64,000 bases of DNA from Hyaloraphidium curvatum (Eukaryota; Monoblepharomycota; Hyaloraphidiomycetes; Hyaloraphidiales; Hyaloraphidiaceae), in contig JAIVFI010000006.1 of assembly GCA_025558095.1 (NCBI GenBank), positions 744,001 through 808,000 on the forward strand. Direction: 5' to 3'. The notes under the pieces are model-generated. The model was not told the origin of the DNA. It worked only from the letters and a program-made list of their open reading frames with translations, and ran no database searches. Every line of letters starts with the position of its first letter. Within the stretch, counting starts at the first letter, position 1. Position numbers and translations under genes: made by a program. Shown here piece after piece: positions 1 to 64,000 of this stretch.

Positions 1-1287
1 CGCTCCGGGAACCACGATCGTGAAGTTTGATGCCAGATTCTCCACGGTCACGCGGAACCACTTGGACGTGCCGACGTCTTCGCTGCGCTCCACCATCACA
101 TCGAGACCCGGAACGTTGTACACCACGACGTCCCCGGGGGCAGGCGCCCACGTCCCCCCGGTGATCGAGTTCGGGTCCCCGCCGGGATACGTGAGCGCAT
201 CCGAGTAGCTCCTTATCGCGGCGGTGCACTGCCCAGCGACCGAGGGCGCCGTGACCGAGTTCCCCAGGAGGAACTCGGGCTTGCCGATCGCCGGGTTGCG
301 CGCCACCGCGAGGAATGCCAGGTCCCAGGTCCCGCCGCCGCCAAGCCTATACACGAGCGTCACCACGCCGTTGTCGATCAGGAACCCGTCCGTCGCGTGC
401 GCGCCGCACTCGTTCATGCCCAGGATCTGCCGGTCCGTCGGGATGTACCCCCCGCCGATGCTCCAGCGGGTGATCAGGATGGGCGCCGCCATGGCATTGC
501 ACACCTCGGCCGCGACGGTGTCCAGTGAGCCGAATGGCAGGAGGCCGCCGCCTATCGTGGGGATGGAAATCGGGCAGGCAAAGCCCGCGACGGGGGAGGG
601 CAGCAGCCCCTGCGTGTGCGTCCACACGAAGGCGTCGCAGCACCAGGTGTTTGCCTGCTGGTAGCCATTGTCCCCGAGCAGGGAGACCATCTTGGCGGAA
701 CCGCACTGCAACGATGGGCTCTTAAAGTGGGCGTACTGCCCCGCCGTGGCGCAATCCTCGCCGGGAGCGGGCCAGACGCACGCCGTGCCAGCTTCGTTGA
801 GCAGGCACGAGGGATCGGCGTTGTCCCCGTAGAGCATCACGGGGGTTTGCACATCGCCGACGCAGGCGTAGCGCGGCGGCGTCTGAGGGACCTGTGAGCA
901 CCACCCCTGCGAGCCATCGTCCCCGAAAGCCGCCAGATGCTCCTCGCCGCAGATCAGTGCCGTTTCGTTGGTGATGTCCGGCAGAGTGTGGAACGCCTGG
1001 GCGCAGTCCTCGAAGGTCGGGAACCACTGACAGTTGGTCCCGTCGGGCGCGTAGCAGGCCGCACGCTGGTGCCCAGCGACGCCGAGGTAGGCGACGGCCG
1101 CGGAGGGGGGGCCGGGGAGGCAGCCGTCCCACGGGGGCAGGATCACGATGCGCCTGTCGAGGGCGTGCGGCGGGGAACCGGGGGGATGGGGAATCGAGGC
1201 GCCGTCGCAGGCGTCGAGGGCCGCCGCCAGGGCCGCTGCCAGGGCCACCAGCGGTGCGAAAGCCGCGAGCGTTGCACGTCGCCCCAT
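1..1287 (-). CDS. Secreted cysteine-rich protein, 3' end missing at window edge
   Basis: An open frame runs without a stop from an ATG at 1287 down to base 1, 429 codons, so the protein is cut by the left edge. The first 25 or so residues (MGRRATLAAFAPLVALAAAL) form a basic start plus a hydrophobic core, a likely signal peptide, so secretion or surface location is inferred. The rest is rich in Cys, Gly and Pro, with scattered cysteines that could pair, and beta-rich stretches such as DGFLIDNGVVTLVYRL. I recognise no named domain and no catalytic motif. Codon use is GC-rich like its neighbours and I see no break. Function unknown. Confidence 0.7.
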   Translation of the reverse strand, partial: MGRRATLAAFAPLVALAAALAAALDACDGASIPHPPGSPPHALDRRIVILPPWDGCLPGPPSAAVAYLGVAGHQRAACYAPDGTNCQWFPTFEDCAQAFHTLPDITNETALICGEEHLAAFGDDGSQGWCSQVPQTPPRYACVGDVQTPVMLYGDNADPSCLLNEAGTACVWPAPGEDCATAGQYAHFKSPSLQCGSAKMVSLLGDNGYQQANTWCCDAFVWTHTQGLLPSPVAGFACPISIPTIGGGLLPFGSLDTVAAEVCNAMAAPILITRWSIGGGYIPTDRQILGMNECGAHATDGFLIDNGVVTLVYRLGGGGTWDLAFLAVARNPAIGKPEFLLGNSVTAPSVAGQCTAAIRSYSDALTYPGGDPNSITGGTWAPAPGDVVVYNVPGLDVMVERSEDVGTSKWFRVTVENLASNFTIVVPGA

Positions 1288-1562
1288 CTACGTGGTTGGA
1301 CTCGGGGATTGTGTCCTTTCTTGCGGGTGGCGGAAGGCGTCATCCCTCAAATTAGATTCGGGCGGGTTTTCGACAGCTTTGACCGAGATCTCGCAGTTCA
1401 TGTGGGAGAGTCCGTCAAGTACGACGCGAAACATCTCCAATTCGAAGCGGTCCGCACATTTTTTCTTGGGATGGCCAGTTTCGCCGATTGCGTGGGCCTA
1501 ATGTCAGCACCAGAACGAAGGCGGGGCCGTACATCGAGCCGTTTGTTGAATCCGCGATTCAT

Positions 1563-1958
1563 TCAATCGAGAGACAGAGCTTTGGCATCACCGACATCCA
1601 CCACGCCTTCTCCGGCAATGGTCCGTATCCAGTGCTTGCCGCCCTCGACCCACGCCTCGGCCTCCTGGAACCTTAGTCGTCGCGCTTTGCCCATGTACAG
1701 GCCCTTGGACGTCACCACCACGTCCTCCGGCCCGTGGACCTCCAGGATTCCCGTCCACCCTGGTGTTCCCCCGACCGAGAGCACCAGGTCCAGCCTGTCG
1801 CCCTCCGCCGACGCCGATTCGACCTGGTAGTCAATGTCGTTGGGCCTGACGATGGCCGCCTTCCAGAAGCGGATGTTGCCGAAGGGTTTTCGGAGGAAGT
1901 CTCTGGTGACGAGGTCCGCGGCGAGGCCGGCCTTGACGGCGCGGTCGCGCGTGCCCAT
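1563..1958 (-). CDS. Hypothetical small protein, 131 aa
   Basis: A single open frame of 131 residues reads like real protein: mixed hydrophobic and charged residues, with phrases such as RFWKAAIVRPNDIDYQVES and TGILEVHGPEDVVVTSKG that look like a small beta-rich fold. There is no signal peptide, no membrane helix and no cysteine cluster. The start at 1958 is the first in-frame ATG; an extra upstream exon cannot be excluded, since the 390 bases upstream keep other frames open. It lies tail-to-head behind the secreted-protein gene on the same strand. I do not recognise a family. Confidence 0.5.
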   Translation of the reverse strand: MGTRDRAVKAGLAADLVTRDFLRKPFGNIRFWKAAIVRPNDIDYQVESASAEGDRLDLVLSVGGTPGWTGILEVHGPEDVVVTSKGLYMGKARRLRFQEAEAWVEGGKHWIRTIAGEGVVDVGDAKALSLD

Positions 1959-2351
1959 TCCCGGCGATGCGCGATCCCACGCGTCGCTGGAGCTGCTGAG
2001 CGCGACGGGAAGCGGAGAATCGCGTGTGGGTGGAGATCGGAGGCAGGATCGCGTCCGTGGTCGCGTTCGATGCTCCGAGGATCAAAAGGCGGTTCGGAAA
2101 GGACAGGGAAGCGCACTCCGCGCAAATCCCCGAGCGGGAAATAAGCCGGCACCGATTTCACGGAGCTTTCGGTTTCTTCAGCGTGTCTGCGGGGTGTGGC
2201 CACGACCCGACACGGGTCGCGTCGTTTAGCCGAAATCGCGCACGCCCGAAGTGACGTTGCGCCCGATCCGCCGATTCGTCTCCCGCGCAGACGCGGTCAT
2301 CGCGCTCGACTAGAAGACTTACAAGGGGGCGCGCCGCCTAATCTGCCCGCG
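1959..2351. other. Divergent intergenic region, 393 bp
   Basis: Lies between the start of the hypothetical gene on the minus strand and the start of the hydrolase on the plus strand, so it should hold both promoters. Overlapping open frames exist on both strands but none reads like conserved protein. No repeat seen. Confidence 0.5.
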
Positions 2352-3856
2352 ATGGCCGCCGTCTTCGCCCTCGCGCTGCTCCTCCTCGCGGCGCCCGCCC
2401 GCGCAGCGCTGCCCGACTACTCGCAGCCCGGCCCGTTCCCGGCCGCCCAGCGCCAGATCGCTGTCAGCGGCGTCAATAACGCGCAGTTTACCGCCGAAGT
2501 GTTCTACCCCGGCACGGCTGCCGCCGTCAACGGCACCAAGCTCCCGATCCTCAGCTACGCGCACGGGTACCTCGGCCCCGTGGTCACCTACGTTTCGTTC
2601 CTGCGGCACCTCGCGAGCTGGGGCATCCTCTCCGTGGCCACCAATTCCGAGGGGGGACCGACGCCGAACCAGACGCAGTATGCATATGATATCCTGAGCT
2701 GCTTTGACGCCGTCGCCTCGGACCCGTTCTTCGCGCCGGCCATCGACCTCAACAAGAAGGCCGTCGGCGGCCACAGCATGGTCAGTACTCCTCTTCCCGT
2801 CCGTTGGCAGTTGCTGACCAGGCTTACAGGGCGGGGGCTCCTCCATCGCCGCGGCCTGGCTCGACAAGCAACAGAACAACGGCTCCACGACCCTCAAGGC
2901 CTACCTCGGCCACGCCGCCGCCGGCAGCCGGCTCCTCGTCGACGGGCAAAACCTGACGGCCGTGCAGCTCATCCGCGACCTGGACCTGCCGATCAGGCTG
3001 GTCTCGGCCACGGGGGACACCAGTGGGTTTCCGCGTCTCTGATGATCCCGCTCGATCAAGGCTGATTGGCGGCCCAGTCGTCCCGTACGCGACCAACCTC
3101 GCCATGTACAACAACGCGAGCAACGCCCCGGCCCAGCTCGTGGGCGTTGAGGGCGCCGGCCACTGCGCCTTCATCGACGTGGGCCCCGCCTTCTTCCAGC
3201 CCTCCACGAGATTCTCATCGCCCATCCGTTCCCGCGCAGATCGAGTTCACCGTCCCCCTCTGCGGCGCCGAGACGCTCCCCCGCGCCACCGCCCGCCCGC
3301 TGATCCGCAAGCTGAGTACCGAGTTCCTGCTGCTGCACCAGAACGGCCTGCCGCCCAACCCGGACGCCAACGGACCCAACGAGCTCTGGAACGCCGTGTG
3401 GGGCCCGGGACTGCAGAATCAGCCGCAGTACAGTGGGTTTTCCGCCGGACGTGTTGCCGGTCGGCTGCTGATTTGCCCCCGAAAGTCACCGCCAACCTCT
3501 CGGACCCCAAGTTCTCTCTCGTCCCCTCCGGCTCCTCCTCCGTCGTCCTCCGTTCCACCTTCCCCACCCAGCAGGTGTACTCCCTCTCCGCCAACAACCC
3601 GTCCACCCTCAGCGCGCGCAACGTCACCCTCCCCGGCAACGGCAGCGTGACGATCGCCTCTGGGGACAATGTTCCGGCGGGGATCATCAGGGCGGTCAGG
3701 ATCACGACCGGGGACGGGGACGGGGTGACGGGCGGGGTGCTGCAGATCAACGGGACGACGACGACGACGACGAGGCCGTCTGGCGCGGGGAGGGACGGAG
3801 TGGGGGCGCAGGGCGCCATTTTGGTCGTCGCGGCGGCGATGGTGGTGTTTGCGTGA
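2352..3856 (+). CDS. Secreted or GPI-tailed alpha/beta hydrolase (chlorophyllase/PETase-like)
   Basis: Five exons join in frame: 2352-2780, 2830-3022, 3078-3178, 3240-3432, 3486-3856 (428 aa). Introns are 49-61 bases with GT-AG ends. The N-terminus is a signal peptide (MAAVFALALLLLAAPARA). The fold is alpha/beta hydrolase: an early LPILSYAHGY strand with the oxyanion region, then the nucleophile elbow GHSMGG, rebuilt exactly across intron 1. A GDT acid and a GAGHCAF histidine complete the triad. The C-terminus is Thr-rich and ends in a hydrophobic tail, which suggests GPI anchoring. The family cleaves ester bonds; the substrate cannot be told from sequence. Splitting of the catalytic motif by an intron supports the splice model. 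Confidence 0.85.
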
Positions 3857-3924
3857 TCATGGACCCGCTGCGAAGGGGGAAAAAAAGGCTTGTAGGAACG
3901 TAATGGTATTTGCTGATCCGATCG

Positions 3925-4728
3925 TCATCTTTTCCCGAGCAGGTTCTTCAGGGCCTTGGCCTTGAGCACCTTCCGGACCACGCGGAAGGTGAGGCTGACC
4001 CTCGTACCCCTCCCGATCGTCCGCTCCCCCTGCCACGGGTTCAGCAGCAACCCTCTGATCCCGCTACCACCGCCTTCGGTCCCCGTTCCCTGAGAAGAAT
4101 ACTCTTCCAATGTCAAAGCGTAGGAATCCAGCGAGTCCTCGGCGCGCTCGGCGATCGCGTGGCGGTATCGCGAGTACAGCGGGTCCAGCTGGACGTACAG
4201 CGACCCCGGCGGCACGTGCACCGCGAACCGCGTCGGGTACCTTTTCCCGTCATCGGCCGTCCAGAACAGCGCATCGCCGCCGGGGTCTGCCGCCGCGTCC
4301 GCGATGAGCTCGAAATCGAGCACGCAGTGCGCGCCGAGGGACAGCGTGGCGACGCAGGGGAAGTAGAGCGGGCCGTCGGTGTGCCCCAGGATGCCCTGGC
4401 CGGGCAGGTACTCGTTCACCAGCAGGTGGTTCGGCGCCGCGCCCTCCCCGGACGCGTCCGGGGCGCCTGCGAGGTCGAACACGCGCAACGAAGCGAGCTT
4501 CCCGCAGATCGGGACCGACCAGTTCGGCAGCGGTTCGGGCAGCATGCCCTGCGGGGAGGGAACGCCGCCCCACTGCTGCAGGCGCCGGTTGGAGAGCTGT
4601 TTCCACTTTGGTTGCGGCGCCGAGTTGACGCGTTCGACGAGCCGCGCCGACTCCTCCGGCCCGCAGAACGCCTCGAAAAGCGCGAATGTCGGCGGGCACG
4701 GCGCATCGTGCGCGGGGAGCGCGTCCAT
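3925..4728 (-). CDS. ALKBH6: ALKBH6-like Fe(II)/2-oxoglutarate dioxygenase
   Basis: The 267-residue frame matches the AlkB homologue 6 pattern almost end to end: PKWKQLSNRRLQQWGG, an NHLLVNEYLPGQGI strand, the iron ligands in GHTDGPLYFP, the distal histidine in RYRHAI and the 2-oxoglutarate arginine region in TRVSLTFR. Human ALKBH6 is about 238 aa, so length fits. The frame is open upstream to 5172, but the family alignment begins near the ATG at 4728, so I chose that start. Family members are nuclear/cytoplasmic AlkB-type oxygenases with a poorly defined nucleic-acid or protein target. No intron seen. It is divergent from the tetraspanin-like gene. Confidence 0.9.
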   Translation of the reverse strand: MDALPAHDAPCPPTFALFEAFCGPEESARLVERVNSAPQPKWKQLSNRRLQQWGGVPSPQGMLPEPLPNWSVPICGKLASLRVFDLAGAPDASGEGAAPNHLLVNEYLPGQGILGHTDGPLYFPCVATLSLGAHCVLDFELIADAAADPGGDALFWTADDGKRYPTRFAVHVPPGSLYVQLDPLYSRYRHAIAERAEDSLDSYALTLEEYSSQGTGTEGGGSGIRGLLLNPWQGERTIGRGTRVSLTFRVVRKVLKAKALKNLLGKR

Positions 4729-5171
4729 CGCGGGGGATGCGGAGCGGCCGGTTCGGGGTCCGTTGGGTGGTGACTCCACAGCTGTCAACACGACTCCCCG
4801 ATCTTCGGCGGTCAAGGCCGGGAAACATGCATCCCAGGAGCCATCCGCATCATCGAATAATGGTTGGAAAGCTGTATCGTCGATCTTGGGGTTGGCTTGG
4901 CGGGGTCCCCGTTTGGCAGGCGGGGGCAATCCCGGGCCGCACCGCTTGCTCAGCCGTCCATCGCCGTCTCTGCCGAAGCGAATCCGAGCCCTAGGCCGGT
5001 CCCTGCGAAAGTGGGCGAGTGCTGGCGCTGGCGACCGGCTTTGGCAACCGCAATTTGGTCCCTGAAGCGCGGTAAGGACCCCTTCAAACAGGACCTGCCG
5101 CATTTCCACACCCTCGCCGGTCCCCCGCCGTTTCCAACCCCTCCCCGCCGTCGCCAGACCTCTCCGCAACA
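4729..5171. other. Divergent promoter region, 443 bp
   Basis: Separates the starts of the ALKBH6-like and tetraspanin-like genes. An in-frame extension of ALKBH6 is open through here but reads as low-quality protein. No repeat or RNA gene seen. Confidence 0.5.
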
Positions 5172-6127
5172 ATGGGTGTTCTGTTGGTATATCTGCGCGC
5201 CGGCGCGGCCCTCGCTGACGCCGCCCCGTCTCGCAGGAACTGCTGTGGCCGATTTACGCTCTTCGTCGTGTGCTTGATCATGCTGGCTATCGGCATCGCC
5301 TCCATCGTCATCGGCTCGTGAGTTTTGGACGGGCAGAGCGCGGGCGGCGGCCGCGGCCGTCCCCCGCCGCGGACGGATCTCACCGGTTCCAATCTCTCCC
5401 CGCAGGTACGGCGTGGCCCGCTTCCAGTCGGGCGGCAACATCGTTCTCGGCGGTTTCATTGCGTTTATTGTACTGGGTGCCCTCGCCTCGATCTCGGCCG
5501 GTGGGTTGCCCCGCCGCCTGTCGCCGCTCCCCATCGCCCGTGCTGAGCCGCCCGGTTCCCTCCCCAGTGGTCGGCTTCGCCTGCACCTGCACCTCCGTGC
5601 GTCTCTCTTGCTGCCCAGACCTCCCTCCCCACTCACGCCCTGCCCGCCCGCCCACAGAAGAGGGGGCCGTTCAACGCCCTGCGCGTCCTTCTGATCCTGA
5701 CCCTGATCGCCGCCGCCGCCGCGGCCGGCCTCGGCACCTACATCTACACCAAGTACGGCAAGCCCACGGACGAGTTCCTCCTCCAAGTGTGGAACGATCT
5801 GCCCCAGTCGGCCAGGGACTCGTTCCAGAACACCTACAACTGCACCGGGTTCGAGGGCTGCCTGCCCAACCTCCGCGACATCGCCCAGTACGCCTCGCTC
5901 GCCACCGTCATCGCCGGCTGGGTGCTGTTTGCCGTCACGGTGCGTGGATTCGCTTGCGCGGGAGGTCGGAACGTGCTGACCCTGACGTCCGCCCGGCGCT
6001 GCCCGTTCGGTGGCCCCCCATCCCGCCGGCATTCCAGCTCATCGCCCTCATCTTCGCCTTCTCGATCAAGGCCAGCGACATCGAGGCCCAGGCGGCGCCC
6101 GTCAAGGTCGGCGGCGAGAAGGTGTAG
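5172..6127 (+). CDS. Tetraspanin-like four-helix membrane protein
   Basis: Five exons join in frame: 5172-5317, 5406-5500, 5568-5596, 5658-5939, 6038-6127 (213 aa). Exon 3 is a 29-base mini-exon that is needed to keep frame and gives VVGFACTCTS. Four membrane segments are visible: FTLFVVCLIMLAIGIASIVI, a second over the exon 2-3 junction, LRVLLILTLIAAAAAAG, and SLATVIAGWVLFAV continuing into exon 5. Between helices 3 and 4 lies a small polar loop with NCTGFEGC, reminiscent of the cysteine-bearing large extracellular loop of tetraspanins, though shorter and without a clear CCG motif. Fungal tetraspanins organise membrane domains. The assignment rests on topology, so it is moderate. Confidence 0.65.
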
Positions 6128-6475
6128 ACGACGCTACTTTCGGGGTTGGCGGAGCTGGCCCTCCGCCGGGTTTCGTTTATGTACGGTATCCACAGAGTAG
6201 AGTGTTTATCGAGTCGCGTAATCTGCTTGAACCTGGTGCCGCATCTTGCCTTGTCCATAAGAGGTCGTCGTCGAGGCACCTCTGCTCGTCCATTTGATTT
6301 GTCTCCAAGCTTTGCTTCCGCCCCGGCAATGAAGTGTCGTGGTCTAAAAGTGCCACAGCTCGTGTGCATCCGCGGGAATTCAAGTGGATTGGCTCGGAAG
6401 GGCGGTTGGGGGGGGTGGGAGTGATGAAAGTCTTCCGGATCGGCACCGGAAGCGAGTCGGACCGGGCAAACAAAG
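6128..6475. other. Intergenic region, 348 bp
   Basis: Lies between the tetraspanin-like stop and the lactonase start, both on the plus strand, so it holds a 3' end and a promoter. It is more AT-rich than the genes. No conserved frame seen. Confidence 0.5.
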
Positions 6476-7481
6476 ATGTCCGCCCCCGTTTCGCCGCCAT
6501 CGCCCGGCGGGCGGGCGGTTCACGTGTGTGCCACGACGTCTGCGGTCGCAGCGCAGCTCGGCGACCTCGTGGCGCGGCTGGCCGGCGACGCGGTGCGGCG
6601 GCACGGCAAGTTCACCATCGCGCTCAGCGGCGGCAGCCTGCCGGCGGTGCTCGCGCGCGACCTCAAAAAGCGCGCCGCCGACGTGCACGCCGACAAGTGG
6701 GAGGTGTGGTACGCCGACGAGTGGGGCCGCCGCATCCGATGCTAGCCGGGAACCCGCTGACCCGGCCCGTCTTCCTCCACCCTGCTCGATCACACCCCTT
6801 CCCACCGATCACGCCTTCGCACCGATCAGGCGCTGCGTGCCGCTCACGCACCCGGACTCCAACCACGCGCTGTGCCACCAGGAGCTCTACACCCTCCTCC
6901 CCGCCCTGCGGAACTCGCGCATCCACGCGATCGACGACTCGCTCGCCGGCAACCCCGAGGCGTGCGCGGCGGCGTACGACCGCTCCCTCCGCGCGCACTT
7001 CCGCGATCCCGAGGACCTGGTGGACGCCGCCGGCGGCAAACTGCCCGTGTTCGACGCGATCTTCCTCGGCATGGGCCCGGACGGCCACACCGCGAGCCTG
7101 TTCCCCGGCCACCCCGTGGCGGACTTTGCCGACGCCTCGCCGTGGATCCTGCCCATCACGGACTCGCCCAAGCCGCCGCCGAGCAGGGTCACCATGACCC
7201 TGCCCGTGATCAACGCCGCGCGCAACGTGGTGTTCGTGTGCACCGGCGAGGGCAAGCGCGAGGCGGTCCGGAGCGTGCTGCAGGAAGGCGACGCGGGGAT
7301 CCCGAGCGCCAGGGTGGCTCCGAAGGAGGGAGTGCTCCGGTGGTGGCTCGACGAGGCGGCGGCGGGGCTTCTCGACAGGGAGAAGGTGGCGGTGGCGGAC
7401 TACAGAGCCAAGGTGGGACTGCCGCCGGCCGCGCCGGCCACGCCGTTAGGGTTGGGGTTATCCGTGGGGGAGAGCAAGTAG
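6476..7481 (+). CDS. pgl: 6-phosphogluconolactonase
   Basis: Two exons, 6476-6720 and 6830-7481, give 298 aa. The spliced junction yields ADERCVPLTHPDSN, the diagnostic active-site region of the glucosamine-6-phosphate isomerase/6PGL family; neither exon gives it alone. Other family marks are FTIALSGGSLP (phosphate binding) near residue 45 and DAIFLGMGPDGHTASLFPGH, with the catalytic histidine and loop. The enzyme hydrolyses 6-phosphogluconolactone to 6-phosphogluconate, step two of the oxidative pentose phosphate pathway, in the cytosol, supplying flux for NADPH. Length is normal for the family (about 250-300 aa). The last 25 residues are Pro/Gly-rich and probably unstructured. Confidence 0.93.
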
Positions 7482-7832
7482 GTCGGCCGAGCCGCGGCAG
7501 CCGAGGGACGCTGACGCGCGGCTGCGGCAAAAAACAGGATGTAGAAGCGGGAACTGGCAATGACTTCTTGTACTGGACACGTGCGGAAAAGACACCGACG
7601 ACTCTTTCTCACAAGTTTTTTTTGATGCCGATGCGATAGATAGACTGATAGATACTCAATGAATGAAGATCTCGAGCTCTCGTTACGTTACTAGCATTTT
7701 GTCATGCAATGCAGGCCACGGCAGCGGCAGCACCGCACCGACTCATCGATCGCCAAATCATCCCCGCTCCCCAAGCTCTTCACGCCTCTTCCTCCGTTTG
7801 ATTCGACACCGGATACCCCTCCTGCCCGCGCA
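7482..7832. other. Intergenic region with GATA cluster, 351 bp
   Basis: An AT-richer spacer between the lactonase stop and the cupredoxin start. It contains the GATA cluster listed separately. Nothing else recognisable. Confidence 0.5.
7635..7654 (+). promoter_or_regulatory. Cluster of four GATA motifs
   Basis: The string GATAGATAGACTGATAGATA holds GATA at 7635, 7639, 7647 and 7651, about 180 bases upstream of the cupredoxin start. Fungal GATA factors (AreA, SreA types) bind clustered GATA sites; a role here is inference, since a simple tetranucleotide repeat could arise by slippage. Confidence 0.35.
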
Positions 7833-8380
7833 ATGTCCCGCCCGTCGCTCGCCCTCCTGCTCTCCCTCCTCCTGCTCGCCGGCTCCGCCGCTTCGCACAT
7901 CGTCCACGTCGGCGTCGGCGGAACGCCGAACCCCATTCAGTACTACGATCCCGTGACGACCATCAGCGCCGGCGACACCGTGGTAGGCAGCTTGTCAACT
8001 GGGTGGTCGGCGTCGGCCTGCCGTGGTCGCTGATCGCGCCGTCCTCGCAGGTGTGGAACTGGACCGGCCCACTGCAGCACTCCGTCACCCAGACCACGGC
8101 CGCGGGTTCGTGCGTGCAGTGGGGACCGGGCTTCGACTCGGGGCCCCAGATGGCGCCCTTCAGCTACGCCGTGGTGAGTCTGGCGCCTCGTTTCCTGGAC
8201 GATCCGGCCAGCTGATCACAGCTCCATCCGCAGTACTTCATCACACCGGGAACCTACCACTACGTTCGTGATCCCTCCCTTGCAATGTGTTGTTTTCAGC
8301 TCACGGACGTATGCTCCTAGTTCTGCAGGTTCCCGGGGCACTGCGAGGCCGGAATGGTCGGCCAGATTATCGTCACTTGA
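7833..8380 (+). CDS. Secreted blue copper (cupredoxin) protein
   Basis: Four exons, 7833-7982, 8051-8173, 8234-8263 and 8321-8380, give 120 aa. The N-terminus is a signal peptide (MSRPSLALLLSLLLLAGSAA). The fold is a small cupredoxin: an early strand DPVTTISAGDTV, then VWNWTGPLQHSVTQ with the first copper histidine, and a C-terminal FCRFPGHCEAGM segment offering the Cys, His and Met ligands. Exon 3 is only 30 bases. The exon 4 acceptor was chosen because only that AG keeps frame and restores the ligand loop. Such proteins are extracellular single-copper electron carriers of unknown partner. Unlike the cupredoxin at 49 kb it lacks a Thr-rich stalk and GPI tail. Confidence 0.82.
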
Positions 8381-8474
8381 CGCCTCCTCTCCTCTCGTCT
8401 TGACTCGCCGGTGATAGAACGCGATCACCTTTGGGGAATCTTTTGCGGAAAGTCTTTGGAATCTCTTTGGCCGG

Positions 8475-9752
8475 TCAATACAGTTCGTCTGCCATGTACA
8501 GATCCCCTTCGTCGGAACCATCGTCGTCAGATTCATCCTCCACCTCGTTTTCGTCCTCATCCTCCGTGAAACCGACGACGCTCCCCATCCTCTCGGCCCA
8601 CGTCTCCAGCATCTCCAGTGCAGCCTCTCCTCCCGCCCTCTGCTCCTCGCCATCCTCGTCCTGGAGGCACACCTCGGCCCCGTGCCCGATCCACAGCCGC
8701 ACCTCGTCCTGCATCCGCTCCAGATCCTCCTCGTCGCCCGGCAGGCCCTCGCCCGTGAATCGGAGCACGATCGTTATTGTGCAGTCCGGCACGCGCGCTA
8801 GCGAAGCCGCGGCCTGCCGCACGCCGGCCTCGGGATCGTGCAGGGTGGGGATCAGGTCCGTTATGAGCAGCTTGCGGAGGTTGGGCGGCAGACCGGAGAT
8901 GAGAAGGTCGGTGCTGTCGAGCCCGGCGACCGTGACCTCCAAGACGGAACTGCACCCGACGACCGCTTCCCATGCGTTGCCGATCGAGTGGGAAAAGGGC
9001 GCCGGGCCCGAATGTTCGATGGTCCTGGGGGCAAAGTGCCCGGCTTCGCGGAGCAGGAACGCAAGCAGCTGCGGGTTCGCCGCGTACCACGTCGTGATTT
9101 TGGGCAGCAGCGGCCACGACAGCAGATGCCTTTCGCTCCCGCCCACGGGGCGGTACCAGTCGGCCGAAATCTCCTCCACGTGGGGACAGCACCGCGCAAA
9201 GGCGTCCAGGACGGTGCGGTCGATGTTGCCGCAGAGGCCCAGCTTCCGAAGCGAGGGGAGGGCAAAGTCGATGGCCGGCGACACGGGCCGGCTCCAGCCC
9301 GCGAGGGTGAGCGTGAGCTCCTCGAGCTTCGGGAGCGGGATGCTCGCGAACTTGACGACGTCGGCGTGCTCCAGAAATCCTATGCCCAGCCAGCGGAGCG
9401 ACGAGCAACGCGGAAGAATGGCGGCGTCGAGGACCTTTCCGGCCGACCGGGGGGATATAGACATCCGCGAGACCTCTGAAAACTTTCCGACATCCAAGAA
9501 ATCCTGGGCAAGCGCCGCGATACGGTCCGTAGACACGCTTCTGAACGGGAGACCGCCCTCGTCCGTTTGAGAGCGCGACGCGTCGTCGAACACGCGCGCC
9601 ACGGCCCCCGGCAGCAACACCACGTGCCAGTCTCGGCATGCAAACGCCATCTTCACTTGCGTCCGAACATCGGTGATGGCCGCTATAGCCAGCAAAAGCT
9701 CAACGGGCAGGGTGGCGTCGTCCTTGTCCGCCCCCGGCTCCGAATGCTCCAT
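8475..9752 (-). CDS. F-box protein with leucine-rich-like repeats
   Basis: Single exon, 425 aa from the ATG at 9752 (the frame is open further upstream to 9917 but the extension is not protein-like). The N-terminus DATLPVELLLAIAAIT...VKMAFACRDWH is an F-box, which binds Skp1 in SCF ubiquitin ligases. The middle has irregular leucine-rich segments (PRCSSLRWLGIGFL, PLPKLEELTLTL, PSLRKLGLCGN, PNLRKLLITDL) typical of fungal F-box/LRR proteins, which would select the substrate. The C-terminus is strongly acidic (DEDENEVEDESDDDGSDEGD). It is divergent from the GST gene, 241 bases away. Substrate unknown. Confidence 0.8.
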   Translation of the reverse strand: MEHSEPGADKDDATLPVELLLAIAAITDVRTQVKMAFACRDWHVVLLPGAVARVFDDASRSQTDEGGLPFRSVSTDRIAALAQDFLDVGKFSEVSRMSISPRSAGKVLDAAILPRCSSLRWLGIGFLEHADVVKFASIPLPKLEELTLTLAGWSRPVSPAIDFALPSLRKLGLCGNIDRTVLDAFARCCPHVEEISADWYRPVGGSERHLLSWPLLPKITTWYAANPQLLAFLLREAGHFAPRTIEHSGPAPFSHSIGNAWEAVVGCSSVLEVTVAGLDSTDLLISGLPPNLRKLLITDLIPTLHDPEAGVRQAAASLARVPDCTITIVLRFTGEGLPGDEEDLERMQDEVRLWIGHGAEVCLQDEDGEEQRAGGEAALEMLETWAERMGSVVGFTEDEDENEVEDESDDDGSDEGDLYMADELY

Positions 9753-9993
9753 CCCGCCGCCGACCACGGGGCTAGCCAGGAAAACACTGGTACAATGCTC
9801 GAGAGCAAATTTGAGGCACAGATTTGGGGAACACCGCGCTTCAAAGTGCCGTGACTCCGCGAGGAATGGCGCGACGCGCGCGCGGCGCGCAGGTCGTGCA
9901 AACTCAAACTCCGACACGCAACAGGGGCGCCGCGCTTTCCATTCGTGCGCCGCGCTTGCGCTGTACCGACAAAAAGAGTCTCAGACACCCACG

Positions 9994-10786
9994 ATGGCCG
10001 CCGCGACGAACGGGCTGCCCACGCCCAAGTTCCGGCTCTTCACGTTACCCAACTCGCCCTACGCCCGAAAAGTCATCCTGACCCTGAAGTCTCTCAAGCT
10101 CCCGTTCGAGATTAGCGAGGAGGACGAGTCTCATTTCTCGGCGTCCTTCGAGGCCCTCGGGCCCATCCGCAAGGCTCCGGTCCTCGTTGACTCGTCAACG
10201 GAGCCCCCAACTGTTGTCCCGGATTCTACATTGATCCTTGAGTACTTGGATGACGTGGTTGGCAACATCTGGGGTGGCGGGGCCGCGAAAGAGAAGCTGT
10301 TGGTACCCTGCAGCACTTCCCGAACAACGAAGCTGATCCTGGTGACGACAGGCGAGCCCGCATCCTCGAGGAGGAAAGCGACCTTCTTGCTGAAGAGGCC
10401 ACGCTGCTCGCCCGTGACCGCCTCGTGCTCAACACGTCTGCGGCCGCGTCCCCGCTCTTCCTGCGCGGCGCCGAGGCACGCGAAAACCGCATCGCCCGCA
10501 TCCTCGGCCAGCTCGATAGCGAAATCGCCGACTCGGCCCAGGCGGATTCCGGTGCCAGGGGAGGGCTGGATGCCAACAAGCCGGGGGTGCCCGAGTTCGC
10601 CGCCGTATCGGCCCTCGGCCACCTGAGCTGGAAGGTCGGTGACGAGTGGCGCCAGGCCTATCCGAGGCTTGCGAGGTTCGCGGTGAGTCTTTATCGAACG
10701 TCCTTGGTATCTGGTTTGTTGACTAGCAACCGCAGGACGAGATGCAGGCACACCCTGACGTTCGTGCGACGAACCCGAAAGTGTAG
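9994..10786 (+). CDS. Glutathione S-transferase
   Basis: Three exons, 9994-10254, 10314-10682, 10736-10786, give 226 aa, a normal GST length. Residues 10-90 form the thioredoxin-like domain: FRLFTLPNSPYARKVILTL, a cis-proline region KAPVLVD and the DSTLILEYLDD segment that binds the glutathione gamma-glutamyl group. The rest is helical as expected for the C-terminal domain. GSTs conjugate glutathione to electrophiles in the cytosol. The first intron falls at the domain boundary. An aromatic acid exporter-like gene lies tail-to-tail next door, so a detoxification context is possible but unproven. Confidence 0.82.
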
Positions 10787-10891
10787 ATTCCGAGCATGTT
10801 TCAGCATTCTCAACATTGAGTTCTAGCTAGATGACCACAAGATGGCTCCATGTTCTGCAGACTTGACTTGCTTCCCGTCCTCCGCGCCCGA

Positions 10892-13800
10892 TCAGACGCC
10901 GTCCAGGATCTTCCTCAGCAGCGCCCCTTCCCTCCCAAGCAGGCCCTCAACCTGTCCTTCGATCCCCTCAAGTTCGACGATGCACCTCCTTATGGCGCTC
11001 CCGAAAGCGAAGAGGTACAGCAGCGAAGTCCCGGTCCTCAAGCGGTCGTCCCCACTAGCTTCGCCCGACGCCAGCAGATGTTCGAACTCCTCCTTGCCCC
11101 GCTGCGTCATCCGGACCGAGGCCGCCCTGCTGGTAACCGACGGCGAGAGCGGAGGCAACCTCTCCTTCAGAGCCAGGCAGCTCTCGAGGGTGTTGAACTG
11201 CGTCATGATGGCCGCCAGCAGCCGCCGCCGGTACGGCAAGAGGTTCCGGGCAAGCTGCGACGCCAAGGCGGCCGACGTCCAGTCCGCCGTCAGCATGTCC
11301 TCCATCACCGACATGAGATCCAGCAGATCCTGGCACCTCCGGAGCATCTCGTCGTACCTCGCGACCGAGAACGGGACCTCGAGGTCCGGCTCGCCGGCCG
11401 CGAAGCGGAGCTCTGCCCGCAGATCCTGCAGCTGGAGCCGGCACTTGCTCTTGATCTTCTCGAACCGCTTGTCGGCGGCGCTGACGGCCGAGGCAATGCC
11501 GCTCTCCTTGAGCAGGGGGGCGAGGAAGAGCTCGTTGAGGACGAAGAAGAGCCGGGATTGGTAGTGCAGATGGCGCGACAGCTTGGTGCGCACGGTGATC
11601 CGCGAGAGCTGGGGCACTGCAATCCACGATGAGTGATTGCCAGCTATGCAGACCACGGGCAACGCCGACTCACGGAAGAACCAGACCGAGAACAGGGTGA
11701 TGAGGACGCCCAAAGTCACGTTGATGGTCCGGAACGCTGCAAACAGCGCAAACTCGGAAAGCGTCTGCGGGCTCCCGTTCAACACGAAATCGTAGCCGTC
11801 CAGCCCCACCACCGTCCACGTGATTATCCCCACCAGGCCCGCGTAGGCCACCGACGGCATGAACAGGAACCAGTACGAAAACAGCAGCTCGAGCGGCAGG
11901 AACAGCAGCAGCAGCGGGATGGGCTGCGCCGGGAACCACCACCAGTTCAGGACCACCCAGAACCCGCCGAGAACCGTGCCGAGGATGCGGAGCAGGCCCG
12001 CGGTGGTTGTGGTTCCGGTGTTGGGTTGCAAGATAATGAGAACGGTCAGAGCCATCCACACACCATTGTACGTCGAGAAAAACGTGGCGGAAAACGGGAT
12101 AAAGGCCCACATGAGCGCGATCGTCGAAGAAATGATGATCTTGAGCGCGTACATGGCGGCGGGCGATTGGAGCGCGGCAAAGAGGCGCCGGAAGAAGGCA
12201 ACGAAGATGTTTGGGGGCTTCCCTGTGGCTTCCATGAGCACCGAGCCCCGCGCAGCCCGTTGCGAGGGCTTTTCCGAGAGCGCAGACGAAGGGCCCTGCT
12301 GCGAGATCGGCAGCCGGTCGGCCTGTTCGCGACCCAGGAAGACGGTCATGCGCCGCCTGCGAATGTCGGGTGCTGCGCCGTTAGCCGTCGGCGACAGCGG
12401 ATCCGAATGAGAACCGTTCATGCCGGCGTCGGGATCCGCGTCCCTGACATCCGCAGCGTCCCACAGATCGTTCACTTCGTCGCCGAACCCGGCTTCCGGG
12501 AAATAGAGCCGCCGCCCGCGCAGCACGTGCCTGGCGAACCAGTTGCTGGGCGGTTCGACCTCCCCGAACGTCGTCCAAATCCGGTCGACCAGGTGGTCCA
12601 CCTGCCGTGCCAGCTTTCGCACCGTGAGGAGGAAGAAGGAGGAGTTGAGCGCCGAAGGGGACGGGGTGAAAAAGTCCCAGGACGCGTGGTGAGGATCGAC
12701 CTCCGGCACCGCGGATTCCACGGCCGCGCTCGAGAGCAGGATCGCGTTCTGCACCTCGTAGAACCTTGACCGGGCCGTCCTCAGGAAGCCGTGGGGCCCG
12801 CTCTCCATCGTGCTGTTTTCCACGGACGACGCCCGCTCCGAGAACCTGGGCTTCTGCAGCACCGGCGACACCCGCGCGACCTCTTCGGCCATCACCGTTC
12901 CGAGCTCCCGCAGGGCATCGTCCAGTTCTGCCCGCAGCTCGGGCTGGCCGGCCCCCGTGGTCCCTTTGGATCCCCAGTATGCCCCGGCAGCGAGCGAACA
13001 CCCGCCCAGCTGCGACAGGATCGCCGACACCTCCCCCGCGGCGGCGACGACCCTGTTGGGGCGCACCTTGCCGATCGTCACCTCGTATTTGAGCTCCTTC
13101 ATCAGCCGGCCGAGATCGTCCAGCTGCTTGTGCATGGCGTCCGAGAGGGGGCGGAGGCGCTCCGCGGCCTGGGCGGGGTCGTCGGGGGCCGAGAGGAGGA
13201 AGGAGACGGCGCGGGAGATGAGATCGAGGGAGTCGTGGATGGCCATGCGGAGGCGGTGCGACGCGGTGTCGGGGAAGATCAGAATGTTCACGAGAACTGT
13301 GCGGGAGAGGACGAGATGAGCGGGTTCAGCAAGAACAAGGAGCGGCGTCAAACGCACGGGAGATGATGATGCCGAAGCACATGAGACCGGCTGAGCGCCA
13401 GACCTTCGGAATGTCCGCCGCCTGGATGACTGAAACGTTGACAAAGATGTTGGAAATCATGGTCATTTCCGTCATGATCACCAGGGGACGGAACGTCGGG
13501 AACTTGTAGTGCTGCAGGCACGCCAGCGCGTAGAACATGACCAGGATGAGGACCATCGCGCTGAATCCCGACAGCGACGTCGCGACCGAGCTCGGGTACG
13601 TCGTATTGATATGCGCGATCATCACGTTCTCCACCGTGTTGAAGAGGCCGCCCAGCACGGCGCCAGCGAGGCCCAGGAGCGAGACCTTGATCTGGGCGCC
13701 GAACGTCCGCGCGGGGTGGAAGATTGCGGCGACCACAGGCAGCAGCACGGGCACGTGCGACGAGAGCTGGAAGGCAAAGTCGGTGAACGCGATCGCCGTG

Positions 13801-14249
13801 GAGATGTACAGCGCCACTGTAAGCTTGAGCCAGCTCTTGAGGCGCTCCGGCGTGAAGTAGGTCCTCAGAAATGCAGCCAGCCTGCTGGGCGGCGGCTCCG
13901 GGTACGAGAATGCGGTCGCGGCGCGCTCCGTCCCGTCCAGCTGGCGGGGCTCCGGCATCGGCGAAAGCACGTGCTCCTTCTCGACCTCCTCGTCGAACTG
14001 CTTGACGGCTTCCGGCGGAGGGTCCTCGCCGGGCAGGCCGTTCGGGCCGGGCAGGCCGTTCGGAGCCCGTCCCGCCGTCCTCTTCCCGTCTCCTCCGCCA
14101 TCGCCAGCATATTCCTTGGAAACAGGGCTCCACACCGTGATCCACGCGTCATCATCGGCGTCAGCGCCTTCCAGGCTCGCCAGGTTGTGGAGCGGGACGC
14201 CCGAGTCCGCGGCCTCTGCGCCGCCCGCCGGGGGCCCGCCGGTCGACAT
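10892..14249 (-). CDS. Aromatic acid exporter-like (ArAE/FUSC, Bre4-type) membrane protein
   Basis: Exon 1 is 14249-13358 and exon 2 starts at 13296, joined by a 61-base intron; the product is about 1,080-1,098 aa. A second, in-frame intron is likely at 11617-11673 (donor GTGAGT, length 57, removing 19 residues). Two hydrophobic halves are visible. The first (about residues 130-300) has helices such as ALYISTAIAFTDFAF and PVLLPVVAAIFHPARTF. The second (about 690-850) has IIISSTIALMWAFIPF and LTVLIILQPNTGTTT. Each is followed by a helical cytosolic region. This duplicated layout with DUF2421/DUF2422-like segments is that of fungal ArAE family proteins, related to bacterial fusaric acid and aromatic acid efflux pumps. 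Substrate unknown. Confidence 0.8.
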
Positions 14250-14589
14250 GGGCGCCGCAGCAGGACGCCCGCGAGGGGCTGAGCATCAGCGATGGAAGCA
14301 GGTGGCTTCTAGCCCTCCGCCGAACTGCGGGGCCGTTCCGAGAAGGGCGGAAAGATTGGTGTCTCTCAAGCAGCCGACGGGTTGCCGACGGGCCACTGGC
14401 CCACCAGCAAAGAGCGGAATGTTCGAATGCGATCAACACCCCGGCCGGCAATGATAGCAGAAAATCAAGTATGTCCATCGACAATGAAAGAGCTACTGTA
14501 CAGAGCCAAAGATGAACGGCATTTACCAGCGCCAGAGATCAAGATCAATCATCCCCAAAAGCCTCCTTTCCGAAATCCAACGTCGCGCT
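14250..14589. other. Intergenic region, 340 bp
   Basis: Promoter of the exporter-like gene plus the 3' end of the type II membrane protein gene, both on the minus strand. No conserved frame or repeat seen. Confidence 0.5.
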
Positions 14590-15825
14590 TCACGCCCTAC
14601 TGATCGGAACCCAGACCTCCATGCCCCCTTTCCCCTTCCCTGCCCAAGGCGGATCGTACCGCACGAGGATCTCCGGCCCCGCCGCCTTCCACCCCCTCAG
14701 CCCCTTCCTAACCTTGCCCGCCTCCTCTCTCAGCTCGTCGGCCTCCTTCAGCGGCGCCGCCGCCACCGCGAACTCTTCCCACCTCTCCGCCCGCACCCCG
14801 GGCACCTCGCTCCCCGGCGCGCCCGCGAGCCGGGGCGGGAGCACCGCCGCGACCTCGAGCCCGTTCCCCGCGCGCCGCGAGAGCCACGCCGCGGGCGGGG
14901 GGATCCGCCAGCACCCGCCGTCGGGGGCGGCGTTCAGCCCCGAGGTGTACGATAGGAGGCCGGCGACGGCGGTGCGGGGGAAGGGCGGGGTGTGCCGGGG
15001 GTGCGTCGAGACGGCGAGAGTGAGGTTGTACAGGCGGATCTGGTGGGATTTGGGGGAGCGGAGGAGGGTGTAGGGGGGGAGGAGGTTGGAGGGGGCGGTG
15101 CCGTGGATGTTGGGGCGGTGGTGGGCGTGCACGTGGTATGACTTTTCGGCATCGTGACCGTGGTCCGGCCGGCCCGGGCGGTGCGGCCGGTCGGGGCGTC
15201 CCGGGCGTTCGGGGCGGCCGGGGCGCTCCGGGCGGCCCGGTCGTTCATGAGATCCAGAACCCGAGTCAAACCTGAAGCTGCTCCCGTGAGTGTGCTGCAC
15301 GAAAGTGTGAGGTTGGTCCCATGGCTCGGTCCTCGCCACAGCGAACCTTGTTTCCACCCCTCAACACCTCCTCGTCGTCCACCGCAGGGAGCATCGGAGC
15401 ATCGATGCATTTTGGCTTCTTCGTCGGCACGTCGAACAGCGAGCCGAAGGCCGGGCCGGGGGCGGGCAGGGGTTTCGCGGCCGGGGCGGAGATGCCGGGA
15501 GCCGGCTCCGTGCGCCAGTCCGGGAACTCGTGGAGGCCAAGGTAGCGCGAGGCGTATTCTTTGGGGAATGAGGCGCACAAAGGGAGGAAGTCCGGGTTAG
15601 GCCATGCTCGGAGGTCAGCGGACCCTGGACGGAGTTACCTGCCCACGGCGCCAGCAGCATCCAAGCGGCGGCGGCCAGCACCACGGCGAGCAGTGCCCGG
15701 CCGACGGCCCTGCGGCGGGCGGCAGCGCGGTCCCGCTCGGCCCGCAAAGAAGCGACCTCGGCCTCGAGGGCCGCGAAGCGGGCGGCGGGCGCAGCTCCGG
15801 ATTCCAGTTGTTTCGCCGTCGCCAT
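14590..15825 (-). CDS. Type II membrane protein with Arg/Pro/Gly repeat, function unknown
   Basis: Three exons, 15825-15639, 15558-15347 and 15294-14590, give 367 aa. Residues 1-45 are a short cytosolic coiled coil (FAALEAEVASLRAERDRAAARRR), followed by one membrane anchor (GRALLAVVLAAAAWMLLA), so most of the protein should face the lumen or outside. A low-complexity stretch of GRPERP/GRPDRP units sits near residue 155. The C-terminal domain (IRLYNLTLAVSTHPRHTPP onward) has no family I recognise. The first intron is read as 80 bases because a CTAAC branch site and a pyrimidine tract precede that AG; a 32-base alternative is also in frame. The architecture resembles Golgi type II proteins, but no glycosyltransferase motif is visible. 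Confidence 0.6.
15171..15245 (+). repeat. Short GC-rich coding minisatellite
   Basis: Degenerate 9-base units (variants of cggcccggg / cggtcgggg) run through this stretch and encode alternating GRPERP and GRPDRP on the minus strand inside the type II membrane protein. Likely unstable by slippage. Confidence 0.6.
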
Positions 15826-16167
15826 TCCGCCCAGGTACCCGAGACTAGGGCCTGCTTAGTGCGAAAAGCGGGCCGCGGAGGGCCTGCGGTGCGGCGCGGC
15901 CGCGGGGCAGCGGGCGAGATTCGAGAAAGTCTGCCAGCGCAGCACCGCTCAGGCCAGCTTTCGCAAGCTGCGATGCCCCTATGAAAATCAGTGGAACGAT
16001 TGAAAGGAGGTATGTTTCGAGAGAAGGACCAGCCGATCATGTTCCTGCCGTTCCAATACAGTTATGTTACGTTTCCTTACGCTACCGTCGCGAAGATCTG
16101 TGTCCTTCCTTGCTTTCCGCCCGTCAGGTGACGCCTCCGCCTTGACGGACAGCCGAACCCGTTTCGC
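15826..16167. other. Intergenic region, 342 bp
   Basis: Between the start of the type II membrane protein gene and the stop of the GPI-anchored protein gene, both minus strand. No feature seen beyond the presumed promoter and 3' end. Confidence 0.5.
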
Positions 16168-17007
16168 TCAAAGGGCAGCGGCAACGACCAGCGCCGCGGC
16201 TCCGGCGAGCACGATCCCGGGGACGAGCGTGCCGGCGGCGGCGGGCCTCGAGGTGGTCGAGACGGCGCTGGCTGAGGTGGCGGCAGTGGAGACGGCGCTC
16301 GTCGCGGCAGTGGTCGGGCCAGCGCTGGTCGCGGCGGTGGTGGGTGCGGCAGTGGTGGTGGCAACGGCGGTGGTCGTCGCGGGGGCCTGGGTCGTGCTGT
16401 CGTCGCCGGGATCACGGGATCAGTGGAAGGAAGGAATGAATGAGACGGGTGGTGATCAGCGGATTCCCGGCAAACCCACGTCGCGACGGGCACGGTGCCG
16501 GTAGCGCAGGTGGAGCCGGTCAGGGTGACCGGAGGCAGCAGGCTGGGTGACTGCGAGGCGATGGTGCAGATTTGGGCGAACGAGCCCGCGAGCTCATCCA
16601 CGTCCGAGGCGTTAACACCGGGGAGGCCACCGATGGCTGCGCAGCCCCTCAGGCACGAGGTGTAGGAGGGGATGTTGGGGCACACGCAGTTGAGCGCGTT
16701 CTGCGGGGGCGGCAAGGGTGAGCGGGGGGCACCGAGGGGGGGGGGGGGGGGTGCCACAATGCCGGCAACCCACGCCAAGGTTATCGAAGACATTGCCGTT
16801 AATGTACCTCGAAGTGCATTCGAAGAAGCTGGTGCAGGCGGCCACGGAGCCGCACGCGTTGCTCGTCTCGCACGGGTCGATGTTCTGCCTCTTGGCGAGA
16901 GCCGGGTGGCGAGCCGCGACCGCCGGGGGGAGCAGGGCGAGCGGGTCCAGCGCGGCGGAGGTGCCGAGCACGGACACGAGAACGGCAAAGGCAAGCAGCA
17001 GCTTCAT
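16168..17007 (-). CDS. GPI-anchored cysteine-rich cell-surface protein
   Basis: Three exons, 17007-16774, 16700-16480 and 16396-16168, give 227 aa. It begins with a signal peptide (MKLLLAFAVLVSVLGTSAA), then a possible KR cleavage site and a cysteine-rich domain of about 130 residues (DPCETSNACGSVAACTSFFEC, CVCPN, SCLRGC, QICTIAS). It continues as a Thr/Ala/Ser stalk and ends in a hydrophobic tail (LVPGIVLAGAAALVVAAAL) typical of a GPI signal. The cysteine spacing recalls CFEM-like fungal surface domains, but I cannot confirm it. Intron 1 carries a run of 16 G on the plus strand. Probably a cell-wall or plasma-membrane surface protein. Confidence 0.7.
16736..16751. repeat. Homopolymer run of 16 G
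   Basis: Sixteen consecutive G on the plus strand, equivalent to C16 upstream of the acceptor in the transcript of the GPI-anchored protein. It lies within the first intron, where it would act as part of the pyrimidine tract. Confidence 0.9.
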
Positions 17008-17783
17008 GGCGGCGAGGAGGGCGGCGGCAGGAAACGCGTCAAGTGGTGGCGGCGGTGGGTGATCCCCCTGGCCTTTGCTGTGCCGTCCCAATTCGGCCTG
17101 ACCTGCCGCATACCGTTTCTCGCGAGCAGTGCGGAATGGATGGGATGCGTCTGTCCGGCGCGGCTTTGATTCTTGGAGATGGATGCATACCGCATCGGCT
17201 GTTGCATTGCGCCGCAGGCAACCAATTGAGCGGAAGCCCGGTTCCGTCCATGCACCCGGCGGAAGATCCCTCGATCGTGGCTTCGGCACTCTTCGGCATC
17301 ACATCGGTCATCTCCAATCGAGCGATACTCTGAGTCGAGCGTCAGTGGGAGTTGTCGCGACGGGATATCTGCTGTATTCACCTCTGGCGCGCTGCTCGCA
17401 GTAGATTCAGGAATCCTCTCCGCGAATCTCCAGATGGCCGACTTTCTCGCGAAAACCACGGGCAGAGCCCCCAATGGCTACGAAATAGCCGGCGCGGCGT
17501 ACGACCGCCCATTGTCGCGGCCCGAGGTCCTCGGCGCAATCGTTTCTTGACCGGCCGAAAGCGAGTTCCACAAGACTGCTGGAGTGCGCGCCTATGGCGA
17601 AAATGCGCAGCCGGTGGGGCCCGGCCGGGACATACCCGTAACCCAGGCATGTAGGGAGACGCCAGCCGGCAGCGCCGACGCCCGTGCAGGATCGAACCGA
17701 GTCCGGGACTTCGGAACGCGGGTCGCGGGCCCCACAAAATCCGGCCTCAATAGGACGCGCCACACTCGACCTCCCCGCCGCCG
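17008..17783. other. Divergent intergenic region, 776 bp
   Basis: Lies between the starts of the GPI-protein gene (minus) and the ankyrin gene (plus). Several open frames of 90-156 codons overlap here on both strands, but they are Arg-rich, mutually antisense and show no domain, so I treat the stretch as promoter and leader sequence. Confidence 0.5.
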
Positions 17784-18380
17784 ATGGCCTGCAAACGCGT
17801 TCTTATGTTGCTCCTTATTTCACTCGTGGCGTGTGCCGCGGCAGACTCGGCCGCGAAGGCCCCCCCGCCCGACGAGCGCGCATGGGCGGCGGCCCGCGCC
17901 GGCGACATCCCCGATCTCGGGCCGCTCCTCGACGGCGCGGACATCGATGCCCGCGAACCCGGCACGGGTCAGACGCTGCTGATGGCCGCGGTCCTCGCCG
18001 GCGCCGCCGAATCCGTCAAGTTCCTGCTGCTGCGCGGCGCCGACCCGGCCGTGCCGGAAAAGGACGGCTACACGCCGATGCACGGCGCCGGGTTCCAGGG
18101 GCGGCCAGAGGTGGTCCGCATCCTGCTCGCACACGGGCTGGACCGCGACGACGCGCACGCGGACGGCTTCACCGGCTTCCACCGCTCGCTGTGGGGCGCG
18201 CTGAAGCGGCACACCGAGGCCGCGAGGGCGTTCATCGAGGCCGGGGCGGACGTGAACGCGCGGGCGGGCGACGGCTCGCGGCCGCTGGACATGGCGATCG
18301 AGGCGGGGAACGCGGGGACGGTGGAGCTGCTGCGGAGCCACGGGGCGCTGAGCGACGGCGGGGAGAGGGACGAGCTGTGA
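17784..18380 (+). CDS. Ankyrin-repeat protein with signal peptide and RDEL tail
   Basis: Single exon, 198 aa. The first 21 residues (MACKRVLMLLLISLVACAAAD) look like a cleavable signal peptide. Ankyrin repeats follow: TLLMAAVLAGAAESVKFLLL, YTPMHGAGFQGRPEVVRILL, a divergent third and RPLDMAIEAGNAGTVELLRS, each with the usual helix pair and a G-A-D loop. The protein ends GERDEL; RDEL is an accepted variant of the KDEL/HDEL signal that returns proteins to the endoplasmic reticulum. Together these suggest an ER-lumen ankyrin protein, which is unusual because ankyrin repeats are normally cytosolic or nuclear. Location is inferred from the two end signals. Confidence 0.8.
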   Translation: MACKRVLMLLLISLVACAAADSAAKAPPPDERAWAAARAGDIPDLGPLLDGADIDAREPGTGQTLLMAAVLAGAAESVKFLLLRGADPAVPEKDGYTPMHGAGFQGRPEVVRILLAHGLDRDDAHADGFTGFHRSLWGALKRHTEAARAFIEAGADVNARAGDGSRPLDMAIEAGNAGTVELLRSHGALSDGGERDEL

Positions 18381-18431
18381 CATCAAACGACTCCAACTGC
18401 AGCAGATCAACTGCAGCAGGTGCGGTGCTCA

Positions 18432-20339
18432 TTATGACGGCCTGCCGGTCAGCTTGCCCCACGCCCTGCCGATCCCGTCCAGCACCCCGTCCAGCCCCTT
18501 CCCGCCGTCCTCCACCGTCGCCTGCGCGGCCGTCCGCCCAGCGTCCCCCGCCATCCCCACGTCCTGCTGCGCCTGCGGCACCGGCTCCGCGGGCGGCGAG
18601 GTGAGCTGCCTCAGGGCCTCGACGTAGTCTGCGGGCGAAACGGGGGCGTCGGTGCCGGCGAACAGGGCGCCGCCGGCGTGGGCCGCGCGCAGTTCGGAGT
18701 AGGTCGCGCCGCCGAGCACAAAGACGGCGGCGGCGGGGGGAGGGGAAGCGGCGGGTGCGGGTTCCTTTTTCTTGGGGAAGCCGAACGCGTCCCACGGCTT
18801 CTTCTTGGGCGGCGCTCCGACCGGCTCCGGAGGAATGTCCGCGGCGAGGTAGGGAAACAGCGTCGTGTCCAGTGTCCCCCGTGCCGCATCCGCCAGTACG
18901 TCCGCGACCACGGGCACGTACCCGTCCTCCTCCCGCTCCCCTGCCTCGGAAGCGTACTCCCGCCTGTACACACCAAACGAGCCCGCGACAATGTCCACGT
19001 TCGCGAGGGCGGGCAATGCAAGCGGGGACAGCCTCGCCGCGAGCACCAGCTGCGTCCTCGCCGGCTCCGCGGGCCGCAGGGCGACCAGCGCCAGGAGCAG
19101 CAACCTCAACCTGTCCCCCTCCTGCGTCGCCGGATCAGCGAGCAGCCCCCTCGCGGCATCCAGCGCGTCCCCCCCGGCGCCGCCCCGCAGCAGCATCCTC
19201 TCGACCCCGACGAACCGCGCGATCCGCCGGGCCTCGTACGCAGCGATGCATGCCCCGCACAGCGATACGTGGCCCGCGTACCGCGCCTTCTCCTCGTAGT
19301 ACGCCGGGAGCGAGTGCACCGCGGCGCGGAGGCCGTCCACGCTCGCGGTCGCTTTGGCGTCGCCGAGGCCCTTGCGCGCCGCGGCGTTGGTCTTGGAGAA
19401 GGCGTCGAAGGAGGAGGCGATGCTGCGCGCGGCGAGGTCGATGGGGAGGTGCCTGTTTGCCATCCACAGCGGGTCGTCCGGTTCGAGCCGGAACGTGCGC
19501 TTCACCCCTGCCGCGTCGTCGTAGGCCCACTCGCTGCCCTTGAGCCCGAGCAGATCCCGCGCCATGGCCTCGTACGTCAGCTCGTGTAGCAGCGGCGCGG
19601 CGGGGTCCAGGCTGCGGTCCGCGAGGACCAGCACCGGCCTCTCCGCCTCGGTTTCGGGGAACGGGATGCGGTCCAGCTCGGCGCGCACCATGCCAGCGAG
19701 GATCTCGACCAGGGGGCGGAGGTTGGACCGCAGCCGCGATCGGGAATGGAACCGCACGCGGGGGTTGCCGAGCGAGGAGGCGGCCGAGGCGATGCCCCGG
19801 GCGACGGCGCGGAGGTGCGCGTCCAGGGCGGCGGGGGTGATCAGCGGGGAGAGGGCAAAGTAGGTGGGTGTGGGGAGGGGGGCCAGGGGGAGGGCAAAGG
19901 TGCGGGGGCTGAGGGGGAGGAAGTCGGTGCGGAGGGCGTCGACGTCCGACAGGAAGCTGCCCGCCGGGCCGGTCCCCAGCCGTGCCTTGAGGTCGGGCGG
20001 CGGAGGCGCCGAGAAGACAACACTAGCCTCCGAATAGCGCGCCTTGCCGCGGAAGTCGTCCTCGATCGGCCCGACGGATTCGGCTGACGGCTCGACAAAG
20101 TACACCGCCGGCATCTCGGGCCGCGGCACCCTCCGCCGCGTCGCCGCCTCGACCGCGACAATGCGTTTGTCGAGCACGTCCGTCAGCGAGAAGGCGCTGC
20201 CCAGAACGCGGACCGTCGCGGGGTCGACGACGAGGACGCGCCATCGGTCCGCGCCGCCGGCAGAGAGGACGCCGTCGAACAGTCGCCCGCGGAGCACGGC
20301 GCGCAGATCGTTCGGCAGCGCGTCCTGAGGCGGCCCCAT
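18432..20339 (-). CDS. Sec1/Munc18 (SM) family protein
   Basis: Single exon, 635 aa from the ATG at 20339; the frame is open to 20477 but the SM alignment starts at PNDLRAVLRGRLFDGVL. Family marks are the N-terminal domain-1 segment RWRVLVVDPATVRVLG, the central VLVLADRSLDPAAPLLHELTYEAMARDLL motif region, and a late FVLGGATYSELRAAH motif. SM proteins clasp SNARE bundles and are required for vesicle fusion; the LLHELTYEAM region is closest to the Sec1/Munc18 exocytic branch. It has a lysine/proline-rich insert (PKKKPWDAFGFPKKKEPAPA) near the C-terminus. It converges with the ankyrin gene, 51 bases apart. Confidence 0.85.
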   Translation of the reverse strand: MGPPQDALPNDLRAVLRGRLFDGVLSAGGADRWRVLVVDPATVRVLGSAFSLTDVLDKRIVAVEAATRRRVPRPEMPAVYFVEPSAESVGPIEDDFRGKARYSEASVVFSAPPPPDLKARLGTGPAGSFLSDVDALRTDFLPLSPRTFALPLAPLPTPTYFALSPLITPAALDAHLRAVARGIASAASSLGNPRVRFHSRSRLRSNLRPLVEILAGMVRAELDRIPFPETEAERPVLVLADRSLDPAAPLLHELTYEAMARDLLGLKGSEWAYDDAAGVKRTFRLEPDDPLWMANRHLPIDLAARSIASSFDAFSKTNAAARKGLGDAKATASVDGLRAAVHSLPAYYEEKARYAGHVSLCGACIAAYEARRIARFVGVERMLLRGGAGGDALDAARGLLADPATQEGDRLRLLLLALVALRPAEPARTQLVLAARLSPLALPALANVDIVAGSFGVYRREYASEAGEREEDGYVPVVADVLADAARGTLDTTLFPYLAADIPPEPVGAPPKKKPWDAFGFPKKKEPAPAASPPPAAAVFVLGGATYSELRAAHAGGALFAGTDAPVSPADYVEALRQLTSPPAEPVPQAQQDVGMAGDAGRTAAQATVEDGGKGLDGVLDGIGRAWGKLTGRPS

Positions 20340-20904
20340 CGCGGAACCGACTACGACCCGCCCACCCGTCTCAGAACCGGCGTGCCTCCCAGCCACGGAT
20401 AGGAGCCGAGCGGCTCGGCACGGTGTGCCCCCAAAAGTACGTGCCAGCCGCTGGCCCCTCAGCACGGTAGAAGCCACGGTTCATCCCGACGCGGAATCCC
20501 CGTAGCTCCTTCCACGAACCCAGGGAACCTTGGCGGTGGCCCAGGCGACTTTCCCTCCTCCACCTTTTCGAACGACACGGCATTCTTGCTTTCGCTCCCC
20601 GTTGTTTACATTGGCCGCACCGTCACCCTGCGACCCTTTCGACCTTACGACAACCACGGCAGCCGCCTTCGCCGCTGATGTTATAGGTACGCAACGCAAT
20701 CGGTCGGCTTTATGTCCCGGTCTGCTCGTAGCCCGGCCTCCGCCGGTGTTCGCGGATCTCGGTCTCTCTCTCGCCTCCTGCGCCCGGATGTCCATCCCCA
20801 GTCACCAGGTCGGCCTCCTGCGCCCGGATGTCCATCCCCAGTCACCAGGTCGTTCGACGTCAGGTCTTATCCGCACCCGCGGCTTCTCGGTGTGGAAGTG
20901 GCCA
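20340..20904. other. Intergenic region, 565 bp
   Basis: Promoter of the SM gene at its left end and 3' flank of the seven-helix gene at its right end (both genes minus strand). It contains the 40-base tandem duplication listed separately. No conserved frame. Confidence 0.5.
20773..20852 (+). repeat. Exact tandem duplication of a 40-bp unit
   Basis: The unit beginning gcctcctgcgcccggatgtc occupies 20773-20812 and is repeated without change at 20813-20852. It lies about 50 bases beyond the stop of the seven-helix gene, so probably in its 3' untranslated region. Perfect identity means it is recent. Confidence 0.9.
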
Positions 20905-22589
20905 TCAACGGCCCGGACAAAAGCTCTCCAGCGCCACGTACACGCCGAGCGTCCTCAGCACCGTCCAAATGCCGATCCCCAGGGTCACTGCCGACACCAG
21001 GAAGGTCCTCAGCAGGCCGTACGAGATCGGGAAGCCGAAGAACAGCGCGCGGTAGTCGTCCATCTCCAGGAACGACGAAAGCACCCGGTCGTGCTGGACG
21101 AGCTCGTCCACCGCCTCCGCGGATCCGGGCCCCCCCGGCCGCGCGGCGAGGGCATCCGAAACCAGGACGCGGATCTCCCGCTGCGCGCCGCGGTAGACCG
21201 ACGCGACGGTGGCGAGCTCCTCGTTGAGCGCGGCGAGCCCGACGAGGCTTTCCAGCTCCCAGTTCAGCACGAAGACGATCGTCGCGAGCTGCCATGCGCA
21301 GATGCAGCTTCCGGCGGCCTGCGACGCACGGCGGCGAGGAGATCAGTGAGGTAAGGGACAAAGGAACGGGCAACGACCGACACCCACCATGGTCACAACC
21401 ATACCGACCAAAACTGCAACCGGAACAGTGTAGGTGTACGAGCTGCGCACTATCTTCAGGTTGAGCGAGTTGCGGGACCGCCAGAGACCGCACAGCCTGT
21501 AGTGCAGGCGGACGTAGAGGTACTGGTCGTTCTTGCCGGCGTTGGCCGCGGAAGGCCCGGAATCCCCGGACAGGAGGAGGGCTCGGTACCGTTCCAGGAG
21601 GGAGCGGACGGCGAGCGCGGCGGCGCGATGCTGCAGCCTCTTTTCGACGTCCGCGACGCCGGTGTTGGGGTGCGAGATGAGGGACGTCGCCATGAAGAGA
21701 TACGAGAAGAGCAAGACCGCTGCGATGGTGCAAAGGTCGGTGAGGATCGACCTTCCGAGTGCCGAGGAAACCAACCCAAAAGCGTCAGCAGAAGATATGA
21801 CCACCAGTAGCCGAAAAACTGCGAACCAAAGGTACGGAAAGTCGTGATTGGTATCAGGACGCTGTAGCACCACACGAACGCCGCGTTGCTCGCGACGACG
21901 ACGAGCCCGTGCCACGCCGTGTTCCTGGGCGTCCGTCCGGCGCAGGAAGCTTCCGGGCACGGGCACAGCTCGTCGCCCTCCTTGTGTAGAACGAGCTGTG
22001 ACCGTGGCTTGGACCCCGGGGCCTGTTCCTCGCGCCCGCGGGCGACCAGTTGCAGCCAGCGCGCGAGAGGAGCGAGGCCCGACGCGTCCAGGGAGACCTC
22101 GGGGTTTTCCGCCCTGACGTAACTGGGCAGCCTGCTCAGCGCAACGAAGTAGTACGCGCTCAAGCTCAGAACGAAAAGAACGGCCGCTGCGAACCCCGTG
22201 GCGAGCTGCGCGCCCCCGAACCTCCCGTCGTTGAACCGGAACGCCAGTCCCATGATCGCCAAGGCAACGGCAGCGTAGATGATGTTGAAAGCGAGATGGA
22301 GGGGAATCGGGGCCACCAGCTTCAAACCCGCCACCGCGGTCGCGTGGAGCGCGCCATGGCCGCGGAAGGACGCGAGCATCGAGTCGATCGTCAGCGGCCG
22401 CGCGACGCGCAGCTCCGCCGCGGGATCGGCGGAACGCCACTCGTGGCGGTCGGATTCGGCGTCCGCAAAGGTGTCCAGCGGTGGCAGGGCCGGCGGAAAG
22501 AGGGTGAGCCACTCCGCCGGTTCGAAGTCGAACGGCTCCTCAGCGCCCGCGGGCGGATGCGGCGCGTCGGGCAGCTCGATCATCGTCAA
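20905..22589 (-). CDS. Seven-helix membrane protein, family copy A
   Basis: Three exons, 22589-21776, 21719-21388 and 21318-20905, give 519 aa. The N-terminus carries the family motif FDFEPAEWLTLFPPALPPLDTF. Predicted helices lie near residues 93-117, 128-151, 228-250, 258-284, 364-382, 386-410 and 479-505. A cysteine cluster CPCPEASC lies just before helix 3, and a long polar loop with YLYVRLHYRL lies between helices 4 and 5. The C-terminus is VLRTLGVYVALESFC. Paralogues are at 30.6, 34.6 and 37.8 kb. The intron between helices 5 and 6 is at the same place in copies A, B and C. Topology recalls gustatory-receptor-like proteins, but no known signature is certain. Function unknown. Confidence 0.75.
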
Positions 22590-22970
22590 GTGGGGCGTGT
22601 CTGGGAGTTTGGGACGCGCACGGCGGGACGGCGGGACGACACCTGATGGAGAGCGTGTACCCCGGGAGAGTAGAATTGATCGAGCGCGCAGTCATCTTCG
22701 CGTGTCCGACCCGATTCAGCTTCTCTCTCACGCTGATGTCATGGACGTGGATGGTTTAGGATGATCAGAGGTGGAGGACGATCCGTACTACGCTGCAGAT
22801 GGACCGACTATACAGAGCCCGTTACACTCAGGGCCCGTTGCGCTCATGACCTACATAAGCTCATGATCTACCTGACGACACATCAGATCCCAAAGCCAGC
22901 GCGTCCAAAGCCAGCGCGTCCCAGAGCCAGCACGTTTGAACTTCGCATCAGGCCGATCATTCAAAACTCC
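22590..22970. other. Intergenic region, 381 bp
   Basis: Promoter of copy A and the 3' flank of the intradiol dioxygenase gene. It contains small direct repeats (see 22891-22935) and a near-duplicate gctcatgacct / gctcatgatct pair around 22835-22870. No gene seen. Confidence 0.5.
22891..22935 (+). repeat. Three tandem 15-bp units
   Basis: caaagccagcgcgtc occurs twice in succession, followed by a third degenerate unit (ccagagccagcacgt). It is about 35 bases downstream of the dioxygenase stop. Confidence 0.8.
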
Positions 22971-24069
22971 TCACTTGCGGTCGATGGGAAAGTCAAAAGG
23001 CACCACCCATCTCGTGACGGGCAGCCCCTCCACCTCGGCCTCCCTCCCCTTGCCTCCGGCCAGGAACTCGTCCCTCAGCACCGGATGCGCGAGCTGCTCC
23101 GGCGCCACCTGCGGCCCGGCCTTGTTCCCGTGCGCCACGTCCTTTTCCAGCTGCGCGTCAAACTCGCCCGCCGCCAGCCGGTCGGGGAAGTAGATCTGCG
23201 TGCACAGGGTCCTGTAGCCGGGCGCCGAGACGTAGAAGTGCAGGTGGGGCGGGCGGACGGCGTCCGGGTACGAGGCGCCGGTGAGCTTGCAGTAGGCCGT
23301 GAGGAGGATGCCGGGGACGAAGCCGAGGAGGCCGTTGAAGACGTAGAACGCGGCGGCGGAGTACATGCCGATGCTGACGGGGTACAGCGTGCCGATGGCG
23401 TAGCGCCCCGTGGTGGGGTCCGCGGAGTAGACGCCGCGGAAGTCGTAGTCGAGGTCGAGGTCGCCGTACTTGGGGACGCGGCCGCGGGGATCCGCCGCCC
23501 ACGCGCGGAGGGTCGCGTTCGGAACGGGTTTGCCGGTGGCGCGGTCGACGACGCGGCCGAACATCGCGAGGGTGTCCTTGGAGTCGCTCTTGTCTTCGGC
23601 GCTGCGGTGCGACGCGAGGGAGGCAAAGTCGGCGCCGGAGTAGAGGGCGTTGACGACGGTGTCGAGGGGCGCGCTTATAGTGGGGCCGAAGAGCGAGGCA
23701 AGGAAGCCCCTGTGGCCGCTCTTGCGCCGGTCGTAGAGCCAGAACTTGCGCTGGGGAGGCGAGAGCACGTACTCGGGTCCGTCCTGCGATGGAAGGATCA
23801 GAGATGAGCAAAGGTCGGTCCTGCTATGCTCCGCCACGCACCGCATCCTCGAGCGGGTTCGACTGGTCGTAGCCCAGCAACTTGCCGATGAAGGTGCCGC
23901 GGAGCAGGGTGTCCCCGACGAGCGCACCCGGCCAGTAGAACAATCCGCTTGCGACGAGGGCCCCGAGCGCGAACGGCGCCGAGACCCGGGGCGCGACCTC
24001 GTTTTCGAGCTCCGACGCGGAAGCGGCGCCGTTGGCGGTTGCGGGAGCCGTCGTCTTGGTGGCGGACAT
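22971..24069 (-). CDS. Intradiol ring-cleavage dioxygenase-like protein with N-terminal hydrophobic segment
   Basis: Two exons, 24069-23842 and 23783-22971, give 346 aa. The C-terminal half shows the intradiol beta-sandwich pattern: MFGRVVDRATGKPVPNATLR, a DLDYDFRGVYSADPTTGRY strand pair, and RPPHLHFYVSAPGY followed by TLCTQIYFPD. The HxH histidines are the iron ligands of this family, and tyrosines precede them. Such enzymes cleave catechol-type rings between the hydroxyls. Residues 33-52 (FALGALVASGLFYWPGALVG) are hydrophobic and could be a membrane anchor, unusual for soluble family members. The gene shares an 87-base divergent promoter with the HCCA-isomerase-like gene. Confidence 0.8.
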
Positions 24070-24156
24070 GTTCTCTGGTGGCTTGAGGATGCTTTCGTGG
24101 GTGCAGTCAAGGGTTTGTCTCCTTTACGACAATTGAATTGTCACCCACGGGCAACA
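24070..24156. promoter_or_regulatory. Compact divergent promoter of two aromatic-catabolism genes
   Basis: Only 87 bases separate the start codons of the intradiol dioxygenase (minus) and the HCCA-isomerase/GST-kappa protein (plus). Both families act on aromatic compounds, so shared control is a reasonable inference. A GACAATTGAATTGTC-like inverted repeat (24128-24142) sits in the middle and could be a dimeric factor site. Confidence 0.5.
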
Positions 24157-25139
24157 ATGGCATTCCGCTACGAACCGGTCCCGCAGCGGCTGCAGCGGCC
24201 CCACCTGCGGCTGTACCTCGACACCGCGTCGCCTTTCTCGTATCTGGCCGCGGTCGTCATGCTCCGGCTCCGCGACGACCCCGCGTCCCCCTGGCGCGGC
24301 AAGGCCGACTTTGAATTCGTCCCGATCTCGCTCCCGGAAGTCCGCAAGCGCGCCGACAACTGGCCCGGCCCGCCGGCCATCAGGAGTGGGTTCCCGCCCG
24401 CGGCCGGAGAAACCGGCCGTTGGTTTACCCTGCGGCCCCATCCTCCCTGACCCCCGGCGCGCAGAAAAGGCACGTTACCTTGCCCTGGACATGGTCCGCG
24501 ACCGCCGGACGTACCGCGTCCCGCTGGTCCCCAACCCTGCCGCGTTCCCCGCGCGGACCGAGGAGAACCTGCTACTGCTCACGCACATCAAGGTCAAGTA
24601 CGGCGAGAAGGCCTCAGAGACCGCGACGATGGCGCTGTTCGAGGCGTACTGGGTGAAGGACCAGGATCCGGCAAAGGACGCGGTGATGGAGGAGTGCGCG
24701 GGCAAGGCGGTGCCCGGGGGGCCGGCCAAGGTCCGGGAGATCCTGAAGGCGATCAGGAAGGACGGCAAGCAGGAGAAAGAGTGGCTTGAGAAGTGGGTGC
24801 CGTCACCATTAAGCTCTTTCCGGGCCGGTTGCTGACTGTCCTGCCTCCTCAGATGGACGACCGAGTGCGCCGACTCGGGCGCCTTCGGTGCCCCCTGGTT
24901 CAAGGGCTTCGCCGCGCGTCCGGACGGATCCACGGAGGAGCAAGTGTTTTTCGGGTGGGTACCTATGGCTTCCCGCCCTTCGCGCAAGCTGACCGAGCCC
25001 CTTCCGAACCAGCTCGGACCGCTTCGAGCACATCGCCGACTTCTTCGGGCTCCCCTGGAAGGGCTACATCACGTCCCCCGAGAGCACGCCCGTGCCGCCG
25101 CCGCTGCAATGGCCCCCGCCGCGGAAACCGAAGCTCTGA
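24157..25139 (+). CDS. 2-hydroxychromene-2-carboxylate isomerase / GST-kappa (DsbA-fold) protein
   Basis: Four exons, 24157-24385, 24465-24792, 24853-24954 and 25013-25139, give 261 aa. Marks of the family are LRLYLDTASPFSYLAAVVML at the start (the catalytic Ser of SPFSY replaces the DsbA cysteine), KARYLALDM, and ADSGAFGAPWF near residue 195, the conserved substrate/glutathione loop, followed by DRFEHIADFFG at the C-terminus. Members isomerise hydroxychromene carboxylate in naphthalene degradation or act as kappa-class GSTs; sequence alone does not choose. The spliced frame restores each motif exactly, which supports the introns. The divergent dioxygenase partner favours an aromatic-degradation role. 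Confidence 0.85.
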
Positions 25140-25716
25140 TGCCAGGGCCAAAAGCCTCTGTCGTTGCACCAAAGTGACGCCGCCAGTTGGGATGGGGGGG
25201 GAAGAGGGGGAAAAAGGAAAGAAAGCGTCGAACCCGTTTCACTTCGCCTCGAGAAAATGGGTCCGAAGCAACCTGCCACGGCCGACTGGTCGAAGTTCGA
25301 CTCTCCGGTCTCTTTGCGCGCTGCGCGACGGCCTCCTCGCCGCCTTCTGCGGACACCTCGCAACGTGGCTTCCGCTATTCGAACGACCGTTGCCGCCGGC
25401 GTTGATGCTTCCAACCGTCATTCATTTCCCGCGAGCGAAACTGAAGAGGCCGAGCACCTGCTGTACGCTGATGAGGCCGCTTCTGGAAGGATGCAGCTGG
25501 AGAGGGTGCAGAATCCCTTTGGACCTCCATGCCCCTTGCTGGCGGTCGGAAACCACCGGCGCGCCGGTGAAGTGGCTTGCGGGGCCAGCGGACGCATCTC
25601 GAGGCGCACATCGTCGTCCGGGCGGGCGTTGGCGGGCTCCCGACGCGTGCCGTTGGGGCCCCGCCTTTGTCTCCCCGGTTTCCTCCGACCCCCGGCGGAC
25701 GCCTTGCTGGCAGACG
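25140..25716. other. Intergenic region, 577 bp
   Basis: Between the isomerase stop and the coiled-coil protein start, both plus strand. Long open frames overlap here in several frames because of GC bias; none shows a domain. Probably promoter and 5' leader, though a further upstream exon of the coiled-coil gene cannot be excluded. Confidence 0.45.
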
Positions 25717-28700
25717 ATGGAGGGGGAAAACGGTGCCGGCAGCGCGTCGCCGACGGCGCCCGCGGAAGACGAGGGCATCGCCTCCCTCCTGTACAAGAAC
25801 AGGCTCAGTGCCCACTCGCTGAAGCCCGGCGCGCCCGTGGTGTTCGCTCACGCCAACTCCCCGCGCAACAAGCCCGGCTGGATGACCACCCTGGACACGA
25901 TGAAAGAAAAAGAGATCAGCAACTTGAACAGGGACAGCCTGTTGTCGGTTTGGAGCAGGAGCGAGGGCACCTTTGTGCTGTACGTGCCGCCACCGACGAG
26001 CGCGTTCGCAGGGAGCTCATTCAAGCGTCCGCAGCTCCCGCACGGCCATTTCGCCCGACTCAGGAAGCGGCAGGAAGGTCTTGCCGCGAGTGCCTCCCCG
26101 CGGCCCGCGCCTGGTACCCCCGACCTCCTCCCCGCCGCTGGCTTCGAGCCCGAGCCCGCCTTCCGAGGGCCCGCTTGCGCAAGGCGGTTCTTCTCCCCTT
26201 GGCCACCGATCCGCTGCTTTGCGGTCTTTCGATGCATCGGAAAGCGAAGGGGAAGAGGACGGGCGGGACGGAGCCCAACAGGGCCTTTCGCCTTCAGGGG
26301 TGGAAGAAGTGGTCGAGTGGGACGGCACGCCCGCCGCCGAAGATGCCGCGGGAGCACCGGACGGAGGTGCCCGGGAAGAATCCGCCTCGCCATCCGTCGA
26401 GGAGGCGTTCGAGGACGCCGAGGACGCGCCCCAGGAGCCCGCCGGCCATCCACCCGTGGAGCACCTCGAGGGCCGGGACGTCGGATCCTTTCCGACGGAC
26501 GGCCGGCTGCTCGAACTGAGCAAGTCCGAAGCGCAGTTCCTCCAAGACCTGCATCAGGTGCGGGAGGAGATCGACGAGGTACTGAATCAGAGCGAACCCG
26601 GAGTTCCCGGACGCCGGCAAGTGCCCGCGGGACCCTCGGAAAGCGACGGACAGCACCCGGCCCCCACGATGCCGGCCGGGTCCGGGAACGCGGAGCACTT
26701 GGAGCCTGCGCAGCCCGCCGGCAGGGAGCACCCGGGTCCCGCTGCGCTTTCCCGGCCCGAGATCTCCCCCCGTTATACCGTGCGCGAGATCAGCCGCCTC
26801 GCCGCCGGCCTCGAGTCCGAACTGGAAGCTCTGGAGGAAGAGAACGGCCGGCTCCGCGCGAGGGAGGCGGAGCGGGACCGCGAGGCGGCCAGAATTCAAG
26901 AGGAGGCGAGGGCGGAAACGGAGGGCCTGCGGAAGCGGATCGCGGAGCTGGAGGCCGAGGCGACGCAGGCGCAGCGCGCGGCCGAGGCAGAGAGGCAGAC
27001 GGCGACCGGGCTCAGGGAGGGAGCCGGGCGCGCCGAGAAGCTGGCGTCGGAGCTGGACTCCGAGCGCGCGAAGCAGGTCGAGCTCACTGGCAAGGTCGCG
27101 CAGATGGAGGAGCAGCTCGAAAGGGCTGCGTCGGCGGTGGCGGAGGCACAAGGGGAGCGCGATCGGGCGGCGGCGCAGCTCCAGTCGGAGCGTTCCGGGC
27201 GTGCCAAACTCGAGGACAGGGTCGTGGAGCTCGAGTCGGAGCTGGAGAAGGCCAGGTCGGCGGCATCCACGGCGCAGAAGGACCGCGATCGGGCTGCGAG
27301 AGAGCTCCGCCAGGCCGCCGATGCCAAGGACGAGGCTGAGCAGAAGCTTGCGCAAGCCGAGGAGGCGGCATCCACGGCGCAGAAGGACTACGACCGGGCG
27401 TTGACGCAGCTCCGCCAGGCGGTCGAGGCCGTGGAGAGCAGGCTGGCTAAAGAAACGAAGGAGCGGACACGCGTCGAGGCGGTCAAGAGGAACGCGCAAC
27501 AGGAACTCAGGAAGACCAGGAGCGAGCTGAAGGATTCCGAGGAAAACGTCAGGCAGCTCATCCGCAAGAGGGAGGAAGCCGCCAAGGTCGGCGACACGAC
27601 GCCGGAAGCCGAGGAGCAACACGACGGTTCGGGTCGAGCGGCAACTTCGGAATCAAGTTCCCTCGCGCAAGCGGCCTCGTCGTCCTCGGCGGATCCGCCT
27701 GCCGTACCGGCGACTCCGACGTCAAGCGGGCGCGCAAGCCCGGCTTCGGCGACATGCGCCTCCCTCCCTCCTGCCCTCTCCGGCTCCAGCACATCCGCCG
27801 GCAACCTTTCCCTCCCCACCCCCACGACCACCCCCGTCCGCACTGCCTCTGAACTGCTGAATCCGAAGGAGCTGGTGCGCGCGGACGTCAAGCATGCCTG
27901 GAATGTCTGCAAGAAACGTCACGCACAAACCGACCGCGCCCGTTCCGAATCAGTGTCGTCGTTGGGCACTGCGCGGCCGCAGAGGGACACGGTCACGGAA
28001 GTGGATTTCGACGCGCTTGGCAGGCGCTTCAACGCAAAATGGTGAGACTTCCCGAGGTCAGCGTGTCACGGCTTGTCACGACGGAATCTCCACAGGCGCC
28101 AGCTATCCCGGGTGCAGATCGCACGCAGGGACGCCGTCGGCTTCCTCCGCTTCGCCAGGGAGGAGCTCGGGTTCCAGCCCTGGCCGGAGGATCCCCCGGA
28201 GCCGTACGTCGAGCCGAAGCCCGACGACGTGGAGGGAGCGGAGAGCGACGCCGAGGGGAATGACGCCGGTGGAGACGGAGGAAACGGCGAGGACCGGAAC
28301 CCGGGCGCGGAGGGCGACGACGAGAGGGAGGTCGGCGGCGGAGACGGGAGCAACGTCGAGGAGCGGAAAAATGGCGGGGAGGGCGACGACGAGAAGGAGG
28401 ACCGCGGCGAGAACGAGGAGCGGAGAAAGGACAAGGGCAAGGGCAAGCCGGAGCGACGAAGCCGGGAGCTAGAGTCGGATGAGGAGAAGACGAGGAAAAG
28501 GGCCAAGACCGAGAGCTCCGCGAGCCCGCCGCGGCGGCCGAAGAGCGCGGTGGCCAAGACGTCTTCATCGGCTGGATCAGGGCAAGGAGTTGCTTCTCCG
28601 TTGGGAGAGCAGGCCGAACAAGGGGTGCTGGGCAAGGCTGCAGACGATGCAGATGACCACGGGGCGGCGGCTTCGAATCCTGAGGTCGTCGTGATCAGCA

Positions 28701-28723
28701 GTGACTCTGATGAATCCGAGTAG
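25717..28723 (+). CDS. Large coiled-coil protein, acidic C-terminus, function unknown
   Basis: Read as three exons, 25717-25947, 26012-28041 and 28096-28723, 962 aa. The last junction is firm: it restores an uninterrupted frame through a 54-base intron. The first junction is less sure because its donor is GTTTGG. Residues 80-290 are Ser/Pro/Glu-rich and disordered. About residues 330-610 form a long coiled coil of heptads (ISRLAAGLESELEALEEENG onward, with repeated AASTAQKDRDRA/AASTAQKDYDRA units). The tail alternates acidic runs with basic KGKGKPERRS and TRKRAK, the latter a possible nuclear signal, and ends VVVISSDSDESE. No motor or enzymatic domain is seen. It may be a structural or scaffold protein. 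Confidence 0.65.
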
Positions 28724-28954
28724 TTGATCTTTTGGATTGTTGCTTTTCATTCTGATGGAATCTTCCCTTGATCTGTGCGCGGAATGATCTTAAGGGGGGC
28801 GTGAGGCTGCGGCCGCGCTGCGCCCTTTCCAGAGCGTCCCGAGTCACCCACGATTTGTCCTTCAAACGCGCCTGGGCACTTTCTCGTCCACCTTGGCACC
28901 CTTCCACTGACATTTCCGTACATTCCGCGGCGAAATTCGGCAGACCGGCTCGCG

Positions 28955-30529
28955 ATGGCTGCTGCTTCGGAGGACGCTTCTGCGTCCCTTCCAGAGGATC
29001 CCCACCGGCGCTCCCTCGACAAGACGCTCCCGAACAACGATTCCGTCTCTCTCCCGCCTAAAACGGACGCTCAGTATTCCCCGGCGCCGGACCTGGAGCG
29101 CGGAGTGCCCGATGCCGAGGGCGAGAGCGCTCTGGTCCGCAGGCTCGACCTTCGGATCATTCCCTGGATCGGGCTCTGCTACCTCTTCGCCTATCTGGAC
29201 CGGTCCAACATTGGCAACGCCGTGATTGCGGAGGGCGACATGCTGGGATCCCTCGGGATAGCTCCGGGCTCTCCCGAGTACTCCCTCGCCCTGTCAATCT
29301 TCTTCGTGGGGTACCTCCTCTTCGAAATCCCCTCCAATATCCTGCTCAAGTGGGCGACCCCGTCCAAGTGGATCGCGAGGATCATGGTGACTTGGGGCAT
29401 TGTGGCGGCGTGCACGGCCGCAGTAACCAACGCCGCCGGGCTCATCGCCGTCCGCTTCTTCCTCGGCGTCGCCGAGGCGGGGTTCTTTCCCGGCGTCATC
29501 TACTTCTTCGCCTTCTGGTACCGGCAGGACGAGCAGGCGAGGCGGATCTCGTGGTTCTTTGGCGCAGTCTCGCTCGCCGGCGCCTTTTCGGGCCTGCTTG
29601 CCTCGGCAATTGGCTTCCTCCACGGCGTCGGGGGCCTAGACGCCTGGCAGTACCTGTTCATCATCGAAGGTGTGCCATCCGTGATCCTCGGCATCCTGAC
29701 GATCTGGATGCTGCCCGATTTCCCTGGCACGGGCGCTAAGTGGTTCGGCCGCGAGTGGCTAACTCCCGAGGAAGACGCGCTTGCGGCGTCGAGGATGGCG
29801 GAGCATGCGCCCAAGGCTTCGGACCCGGCATTCGACTGGATCGAGTTTAAGGAGCTGTTTTCGAACCCGAGCCGGGCACGGACGGCATCGACATACCTCT
29901 TGCCGCTGATCTACTTTGCCTTCGCCTGCGGCAACTATTCGATCAGCTTCTACCTCCCCACGGTCGTATTGAGCTTGGGGTCGTTCCAAACCTGGCAAGC
30001 CCAGCTTCTGACGGTGCCGCCTTACATCGTCGGCTTCTTTGCCGCCATCTCTGCCTCGTGGTTCTCCGACCGCTGGGCAAAGGTACACGGAGACGAGCCC
30101 ACCTTCAAGGCCTCGCGAGCCTGGCAACTCGGCCTTGCATTCACGCTGACTCTCATCGGTGTCTCGGTCTGGGCCGCCGGCGTTTCTGGCTGGGCCGGCT
30201 ACGCCGCCGCCTTCCCCCTCCTTGCCGGCAACCAGGCGGCGGTGCCCATTTTCTGGGCCTACGGGGCGCAGCACTTTTTCCGCGGGGCCACGGGCCATTC
30301 GGTGGGCATCGCCTGGGTGAATAGCGTCGGGAACCTGGGCGGATTCGCCGCGCCGTACTTCTTTTTCGGGACGGGCCAGGAACGCCTCACGAGGGGTTTC
30401 ATGATCAACGCCTGCGTCCTATCGGTAGGGATCGCGCTGCTGGCGCTGCTGGAAGCAATCAGGCTGTCGGAGGCGCAGCGGACTTTGCGGACGACCGTGT
30501 CGGCGGATGAAGAGCCGAGCAAGGTGTAA
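28955..30529 (+). CDS. MFS transporter, allantoate permease (Dal5/ACS) family
   Basis: Single exon, 524 aa, a normal length. After a polar 65-residue N-terminus come twelve expected helices. The first cytosolic-side motif LFAYLDRSNIGNAVIAEGDM matches the anion:cation symporter branch of the major facilitator superfamily (Dal5, Tna1, Seo1 and relatives), as do RFFLGVAEAGFFPGVIYF and FWYRQDEQARRISWF. These plasma-membrane proteins import organic anions such as allantoate, nicotinate or vitamins with protons. The substrate cannot be read from sequence. It sits 88 bases upstream of seven-helix copy B on the same strand. Confidence 0.9.
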   Translation: MAAASEDASASLPEDPHRRSLDKTLPNNDSVSLPPKTDAQYSPAPDLERGVPDAEGESALVRRLDLRIIPWIGLCYLFAYLDRSNIGNAVIAEGDMLGSLGIAPGSPEYSLALSIFFVGYLLFEIPSNILLKWATPSKWIARIMVTWGIVAACTAAVTNAAGLIAVRFFLGVAEAGFFPGVIYFFAFWYRQDEQARRISWFFGAVSLAGAFSGLLASAIGFLHGVGGLDAWQYLFIIEGVPSVILGILTIWMLPDFPGTGAKWFGREWLTPEEDALAASRMAEHAPKASDPAFDWIEFKELFSNPSRARTASTYLLPLIYFAFACGNYSISFYLPTVVLSLGSFQTWQAQLLTVPPYIVGFFAAISASWFSDRWAKVHGDEPTFKASRAWQLGLAFTLTLIGVSVWAAGVSGWAGYAAAFPLLAGNQAAVPIFWAYGAQHFFRGATGHSVGIAWVNSVGNLGGFAAPYFFFGTGQERLTRGFMINACVLSVGIALLALLEAIRLSEAQRTLRTTVSADEEPSKV

Positions 30530-30617
30530 AGACGAGGGGAGCCAATCCTCGAGGCTGACGGGCAAATCCCTCATCGTCGTCGTCAATCGCGTGCCCCCCG
30601 CGTCCTCTCAAACCGCA

Positions 30618-32185
30618 ATGGCCGAAGTGCGCCGCGTCGAGGCCACCGATTTCACGCCCGCGGAGTGGACGGCCTTGTTTCCGGCGCCCTCCGCTCCCGT
30701 GGACACGTTCGGAGGCGAGGACGGCGCTGAGGATCCCGCCGCGGCTGGGCGCGCCGCGGACCCGTTCACGAAGGAGGCCCAGGCCAAGGAATTCGATTCC
30801 CAGCCTCTGAAGGGACTTGCCTGGCTCGGAGAACATCTCGCGGCGTCTGCGTCGGGTTGGAGCCGTTGGAGCGCTTTCATCTGCTGGGCTTCACTGTTTG
30901 CTCCCTCAACCGTTCTCCTCGCCGTCGCGGCGTCCTGGAACAACGGCCAGTACTCCACCGGGAGCGTGGCCGTGGGATTTGCGGGCATCTGCGCCAATTA
31001 CGTGACGACTCTCTCAATTATGGTGCTCGTTGCCAAGATGCTGCCGAACGGTGTGCCGCCCGACTTTTGGACCACCGCCGGTCTCTTCCGCTGGCTCAGG
31101 CTCGTGCGCGCGCCGGGTGCTGATTCGGGCAAAGGCGAGACACCGGCACGCCTGGTGGAGCACGTGGCCGGCGACCCCGTGTGCACCTGCGCAACCTGCG
31201 GCCGACACGCTCAGACTGCTGCGGGATGGCTGGCCCTCATCGATATGCTTACCAACTATTTCCTTGCTTTGGCCATCTTTTTCTTCGCCGTGTATACCCC
31301 TGTTGTGACCCACGGGCCCCGCTTGGGCTCCACCTCCTGGGGCATCACACTACTCACCCTTTACGGTCAGTCCTGCGAGCTCGCAAGCAGAGAAACAACA
31401 AGATGACGACCTCCTTCTCTAGCGATTGCTTTGTTCGCCAATATTCTCGCGTGGACGGACAGGTACAAGCTCACGAGCAACATCGCCTACAGCGGGCTCG
31501 AGCGGCGCCTCCAAACACGAGCCGTGGCGCTGTCCATGCGGGACCTTCTTCTACCTTTCCGCGACTCTTTAGCCAACGGCGCTCTCCCGCCGCGGCTCGA
31601 AGGGGGAGAATGGCTCTACGTTCGCCTTCATTACAGATTCGTCTCCCTTTGCCGCTCCAGGGACCGGCAAGACCAGAGCCTGCTGAGCAGGCTGTACGCC
31701 CTCATCCAGGTGCCGCTCTTGGTCTTGTGCGCTCTTCTCATGGCGGTGGGCTGCCTCGCCTGCTGACACAAACCCAGCTGATCGCCCGATCCGACCAGGC
31801 CGTCGGCCGTTGCCTAAACGTCTGGATCATCGTGTACTTTGCGCATGTGGTTGCCTGGTTCACCACCAACGCCGTCAACCTGGCCGCACGGAACTCGCTC
31901 CTGGATGCCGTCGACGGCCTGTACCGCGATGCTCAGCGCGAGTTGCGAACGCTGATGCTCCGTGCCCGCCCGGGACCGCTCGCGGACGAGGTCGCGCTGC
32001 ATGTTTCCGCTTTGGAGGGCTTTGTCGCGGCCACCGCAGGGCGGGCGCGGCTTTTCGGGTTCGTGGTCTCGTACGGGACGGTGCGGACGATGCTGGTCAC
32101 CATCGTGACTGTCGCGGTGGCACTCTGGAGCGTGTTGAGAGGGCTGGGCGTCACGCTGACCCCGGAGAGCTTCTGCCCGGCGTAG
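30618..32185 (+). CDS. Seven-helix membrane protein, family copy B
   Basis: Three exons, 30618-31365, 31423-31745 and 31799-32185, give 485 aa. It starts MAEVRRVEATDFTPAEW, then ALFPAPSAPVDTF, the family N-terminal motif. Hydrophobic helices include AFICWASLFAPSTVLLAVAA, GFAGICANYVTTLSIMVLVA, LALAIFFFAVYTPVV, LLTLYAIALFANILAW, LIQVPLLVLCALLMA, the segment from NVWIIVYFAHVVAWF, and VRTMLVTIVTVAVALWSVL. The cysteine cluster is CTCATC. The last intron is read as 53 bases, not 32, because that acceptor yields AVGRCLNVW, which aligns with AAGSCICAW of copy A. The C-terminus is LGVTLTPESFCPA. A nearly identical but broken copy lies at 37.8-39.0 kb. Confidence 0.78.
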
Positions 32186-32343
32186 CTCTATTGTAGAGAG
32201 CACTTGATATCGTCGTAAATCGTCAATGCTGCAGTGTTCGGTTCATTGTCTGCCCTTCCCCTAGTTCAGTGCAACGTCCCGCTTCAGACTGACATATTGG
32301 AGCCAATCTGAGCGAAGCAGGGATTCGCTGAGTTCGCAATCAG

Positions 32344-32808
32344 TCAGAGGTCGCGGCACATGAGCACATGTCCGGTCGAGTCGTCCCCAAGACCGGCAGC
32401 CTCCACAGGCGCGTCGCGGCCGGTGACTACGAAGCCAATACGCGTGTGGAACGCGACGGAGGCCTCGTTAACTGTTGAAGTAACGCATCGCACGCGTCGT
32501 ACCCCGCGTGCGCGCACCAGGTCCGCGAAAGCGTCGTGTAGCCGCCTGCCCAGCCCTTGGCCCCGCAGCCGCGGGTCCACGCCGACCATGTGAACGTACG
32601 CCTCGTCCGGGTGGTCCTGCGACACGAAGCCGATGAGGAAGCCGGCGAGCTCGTCATCGGCCTCGGCCACGAGCGACGTCCCGGCAAAGTGTTCCAGGAA
32701 CAGAGACGGCACGAGAGCGCGCAGGTCGCGGCCACCCCACCACGCGGGCATTGCCGCGAGGATGCGCGCGTGGTCGGAAAGGCGCGCGCCTCGCAGCTCG
32801 ACCGCCAT
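32344..32808 (-). CDS. GNAT-family N-acetyltransferase
   Basis: Single exon, 154 aa, the usual size of a stand-alone GNAT. The acetyl-CoA pyrophosphate-binding motif A is clear: YVHMVGVDPRLRGQGLGRRL (R-x-x-G-x-G pattern), preceded by a LVAEADDELAGFLIGF beta strand and followed by VRCVTSTVNEASVAFHTRIGF, the motif B region. The family transfers acetyl groups from acetyl-CoA to amines of small molecules or proteins; the acceptor is unknown. It converges with copy B, with stops about 160 bases apart. Confidence 0.88.
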   Translation of the reverse strand: MAVELRGARLSDHARILAAMPAWWGGRDLRALVPSLFLEHFAGTSLVAEADDELAGFLIGFVSQDHPDEAYVHMVGVDPRLRGQGLGRRLHDAFADLVRARGVRRVRCVTSTVNEASVAFHTRIGFVVTGRDAPVEAAGLGDDSTGHVLMCRDL

Positions 32809-33014
32809 TCCTTGTTATGAGCCGTGAGGGGGCCAACGATGAAAACTCCGGACCCGCACCCGGGAAAAAGCCGCTGCTCGCACATGCTGCTATCAGTCCT
32901 GTCCTAGATGACGAAGGACCCAAGAAACAATCACCGTGGGATTGACCGGGCGTTCGGTATTTCCTTCTCCATCGTCTTGGCGATCTCGTAATCTCGTGCA
33001 GCCGCGCGAGGGCG

Positions 33015-33246
33015 TTGGGCTGCTTCAAGGAGTGCTGCTGCCACATCGGCAGGTTGAAAAAGGACATGTTCGGCGGGGACATAACCACGTGGCGGAACTC
33101 TTCTGCTTTCAATCCTGGTGCCCCGCCCCGCGCCAGTGACGAAGGAGAGCTTCAAGCGGTGCGCGAGATGCAAGCTGGCCCAGTACTGCTCGCTCCAGTG
33201 CCAGAAGATGCACTAGCCCATGAATCGCTCGGGATGCAGCACGGCT
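33015..33246 (+). pseudogene. Decayed MYND zinc-finger gene fragment
   Basis: Reading across frames gives GCFKECCCHIGRLKKDM (compare ECFKKVLRQLRTRL of the fragment at 42.2 kb), then LFCFQSWC, then after a frame change ESFKRCARCKLAQYCSLQCQ, a recognisable MYND finger. A TAG replaces the expected tryptophan codon directly after QKMH, and the end (PMNRSGC) still aligns with the PxHRxxC tail. It lacks a start codon and has at least one frameshift and one stop. It lies between copy B/GNAT and the RapZ-like gene. Confidence 0.75.
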
Positions 33247-33558
33247 GACCCGAGCTTGGCGTCGACGCCGCGTTGACAGAAGGACGAGTCGGAGGCGCCT
33301 TAGGGCGGGATGTGCTGTTCGGGGCGACAAGACGGGCAGGACGGTTGGAAGCCCATCCAGCGCGCCACGAGTCTCTGTAGACATGAGAGAACATTGAAGT
33401 TGATAATCAAGCTTCGACACGGGCGGAAGTCGGCACCGCCGGAAGTTCCGGAACTCCCCGAAGCGTCGCAAGGGAACGGCCGACGCGCGCCGACCGCCTT
33501 TCGTTGCCTTCCTCGGAGCCCAGCGCGGCTCCTTCCGCTCCGAATTGAGGGGCGTCCG
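33247..33558. other. Intergenic region, 312 bp
   Basis: Between the MYND remnant and the RapZ-domain gene. An in-frame extension of the latter is open through here but looks non-conserved. Presumed promoter. Confidence 0.5.
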
Positions 33559-34422
33559 ATGGCGTCCGAATCGCCCCAGCCGGGCCCCCCGCCCGAGCTC
33601 CCGCCGGAGCTCACCCTCCTCACGTTCGGCCACCACTTCCCCCCGTACCCGGCCTGCGCGCGCGTCTTCTCCGTGCGCGCGTTCAAGTCCCCCAAGGGCG
33701 CGCTCAAGGGCAAGAACGGCCTCGCGCGGGAGCTGCAGGACGCGCTGCTGGCGGTGCCCGGGGCGCGGGAGCGGATGGCCGAGATCTGCGGGTTCGCGGA
33801 GCGCGCGGCGAGGGATCCCCGGGGGGCGGTGCCGGCCCCGGATGGGTCGGTGTCGAACGACGAGATGTCGGCGGCGAATTCGGACGCGGACCCCGAGAGC
33901 GAGGTCGAGCCGGGGAGGTCGCCGACGCCGCCCTCGGGGACGGCCACCCCGGCGCCGGAGGAATCCCCGCTGCCGCCGGGGCCCGTGGTCGGGATCATGT
34001 GCGACCACGGGCGGCATCGCAGCGTGGCGATGGCGGAGTTGTGCAGGGCGGAGCTGGAGAGGAGGGGGGTCAGGGTGCACGTGCGGCACAGGGACCTGGG
34101 GAGGGGGAAGACGGCAAAGGAGAGGGAAAAGACGGAACGGAGGCTGGCCAGGGAACGGGAGGAAGCGGAGGGGAGGGGGGAGGGAGGGGTCGTGGACGGG
34201 CTCGAGGCCGAGGCGGACCGGATCGCGGTGGCGGAGGTGGCGGACGGGCAGGCCCCGCCCGACGCTCCGCCCAACGCGGCCAACGCAGCCAACGCGGCCA
34301 AGCCGCCTCTTGCCGACGATTTGGAGGGATTGGCGTCGCCTACGCCGACGGACGCCCGCCCCAACGAGCACCACGAGCAACGGCAGAATGGGAGTGCCGG
34401 TGCCCCCGGGAACGGACCTTGA
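33559..34422 (+). CDS. RapZ C-terminal-domain-like protein
   Basis: Single exon, 287 aa from the ATG at 33559, chosen because the domain begins soon after (LTLLTFGHHFPPYP). Two conserved blocks match the C-terminal RNA-binding half of bacterial RapZ and its stand-alone eukaryotic relatives: LLTFGHHFPPYPACARVFSV with VRAFKSP, and VVGIMCDHGRHRSVAMAELC. They are separated by about 60 residues of Ser/Pro/Glu-rich linker that bacterial RapZ lacks. The tail is a charged helix (KTAKEREKTERRLAREREE) and an NAANAANAAK repeat. The ATP-binding kinase-like half is absent. In bacteria the domain binds small RNAs or kinase partners; the fungal role is unknown. Confidence 0.75.
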   Translation: MASESPQPGPPPELPPELTLLTFGHHFPPYPACARVFSVRAFKSPKGALKGKNGLARELQDALLAVPGARERMAEICGFAERAARDPRGAVPAPDGSVSNDEMSAANSDADPESEVEPGRSPTPPSGTATPAPEESPLPPGPVVGIMCDHGRHRSVAMAELCRAELERRGVRVHVRHRDLGRGKTAKEREKTERRLAREREEAEGRGEGGVVDGLEAEADRIAVAEVADGQAPPDAPPNAANAANAAKPPLADDLEGLASPTPTDARPNEHHEQRQNGSAGAPGNGP

Positions 34423-34601
34423 AAATGTACGTCACCAGGAATTGGAGATCGGAGTGGCCGGCTGTAACCGGTCGAGAACCCAATTCGCTGGACAAGCCGG
34501 ATCAGCTACTTGCTGACCGCGGGGTCCTTGGGACCGAAGCTTCACTCGACACACCAGCACCTTCCCAGAAGCACGTCTCCCGCCCCGCATCTCGATCCGC
34601 A

Positions 34602-36181
34602 ATGACCGCCGCCGCCGACTTCTCGCCCGAGGAATGGCTCGCGATCGTCCCCGCGGCGCTCCAGCCTCCGCCGCCGATCCCCGGCCCGCTCAAGGCGCCC
34701 GCCGACCCGGCGGCCGCCGCCCGCGCCGAGCGGCCCCTCACGGGGCCGGCGATGCTATCCGCCGTCCGCTCCTTGAGCGCGGGCCTCGCGGCGTGGCTCG
34801 ACGCGCAGTTTGTCCTCGCGCCGTTCAACGCCCGCGTGGGCCTGCGCTACGGGGCCGCCGCGGTCTTCGGGCTCGCGCTGTGCCCCGCGTTCGTCGTGCT
34901 GAACGACGGCCGCTTCCCCCCGCGGGCGCTGGGCTGGGGCATCGCGGCGTACTGCCTGCTCATCTTGCTGTCGCACGGGGCCGTCATGCGGGCCGCCTGG
35001 AGGTCGACCGTGTTTGGCAACGCAAAGGCGGGGAGCGCCCCCGCCGATCCGGACCTCGGGGCCCACGCCTTCGCCCCGCTGGCACGCTGGAAGCAGCTGC
35101 TTGACTCGGAGGGTCTCGCACCCGGAGCAGCCGACAGTGACGTGGAGCTCGGCGGGCGTGGAACACCGTGCCCTGCACGAAGATCGCGCCTCGTCGCCCA
35201 CCGCGACGGCGACCCGCTCTGCCCGTGCCCCCTCCCCTCGTGCGCCGGCAACCTCGCCCGCGCCGCCGCATGGTCGCGCACGGCCGAGATCGGCGTCCGC
35301 TACCTGTTCAGCGTCGGCGGCCAGGCCATGGCGGCCTACACCCTCGCCGCCACCTTCGCCCCGCGCTTCTGGACCTCCTGGTTCTGGGCCCTGCTGGGCG
35401 CCCTGTACTTTGCGGGCGTGGTGTGGGCCACGATGCTCGGCGGGCTGGGGAGGGTCTCGGCGTCGTTCCCGGCGATGGGGCTCGTGGAGAGGCTGCACGT
35501 CCGGGCCACGTCGATCGCGCTCGGGTCGCTCCTCGACCGCCTGGAAGCCCAGCTGGCGGGCGATGTTCCTGCAGGGGCTGGGGAAGGGGAAGCGGGCGCG
35601 CGCAAGGGGGAGGAGGAGCTCTACGTGCGCCTCCATCTCGTCCTCTCGACCGTCTGGCAGAAGCGCATCCCGGGGCTCTGGACGGGCAACGCCGCCACCT
35701 TGTCCATGTTTGCCGCCGTCGCCCTCATCTGCATCTTTTTCAACATCGTGGGTTTGCTCGCCGCCACCACAACGCGGGCCTCTGACTCCCCCCACAGATC
35801 GGAGGGCTCTGCATCCCCGCCTACGCCCTCTCCATCTCCGCCTTTGTCCTCTCCATCTTCCTCCTCGACCTCTCGGGCATCGCCGCCGGCAACTCCCAGA
35901 TCCGCTCCGTCTCCGCCCTCTACTCCTCCGCGCAGCAATCCCTCCGCCGCCTGGCCCTCCTGCACCCATCCCACCCCCTGCTCCCCGCGCTGGACCGGCA
36001 CGACCGGATGCTCGGCTCGTTCACGGACGCGCGGGCGTACGAGATGCGGTTCTGGGGGTTCGCGGTCGGGTACGGCACCGTGAGGACGATCGCGGCGACG
36101 GTGCTGACGGTCGGGTTCGGGCTGTGGAGCGTGGCGAGGGGCAGCGGGGTGTACGTGACCCCCGAGACGGTGTGCTACTGA
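34602..36181 (+). CDS. Seven-helix membrane protein, family copy C
   Basis: Two exons, 34602-35747 and 35798-36181, give 509 aa. The N-terminal motif is present but diverged (DFSPEEWLAIVPAALQPPPP). Helices include YGAAAVFGLALCPAFVVL, GWGIAAYCLLILLSHGAVM, WFWALLGALYFAGVVWATML, FAAVALICIFFNIV joined to IGGLCIPAYALSISAFVLSI, and VRTIAATVLTVGFGLWSVA. The cysteine cluster CPCPLPSC matches copy A. The loop before helix 5 has ELYVRLHLVLSTVWQ, aligning with LYVRLHYR of A and B. The single intron falls between helices 5 and 6 like the last intron of A and B; the first intron is absent, so it was lost here or gained in the others. Confidence 0.75.
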
Positions 36182-36293
36182 GGCGGGGCTGCCGTTGCCA
36201 AGCTGATTGCTGACGTGGCTGCTTCCACCGTCTGTACCGCATTCAGGAGGGTTGGGCAGGAACTGGACAGGCAGGAGGCATGATCTGCGCGGG

Positions 36294-36384
36294 TTCAAGG
36301 GGTGCTCGCGCTGCAAGCTCGCGTTTTGCTGCTCGCGCAAAGGACTGGAAGGAGCACTGCGTGATGTGCAAGCTGGACGGATGA
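36294..36384 (+). pseudogene. MYND finger remnant
   Basis: FKGCSRCKLAFCCSR followed, after a small deletion and frame change, by KDWKEHCVMCKLDG and a stop. The CxxC and CC-x spacing and the W-x-x-H-C end identify a degenerate MYND finger. No start codon and no upstream domain are visible. It lies about 110 bases beyond the stop of seven-helix copy C, on the same strand. Confidence 0.6.
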
Positions 36385-37018
36385 CGTGCTCAAGAGGGGT
36401 TTCGTGGCGGTGACGTGGTCGATGATGTGGCCCGGCGCGGACCAGGACGGTAGAGCAGAGCGACAGGTGGACGTGATGAAGTTTACTACATGGGAAGTAG
36501 GACCGAGTCTGGTTCACTGATTCCAGGTCGCGCGGCGAATTGCTCTGATTCCAGGTTGGCTGGCTGCCGGCTTCAGGGGTCGCTCCCCCCGCCGCTACTT
36601 CCCTTGCTAGCAAAATGGGTAGTGAGATCCCCTGCGGGGGGCTTCCGGGCCGGTGGTGGCCGGACCCCGGGTGGAGCGCGCGCCCCTCACGCGCTGCACC
36701 CCTCGGCGCCCTCAACCGCAGCCACGGTCGACGGCGACGGACATGAGAATGGCGGACATGAAGGGGGACGGCGGCGGCAACACGGCTGAGGGGTGGGAGG
36801 GCGGGCGGCATGCCGGGACCGCGGTACCTTCTCACGCCCGGCGCTCCCCGCGACAGGTTCGACGCGCAGGAGGCATTTGCCGACAAGGAGCGCGAGGAGG
36901 ACACGTACGACGATCTGCCTATGTCTAAATCCCAGTCCGACGTCATTTTGTCTTCACTCCCGGAGTAATCTCTCATCGTCGATTGGGTGCGTGCAGTTCC
37001 GGAATGTGGTCGCGCCGA
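36385..37018. other. Intergenic region, 634 bp
   Basis: Contains only the short open frame at 36810-36968 listed separately. The rest shows no gene, repeat or RNA. Confidence 0.5.
36810..36968 (+). CDS. Possible small protein or terminal exon, 52 aa
   Basis: An ATG-to-TAA frame reads MPGPRYLLTPGAPRDRFDAQ then charged residues (DKEREEDTYDDL) and ends SDVILSSLPE. The composition is protein-like, with an acidic stretch, but no family is recognised. It could equally be chance or the last exon of an unrecognised gene. Confidence 0.2.
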   Translation: MPGPRYLLTPGAPRDRFDAQEAFADKEREEDTYDDLPMSKSQSDVILSSLPE

Positions 37019-37631
37019 TCAGGTCGAATCCGCGTCCAGCTGCCTGCACAACTTGCTGTGCTGCGGCCAATGCAGACGCTGGCATTCCTTCGAGCAGTAA
37101 TGAGGGAGTTTGCACGCCGAGCACCGCTTGAAGTTGTCTTTTGCCGTTCCCGGGAGCAGACGACGCTGTCGCTCTTCTCGCCCGCCAGCTTTTTGTCCTT
37201 GCCGATCTGTCGCAATTGACGGAGTGCTCTTTCGAAACAATCGGCACCGGCGCCGGAGCATGAGAGCACCGTCGTCTTCTTGAAGCCGAGCTCGGCGCGG
37301 AATGGTCCCTCCATGTGGCACGCCGATCTCACGCAATGCGAGGTGTCCATGGCTTCCAAGCCGCAACGCAGTCCGCAACCAAAGCATCGTTGGCTTGCGC
37401 TCTGTCCATTGGTCCTCCCACGCGCGCCCTGCAGTGTCCAACACAGAGGCAGCCCGTTGGATCCGCGGCAAGAGCGTCCTTGTTCACCGCAAAAAGAGCG
37501 TCCCTGATTTCCGGGCCCTGGTTCGCCCCCTCGAACAGCACGAGACGGTACGCGGTGAGCGCCTCTTTCCGACCAACGCGCCCATTGGAGGCGATGGGTC
37601 CGCGCACGCGTGGCTTGGCGGCGCCCAGCAT
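37019..37631 (-). pseudogene. Broken relative of the MYND gene at 42.8 kb
   Basis: The start region AKPRVRGPIASNGRVGRKE aligns with EKPRVRGSITSNARVGRKE of the intact gene at 42788-43438, and RDALFAVNKDAL aligns with LDATFAVNRAAV. The reading then has to change frame to give CFGCGLRCG (intact: CFSCGTRFG) with ADCFERALRQLRQIGK, and change again to give DNFKRCSACKLPHYCSKECQ and the finger end HWPQHSKLC. Three frames are needed and no splice signals explain the shifts, so I call it a pseudogene. The terminal finger itself is undamaged. It lies about 200 bases from the end of the broken seven-helix copy D. Confidence 0.72.
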
Positions 37632-37829
37632 GACATGCAGAGCCTCGCCCGTTTGGAGGTGGGTTTCGTGCAGGCGGCGGGGTCTGAAAAGGGCAGGAGT
37701 TTGCGGACGGATTGGGACCGCGGGACCGTGGTTTCGAATCATCAGGCCCGCTGTTGGCTTGACACCGCAAAGCTGAGGCCAAAAAAAACGAGATTCATCG
37801 ACGACGGCTTACGCAACTCGATGATAGAG

Positions 37830-39005
37830 CTACGCCGGGCAGAAGCTCTGGGGAGTCAGCGTGACGCCCAACCCCCTCAGCACGCTCCACAGCGCCACGG
37901 CGACCGTCACGATGGTGACCAGCATCGTCCGCACCGTCCCATACGAGACCACGAACCCAAACAAGCGAGCCCTACCCGCTGTGGCCGCGACGAACCCCTC
38001 CAGAGCGGATACATGCAGCACGATCTCGTCCGCGAGCGGTCCGGGGCCGGCACGGAGCATGAGCAACCGCAGCTCGCGCTGCGCGTCGCGGTACAGGCCA
38101 TCGACGGTAACGAGGAGCAAGTTCCGCGCGGCGAGGTTGACGGCGTTGATGGTGAACCAGAGGACCACGTGCCCGAGGTATAGGATACCCCAGACGTTGA
38201 GGCACCATCCGATGGCCTGTTCGCGGGCGTCAATCAGATGGGCTCTCGACCAAGAAAATATAACCCACCGCCATGAGCAAAGCGCACAAAACTAGAAGCG
38301 GGGCCTGGATAAGGCCGTACAACCTGCTCAACAAGCTCTGGTCTTGGAGGTCTCTCGAGCGGCAGAGGGCGACGAACCTGTAATGGAGTCGAACGTAGAG
38401 CCATTCTCCCCTTTCCAAGACGCGGTGCTGGAAGGCCGGTGGCCAAGGATTCGCGGAAAGTCGACAGGAGATCCCGCACTGACAGGCCTGCAGCACGAGT
38501 GTGAAGGCGCCGCTCGAGTCTGCGGTAGGCGAGGTTGTTGACAAGCTTGTACCTGTTTGTCCATTCGAGAAGATTGGCGCACAAAGCAATTGCTGAAGAA
38601 AGTTACCTCATTGTCCGTTCTCCCGTTGCAAGCACGCTGGACCAAACGTAAAGGGTGAGAAGTGCAATGCCCCAGGAGGTGGACGACCGGGGTCTGGACG
38701 GCAAAAAACAAGATTGCATCAGAGAACCCAAGATTAATGACCACATCAATGAGGCCAAGCCATCCCGCGGAAAGCTGAATGCTTCGCCCGCAGGAAGCAC
38801 AGGTGCACCCGCGGTCGCCGGCCACGTGCTCCACTAGCCGCGCCGGAATTCCTCCTTTGGGCGAATCCGTTCCCGGCGCTCGCACGAGCCGAAGCCAGCG
38901 AAAGAGACCAGCGAACGTGTCCACGGGGGCAGAGGGCGCCGGAAACAGGGCCGTCCACTCCGCCGGCGTGAAATCGGTGGCCTCGACGCGTCGCACTTCG
39001 GCCAT
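37830..39005 (-). pseudogene. Seven-helix family copy D, pseudogene nearly identical to copy B
   Basis: The first 31 residues (from MAEVRRVEATDFTPAEW to VDTF) are identical to copy B. The sequence then jumps from VDTF straight to AGLFRWLRLVRAPG, an in-frame loss of about 122 codons that removes helices 1 and 2. A first frameshift lies between FAVQTP and STSWGIALLTLY (near 38690), and the first splice donor is altered. A second shift, a one-base gain, lies before GEWLYVRLHYR (near 38420). The last exon is open and its final 60 residues match copy B except for one change (TPQSFC for TPESFC). The match extends a few bases past the stop. Confidence 0.82.
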
Positions 39006-39206
39006 TGTCGGGCGGAAGGTTCTCGGCGGAAGCGAGGGATTTGCCCCAGCGTTACCGCCGCGGCGCCCACGTATCTCTCTCCGATGTGGAGTGCCGAAGT
39101 AGCAACGGCGTAGGTCCAGGACAACGGCAGAAGAAGCTCCGATGAACACTCCATTGACGACAGCTTCAATTGCCAACACAGATTGTCCGACAGGTCGACT
39201 GCCCCT

Positions 39207-40424
39207 TCAGATGTACTTGCCGCCGACGAGGTGGGGCTCCACCGGGCGTTCCGTGTCCTCGAGCACGTCGGGGTACTTGCGCACGATGTACTCGTAGGTC
39301 GGCTGTCGGTTTCGAGGATCACCAGAAGACAACGGTCAGCACCGAGACAATGCTCACCACCGCACCGGCAAACCGACCTGGAAAAAGAACCACGCCCCCA
39401 GCACCGTGCTCGAGCTCCCGTCCCTCGTCCTGACCGCCACGTCGTGCGGCAGCCAGCTCTCCCTGAGGCTCGCGCCCGCCGCCGCGGCCTCCGCCATCAT
39501 CTGCACCCCCGCGTTCTCCTCCGCCGAGTAGTACCACCAGCACATGTCCGCCACGCTCGCTCCCGCGGCCAGGAACCCGTGGTTGCGCAGGATCACCAGC
39601 CTCGTGCCCCCCTCCAGCAGCCGCCCCAGCTCCTCGCCCTCCTCGGCGGCCAGCACCACTCCGGAGTAGACCTCGTGCACGGCCTGGCGCTCGTAGAAGC
39701 CGCACGCATCCTGGTTGATGGGCTCCAGCACGCGCTCGCGGACGGTCTGGCCCGCGTGGGGGGGGAGCGAGGAGAAGGCCTTGCCCTTGGGGGAGTGGCA
39801 GTGCAGGATGGAGACGATCTCGGGGCGGGTGCGGAAGATGCCGGCGTGGATGGCGAAGCCGGCGGCGTTCACTGCGAAGCGAAGCGGGGGGATCGGAATT
39901 GGTGAGCTTTGTCACTCCGAGGACGTCGAGCAGGAGACCCACTAGGCCTGTTCCCGTGGATCACCTCGCCGGCCTGGTTGATGAGGAGGAGGTCGCCCGC
40001 CCGCATCTCAGTGAACGCCACGGCGAGAGGGCTTTCGTAAGGGGGGCAGGGGGGGGAGAGCGTGAGCGGAACTAAGGATAGAAGTCCTGCGAACCCACTT
40101 CATCCAGAAGCAGTCCGGAAACTCCGGGTCGCGCACGGTGGCGTGCCCCGCGATGCCCATGTCCCAGCCGAGCTCGCCCCACCAGCGGAACGCGGCGGCC
40201 AGCTGTGCCTTGCGGAAGAAGCGCTCCTCCTCGACCGTGCTGAACGACGGCCGCCGCGGGATGAAGCGCGGCGTGCGGTGCGCGGCCTCGACGTGCTGAG
40301 ACGCGCGCGCGCGGGCGGCGGCGGAGAGGGAGGAGCCGGGCGAGGCGGGGGCGGACTCGGCGGCGAGCTTCACGGAGCCCGCCGTGGCCGTCGCCGTCTC
40401 CGTGGTTTCGGTGCCCGACGGCAT
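39207..40424 (-). CDS. Class II aldolase/adducin-domain protein
   Basis: Four exons, 40424-40099, 40031-39943, 39871-39378 and 39302-39207, give 334 aa. All three introns are confirmed by restored family motifs: FWMNPLAVAFTEMRAGDLLL across intron 1 and HGNRPMNAAGFAIHAGIF across intron 2. The zinc-ligand histidines are visible in ILHCHSPKGKAFS and LRNHGFLAAG. The family covers fuculose-phosphate aldolase-like enzymes and the adducin head. This eukaryotic subgroup is usually of unknown substrate. The N-terminal 80 residues are Ala/Ser-rich and disordered. It is divergent from the 2OG dioxygenase gene, 156 bases between starts. Confidence 0.85.
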
Positions 40425-40580
40425 TTCGCGGTAAGGAGGGAACTGAAGCTCCCGAAATCAACGATTGGAGGGCGCCAAGGCGGCCTTGAAGCGGGCGGAA
40501 GTCGATTGCCACCGCGTGAAAGGGAACCACCACCGCTCGCGGGAGACAGCGTGGCGTCACATCTCCACCCCGAAGCACCG
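40425..40580. promoter_or_regulatory. Divergent promoter, 156 bp
   Basis: Separates the start codons of the class II aldolase (minus) and the 2OG dioxygenase (plus). No distinct motif recognised; shared control is possible from the short distance alone. Confidence 0.4.
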
Positions 40581-42083
40581 ATGGCGGCGCCCGGAAACAT
40601 CCCGTTCCCGGTCCAGCATCTCGCTGCCTTTGACCGCCGGCGGCCCGGGACCGTGCAGGAGCGGCTGCAGGCCGCCGAGGCGCTGTTTTCGACCGCGAGG
40701 GAACACGGCTTCCTCTACGTCCGCTACGACCCCTTTATCGAGCAGCGGGACGTGGACGCCATGTTCGACGTCGGGAAGGACTTTTTGTGGGTTTGCCCTG
40801 GGGCGGAAGCGGAGGGGAAGGGCCTGAACGCTTCCCTTGTCTCTCCTCCCCCTTGTGTCCTCTCCCCGCCGGCCCCTTTCTTCTCCTTTGTCCCTGCTCC
40901 ATTTCTTTTCTCTTTCATCTAGTGCTATGCCGCGGGACGACAAGATGCGGTGGAAGATTCCGGGAGATTACTACACCTACAAGGTCGGGAACGACGCGGG
41001 AATGTCAGGGTTTCCTTGTGTTGACACCCCGCGTGTCCGTGGCCCCGACAGCCTGCCGACGAGAAGATTTCCTACAAGGGCATCGGTGCGACGGCGAACG
41101 ACCTGCCAGCGGGCGTGCAGGCCGAGGACAACAAAGGCAGGTCGCCCTTCCTGTGCGGCACGGACAGCTGCTGATACTGCGGATCCTCGCAGAGGTCTAC
41201 AACCTCCCTAAATGGTCCGCGGAGTGGCACCGGACGAGTGGGGCGAAGCTACCGCCGTCCATGGAGCGGAATCGGGCTCTCGTCGAACGATTCCAGCGGG
41301 TGGGCATGTCGATCGCTGCAACGCGACATTGCGCCTAACCGTCATTGTCAAGTCCTGTCACAACGTCGTCGTCGCCATCCTCGACGCCCTCTCCATCGGC
41401 CTCCGCGTCCCCGACTCCCCCTCCGGCCCCGGCGAGACCTACCTCTCCCGCACGGCGCACAACTGGCCCGAGCCCGCGTGGACCTTCACCCGCTGGCTGC
41501 ACTACCCGCCGCTGCCCCCCGGTGCCGACACCACCGACGCCATGCAGCGCACGGGGCAGTTCCGCAACCCGGGGCACACGGACGTCGGCCTCATGACGCT
41601 GCTGTTCCAGCAGGACGTGGGGGGCCTGCAGTACCGCGCACCGGACGGAAAATGGACCGATGTGCCGATCGTGGACGGATGCATGGTCGTCAGTGGGTGT
41701 TCCCGCCGCCCATTCTGTCAATCGTTTCGTTGCTGACCGCCCACCGCACGGCAGACGTCGCCGATACCATGCAGGTCTGGACAGCCGGCCTCCTCCCCTC
41801 CGTCTTCCACCGCGTCGTCTCCCCCCCCTCCCTCCACGCGGCGCAGGAGCGCCGCAGCATGACCTATTTCGCCTACGGGGACAACCGCACGCCCCTCCGC
41901 CCGATCCCGAGCCCGCTGCTCACGCAATCTTGGCCCGAGGTGTACAGGCTGCACGGACTGGACGTGGTGATGCGGGAGAACGCGACGATGGGGGAGTTTA
42001 CGGCCAGGAGGAGCGGGCAGAACAGGCCGGGGCTGGTGGGCGCGGGGACGGGCGGGGGGGAGGGGGTTGCGGCGAGGATGTGA
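40581..42083 (+). CDS. 2-oxoglutarate/Fe(II)-dependent dioxygenase (IPNS-like)
   Basis: Read as six exons: 40581-40786, 40923-40983, 41052-41136, 41193-41299, 41353-41692 and 41755-42083 (375 aa). The DIOX_N-like start GTVQERLQAAEALFSTAREH leads to FFAMPRDDKMRWK, ISYKGIGATAND and DNKEVYNLPKW. The catalytic core has the iron pair in GHTDVGLMTLLFQQDVGGLQ, then NVADTMQVWTAGLLPSVFHR with the distal histidine, and the 2OG arginine in ERRSMTYFAY. Family members hydroxylate or desaturate small molecules. The intron at 41137-41192 needs a GC donor, since no GT donor there gives DNKEVYN. The second intron (donor GTCGGG) is the least certain. A Gly-rich tail follows. Confidence 0.8.
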
Positions 42084-42199
42084 GGCGTCGGTGGAGGCGT
42101 CGGGGTTTTCCGTGCCGTGCCGGTCGGGGACCTTGTTCTGCATATATTTCCCAGTCTGGAATCAGTTGTCATCGAATCGTAAGCAGCCACGCCGTGCTG

Positions 42200-42535
42200 A
42201 GCACTGTAGCTCTGGCCGATGAAGGAAGCGACGACGTGGCGGACAAACTCTGCGCCTTCCGCCGGAAGACTGCGGTCTGTTGCGGTGGCGTTGGGACCGA
42301 GTGCTTCAAAAAAGTGCTACGGCAGCTGAGAACCCGCCTGCAGCGCGGATCGGAGTCGCAGTGTTCCCTTGAGACTGCCTGCTCGAACCCGGAGTGCGGC
42401 CGCGGCGGAGCCGGGCAGGAGCTCAAGCGCTGTTCCGGCTGCAAATTCGGAGTTTACTGCTCGAAAGAGTGCCAGAGAACCCATTGGCCAGCCCACCGCA
42501 AGCAGTGCGTGCAGCCGGACGCGGACGGGGCCTGA
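42200..42535 (+). pseudogene. 5'-truncated MYND zinc-finger gene fragment
   Basis: An open stretch reads CCGGVGTECFKKVLRQLRTR, then a linker with SNPECGRGG, and then a complete MYND finger (LKRCSGCKFGVYCSKECQRT, HWPAHRKQC) before the stop. No in-frame start codon lies between the upstream dioxygenase stop and this segment, and the KPRVRG N-terminal block of the full-length relative is missing. It is therefore either a truncated copy or the last exon of a gene whose first part I cannot see. The finger itself has all eight Cys/His positions. Confidence 0.6.
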
Positions 42536-42787
42536 TCGTTCGCGGCGGAACAGGAAGCGCGATCTGTGACTCACCGCACCCGTTGGGCAGCCGGCCTCCA
42601 AAGCTATGAAGAGCAGGCACTAGATTGATGCTGTAGGTTTCCATAGAGAGCGTGCACTGCCCTGGCGCCTTAATTCGTTTTGCGCCGAATCCCTGCGACG
42701 CGCGACGCGCATGCGGCAGCAAAAACTGTAGAACCAGAACCTGCAGCCCAGCGGCATCCATACCAGCGGCCCGCTGCCCATCTTGAA

Positions 42788-43438
42788 ATGCAGACCGCCA
42801 CGGAAAAGCCCCGCGTTCGCGGCTCCATCACCTCGAATGCCCGTGTCGGGCGCAAGGAGGTTCCCGCCTTCTTCAATGTAGAGCTGCACGTCGGGGGAGA
42901 GCCGCTCCCCCGGCTCCTGGATGCGACCTTTGCCGTCAACCGCGCAGCGGTGCCCGAGGAGTTCCGGGACGGCGAGCTCACCGTCGCGCTGCAGCGGGTC
43001 TGCGGGGAGTGGTGCCACGAACGGCTTCTCCCTCTCGACGTGCGATGCTTCTCGTGCGGGACCCGCTTCGGACCCGGACTGAGCAAAGCTGCGCCGAGCC
43101 TCACGTCGACGTCAAGCGAAGGCAATGCTGCGGGACAAGTCAGGGTCGTGTCCAGGTGCTTCATGGCGGTCACTTGCGATCCGCTCCTGGGGACCAACTG
43201 CGCCGATCCTGCACGACGTCACCTCAGCAAGCTGCAGAAGGAATGGCTGAGCGAAAATGCCCATCCGGTCCTCCGGCACCTCTGCTCCAATCCCGCATGC
43301 GCCAAGCACGGGACGAAGGAAAGCTTCAAGCGCTGTGCGGTGTGCAAGCTGGCGAATTGCTGCTCGCGGGAGTGCCAGAAGGCCGATTGGCCCGAGCACC
43401 GGCAGAACTGTCGCCAGGATGAGAAGGACATGGCTTGA
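42788..43438 (+). CDS. MYND-type zinc-finger protein (intact family member)
   Basis: Single exon, 216 aa from the ATG at 42788; the frame is open upstream but the relative at 37 kb aligns from here. The N-terminal region (KPRVRGSITSNARVGRKEV, LDATFAVNRAAVPEEFRDGE, CFSCGTRFGP) is of unknown fold and contains its own CxxC pair. The C-terminus is a MYND finger: LCSNPACAKHG, FKRCAVCKLANCCSRECQ, DWPEHRQNC. MYND fingers usually bind proline-rich protein partners. Broken or partial relatives lie at 33.0, 36.3, 37.0, 42.2 and 43.9 kb, so this is the only clearly intact member of its type here. Confidence 0.75.
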   Translation: MQTATEKPRVRGSITSNARVGRKEVPAFFNVELHVGGEPLPRLLDATFAVNRAAVPEEFRDGELTVALQRVCGEWCHERLLPLDVRCFSCGTRFGPGLSKAAPSLTSTSSEGNAAGQVRVVSRCFMAVTCDPLLGTNCADPARRHLSKLQKEWLSENAHPVLRHLCSNPACAKHGTKESFKRCAVCKLANCCSRECQKADWPEHRQNCRQDEKDMA

Positions 43439-43889
43439 TTTCCCTTCGGGCTAAGGAGGCAGTCGACCCGCACCGTGGCCTATCCGTTCTCGCTGTTCAT
43501 TCGGCGCGAAGCTGCAGGAGAGCGCACCAGAAAAACAGTTACACCATCACGGCAAGTGTTCCAGGCAGGCGGACGCGGATGGGGCCCGATCGTGGAATGG
43601 CGGCGATCGGTGAATCCGCGCGGGGCAGAAAGCAGGCAGCTTGACTTTCGAAGCTCTTGAAGTCTAAGCGCTAGATCATGTACTGTAGAGGATCTCCAAG
43701 AAAAGCGAGCGGTGTCGCGATGCGTTTCTGTTCTACGTCGAGGACCGTCCGTCCTTGCTGACGTAAGTGCGGATCCTTTTGCGATTCCAGCGTTCGGAAG
43801 TTCGGTCCCTCGCGACCTGGCCGACGCAGACCAACTCGGCTATCACGTTTCAGCGTCGGATGGCGACCTCGAGGGGCGGATCCGGAACG
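43439..43889. other. Intergenic region, 451 bp
   Basis: Between the intact MYND gene and the next MYND remnant. Faint similarity to the middle of MYND genes may begin near 43800 but is too weak to claim. No other feature seen. Confidence 0.4.
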
Positions 43890-44151
43890 GACTGCTACGA
43901 AACTGGGCGCCGCTACATCAGCAGATGAAGAAAAGCGAGAGAACCGAGAGCACACCGAGAGCCTCGACGTGCCGCAGACCTTCGTGTCGACAATCCGTCG
44001 TGCCCCGCCAAGCTTTTCCGTCGTCCCACTGAGGAGTTCAAGGGTTGCTCGTTGTGCAAAGCGCCGCGAGTACTGCTCGAAGCAGTGTCAGAAGATGCAC
44101 TGGCCCGTTCATCGCCATTCATGCCTGCGGTCGGACGTAGATTCGGCGTGA
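43890..44151 (+). pseudogene. MYND zinc-finger remnant with frameshift
   Basis: One frame gives EEFKGCSLCKAP and the next frame gives EYCSKQCQKMHWPVHRHSC plus LRSDVDSA and a stop; a one-base change between them breaks the finger. Upstream, GTDCYETGRRYISR followed by a stop resembles the CFKKVLRQL block of the copy at 42.2 kb. No usable start codon. The end SDVDSA resembles the PDADGA and LDADST ends of the other copies. Confidence 0.65.
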
Positions 44152-44548
44152 TCGTGCGGTGGGACTCCACCACCAGCGGCACCAGATCGACGAAACAGCT
44201 CATCGCCCGCAGCTAGCGGACAACTTGGAACTGGGCAAGCTAAAAAGGCGCGACAGAACAGCACGGTAACGGGTATACTCGTGTCAAGGGCTTACTATAG
44301 AGCGTGTAGAGCAGTGGCCGGCAGTGTCAACAGGCAGCATGCGTCCAAAGAGCCCGCGACCGAAAGATTCCACGCCGTGCCATGCAGAGTTGAAACACCA
44401 TCTATTTGTCTTTGACAACAAAGGTTGAAATGAGGTAGAAAATGAGCCTGTCCTAGTATGTGAAATCCGAAGCCAAAACAAGGTCTGGAGAGGCCAAAGG
44501 CGTCATCGATCAGCGCCAGTCTGTGGCACGCACAGCTTTATCTCACCT
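44152..44548. other. Intergenic region, 397 bp
   Basis: AT-richer than the average here. It lies between a MYND remnant (plus) and the stop of the secreted protein gene (minus). No gene, repeat or RNA seen. Confidence 0.5.
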
Positions 44549-45213
44549 TTAGGTGGCGCAGTTGGCGAGGCCGTCCGCTTCCGGGTTCGGGCAAGCGCCG
44601 CGATCCTTCTGGTACCAAAGGTACGCACCCGTCTCTGGAGACCACTTTGTGCACTCTGAGCCGGCGTAAAGCTTGCACGAGCCATTCCCGCTGTTCCACG
44701 AGAAGTTTGCGCAGTTGTTGTTGGCGTCGCACAGGGCCTCGCAGGCGCCGCTGTCGATCGTGGTCGACGACGATAGATACGCCGTGCCGCAGCCGCAAGT
44801 GCCTCCATCCAAGCAACCGTATTCACCGTTGGCGTCGTAGCGGCGGAGGAGAGAGCGGGATCCCTTGCTGTAGCTGACGCAGGCGATGGAGCCTGCGGGG
44901 GTGCCTGGGTAGCCAAACTCGCTGCAAGAGCCGTCAGCTCCCGCGTGACGGCAACGCCAAGGCGGAAGGCAATACCAGTAGGCGGCGGCGTCGCAATCTC
45001 CGCAGGAGCGCTTGAACAGGACCGTAGTCGCCGTTGCGGGTGCGGCGTCAGAGTGCCTGGGACCGCGGAGGGGGGTGGGGAGAGGAGTCAGCCAGGTCAG
45101 GACCGCCGCACTGGCGGGAGCTGCCCGCGCCAGACTCACGGGACGAGCGCCAAAGCGGCGGCGGCGAGCACGGCCAGGCGGAGGCCGCCGAGCGAGAAGT
45201 GCAAGCGAGTCAT
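44549..45213 (-). CDS. Secreted cysteine-rich protein with PAN/Apple-like segment
   Basis: Two exons, 45213-45140 and 45056-44549, give 193 aa. The signal peptide (MTRLHFSLGGLRLAVLAAAALALVP) is encoded by exon 1 and the intron falls just after it. The mature protein is dense in cysteine (CGDCDAAAYWYCLPPWRCRH, GGTCGCG). It ends in a segment CEALCDANNNCANFSW then CKLYAGSECTKWSP, whose spacing resembles PAN/Apple domains that bind carbohydrate or protein. No enzymatic motif and no GPI tail. Likely an extracellular or cell-wall protein. Confidence 0.7.
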
Positions 45214-45611
45214 TGTACGTGGGCGTGACGAAATGGGGGACCGGCGGCAAGGAGCGTGGCGGAACCCAAACAAAGAGTCGGAGGGCGAGCTGGCGGTCTC
45301 CGGAGTGCCGACCCAGCGGTTGGGCCGGTTGAGAAGCGGTCACCGGGTCGGTCGGTGAGATTTGAGTGTGGGAAGGCAGATGGCCCTGTGTCCCTATCCC
45401 CAGCCCCGACGACCCTCAACACCAGCCTCCAATTTTCACCCGCTCGGGACGAGGGACAGGGGTTGGCGGAGCGTTTGTGCGCACATTCAGGGCCATTCAT
45501 CTGAGCGCCTGTGGGAGTGCAGCACGGTGCTCTTTGACCTGCCTCCGCCCCCGTCGCTGCTCTTTTCCCGGCGTTTGGGCCACTGTGAACAGGCGTTCAA
45601 CTTCGCATAGA
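45214..45611. other. Intergenic region, 398 bp
   Basis: Promoter of the secreted protein gene and 3' flank of the beta-lactamase gene, both minus strand. No feature recognised. Confidence 0.5.
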
Positions 45612-46730
45612 TCATCCCTCGGCTTCGTAGTAAAAGAACCAGTAGACAGCCGCCGCGGTCCTGGCCAGAACGTCGTGGCGGACCTCGCCCGGCTCCGTCT
45701 CGCCCCGTGCGATCTGCCCCTCGCCGTTGCGGATGTAGCCGGCAAAGAGGACCGTACCCAAATTGTCGGGGAGGATCACGTAGCTGGAAGGATGCCAGGC
45801 AGTGAGGTGGATACGCGAACGCGCTCGCCGCGAGCACCCACCCGATGTCGTTCTGGCACCCGCGGATGGTCCCCGTCTTGTTGCCCGCCCTGACGCCCGG
45901 CGGCATCCCCGCGCGGAACCGCCTCGTGTCCCTGCACCGCGACATGACTCCCGTGATCCGCTCCCTGGCCTCGGCGCTCGCGCCCTCCCCGCTGAACATC
46001 TTGGCCATCAGCTTCACCATCCCCGCCGGGCTCGCCTTGTCCCGCGCCACGGCGTCCAGCGCAGCGGGGTTGGGGGGCATCCGCGAGGCCTGGTACCGCT
46101 CCGCCAGCTCGGGTTGCTCCCGTTCCAGCTTGGCGTACTTGTCCCTCAGCGGCGTCTCCGTGTCCTCGACGTCGAACAGCTCGGGCCAGCTCCGCTGCAG
46201 GAACTCCTTGGTCGTCGAGACCGGGTTGATCTCCTTCCCGTCGCCGACCTCCATCCCCATCGATTCTAGGTGCTTCCGCACGGCCGCGACGCCACCTATC
46301 CGCCGCAGGAGGACGTCCGTGGCCGTATTGTCCGACAAGGTCATCATCATCTCCAGCAGGTTGGCCACGGAGAAGGCGGCGCCGGGGTGTCCTCCCTGTT
46401 CCCGTCCGGAGCGTCAGACGCGCCCTCGACGCGTCGATAACGGCGACGACCCACCCACACCACTTCTGGGTACTCGATGGAGACGTCCATGACCTCCACG
46501 GGTATCAACTCCCCCGGCGCGATCTCACCGCGCTCCTCGGCCGCCAGGACCGCCAGCGCCACGGGCAGCTTGACGGTCGACGCCATCGGGAACAGTTCGT
46601 GTGCGTTGTACTCCAACGAAAGCCCGGATTCGAGGTGCAGCGCGGCGACACCGAGGCGGCCCGACGTCAAGCGCGAGAGGGAGGCGAGGGCCGCGAGGGC
46701 GCGTTCCCGCGGCGTCGGAGAAGGACCCAT
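45612..46730 (-). CDS. Class A-type serine beta-lactamase family protein
   Basis: Three exons, 46730-46455, 46395-45842 and 45783-45612, give 333 aa. All three class A active-site signatures are present: the nucleophile STVK at residues 51-54, SDN (in MTLSDNTATDVLLRRIGG) near residue 113, and KTG (in AGNKTGTIRGCQNDIG). The last junction yields CQNDIGYVILPDN, the expected strand after KTG. No signal peptide is visible, so the enzyme may be cytosolic, unlike bacterial relatives. It has an insert of about 50 residues between SDN and KTG. The class A fold is mainly bacterial, so an origin by transfer followed by intron gain is a reasonable inference. Activity on beta-lactams is not shown by sequence. 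Confidence 0.82.
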
Positions 46731-46756
46731 CGCGGGCAGGCAGCAGGGAGGGAGGA

Positions 46757-47436
46757 ATGCGGGCTGTGCCGAGCGCGCTTCGCCGCCGAAGCATCCACCC
46801 AACCCTGGTCGACCCTCAACCCTGGTCGGAGCGGGTTCCGAACGAGAATCATGGTGTTCACCGCCCACACGACCGCCACTACCTCTCTTTCGGACTCGAG
46901 GCCTCCCTCGAAGCCGTCCGACTGAACAACCTGGGCGGCAAGCACGCGTCCGCGGGCCGCTACGGCCTCGCCATCGACGCCTTCAACCGCGCCCTGGAAA
47001 TCAAGGAGCGGATCTACGGGAAGATCAGCGTGAGGGGGACGCGGAGAAACTCGAGAAGGCGCGGGCGGTCGCCGAGGAGATGCTCGCCATCGCCGAACGC
47101 ATCGGCAGCGCGGAACAGAAGCGCATCGCCAAGGAGATCCTGGCGGACATCGCCAAGCTGCTCGGCGGGAATGCCAAGCCGATGAATGCCAAAGACGACT
47201 CGAAGGAGTCCACCGTGCTGTCGGCGGAGAAGGGCGCCACCATCTCGGTCGAGCCCCCGACCCGGAGGTGCTTCAACCCGCGGTGCCCGCACTCGACGAT
47301 CAACGGCGCGCCGGTGCCCAACGCGGACGGCACCGAGCGGCAGTTTCTCCGCTGCTCGAGGTGCAAGAGGGTCTATTACTGCGGCGCGCAGTGCCAGAGG
47401 CAGGCGTGGGCAGAGCACAAGCGCTCGTGCGAGTGA
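46757..47436 (+). CDS. TPR-MYND zinc-finger protein with frame break
   Basis: The first part, from the ATG at 46757, ends in a tetratricopeptide-like unit (AVRLNNLGGKHASAGRYGLA, FNRALEIKERIYGK). The second part, in another frame, is a helical segment (ARAVAEEMLAIAERIG, KRIAKEILADIAKLLGG) and a C-terminal MYND finger (CFNPRCPHS, FLRCSRCKRVYYCGAQCQ, AWAEHKRSC). The break is near 47030. Either a 47-50 base intron begins at the GTGAGG there, or one base is missing in the following run of five G. The start is only 26 bases from the beta-lactamase start on the other strand, which is very tight, so the true start could be further in. Confidence 0.6.
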
Positions 47437-47455
47437 CGGGACCGTCGGTGTGGGG

Positions 47456-48554
47456 CTACAAGGAAGCCCCGTTGGCGGCTGCCTGGTAGAACGTGTTCTC
47501 CCCGTACCCGGCCCTCGTCGTCATCCCGCCGTCGATGATGTGCTCGGCGCCCGTTCTGCGGAGAGGAATCACTGCGTCAGTCGCTGTGCGCGGCAACGGG
47601 TGCAGCGGACCCACGTGAAGGAGCTCTCGGTGCTCGCGAGGTACAGGATGAGGTTCGCGACCTCGATAGGGTTGCCGAGGCGGTTCATCGGCTGCGCCTG
47701 CTCCAAGCGGGCGAGATTGGCTTGCTGGATCGCGGGGTCGAGGGCGGGGTCGCGGAGAGCACGGTCGAGCAGCGGTGTATCAAAATAAGTTGGGTGAACG
47801 GAATTTACTCGTATGTTCTTGGGCGCGAGGAAGAGGGCAGCGTGCTTGGTGAGCCCGCGGACGGCCCACTTCGTCGTCGTGTACGTCATCCCCGTCATCC
47901 CCGTCAGGCCCGCAACCGATGAAAAGTTGATTATCGACTTGCCCTCGGGCACGGGGTTCTTCTCCATCGATGCCGCGCCCGCCTTGATCCCGAAATAGAA
48001 GCCGTCCAGATTGATCGCCATCATGTTGCGCCAATCCGATGTCGGGTGCTGCGAGATGCTGGCGTCCAGGCTGCGCATGTAGTCCGCGTACTCGAAGCCG
48101 ATGCCCGCGTTGTTCAGCAGGACGTCCTGCGTTCGCCATTGTCGTGAGCGGGGGATGGCGGACCCGACCGGAGCGGGAGACGAACCAAGGGGCCGTAGGT
48201 CAGCTCGGTAAACTCCACCGCCTTTGTCCATTGCTCCTCCTTCGTCACGTCCAGGGGAAACCTGCCGAAGTTCCGTTCAGACGCCGTCCGGACGAATCCC
48301 GGGGAAACGGACCAAGCCGCGCGCCCGCCCTCCTTCTCAATCTCGGCCGCCAACGCCTTGCCCCTCTCATCGAACACGGGCAAATCCGTCAGGACGATGC
48401 GTGCGCCGTGGGCCGCCAGCAGCTTCCCGCACGTGCTCCCGAAGCCGCCGTCCGACGTCGCGCCCGAAATCAGGACGACTCGGCCCTGCCCCGTCGACGC
48501 GTTCAGCATGCGCGGGCCGGTTCCGGCAGCGCTGGCAACGGCGGGAGACGCCAT
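47456..48554 (-). CDS. Short-chain dehydrogenase/reductase
   Basis: Three exons, 48554-48186, 48126-47615 and 47555-47456, give 326 aa. Rossmann-fold marks appear in order: the nucleotide-binding loop VVLISGATSDGGFGSTCGK near residue 30, LNNAGIG restored after intron 1, INFSSVAG with the catalytic serine, and TYTTTKWAV with the Y-x-x-x-K pair. The end, TGAEHIIDGGMTTRAGY, is restored by intron 2 and matches classical SDR C-termini. Classical SDRs oxidise or reduce alcohols and ketones with NAD(P); the substrate is unknown. An insert of about 30 residues follows the first helix. Its stop is 19 bases from the stop of the TPR-MYND gene. Confidence 0.88.
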
Positions 48555-49241
48555 GCTGCGGCCGCGCCGTGGGAGGAGACTGCGGGATAGCGGGGGAGAC
48601 AATACGGCGGGTCGAGGACTAGGCGGAACAAGGGCCGATAGGAGGCGGGCGGAACAGCATCGGACGAGCAGAAGAAGGACCCTTCGTGACCAGAGAATGC
48701 CTCGCCTTTCTACATCCTGTGCGGAGTTGTATGGACGTCTCGCGGACACTTGATCCATGTCCCGCGGAGCCCGCTTTCACTACCCCACGGGGTGGTGCCG
48801 ATTGGACGGCAAGGTCACCGTCCTCAGCATCCTATGCCAAAGCGTTACATCCGTCCTCGACATCCGTGTGGGGTGCGGCGGCTGCCTTTGCGTTCGGATC
48901 AACGGCACAGCTCGGTGCGGCAGGGCGGAACGAACTTTGCGCTGCCCCGACGCTGAGCCGCGATCGCCGGTCCCACGTCGTCCGAACCCCCCCCCCCCCC
49001 CCGCCCTTCCGGACAGTCGCGCACCCACGATCACCAGCCTGCTTCGTAGGGAAACCACAGCAAGGTGCCGCGGCGGCCGCGATTGGCGGCGACGGCATGT
49101 CTGACGGCTCATATCCCTCGCGGTTGGAACCATTGCCCGCACACCACATCGCCGACGGTATCGACATCGGTTTCCCTCGGAAACCGTCTCGTCGCCTCTC
49201 GGAACATCCCTTTGTCGCCAGGGGCCGTTATAGACCCGGAA
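48555..49241. other. Divergent intergenic region, 687 bp
   Basis: Between the starts of the SDR (minus) and the cupredoxin (plus). It includes a run of 16 C (48987-49002). Overlapping open frames here are not protein-like. No other signal. Confidence 0.5.
48987..49002. repeat. Homopolymer run of 16 C
   Basis: Sixteen consecutive C upstream of the GPI-anchored cupredoxin gene. It matches in length the G16 run at 16736. Confidence 0.9.
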
Positions 49242-49983
49242 ATGAAGATCCTCAGCTTCGCCCTCGCTGCCGCGCTCGTGGCCGCGGCTCTCGGCTCCGC
49301 CGGCGCGGCGACCGTCAACGTGCAGGTGGGGCCTGGCGGCACCCTGACGTACAACCCTGCGAGCGTCACGATTGACGTGGGGGACACGGTCCAGTGGTTT
49401 GTGGCCGCTCCCGATGGACCCTCTACGAGGATCACTGATCTCGCCCTTCCTGCTCTCCTCTCCACCGATCTCGCCCACGCGGCCCTCGTTCACAGGGACT
49501 GGGTGTCCGGAACTCACGACGTCATCATGTCGGACTCGGCGACCAGCTGCAACCAAGCCGCCAACGCCGTCTTTGCCAGCGCCATCTTCACCGGCGCCGG
49601 CAACACCTTCTCCCACACCTTCACCGCCGCCGGTACCTTCCCGTACATCTGCACCGTGGGCATTCACTGCCAGGCCGGTAGGTGTCTTGATTTTCAGAGT
49701 CCCGGGGAAGGGCCGGGCTGATATGGTTCCGTCAGGCATGAGGGGCGTCGTCATCGTCCGGCAAGCAGCCACGACCGCCACGACGGCAGCGACCGCCACC
49801 ACTGCCGCCCCGACCACCAGCGCTGCCCCGACCACCAGCGCTGCCCCGACCACCAGCGCTGCCCCGACGACCAGCGCCGCCCCGACCACGACCTCGCGGC
49901 CCGCTGCTGCCGGCCGCGTCGGGTCCGGCCTCCTGCTGGGCGTCGGCGCCGCCGTCGCGGGCGCCATGGTCGTGGCATTCTAG
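49242..49983 (+). CDS. GPI-anchored cupredoxin (extracellular serine/threonine-rich type)
   Basis: Three exons, 49242-49396, 49496-49677 and 49736-49983, give 194 aa. A signal peptide (MKILSFALAAALVAAALGSAGA) leads to a cupredoxin domain: LTYNPASVTIDVGDTVQWDW, the first copper histidine in VSGTHDVIMSDS, and the ligand loop YICTVGIHCQAGM completed across intron 2 (Cys, His, Met). A stalk of tandem TTSAAP units follows, then a hydrophobic tail (GSGLLLGVGAAVAGAMVVAF) typical of GPI signals. Fungal proteins of this layout sit in the plasma membrane or wall. Electron-transfer partner unknown. Confidence 0.85.
49804..49889 (+). repeat. 18-bp tandem repeat coding TTSAAP
   Basis: Four close copies of ccgaccaccagcgctgcc, the last degenerate, encode the TTSAAP stalk of the cupredoxin. 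Repeat number likely varies between strains. Confidence 0.8.
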
Positions 49984-50136
49984 GATCCGTCAGCCGCTAG
50001 AGACACCTGGAGATCGTTTAGGAGCAGACATATGGGGTATCTACGTCATTTCACTTCAGGAAGATACAGCAGATCGCAATAACATATCCCCCCTTCCTCC
50101 ACCTGCCCGTGCCCAAAATTCTCGTTGCCACGACGA

Positions 50137-53100
50137 TTAAGCTTCCTTGACGCAGAGAACCCTGAACCTCCTCGTCCGCTCGTCCCACTCCAACCCGTGG
50201 ACGTCGTGCTCGAAACCCGGCCACCGCCGGTCGAACTCGCCCAGCGCGACCAGGTAATCCAGCACTGCCGTGTCCTCGGGCCCCGTGGCCGCGCACTCCC
50301 CCGGCATCAGCACCGGTATCCCCGGGGGATACGGCGTCACCGCCACCGCGGCCGTCCTCCCCATCAGCCGGTCCAGCGGCACCTGCTCCACCTGGTTCCG
50401 CACCAGCCGGCGGTACGCCTCGGCGGGGGTCAGCCTCGCGCACGGGGGGCGGTCGAACGCGCGCACGAGCAGGCGCAGCTGGTCCTGCCCGCGCTTGAAG
50501 GCGTGCATCTCCTGGCAGAAGTCGGAGAAGAGCACGGGGTGCTCGGGGCGCGCCGAGGCGGGTTCCTCGGCGTCCGTGTCCGAGACGGAGAGGTCCAGGT
50601 TGGGGGAGCTGCCGCCCACGGGGCCGTACGCCGATCGGTACTCGGAGACCAGCTCGGGGAGCACGTCTGAGAGGGTCGCGGTGTCGCTGTCGTAGAGGCG
50701 CTTGAACTCGGCCAGCGAGTTGAGCAGCGTGTTCCACTTGCTCTCCGTCACGCCGAGCGAGAATACTGCGCGACGAAAAGAGAGGTGTCAGCTCGCCGTA
50801 GAGAAGCCACTGCGACGAAGACTAACGGAAAAGCATGGAGTAGTCCCCGGTTTTCTCGACCTGGATCCCGCGCTTGTCCAGGAACTTGGTCACGATCGCC
50901 GCTGGGATTCCGCACTCGTTCATGCTGCCGTCCACGTTGCCCCCGGGGGTGAGGATGGTGACCTTGATGGGATCGAGGAAGCAGTAGCGGTCCTGGAGGC
51001 CTTCGAATCCGTGCCACTTGTCGGCAGGATGGAGGCACCAGCAGTCCGGATCCGAAACCAGCTGGTCGATGTCGGCCTCCAGGAACGGCTTGCGGTCCTT
51101 TTCCGGCACGGTCGAGACGCCCGGCACGAGCTGCGGCTGCCACACCTCGAACCACCACGACCTGTCCAGTTTCTCCCCGTCCGCATCCTCCGCGAAGCTC
51201 AGGTTCAGCGGCGCACCCTTCTCGGCATTCCGCATCGCGTACCGCATCGCCTGCGCGCGATAGCTCTCCCCCATCCGCGCCATCTTGCGCCTGAACCTGA
51301 CCGCCTCGGCGATGCTCGCCGCGATGATCCCCGACCCCGCCCAGCCGGCCTTGCCCGGCCCCGCGCCGAGGCTGTTCTCCACCATCGCCCCGGCGACGTC
51401 GATCGAGGCCATGATGGCGTACTGCGGGCTCGTGGAGCTCTGCATCATGAAGCTCTCGTTGAGGTGCGGGTGCGGGACGTTGCCCCGCGCGCCGGCGCGG
51501 ACGTGCAGCATGGCGGCCTGGGAGAGGGCCGCGAGGAGCTTGTGCGTCGAGTGGGTGGCGAAGATGGTGGGGCCCAAGGGGGCGGGGGGCTTGGGAGCAT
51601 CGGTGCGGGAGTTGGGGCTGCTCGAGAGCTGCGAGACGGTGGAGCCGTTGGTGGGCGGGCGGGTGAGCTGGCCCTTGCGCGGGAGCGGGTTCCGCCTCTG
51701 CGCGTCCTCTTCGAAGGAGTACATGCCGAAGCGGTCGCGATACAGCGGGTGGAAGCGGGAGTAGGCCGTCCACGCCTCGTCCCAGTGGATACGCTCCACC
51801 CCGGCAGGGTCGAGCAGCTCCTTCACCATGCCGGTGTGGTAGCACAGGCCGTCGTAGGTTGAGTTGGTGATGACCGAGTAGACCACCGGGCCGTCGGGCT
51901 CCTCGTAGTGCTGTGCGAGGGGGTTGCGCCGGACCGCGTCCCAGACGGCCTCGCGGGTGAGAGAGGCAGGCCGGATTGGGCCAATTATGCCCAGACCGTT
52001 GCGCTGGGGGAGGAGGAAGGTCGGAATGCCGCCCGTCGTCTGCATGCCCTGTCGTGGAACAAATATGAGCACGGCGTGCAGCTCGTGCAAACTGAAACGC
52101 AGCAAACCTGGATGACGGACTTGTGGCAGTTTCGATCAACCAGGGCGCGGTCCCCCCTCGTCACGCAGGCGCCAATGATGACACGGTTGGACGTTGATGT
52201 CCCGTTGGTCACAAAGTAGGTCCGATCCGCGCCAAACAGCTTCGCAGCCTTCTTCTCCGCGACCTTGAGCGGGCCCGTGTGGTCGTTCAAGGAGCCGAGC
52301 TGGCTCACCGAGACCGAAAGGTCCGTCCGGAGCAGCGGCTCGCCGAAGAAGGCGTGGAACGCGGCGCCGGTCGGCGTGCGCAAGAAGGCCTGGCCGCCCG
52401 AATGTCCCGGGGTGTGCCACGAGTAGTGGCTTTCCTGGGCGAACCGCACCAGGGCGTCGAAAAAGGGGGCCGCCTTCATCACCGAGTCGACGTACTTGGC
52501 GATCTTGGCCGAGATGCGCCCCACGACGTGGGCGCAGGAGGGCTCGTTGCGGAAGACGATCTCGTTCGCCAGCTGCGAGGCCCATTCGGGCAGGTCCTCC
52601 TCGCCGTACGCGGCCGGTTCCGCCAGGATCACTATGGGGATGTCCCCGTTGATTCGCGAGCGCACGGTCAGGGCCAAGTCCTCGGCAGCCTCACTTCCGG
52701 GCTTGCGTGCCTCTGCTGGCGAGTGTGAGCCGCGCGTGTCGTTCGAGTCGGCGGTGTACGATCGAGCGGGCGACGGCGAGCGGGCCCTTGATCCGTTGAC
52801 CGCCCATCCGTTCCGCGGCAGGTCCAGCGAGCCGGGGAGCGGCGCCCGCGGCGGCGCATCTGCGTCCCGGCCTCTCTGCGAAGTATCGTGCGAGGAGAAG
52901 CTCCAGTTGTGCGCGTGCGCGTCGCGGTCGTCGGGCTCCGCGCCGGGCAGCGCGACGACCACCGCCGAGAGGCCCTGGCCCGCGTCCGAGAGCACCGTCG
53001 CCTTGGCGGCACGCAGAGACGTGACGGGCGACACGACGTGCCCGGCCCGCGACAGCTCCTGGATCAGGTTGCGGATGAAAGTGCCTCCGCCTCCACGAGC

Positions 53101-53166
53101 TTCCAACCCCGGGTCCGCGACGAGCACGTTGTTCAGCAGCCGGGGGGACGGCCCGGAGTTGGCCAT
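50137..53166 (-). CDS. Bacterial-type (fold I, inducible) Orn/Lys/Arg decarboxylase
   Basis: Three exons, 53166-52108, 52048-50827 and 50765-50137, give 969 aa. The PLP core shows SHYSWHTPGHSGGQAFLRTP, FVTNGTSTSNRVI, NCHKSVIQGMQTTGG (across intron 1), the cofactor aspartate in IHWDEAW (about D443) and the Schiff-base lysine in ATHSTHKLLAALSQAAMLHV (about K523). The C-terminal Orn/Lys/Arg domain follows (PYPPGIPVLMPGE). This is the layout of bacterial CadA/SpeF/AdiA enzymes, which turn basic amino acids into amines and CO2, and not the fold III ornithine decarboxylase usual in fungi. The N-terminal wing (residues 10-75) is followed by a disordered insert, and a second Ser/Pro-rich insert of about 45 residues precedes the lysine motif. 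Which substrate is used is not evident. Confidence 0.9.
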
Positions 53167-53384
53167 TTGAACGGGAATGGATTCGTAACAAATTCAGATA
53201 GGGGGGTTTGGCCCCCGCCGGGCCCGCACCGCACGGGGAGGGGAGAGGTCGGAAGATGGGACGCGTGACCGCTCGGGCCCGAAGCGCCTCGCCAAAGCAA
53301 GATGGGCAAGACCCCTGGCAACGATGATATTCGTAGAAGCTCTCATAATGAAGAATGATGCTTTCACTGCTACCAACATCCAAT

Positions 53385-54071
53385 TCACGCCTGCGGCCAG
53401 TTTTCCGCGATCCAACCGCGCGCCTCCCTGATCCACAACTTGCTCCCCGCCCTGGCCTCCACCAGCGCCGCCGCCTCCCCCAGCGCGATCTTCGCCTCGT
53501 CCTTGTCCTGCGCCAGGGAATGGTGCCGCCTCCCCAGGTTCCAGAAGTGGAACCGCGACCTGCACTCCGAGCCGTACTCGTCGGCGCCCTCGTCGTAGAC
53601 TGCGCCGTCCTCGTCCAGGATCCGCCTTCGAATGCGCAGCTCGGCGAGGGAGAAGCGCACCGTGCGGCCGTACAGTTCCGCAGAGGCCAGCGCGCAGAGG
53701 TGCCGCGAGGCGCGCGCGAGGGTGGCCAGGGCCGCGTGGTCCATGTGCTTCATGAGCTCGGGCCAGAGGTCCTCGGGCCAGCTCCCGATCGGCACCACCG
53801 ATTCCGCACCGCAGACGGCCGCGGCATCCGTCGTCACGGGCGCGTGTTTGACGGGGGGCGGCCACCGCGGCGAGTTGGCAAAGGGCAGGAAGCTTCCGTA
53901 CGGACCGATGCCTAGCAGCGAAAACATGCGCTTCTGGTGGTCGTCGACCTCGACCGCCGAATGCGCTGGGTCACCGTGGTGCCGGACCATGCGGCGGCGC
54001 GCGTCGCGGAGGAAGGCGAGCGCGGGGGGAGATAGCGCCGGGGTCGCGGACGAGGGCGCGTCGTGCGGCAT
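53385..54071 (-). CDS. F-box-like protein, 228 aa
   Basis: Single exon from the ATG at 54071 (the frame is open upstream to 54275 without protein-like character). Residues 98-140, VPIGSWPEDLWPELMKHMDH then AALATLARASRHLCALASAEL, match an F-box: a Pro start, hydrophobic helix and the L-x-x-A-S-R-x-L pattern. The rest is charged helix (RRRILDEDGAVYDEG, DKDEAKIALGEAAALVEARA) without a repeat domain. Probably an SCF adaptor; the match is weaker than for the F-box protein at 8.5 kb. Confidence 0.65.
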   Translation of the reverse strand: MPHDAPSSATPALSPPALAFLRDARRRMVRHHGDPAHSAVEVDDHQKRMFSLLGIGPYGSFLPFANSPRWPPPVKHAPVTTDAAAVCGAESVVPIGSWPEDLWPELMKHMDHAALATLARASRHLCALASAELYGRTVRFSLAELRIRRRILDEDGAVYDEGADEYGSECRSRFHFWNLGRRHHSLAQDKDEAKIALGEAAALVEARAGSKLWIREARGWIAENWPQA

Positions 54072-54405
54072 CGTCCGTGCAATGGAGGGGGTCTGCTTCG
54101 CGGAGCTTGCTCGTGAGGAACGCGTGGAATGACGCAGGGGGTGTTTGGAGCCCTTATCAGGGGCCGTCGAAGTTCTGGGAAAGGGTTCCACGGAGAATTC
54201 CGCGGTGACGTCAGGCGACCTGACCATCCCGGCTTGTGATTCCCGGACGGCCTTCCGGCATGACCCGCGTAGCAATCAAACGCGGAAGAATGAGAGACAT
54301 AGCTCTATGGTTCCGATATCGATGGTAGTCATACAAATGCAAGCACTTCCCGCGGCAGTTCCTATCTCTTCCTGTTTCCAAAGCCAACCGCGACGGCACG
54401 ATGGC
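54072..54405. other. Intergenic region, 334 bp
   Basis: Promoter of the F-box-like gene and 3' flank of the GH16 gene, both minus strand. Nothing else seen. Confidence 0.5.
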
Positions 54406-55705
54406 CTAGTAGCACGTCACGGTCACGTTCCTGATCGTCATGCCGAAGCCCTGCGACGCGTTGGGCTCCGTGAGCCACTGCGTGGCGCCGCCGGCCCACT
54501 CGCGGGTGCCGGGGGCGGAGAGGGCACCGCCGCCGTCCCAGATTCCGAACTGCAGGAATTGACGGGGTGATCAGCTTACGAGGCGGACCAGCAGCAGAAC
54601 AACAATGTACCTGGATGTTCGGGGGCTCGGTCGGGAACATGACCACCGCGGTGCCGTTGGGCATGATGAGGCGGTTGGCCGGGTCGGCGCGGTTCACGCG
54701 GTAGCACTCGCGGTCGTTGAGCAGGAACCGGATGCGGTCGCGGGTCCACTCGAAGTCGTACTTGACGAAGGTGTAGCGCAGGTTGGCCGGGTGCCGGCAG
54801 ATGCCGCCGCGGCCGTAGAAGCCGGGCGTGTCGGTCGGCACGCCGCCCTTGAACCAGTTGGTCCACACGCCGAACTCGCCCGTCTGGGTGGACCCCAGCG
54901 TCCACTCGAAGTCGATCTCGTCGTGGTTGGGCGACATGGTGATGAAGGCCAGGACCACGCCTGGGCCGTTGCGCGGGCCGGCGCGGAGGGTCGCCGACAC
55001 GCGGCCGTAGCCCCAGCGCCGGCGGTGGGTCAGCACGGCGCCGCGGCCGTGGTAGCCGCGGGTTCCGGTGGTCTCGCGGGTGGGCGGGCGCAGGAGGCGC
55101 ATGTTGACGGAGCCGTCGGGGTTGCGCTCCACGTTGCGGCCCAGGCCGTTCCACGTCGCCATCCACTCGGTCTCGGTCTCGTTGTACTCGTCCTCGAAGA
55201 TGGCAAGGGTGGGGGCGCTGAAGTCGGTGTAGACGCGGTTCTGGCACGGCAGGTCGATCGGCTTGCCCTTCGCGATCAGCTCGGGGCGCGCCGGGGCCGT
55301 CGAGACTGCCGCCTTCGTGGTCGTCTTCTTGGTGGTCGTCTTCTTGCGCTTTGTCGTCGTCTTCTTCCTCTTCGTCGTCGTCTTCTTCCGCTTGGCCGTC
55401 GTCTGGGGACGGGCAGCAGGGATAGCAGGGGAAGGGCACACCGACGGCGACGCGTTGGCAAAGACAACCCGAACGACGGCAACGGTCAGTGCCCATCGCG
55501 ATGCATGCGTGCCGGCAACAGGGCCGCGAACCTTCTTCAGCTGGCGCCTGGCGAGGTGGGGCCCATCCGCCGGCCCGCCGACGGCCGCCTCGGCGACCCC
55601 GACGTCCGCCGACTGCGCCGGCACCGCGAGCAGCGCCACCAACAAAATCAAAGCGGCGGCGACCAGCGCCGCGCCGAGCAGCCTCTTGCCCACCGCGCGC
55701 GACAT
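54406..55705 (-). CDS. Glycoside hydrolase family 16 protein (CRH/transglycosylase-like)
   Basis: Three exons, 55705-55532, 55402-54611 and 54549-54406, give 369 aa. Residues 11-30 (GAALVAAALILLVALLAVPA) are a signal anchor, making it a type II membrane or secreted protein. A lysine/threonine repeat (KRKKTTT, four units) links to the catalytic domain. That domain carries the GH16 active site NHDEIDFEWTLGS (E-x-D-x-E) near residue 232, with WGYGRVSATLRAG upstream and FGIWDGGGALSAPG then WAGGATQW downstream. The family cleaves or transfers beta-glucans, including chitin-glucan cross-linking in walls. The first intron (129 bases, donor GTTCGC) is inferred from its strong pyrimidine tract; without it the frame stays open. 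Confidence 0.82.
55310..55400 (-). repeat. Coding repeat for KRKKTTT
   Basis: Four near-copies of a 21-24 base unit (Lys/Arg-rich, then three Thr) in the GH16 linker, with silent differences between copies. Confidence 0.7.
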
Positions 55706-56352
55706 GGCAGGCAGCTCTGCGCGCCCCGGTCTCCCCGCCTCGCCCGCGTCCGCCCGGCGTCGCTGCCCGGTGCGCGGCCTCGGTGGCCCGCGAAGCGCTG
55801 CGATGCGGCGGCGGCGGCCGGCAGCGCTCGCTGATCAGGCGCAAAGGCAGGGGAAAAGTTCGGGTGCGAGGCGGAGCGGGCTGGGGTGGGACCTTCCCTT
55901 CTGGGGGATCCCTGCCCGCAGATCAACGCGATCGCGGGGCAGCGGGAGGCCATCGCGGGCCAAAAACCCGCCCGATGGACGTCTCAAGCTATGGTCATCA
56001 CGATTGCGGGGCCTGGCGGGGCGGCCGGCCCGAGAATGAAATGCCTGCGCTCCACCAGCTGGCAAGCGGCAGCTGCGGTTCGGCTGCGGCATGGCACTCC
56101 CCCCTCGAACCCTGGACCCTGGGTGGCGTTTCTCCCCCGAGAGCAGACAGATGTTCAGCAGAGCCGTCTTAAGAATTAATCTTGGCCTTGGACCGCTCCA
56201 ACGAGACAATTCAGTTGGCCTGGGCGGAATTTTCCGCGGGCTCCTCACAAGGCTTCTCAACCGTCGATCAAGACGCAGTTGCAGCTCTATACCATGGAGA
56301 AAAGAACAAGACGAATCTAGACCATTCCTTTGCTTTGTCCGCCCGCCCCAGC
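55706..56352. other. Intergenic region, 647 bp
   Basis: Promoter of the GH16 gene plus the 3' flank of the first YeeE-like gene. A long minus-strand open frame passes through but shows no domain. No repeat or RNA seen. Confidence 0.5.
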
Positions 56353-57874
56353 TCAGACAAAGTGCTTGAGCACCTGCGCCGTCAGGATTCCAGTGCCAAA
56401 CATGGATGCCACCGCGACGACCGAGTTGACCGAAAGCAGGGAAAACCCAGACAGACCTGAGACGAACGGCATCCGTCAGCTTCCGCGACACAGATGGTAG
56501 GCAGCAAACCCACCGTGGCCCGAAGTGCACCCCAGCGCCGTCCTGGATCCGAACCACAGCAGCACCCCCGCCAGCACCGGCTGCACCAGCGGGTTCGCCT
56601 TGGAAAGCACGATGCTCGGCGCCCCCACCCCCGCGCTCGTCAGCCCCTCCACGAGCCTCCTCGTCCCGCCGAGCTTCGCCGCCGCGTACGCTCCCGCGGC
56701 CATCATGGCGACGAACCCCCATCCCCCGACGACCGTGCGCACCGAGGCCACGGGCATCCACTTGGAGATCTCGGACTTGGAGTCGGCCAGGCCCAGCCGG
56801 TGGAAGAGGCGGCCGGCAGGGGCGATCAGGGAGAGGAACTGCGAGGTGGTGCCGAGGAAGGTGTCGCCGAAGAGGAGCATGGGCTGCAAGGAGTGGGATG
56901 TGATCGTTAGCATGCCGTTTCCGGGGGGAGCGAGAAGGAACGCACCATCTGCAGGCTGCCGATGAACATCCCGGCCGCGAGCGGATTCCAGGACTGCGCC
57001 TTGAGGGGTCCCAAAAGGCCGGTGATCGCCGCATCCTCGTAACGGTGGCTGTTCGGTCCGTAGACGTTGAGCGCCACCGCGGCTGTTCCGAGGGCCGCCG
57101 ATGAGACCAGGGCGAGCTTGGTGAAGTCCGTGTACCACGGAGCCGGTCCCTCGGCAGGCGGTGGCGCCTGCAGCGCCTTCTCTACCCTGTTCTCCACCGT
57201 CTTCCGCGAGGCGAACAGGGGCGGGAGCACCGTCCTCTCCGCGGCCGTGAACAGACTGACACCCAGCAGACCCCCCGCAAGTACCGCGCCCGTCCCGGGA
57301 ACCCCTGATCCGGCGGCGGCGAAAACCGTCCCGGGGCAGGCGCCGGCCAGCGACATGCCGGCGCCGAGGATGGCGGCGCCCGCGGCGGTCGAGGTCGAGC
57401 CGCGCTGGGAGCCGCGCTGCGTCTGGTAGCTGTCCTTGACCTTGCGGAAGTGGCGGCCCAGGAAGCGGAGCACCTGCCACTTGGATTCCTCGGGGACGGC
57501 GTTGAGGAGGCCGAAGAGGAGCTGCGAGGTCGAGACGGCCGAAAGGAACATACTCATCATGGTCATGTCGCGCAGGAGGAAGAGGTCTGCCGAGCCCGGG
57601 CATCAGATCCTCCCCCAATAGCATCGAATCATACGAGAGGCCCACCTTGGACGACTTTCGGCTCGAAGACTCTCCCCTTCTGGAGCGCGAACCCGAAGGC
57701 CATCGGGACGAACCCGGCCGAGACGAGGTACCGCACAAAGGCCTCCCAGTCGTCCGGGGCGGCCGCGGCCGACTGCGCCGCGGGGGCGGCGACCTGCTTG
57801 CCCGGCTGCGGGGTCGTTTCAGGGCCCATGGCGTGGCGGAGGTCGGATTCGGGTGCGTGCTGGACGGGTGCCAT
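56353..57874 (-). CDS. YeeE/YedE-family sulfur (thiosulfate) transporter, tandem copy 1
   Basis: Four exons, 57874-57646, 57586-56946, 56883-56514 and 56456-56353, give 447 aa. It is a polytopic membrane protein with the two cysteine signatures of the family: AGMSLAGACPGTVFAAAGSG in the first half and FGSRTALGCTSGHG in the second, the latter completed across the last intron as SGHGLSGFSLLSVNS. In bacterial TsuA, conserved cysteines relay thiosulfate through the pore; a similar role here is inference. The N-terminal 50 residues are polar. The 370- and 104-base last exons are the same length as in the neighbouring copy, showing tandem duplication. Confidence 0.83.
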
Positions 57875-58146
57875 TCCTGCGCAATTCCGGTGTGCGGAGG
57901 GTCGGGAGCGGTTCTTTGCCGGGCGGAAAGTGATCCGACGGGTCGCGTGCGTAGCGATGTGCGCTTTCTGTGGCTGGGAAGTGCTCTGCGCCGCGCGGCG
58001 GGGTGGTGGGGGTGTTTTGTCTAGGCGCTGACAAAGCAGCCCACTAAGCCGGTCCCTGAACACCGAAAGGACCGGCCCAGGGTTGCCACCATAGATTCTA
58101 TCTATTTCGCATTAGCCAGACAAAGGCAGTTCAAGCAGAAAGCTGG

Positions 58147-59615
58147 TTAGAGGACGGCGTTGAGCACTTGCGCTGTCAGGATGCCGGTGCCAAACATGGC
58201 AGCGACCGCCACGACCGAGTTGACGGAGAGGAGCGAGAATCCGGAGATACCTGCGACCAAATTGCGATGAGAAGACGCATATAATGCGACGTGCTGCGCC
58301 GGACCCACCGTGGCCAGAGGTGCACCCGAGCGCCGTCCTGGACCCGAACCAGATCATCATCCCCGCAAGCAACGGCTGCACAATCGGGTGATCCTTGAAC
58401 AGAAGGATCGACGGGCCGCCCACACCGCCTTCGAGAAGCCCGCGCACGCTCCCGTTGACCCCGCCGAGCCTCGAGGAGACGTAGGCGCCGGCTGTGAGCA
58501 TGGAGAGGAAGCCGAGGCCGCCAAAGAGCGTCTTGGAGCTCAAGAAGGGCGCCCAGCGGGTGACCTCGGACTTGGAGTCGGCGAGGCCGAGGGCGGCAAA
58601 TACAGGCTGGAAGGGCGCGAGGAGGGAGACCATCTGCGATGTGGTGCCCAGGAAGGTATCGCCGAGAATGACCATCGGCTGCAAAGCGTCGGATCAGCGC
58701 GGTTCCGAAATATCTCGAAGAAGTCGGACTCACGATCTGAAGGGTGCCGATCACAGCACCCGACACAATCGGGTTCCAGGCCGGGGCGCGAAGCGCATCC
58801 AGCAGGGAACGGATCGGGATTTCTGGATACGGGTGGCTATTCGGCAGGAAAAGGTTGAAGGCCAGTGCGGCAGCGCCGAGTACGGCCGAGGAGATGAAGG
58901 CCGCCTTGGCATAGCTCGTGCCCTCTCCCCAGACCGCTTTTTCGAACGCGGGTTCGGCAACCCTCCCCTTCTCGAAGAGCCCGGGGAGGACCGTCCTTTC
59001 CGCCGCCGTGAACAGGGTCAGCCCCGTCAGACCGCCGGCCAAGACGGTCCAGCTCCCCTTGACGCCCGAGCCCGCGGCTGCGTAAACCGTGCCGGGGCAA
59101 GCGCCGGCGAGGAGCATCCCGGCGCCGAGCACGGCGGCTCCTGCGGCAGCCGAAATGGTCCCGCGCTGCGAAGCACGATTGGTCTGGTAGGTGCTCTTTG
59201 TTTTGCGGAAGTGCTCCCCGAGCCAGCGGAACGTCGGGTTCGCCGAGTCGGCTGGAACCGATGACAGCAGAGCAAAGAGGAGCTGCGATGTCGAAACAGC
59301 CGACAAGAACATCGACATCATCGTGAAGTCCTTGAGCAGGAAGATGTCTGCGGCGGGCCACGGATCAGAGTCAGCGTCAGCACGTCCCCCGCGCCGGGCC
59401 AGTCCACCTTGGATAACTTTCGGCTCGAACACCCTCCCCTTCTGCAACGCAAGGCCGAACAGGAAGGGGACGGCGCCGCTTACGGCCAAGTGCCGGAGAA
59501 GCGACTCGGAGAGCAGTTCCGACTTGCGGACGCCGGCCGCGGGCAGGTCCGACAGTGTGTGCTGCAGCGCCGGGCTCTTACGGCCATCGGCGTCGATAGG
59601 CTTGTGATCCGGCAT
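58147..59615 (-). CDS. YeeE/YedE-family sulfur (thiosulfate) transporter, tandem copy 2
   Basis: Four exons, 59615-59408, 59347-58734, 58678-58309 and 58250-58147, give 431 aa. The layout is the same as copy 1 with introns at identical places: GRVFEPKVIQ then DIFLLKDFTMMSMFLSAVST, LLAGACPGTVYAAAGSG, LGDTFLGTTSQMVSLLAPF, FGSRTALGCTSGHG and ISGFSLLSVNSVVAVAAMF. The sequence differs from copy 1 throughout, so the duplication is not recent. The two genes lie in the same orientation with 272 bases between them. Sulfur-compound transport is inferred from the family. Confidence 0.83.
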
Positions 59616-59830
59616 TGCAGAGTGCTGCGATGCGCTCTCGGACACGCCCGGGGGGGTTCGGTGGGGGGGAAATGAGGAAACACGAGTGGCAAGGGCAGCG
59701 GGGGACCCGATCGCGCCATCTGGCACGCAGAGCCCCCGCATCGGGAAAGCTTGGCGCCGAGGTCCGTTTGGATGAACTCGAACCAAAGAATCAAGATCTA
59801 CATCGGCAAATTGACAGATTGTAGCGCATT

Positions 59831-61771
59831 TCACGAAAGCGCCCACAAGTAGGTGGCCCCGCCAACCCCAACCTCGACCCAATCGTCCACCTCCAACGCC
59901 TCCACCATGATCGGCTCCTCGTTGTCTCCGGCAAATTGTCCGTCCGAGTCCGACCCAAGCAGCATCCTGGTCCCGTACCCCGGCAGCCCGGACCTCCCCG
60001 CACCCTTGATCCCCCATTCCCAGGCCCGAACCTCGGCCGATGCCCTGGCCGCGCACCAGGAAAGCACCCTCGCCGCATCCGCCTTCCCCAGCCCTGCCAG
60101 TCGAGCGGCCTGAAGCGACACGTCCGGATCCGCCAACCCTCCCAGTCCCCGCACCGACAACCGGGCCCGCGCAAGGCGGAATACGGCCGCCAGGAACCCC
60201 GCGACCGCGAACATCCCTGCCCCAGGCTGCGCGCACGCCCATCCGGCCTCCTCCAGCCCGGCAAGAACCGCATCCGCAACCTTCTCCGCAGCCGCGTGCG
60301 CGCCGGATCCCACCCACGCGCCCAGCGCCTCCAGCCCCCGCACCTCGCCGGCTTCGACTTCCTCCCGGGGGGCGATGCTGACCTGCGCGCGGTGGAGCAG
60401 GCCCGCGGCGGCCTGCACCGCGGGGCGGGGAATGAGGAGGTACATCAGCGCCGTGCGGAGGAGCTGGGCGCGGTACGCGCGCTGGGGATCGGGAGGTCCT
60501 GCGTCGGCGGATTGGAGGAGGAGGAGGCGGGCGAGCAGGAGGGGGTCGGGTGCGGAAGGAATGTCACCGTCCGAAGCGATAGCGCATTCGCAGCAGAGGT
60601 CGAAGAGGAGGAGAACGCGGGCCGTGTGTGGCAGCGAGTTCCAGGTCTGCACCGCTGCCTCGCCGCCCTCCACCAGCGAATCCGAGACGTCGCGAAGCAA
60701 GGGGGGCGGCCTGGCAGGCCTCATCCAAGTGCTGGATGATTCGAAGCAGGGCACGCGCAGGGTTCGCGGCACCGTCACCCTGGGCGCAATCTGCAGGTCC
60801 AACGTGGTGGCGCGGTCGAAGATCAGGATGGCGAGCCAGATCCTTCGCCATTCCTCGGCCTCAATCCAGTCAGCGGTGTCGGCCATGTGTTCGGTGATAC
60901 CCATCTCGCCAAGCACACCAACGACAAGGGAGAAAATTCGCAGGCCCAGCGCGTTCTGTTTGCGGCCCTCAATCGTCTGCGCCCGCTCCCTCGCCAGCTC
61001 CGGGTAACCACACGAAGCGAGTCGCCGCCCTAGAGCGCTTACAGCATGGCTGGTTGATTGGGAAAACAACAGAACAAGGGCGGTTTGGACCGCGGTCCGC
61101 AGTTGGGAGAGGTCGGTGGCCATGAGGGCGGTGGGCAACGACTCGACCAGACGGGGCAGGAGTACGTCGCTCCAAGTACGGACGTCTGTGTCGGCCAACG
61201 AAAAGTTCGGGTGCGGCAAATCGCCCCGCGCTTCCAGTTTGGAAGCGGCGCACAGGAGCACCGCGGTCCTCAGTTCCTCGGGCAGGGAACCGAAAGAGGA
61301 GACCAGGGTCGGCAGGTGCAGGAGCGGGAATTCCGGTTGGATCTCGGTGCAGTACGTGAGGAGGAGGTGGGCCGAGAGCTCGGGTGTCAGGAGCGAGCCG
61401 GGGGAAATCGGGGTAGTGGGAGAGATGGTTCCCGACAACCCTGGCGACGACCCCGCTCCGATGGGCCTCGGTCCCGAGTCTGACGACGAGTCCAGCGGCG
61501 GGGTGCCTTCCGGTGGCGGTAGTGATCCCGACCCCTCGGACGACTTTTGCGCCCCGGGCCCCCTCGGTTTGGGGCCTCGCTTCGCGTGCTCGCGGCCCCA
61601 GTCACACTCGGTGCCCGTGCGGCGGCAGCGGCCGCAGACAGGCTTCTCGCCGTCGCATTTGTGCTTGACTGTTCTGCAATGCAGGCACGCCTTAGCCGTC
61701 AGCTGCGACGGCGGGTTACGGCGGCGTTTCGCGGGTTCGACTGCCGGTCCGCCGGCGCTGTTTCCGCGCAT
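59831..61771 (-). CDS. Zn2Cys6 transcription factor
   Basis: Single exon, 646 aa. Residues 25-58 hold a perfect binuclear zinc cluster, ACLHCRTVKHKCDGEKP and VCGRCRRTGTEC, with spacing C-x2-C-x6-C-x6-C-x2-C-x6-C, followed by a basic linker (KRGPKPRGPG). A disordered Ser/Pro region leads to a helical middle domain (HLLLTYCTEIQPEFPLLHLP onward) typical of the fungal-specific regulatory domain. Such factors bind CGG-containing sites in the nucleus. It lies directly upstream of the YeeE pair on the same strand, so a regulatory link is possible but unproven. Confidence 0.88.
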   Translation of the reverse strand: MRGNSAGGPAVEPAKRRRNPPSQLTAKACLHCRTVKHKCDGEKPVCGRCRRTGTECDWGREHAKRGPKPRGPGAQKSSEGSGSLPPPEGTPPLDSSSDSGPRPIGAGSSPGLSGTISPTTPISPGSLLTPELSAHLLLTYCTEIQPEFPLLHLPTLVSSFGSLPEELRTAVLLCAASKLEARGDLPHPNFSLADTDVRTWSDVLLPRLVESLPTALMATDLSQLRTAVQTALVLLFSQSTSHAVSALGRRLASCGYPELARERAQTIEGRKQNALGLRIFSLVVGVLGEMGITEHMADTADWIEAEEWRRIWLAILIFDRATTLDLQIAPRVTVPRTLRVPCFESSSTWMRPARPPPLLRDVSDSLVEGGEAAVQTWNSLPHTARVLLLFDLCCECAIASDGDIPSAPDPLLLARLLLLQSADAGPPDPQRAYRAQLLRTALMYLLIPRPAVQAAAGLLHRAQVSIAPREEVEAGEVRGLEALGAWVGSGAHAAAEKVADAVLAGLEEAGWACAQPGAGMFAVAGFLAAVFRLARARLSVRGLGGLADPDVSLQAARLAGLGKADAARVLSWCAARASAEVRAWEWGIKGAGRSGLPGYGTRMLLGSDSDGQFAGDNEEPIMVEALEVDDWVEVGVGGATYLWALS

Positions 61772-62011
61772 GGCGCCTGAGGGCGCTCGGGAATTGGTGA
61801 ATAGGAAAGCTAGGACGGCCTATTGGCCGACCCGGCGGGGATGCGCAAGGTGCTGAGCGAGAACCCGCACGGCCAGCGCAAGCGCCGCGGCGCTTGGCTC
61901 GATCGGCGATCAACCACCCCAGGCATAGCTACGACGGCAGAAGCCATCGACGATCTCTCTTTCATCTCTCCGAGCCACACTTAAGAGCTGTGCTTAGCAT
62001 CTGGCCAAAGA

Positions 62012-64000
62012 TCATTCCGCCTCGTTGCTCTCGAAGAACCGCCTCATGTCGGCCTCGGGCAGAAGAAGTGCCGCAGCGATCGCCTCTGCCGGATCCGCCG
62101 CGGCCTCGATGTTGCCAGAGACCGTCCTCCCCAACTGCAGGCTGACTGTCGGTGCCCCGTCTGTCATGGGAGCGGGGCTGTCGGGCCGCACGCCCGACGC
62201 TGCCATGGCCTCCCGGAAGTTGGCCGCGATCTGCCGCATAAGGGGCCCGAACCGCTTCGCGAGCCAGTCCAGCGTCCGTGCCGCGACCTTTGCGTCCTGC
62301 TCGAGCGCGTCCGCCACGGCTGGATCCCCTCCCGACCCGCGGACCAGCGCCGCCGCGGCGAGCCCCAGCGATCCGAGGCGCAGCGCCGGGTTCACCGGAA
62401 CAGAATGGGCCAGCTCGCACGCCGGATCCTCAGCCATCATCCCCGCCAGGGTCCGCGAAAGCAGGAGAGCCCTTTCGATCAGCTGGACCAGCGAGGGCGA
62501 AGCCACAAGCGACGAGCCGCCGCTGCCGGGGAGCTCAGGGAGGAGGTGGTGCTCCATCATCATGCCCTGCAGGGAGGCAGCGACCCCGGCGACGGCGACC
62601 GCGTGCGCCCGGTCGGCGAAAAAGTCGCGAGACTGCGAAAACAGTGGCCCCGTGACGCCCTCGGCGAGGGCAACCCCAATCCCAGATGGCATTGAGGTAA
62701 AGAAGGCGTTCAACACAGCTGTGGAGACATCCACAAGGTCCACATAAAGTCTCTGAACGGGAGTGAGCTCCGAATCGGGCCGCCCGAGAATCTCGGCGGG
62801 CTGGATGCTCTCGGCGGCGGCAAATGCCCGAATGCGGATGCGCAGACAGCGAAGGAGGTTGCCCACATGGTAGATGGACAGCTGGCTCGCACGGCAGGCA
62901 AAGACGGGTTCCACCAGATCTTGGACAGCGCGCGCGGCGTTCTCGGGCGTCAGGCTCCGAGCGTAGGCGGAAAAGTCAACCGAGGCAGCCGGCGCAGCAC
63001 GACCCTCCTGCGTCGAAACAAGGAGCCGGAATGCTTCCTCGGGGTCGGGATGCTGGAAAAACACTTCGGGCGCCGGCAGGGGCAGGCAATGCGGTCCGAA
63101 GAAGTCGACCATGGGCTCCCTATGAACCACGTACGCGTGCGACCCTTCGATGCTGGCCAGCACGATCCACGCGCGCAGCACCATCTCGTTCCGGAGCCAT
63201 TCGTTGACGTCGGCGGGTGGTTGTGACCCGATGAAGCTCCCATCAGGAAGGATCGCCATCCGCCTCAGGAGTTCTAGACACGGCTGTATCAGCGGGCTGG
63301 CCTTGGGGATCTGCCCCAGCGGCAGAGCGACATTCCAGACCAGCAGCATGGTCTGCAGCGCTTCGAGGTCCGTCATCTGCGCGGAACCGGGTGCGCAGTC
63401 CAGGTACCCTGCGCAGACGAGCTCGGTCGCGGCGGCGAACAGGGCACGAGCAGAGGAGAGCCGAGTCATCTCGTCCAGGAAAGAAACCTCGGGGCCCGCG
63501 TCAATCAAGCCCCAGGCAGCGGCGGCGTAGGCCAGGGCGGCCGGGCGTTCGCGTCCGTAGAGTGGACCTCCGGGGGTAACAAAGGCGGCCTCGAAGACCT
63601 GTCGATGGAGGAGCGGGACCTTGCGATTGCGTCCCGAGAAAAAAGAAGAAAGAGCTGGATGCAGAAAGTCGCCGATGGTGAGGTCCGCGCCAGCCGGTGG
63701 TGGGGACGGTATCGAGTCGCCTGGGGATGGGAGTTTGGGGAGGAAAGTGTCCTCTGCGGGAACAAAGATGACCTGGGGCTGGTCAAAGCCGGCAAAAAGG
63801 ACCCGGAGGTCCGCCTGGCTCGAGTGCGAAGCGCTGGAGATCGACCGCGTATCCGTGGGGCTGGCGAGGCGACTCTCGGGACCGTCGCGAGTCCCAACCG
63901 GGGCGGGCTTGCGCCATTTCGCTTTCCTCGCGGCAAAAGCGTTGAGCCCGCGCCCGCCCGACCGAATGAGCGCTTCACGCTTTCGTCGCGAGATGCTGTA
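62012..64000 (-). CDS. Fungal-specific transcription factor domain protein, 5' end missing
   Basis: An uninterrupted frame of 662 residues enters from the right edge, so the N-terminus and any DNA-binding zinc finger lie outside. Visible first are basic residues (SRRKREALIRSGGRG), a disordered stretch, then the fungal-specific regulatory domain: VPLLHRQVFEAAFVTPGGPL, PLYGRERPAALAYAAAAWGL, RRMAILPD and DFFGPHCLPLPAPEVFFQ, which resembles the CxLPLP motif common in these proteins. The C-terminal half is helical. Probably a nuclear regulator with a finger upstream; type unknown. Confidence 0.75.
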   Translation of the reverse strand, partial: YSISRRKREALIRSGGRGLNAFAARKAKWRKPAPVGTRDGPESRLASPTDTRSISSASHSSQADLRVLFAGFDQPQVIFVPAEDTFLPKLPSPGDSIPSPPPAGADLTIGDFLHPALSSFFSGRNRKVPLLHRQVFEAAFVTPGGPLYGRERPAALAYAAAAWGLIDAGPEVSFLDEMTRLSSARALFAAATELVCAGYLDCAPGSAQMTDLEALQTMLLVWNVALPLGQIPKASPLIQPCLELLRRMAILPDGSFIGSQPPADVNEWLRNEMVLRAWIVLASIEGSHAYVVHREPMVDFFGPHCLPLPAPEVFFQHPDPEEAFRLLVSTQEGRAAPAASVDFSAYARSLTPENAARAVQDLVEPVFACRASQLSIYHVGNLLRCLRIRIRAFAAAESIQPAEILGRPDSELTPVQRLYVDLVDVSTAVLNAFFTSMPSGIGVALAEGVTGPLFSQSRDFFADRAHAVAVAGVAASLQGMMMEHHLLPELPGSGGSSLVASPSLVQLIERALLLSRTLAGMMAEDPACELAHSVPVNPALRLGSLGLAAAALVRGSGGDPAVADALEQDAKVAARTLDWLAKRFGPLMRQIAANFREAMAASGVRPDSPAPMTDGAPTVSLQLGRTVSGNIEAAADPAEAIAAALLLPEADMRRFFESNEAE

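Follow-up and report, generated by a model that had tools for sequence, protein, structure and literature searches.

A very large family of fungal seven-helix membrane proteins, closer in apparent build to insect taste and smell receptors than to ordinary G-protein-coupled receptors

Introduction

The described proteins closest in build to the family reported here are the insect taste and smell receptors (OR, GR and Orco) and the GRL and DUF3537 proteins. The superfamily of the insect receptors (7TMICs) is marked by ligand-gated cation channel function and by the OR/GR fold, in which TM4-6 and 7a form a cytosolic anchor and 7b is the pore helix. For GRLs, Benton et al. (2020; excerpts of PMC7746228) give as criteria an intracellular N-terminus, seven TMs, a length of about 350-500 aa, inner loops longer than outer ones, and either similarity to known GRL, OR, GR or DUF3537 proteins or unlikeness to any other family. 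The same excerpts describe plant DUF3537 proteins as 7TM, with an intracellular N-terminus and a mostly unrecognisable TM7 motif, in small families (4-12 in higher plants). For fungi they print one OR/GR-like gene in each of two Spizellomyces species, the chytrid GRL1 of S. punctatus and S. palustris, and known fungal GRLs keep one of the four TM7 motif positions (PMC7746228). By the helix limits printed for BmGr9, its three outer turns come to about 10, 1 and 5 residues (excerpts of PMC11100771). A structure screen, in the excerpted parts of PMC9998090, reports no OR/GR-like gene in the fungi it covered, and chemical sensing of diatom hosts by chytrid zoospores is described as poorly known (excerpts of PMC5334607).

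Results

The window (64,000 nucleotides of Hyaloraphidium curvatum DNA, whose fungal-type genes make its source look fungal) bears out the original prediction of three intact genes and one pseudogene: c1, c2 and c3 all splice cleanly, and c4 is a decayed copy (Table 1). The three intact proteins are 31-33% identical in pairs (BLASTP, E 4e-35 to 3e-65). All of them carry the LYVRLH and C-terminal Cys that had been noted, and the proposed N-terminal motif is present as DFxPxEW in all three, with its "DTF" part only in c1 and c2. The predicted intron between helices 5 and 6 is likewise present in each (phase 0), but a second one of phase 1, within TM4 of c1 and c2, had been overlooked. The decayed copy lacks TM1-TM2; its frame is broken in the TM3-TM4 part, with a net loss of 23 nt, and its last exon is intact and 87.5% identical to c2.

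Table 1. Family genes and their features in the window (positions within the window).
Feature	Positions	Strand	Description	Basis or remark
c1	20905..22583	-	intact family gene, 3 exons, 517 aa	spliced model and alignment with c2, c3
c1 intron 1	21720..21775	-	56 nt, phase 1, within TM4	GT..AG; restores frame and homology
c1 intron 2	21319..21387	-	69 nt, phase 0, TM5/TM6	GT..AG; place and phase as in c2, c3
c1 HC3 cluster (H-x6-C-x-C-x4-C)	21942..21986	-	predicted cytosolic loop TM2-TM3	4 residues invariant in 42/42
c1 TM7	20953..21015	-	conserved helix	Arg and Thr family-invariant
c2	30618..32185	+	intact family gene, 3 exons, 485 aa	spliced model
c2 intron 1	31366..31422	+	57 nt, phase 1, within TM4	
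c2 intron 2	31746..31798	+	53 nt, phase 0, TM5/TM6	acceptor picked by homology to c1, c3
c2 HC3 cluster	31161..31199	+	spacing shorter (C-x-C-x2-C)	
c3	34602..36181	+	intact family gene, 2 exons, 509 aa	spliced model
c3 intron	35748..35797	+	50 nt, phase 0, TM5/TM6	
c3 HC3 cluster	35199..35243	+		
c3 TM7	36077..36139	+		
c4	37830..39005	-	decayed inverted copy	related to c2

The "four copies" of the prediction describe the window and not the genome: in the window's own genome (31.9 Mb) the searches located the family at no fewer than 202 separate places, spread over 45 of the 55 contigs, a lower bound taken while the count was still rising without a plateau. Median identity among 39 members is 30%, and dN is below dS in 12 of 13 close pairs. 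We think that the family is a very large, old and mostly dispersed one of fungal seven-helix membrane proteins, and its size and divergence look like those of a receptor repertoire. If the genome has some ten thousand genes, this family, at about 200 or more, would account for about one in fifty.

Alignment-averaged hydropathy of 39 members agrees with the seven helices first proposed, TM5 and TM6 merging into one 41-residue peak that was split by eye at a GSC turn. The N-terminal part averages 83 residues, the inner loops 87, 77 and 73, the outer ones 8, 8 and 4 (the two kinds alternating, an outer one first) and the C-tail 15, so that inner loops exceed outer ones as in GRLs; the lengths of the intact proteins (485, 509 and 517 aa) lie at the upper end of the GRL range or slightly above it. 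Next to the membrane, a member carries on average 13.9 Lys and Arg residues on the side of the N-terminus and 1.8 on the opposite one, with the same sign in 42 of 42 members, in a count that sets 105 flank positions against 34 outer positions. When Arg/Lys495, at the outer end of TM7, is counted as outside, the N-in sign holds in 42/42 by count and in 39/42 by per-position density (mean 0.135 versus 0.082), three members failing. From the charge pattern of the 42 aligned members, the N-terminus is predicted to lie inside and the C-terminus outside, as in insect OR/GR channels (7TMICs) and the reverse of GPCRs, which have an extracellular N-terminus and an intracellular C-terminus.

Eleven positions are invariant among the 42 aligned members, including the predicted cytosolic H-C-C-C (HC3) cluster and two outer cysteines. 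Among the helices, conservation is highest by a wide margin in TM7 (mean entropy 1.40 bits, versus 2.48-2.81 for the variable TM1-6). Thr485 is present in 42/42 members, Ser/Thr492 in 39/42 and V/I/L/M493 in 42/42 (L or M in 6), a spacing that mirrors the T, Q and F of TYhhhhhQF. Only the Thr of the TM7 motif (T/S)Yhhhhh(Q/K/E)(F/L/M) is kept, position 486 being aromatic in 0 of 42 and Ser/Thr replacing Q/K/E in 39 of 42. The polar moment of TM7 is one-sided (97 of 2000 shuffles as large), and that of TM3 is stronger (36 of 2000). A polar stripe in a helix may equally be a packing face.

Pfam searches, in which HMMER filters discard weak matches, matched no family with any of the three window proteins (best E 0.086) or 39 paralogs (best E 0.04), and three consensus pieces gave chance matches only (best E 0.098); an OR/GR or DUF3537 model was absent for all 39 members and for the consensus. 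In the Protein Data Bank, a profile of three members found nothing, and one of 39 members gave a best E of 0.082 that is not a real match. The profile search originally called for matched no transporter or enzyme family, and the family is, as predicted, undescribed as far as the literature and Pfam were searched, no published description having been found. The widest 7TMIC survey is reportedly that of Himmel, Moi and Benton 2023 (Curr Biol), which may or may not cover the family. With one query (L031), bacterial and archaeal genomes yielded 71 pattern matches and viral contigs 3, of which none was confirmed.

Comparison by hhalign with insect GR, Orco and joint profiles (whole and C-terminal; local, relaxed and global) gave nothing significant. 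Against GR/Orco, the whole 39-member profile reached E 0.14-0.51 (reversed decoys 0.52-0.65) and its C-terminal part 0.098-0.78 (decoys 0.13-0.59). Forward values were below those of the decoys in most pairings, but in one, run globally, the decoy scored better (0.13, against 0.78 forward). For the most part the stretches that were aligned do not correspond. The positive control, GR versus Orco, was detected at E 5e-4. Because the GR/Orco reference profiles hold only 2-5 sequences and are shallow, this null result leaves homology possible.

Discussion

In apparent build the family stands nearer to insect taste and smell receptors than to ordinary GPCRs, and on its sequences the likeliest reading, to which we give about an even chance, is a set of 7TMIC-like (insect OR/GR-type) chemoreceptor channels. 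Charge topology, loop pattern, length, TM7 conservation, family size and dN below dS speak for it; against it stand the missing profile link and Pfam model, the loss of the TM7 Tyr and Gln, some 50 extra residues, the TM3 moment and the three charge failures. The resemblance to gustatory receptors suggested at the outset therefore stands as to N-in/C-out topology, loops and a conserved, partly polar TM7, but not as to homology. Profile comparison found no homology with GR/Orco, and the chemosensory or channel role stays an inference, as does the fold.

If the proteins are such channels, subunits would assemble via their long cytosolic helical parts, the variable TM1-6 would form a ligand pocket, and the conserved TM7, which bears a Thr/Ser/Gly stripe, would form the lining of a cation pore opened by the bound ligand. 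The invariant cytosolic HC3 cluster is probably a metal knuckle bracing the inner part, and the invariant outer Cys pair, with one residue in the TM5-TM6 turn and one in the C-terminal tail, probably forms a disulfide that holds TM6 and the end of TM7 together. Cluster and Cys pair both seem to be additions particular to this family, relative to OR/GR channels, and we know of no 7TMIC superfamily member with a cytosolic metal knuckle and an outer disulfide. Tentatively, and with confidence somewhat short of even, we suggest that the fungus has its own insect-sized repertoire (at least about 200 genes) of OR/GR-type ligand-gated ion channels bearing these two features.

Another possibility, which we consider rather unlikely, is that these are receptors or other membrane proteins whose seven-helix N-in fold is new and unrelated to 7TMICs, the family having expanded in this lineage and its likeness to GRs being convergent topology. 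The GR/Orco signal was not significant while the positive control worked, no Pfam family matched, and the invariant HC3 cluster, outer Cys pair and Arg477 are, to our knowledge, found in no 7TMIC. However, a 7TMIC is favoured by topology and loop pattern as well as by length and TM7 conservation, and the known fungal GRLs are no richer in TM7 motif positions (excerpts of PMC7746228). Even with a new fold, an orphan family this large without a Pfam model would mark a large gap in fungal annotation.

It is improbable that the family consists of membrane enzymes or transporters in which the HC3 cluster and invariant Arg and Asn are catalytic or substrate-binding. The invariant His, Cys, Arg and Asn would fit a metal enzyme or metal-sensing transporter, but the only invariant residues within assigned helices are R477 and T485, both in TM7, the HC3 cluster sits in a loop, Pfam matched no such family, and at least about 200 places at a median identity of 30% would be unusual for a housekeeping enzyme. 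Fungal GPCRs diverged past recognition would share the seven helices and the receptor-like family size, but the charge pattern is opposite, the tail past TM7 is only about 15 residues and no GPCR family was matched in Pfam; this very improbable reading was set aside on these grounds. Least credible of all, and set aside on conservation and dN below dS, are proteins of mobile elements or other selfish DNA spread across the genome: copy number is high and the window holds an inverted duplicate and decayed copy, but 39 members share about 30% identity, eleven positions do not vary in the family, and the c2/c4 similarity is confined to a stretch from two bases before the start codon to 13 bases past the c2 stop.

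Given their insect-receptor-like appearance, these proteins may let the fungus sense many chemicals through a receptor set on the insect scale. The means by which fungi, or the swimming spores of fungi, perceive a wide range of small chemicals are poorly known, and a family of some 200 receptor-like genes would make the matter directly testable. If the OR/GR-type channel reading is true, there has been a large and independent expansion of chemoreceptor channels outside animals, and one channel-like scaffold would be available in hundreds of natural versions.

Among known systems, fungal GPCRs share the seven helices and sensing as a plausible role, and differ in their opposite charge topology and in the lack of any Pfam match here. 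Plant DUF3537 proteins, as excerpted in PMC7746228, are likewise 7TM and N-in with a TM7 motif that can hardly be recognised, whereas no DUF3537 model matched this family. The Spizellomyces GRL1 proteins, compared by published description only (excerpts of PMC7746228), are similarly fungal and 7TM, with a weak TM7 motif (one of four positions; Thr here) and a 3' intron away from the animal site, but are encoded by one gene each, against at least 202 places here. BmGr9 also has long inner and very short outer loops, although this family has about 50 residues more between the start of TM2 and the end of TM3. Relative to insect OR/GR/Orco, significant sequence or profile similarity and the Tyr and Gln of TYhhhhhQF are absent, and the invariant HC3 cluster (TM2-TM3) and outer Cys pair are added. 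What the family has in common with them is seven helices, N-in/C-out by charge, a length near 500, large divergent repertoires, and a TM7, here the most conserved helix, in which a polar residue stands seven positions after a Thr and an aliphatic residue eight positions after it.

A large family dispersed through the genome

The seven-helix membrane proteins of the window belong to a gene family that is real and very large. The 31.9 Mb assembly, made up of 55 contigs and holding the window at C6:744001-808000, was searched with seven queries (two intact window genes, c1 and c2, and five paralogs), the best 82-88 of 693-756 candidates being scored per query. Merged matches gave at least 202 distinct places on 45 contigs, a count of places and not of intact genes, with some rows partial or containing stops; the four copies originally predicted hold for the window, but not as the extent of the family. 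Six of the 202 places are shorter than 700 bases, two adjacent pairs may each be one split gene, and two joined places (on contigs C39 and C6) contain two genes each. Of these places, 81 were matched by a single query and 32 by just two, and the last two queries still contributed 23 and 16 more, so the real number is probably higher. Two pairs of matches on different contigs have equal scores and identities (C30:60691-62182 with C48:16240-17731; C17:638628-639272 with C47:84097-84741), and may reflect duplicated or haplotypic contigs of the assembly.

The places are scattered and to some degree clustered. Of 194 places, 42 have another within 5 kb, versus a random mean of 19 and a highest value of 37 among 500 simulations. 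Among 160 places on contigs of known length, 74 are no more than 100 kb from a contig end (46 expected) and 34 no more than 50 kb (23 expected), without excess within 25 kb (10; 12 expected).

Seventy-eight mutually overlapping loci, picked for many-query matches or best scores, yielded 54 distinct matches in open reading frames, some of which are fragments of one gene; 39 matches among these loci keep a single open frame that begins close to the profile's start and reaches its end. In the 39-row paralog alignment (A3), L033 stands in for L056 (730 aa, frame continuing upstream), being a version of that gene truncated further along, and rows L033, L058, and L076 have no defined start methionine. 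Median pairwise identity among the 39 members is 30% (range 23-66%), which makes most duplications old. Nei-Gojobori counts over the last exon put dN under dS for 12 of the 13 pairs, clearly so in closer ones (c1/L002, 0.18/1.03; c1/L004, 0.24/0.90; c2/L006, 0.28/0.88); dN/dS nears 1 in several distant pairs, and is above it in c1/L007 (0.60/0.53).

The window copies and their surroundings

Models for c1-c3, with GT..AG introns chosen where both reading frame and homology were restored, together with the decayed c4, bear out the expectation of three intact genes and one pseudogene within 20905-39005. The intron predicted between helices 5 and 6 is present, in phase 0, in all three; it is the only one in c3, while c1 and c2 also carry a phase-1 intron inside TM4 (intron sizes 50-69 nt). 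Pairwise identities of 31-33% over 361-527 aligned positions have E values of 4e-35 to 3e-65, so the likeness is not due to chance. The c4 copy has six inverted stretches in common with c2 (73-95% identity) and lacks the region encoding TM1-TM2; the spacing between two of the arms is off by 23 nt, breaking its frame. Its last exon is intact (87.5% identity with c2; dN 0.078, dS 0.516). In a FastTree phylogeny of 42 full-length proteins, c1 and c2 group together (local support 0.967) and c3 is placed apart, with L040 (0.45), so that, c2/c4 excepted, the cluster is not a recent tandem array.

Other window genes encode a fungal Zn(2)-Cys(6) cluster and a BRE4 domain, both above the Pfam cut-off, a fungal transcription-factor domain slightly below it, and proteins of Sec1, MFS, and intradiol-dioxygenase types. 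A fungal source is therefore most likely. The RapZ C-terminal domain is best known from bacteria, and Sulf_transp is mostly bacterial.

Family copies and other features of the window
Feature	Position	Strand	Length	Description
Tandem duplication	20773-20852			Exact 40-nt duplication, just downstream of c1
c1	22583-20905	minus	517 aa	Spliced model
Open frame	25928-28045	plus	705 aa	Coiled-coil look; 98-nt internal direct repeat; no Pfam match
c2	30618-32185	plus	485 aa	Spliced model
Inverted stretch	33142-33218		77 nt	70% like part of MYND frame 37019-37483; perhaps a decayed third MYND-finger copy
RapZ-like frame	33304-34422	plus		Adjoins c3; C-terminal domain match (Pfam PapZ_C, E 5e-12)
c3	34602-36181	plus	509 aa	Spliced model
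MYND-finger frame	37019-37483	minus		
c4	39005-37830	minus		Inverted relative of c2, decayed
MYND-finger frame	46441-47436	plus		
Sulf_transp frame	56476-58020	minus		Next to the following frame; match below cut-off
Sulf_transp frame	58176-60563	minus		Sulphur transport; match above cut-off

Topology and conserved residues

Averaged hydropathy of A3 agrees with the seven helices first proposed, with peaks (numbered by paralog L027) at 82-96, 110-127, 223-243, 254-272, and 473-498, and a double peak at 358-398 that was split into TM5 and TM6 at a conserved G-S-C turn. In A3 plus c1-c3 (n = 42), mean lengths are 83 (N-terminus), 86.7 (loop 2-3), 77.0 (loop 4-5), and 72.8 (loop 6-7) on the inner side, and 8.4 (loop 1-2), 8.3 (loop 3-4), 4.0 (loop 5-6), and 15.0 (C-tail) on the other. 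Membrane-near Lys + Arg averages 13.9 on the N-terminal side versus 1.8 opposite, with the same sign in 42/42, counted over 105 flank versus 34 outer positions and with basic residue 495 kept in TM7. Position 495, at the outer end of TM7, is basic in 42/42; scored as outside, it leaves the sign unchanged in 42/42 by count and 39/42 by density (0.135 vs. 0.082). Loop 1-2 by itself equals the inner parts in per-residue basicity. The positive-inside rule predicts that the N-terminus faces inward and the C-tail outward.

All 42 sequences share eleven invariant residues: R159, H193, C200, C202, C207, C379, N406, G468, R477, T485, and C506. H193-C200-C202-C207 are grouped in inner loop 2-3, often as LLxHDxxDPLCPCPxxSCAG, with a shorter final gap in c2, L018, and L064; C379 and C506 each fall on the predicted outer side. 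Conservation is far higher in TM7 than in TM1-6 (mean entropy, 1.40 vs. 2.48-2.81 bits), and the polar residues of TM7 are one-sided, with a moment equaled in 97 of 2000 shuffles; TM3 is stronger in this test (36/2000), and TM1, 2, 4, 5, and 6 are unremarkable (261-1180 of 2000). The TM7 stripe is T478 (33/42), T482 (35/42), T485 (42/42), G489 (31/42), and S/T492 (39/42), in steps of 4, 3, 4, and 3.

Relationship to known families

The profile searches that accompanied the original prediction as a check gave no match to a known transporter or enzyme in Pfam or PDB: no Pfam match was found for the three window proteins (best E 0.086), the 39 paralogs (0.04), or the consensus and two of its parts (0.098), and PDB searches with the family gave nothing real. 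One query each against a bacterial/archaeal genome set and viral contigs found no relative. As far as Pfam, PDB, and the literature were searched, the family is unnamed, as had been supposed; among the papers covered, Himmel et al. (2023) not included, none showed a comparably large family in fungi. That study is cited for a wider superfamily of insect OR/GR-type channels (7TMIC) in the available text of a review (PMC11526382). The accessible parts of two other papers describe a single gustatory-receptor-like protein (GRL) in each of two Spizellomyces species (PMC7746228) and, in a structure-based survey, none in the fungi covered (PMC9998090).

The gustatory-receptor-like resemblance was sustained in predicted inward N-terminus, seven helices, and loop pattern, but not by significant alignment. 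Against shallow reference profiles (GR, 3 sequences; insect odorant co-receptor Orco, 2; joint, 5), hhalign gave A3 E values of 0.3, 0.14, and 0.51 (reversed profiles 0.52, 0.57, and 0.65), and for the C-terminal parts the forward range was 0.098-0.78 and the reversed range 0.13-0.59. The positive control, GR versus Orco, was found (5e-4; C-terminal part 9e-5), so the family is either further from both than they are from each other, or unrelated; 7TMIC membership is without support from sequence evidence. Of the GRL features of Benton et al. (2020), predicted length, seven TMs, N-in orientation, and loop lengths are present, and the TM7 motif is strictly matched at one of four positions; this score is not decisive, since Spizellomyces GRLs, in the portion of that paper available, also retain one of four (PMC7746228).

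A 7TMIC-like receptor channel is in our analysis the best single explanation, with about an even chance of being right. The family would then consist of ligand-gated cation channels on the OR/GR plan, in which the His-Cys-Cys-Cys cluster might form a metal knuckle in the inner part of the assembly, and C379-C506 an outer disulfide. Like OR/GR channels, the family combines variable TM1-6 with a constant, partly polar TM7, a predicted inward N-terminus, and long inner loops. In the insect gustatory receptor BmGr9, the authors' helix limits, as printed in the available text, imply outer turns of about 10, 1, and 5 residues, and the pore is lined by S7b, where T436 makes a hydrophilic ring and Q443/F444 sit at the gate (PMC11100771); setting T485 at T436 places the family's S/T492 at Q443, and V/I/L493 at F444.
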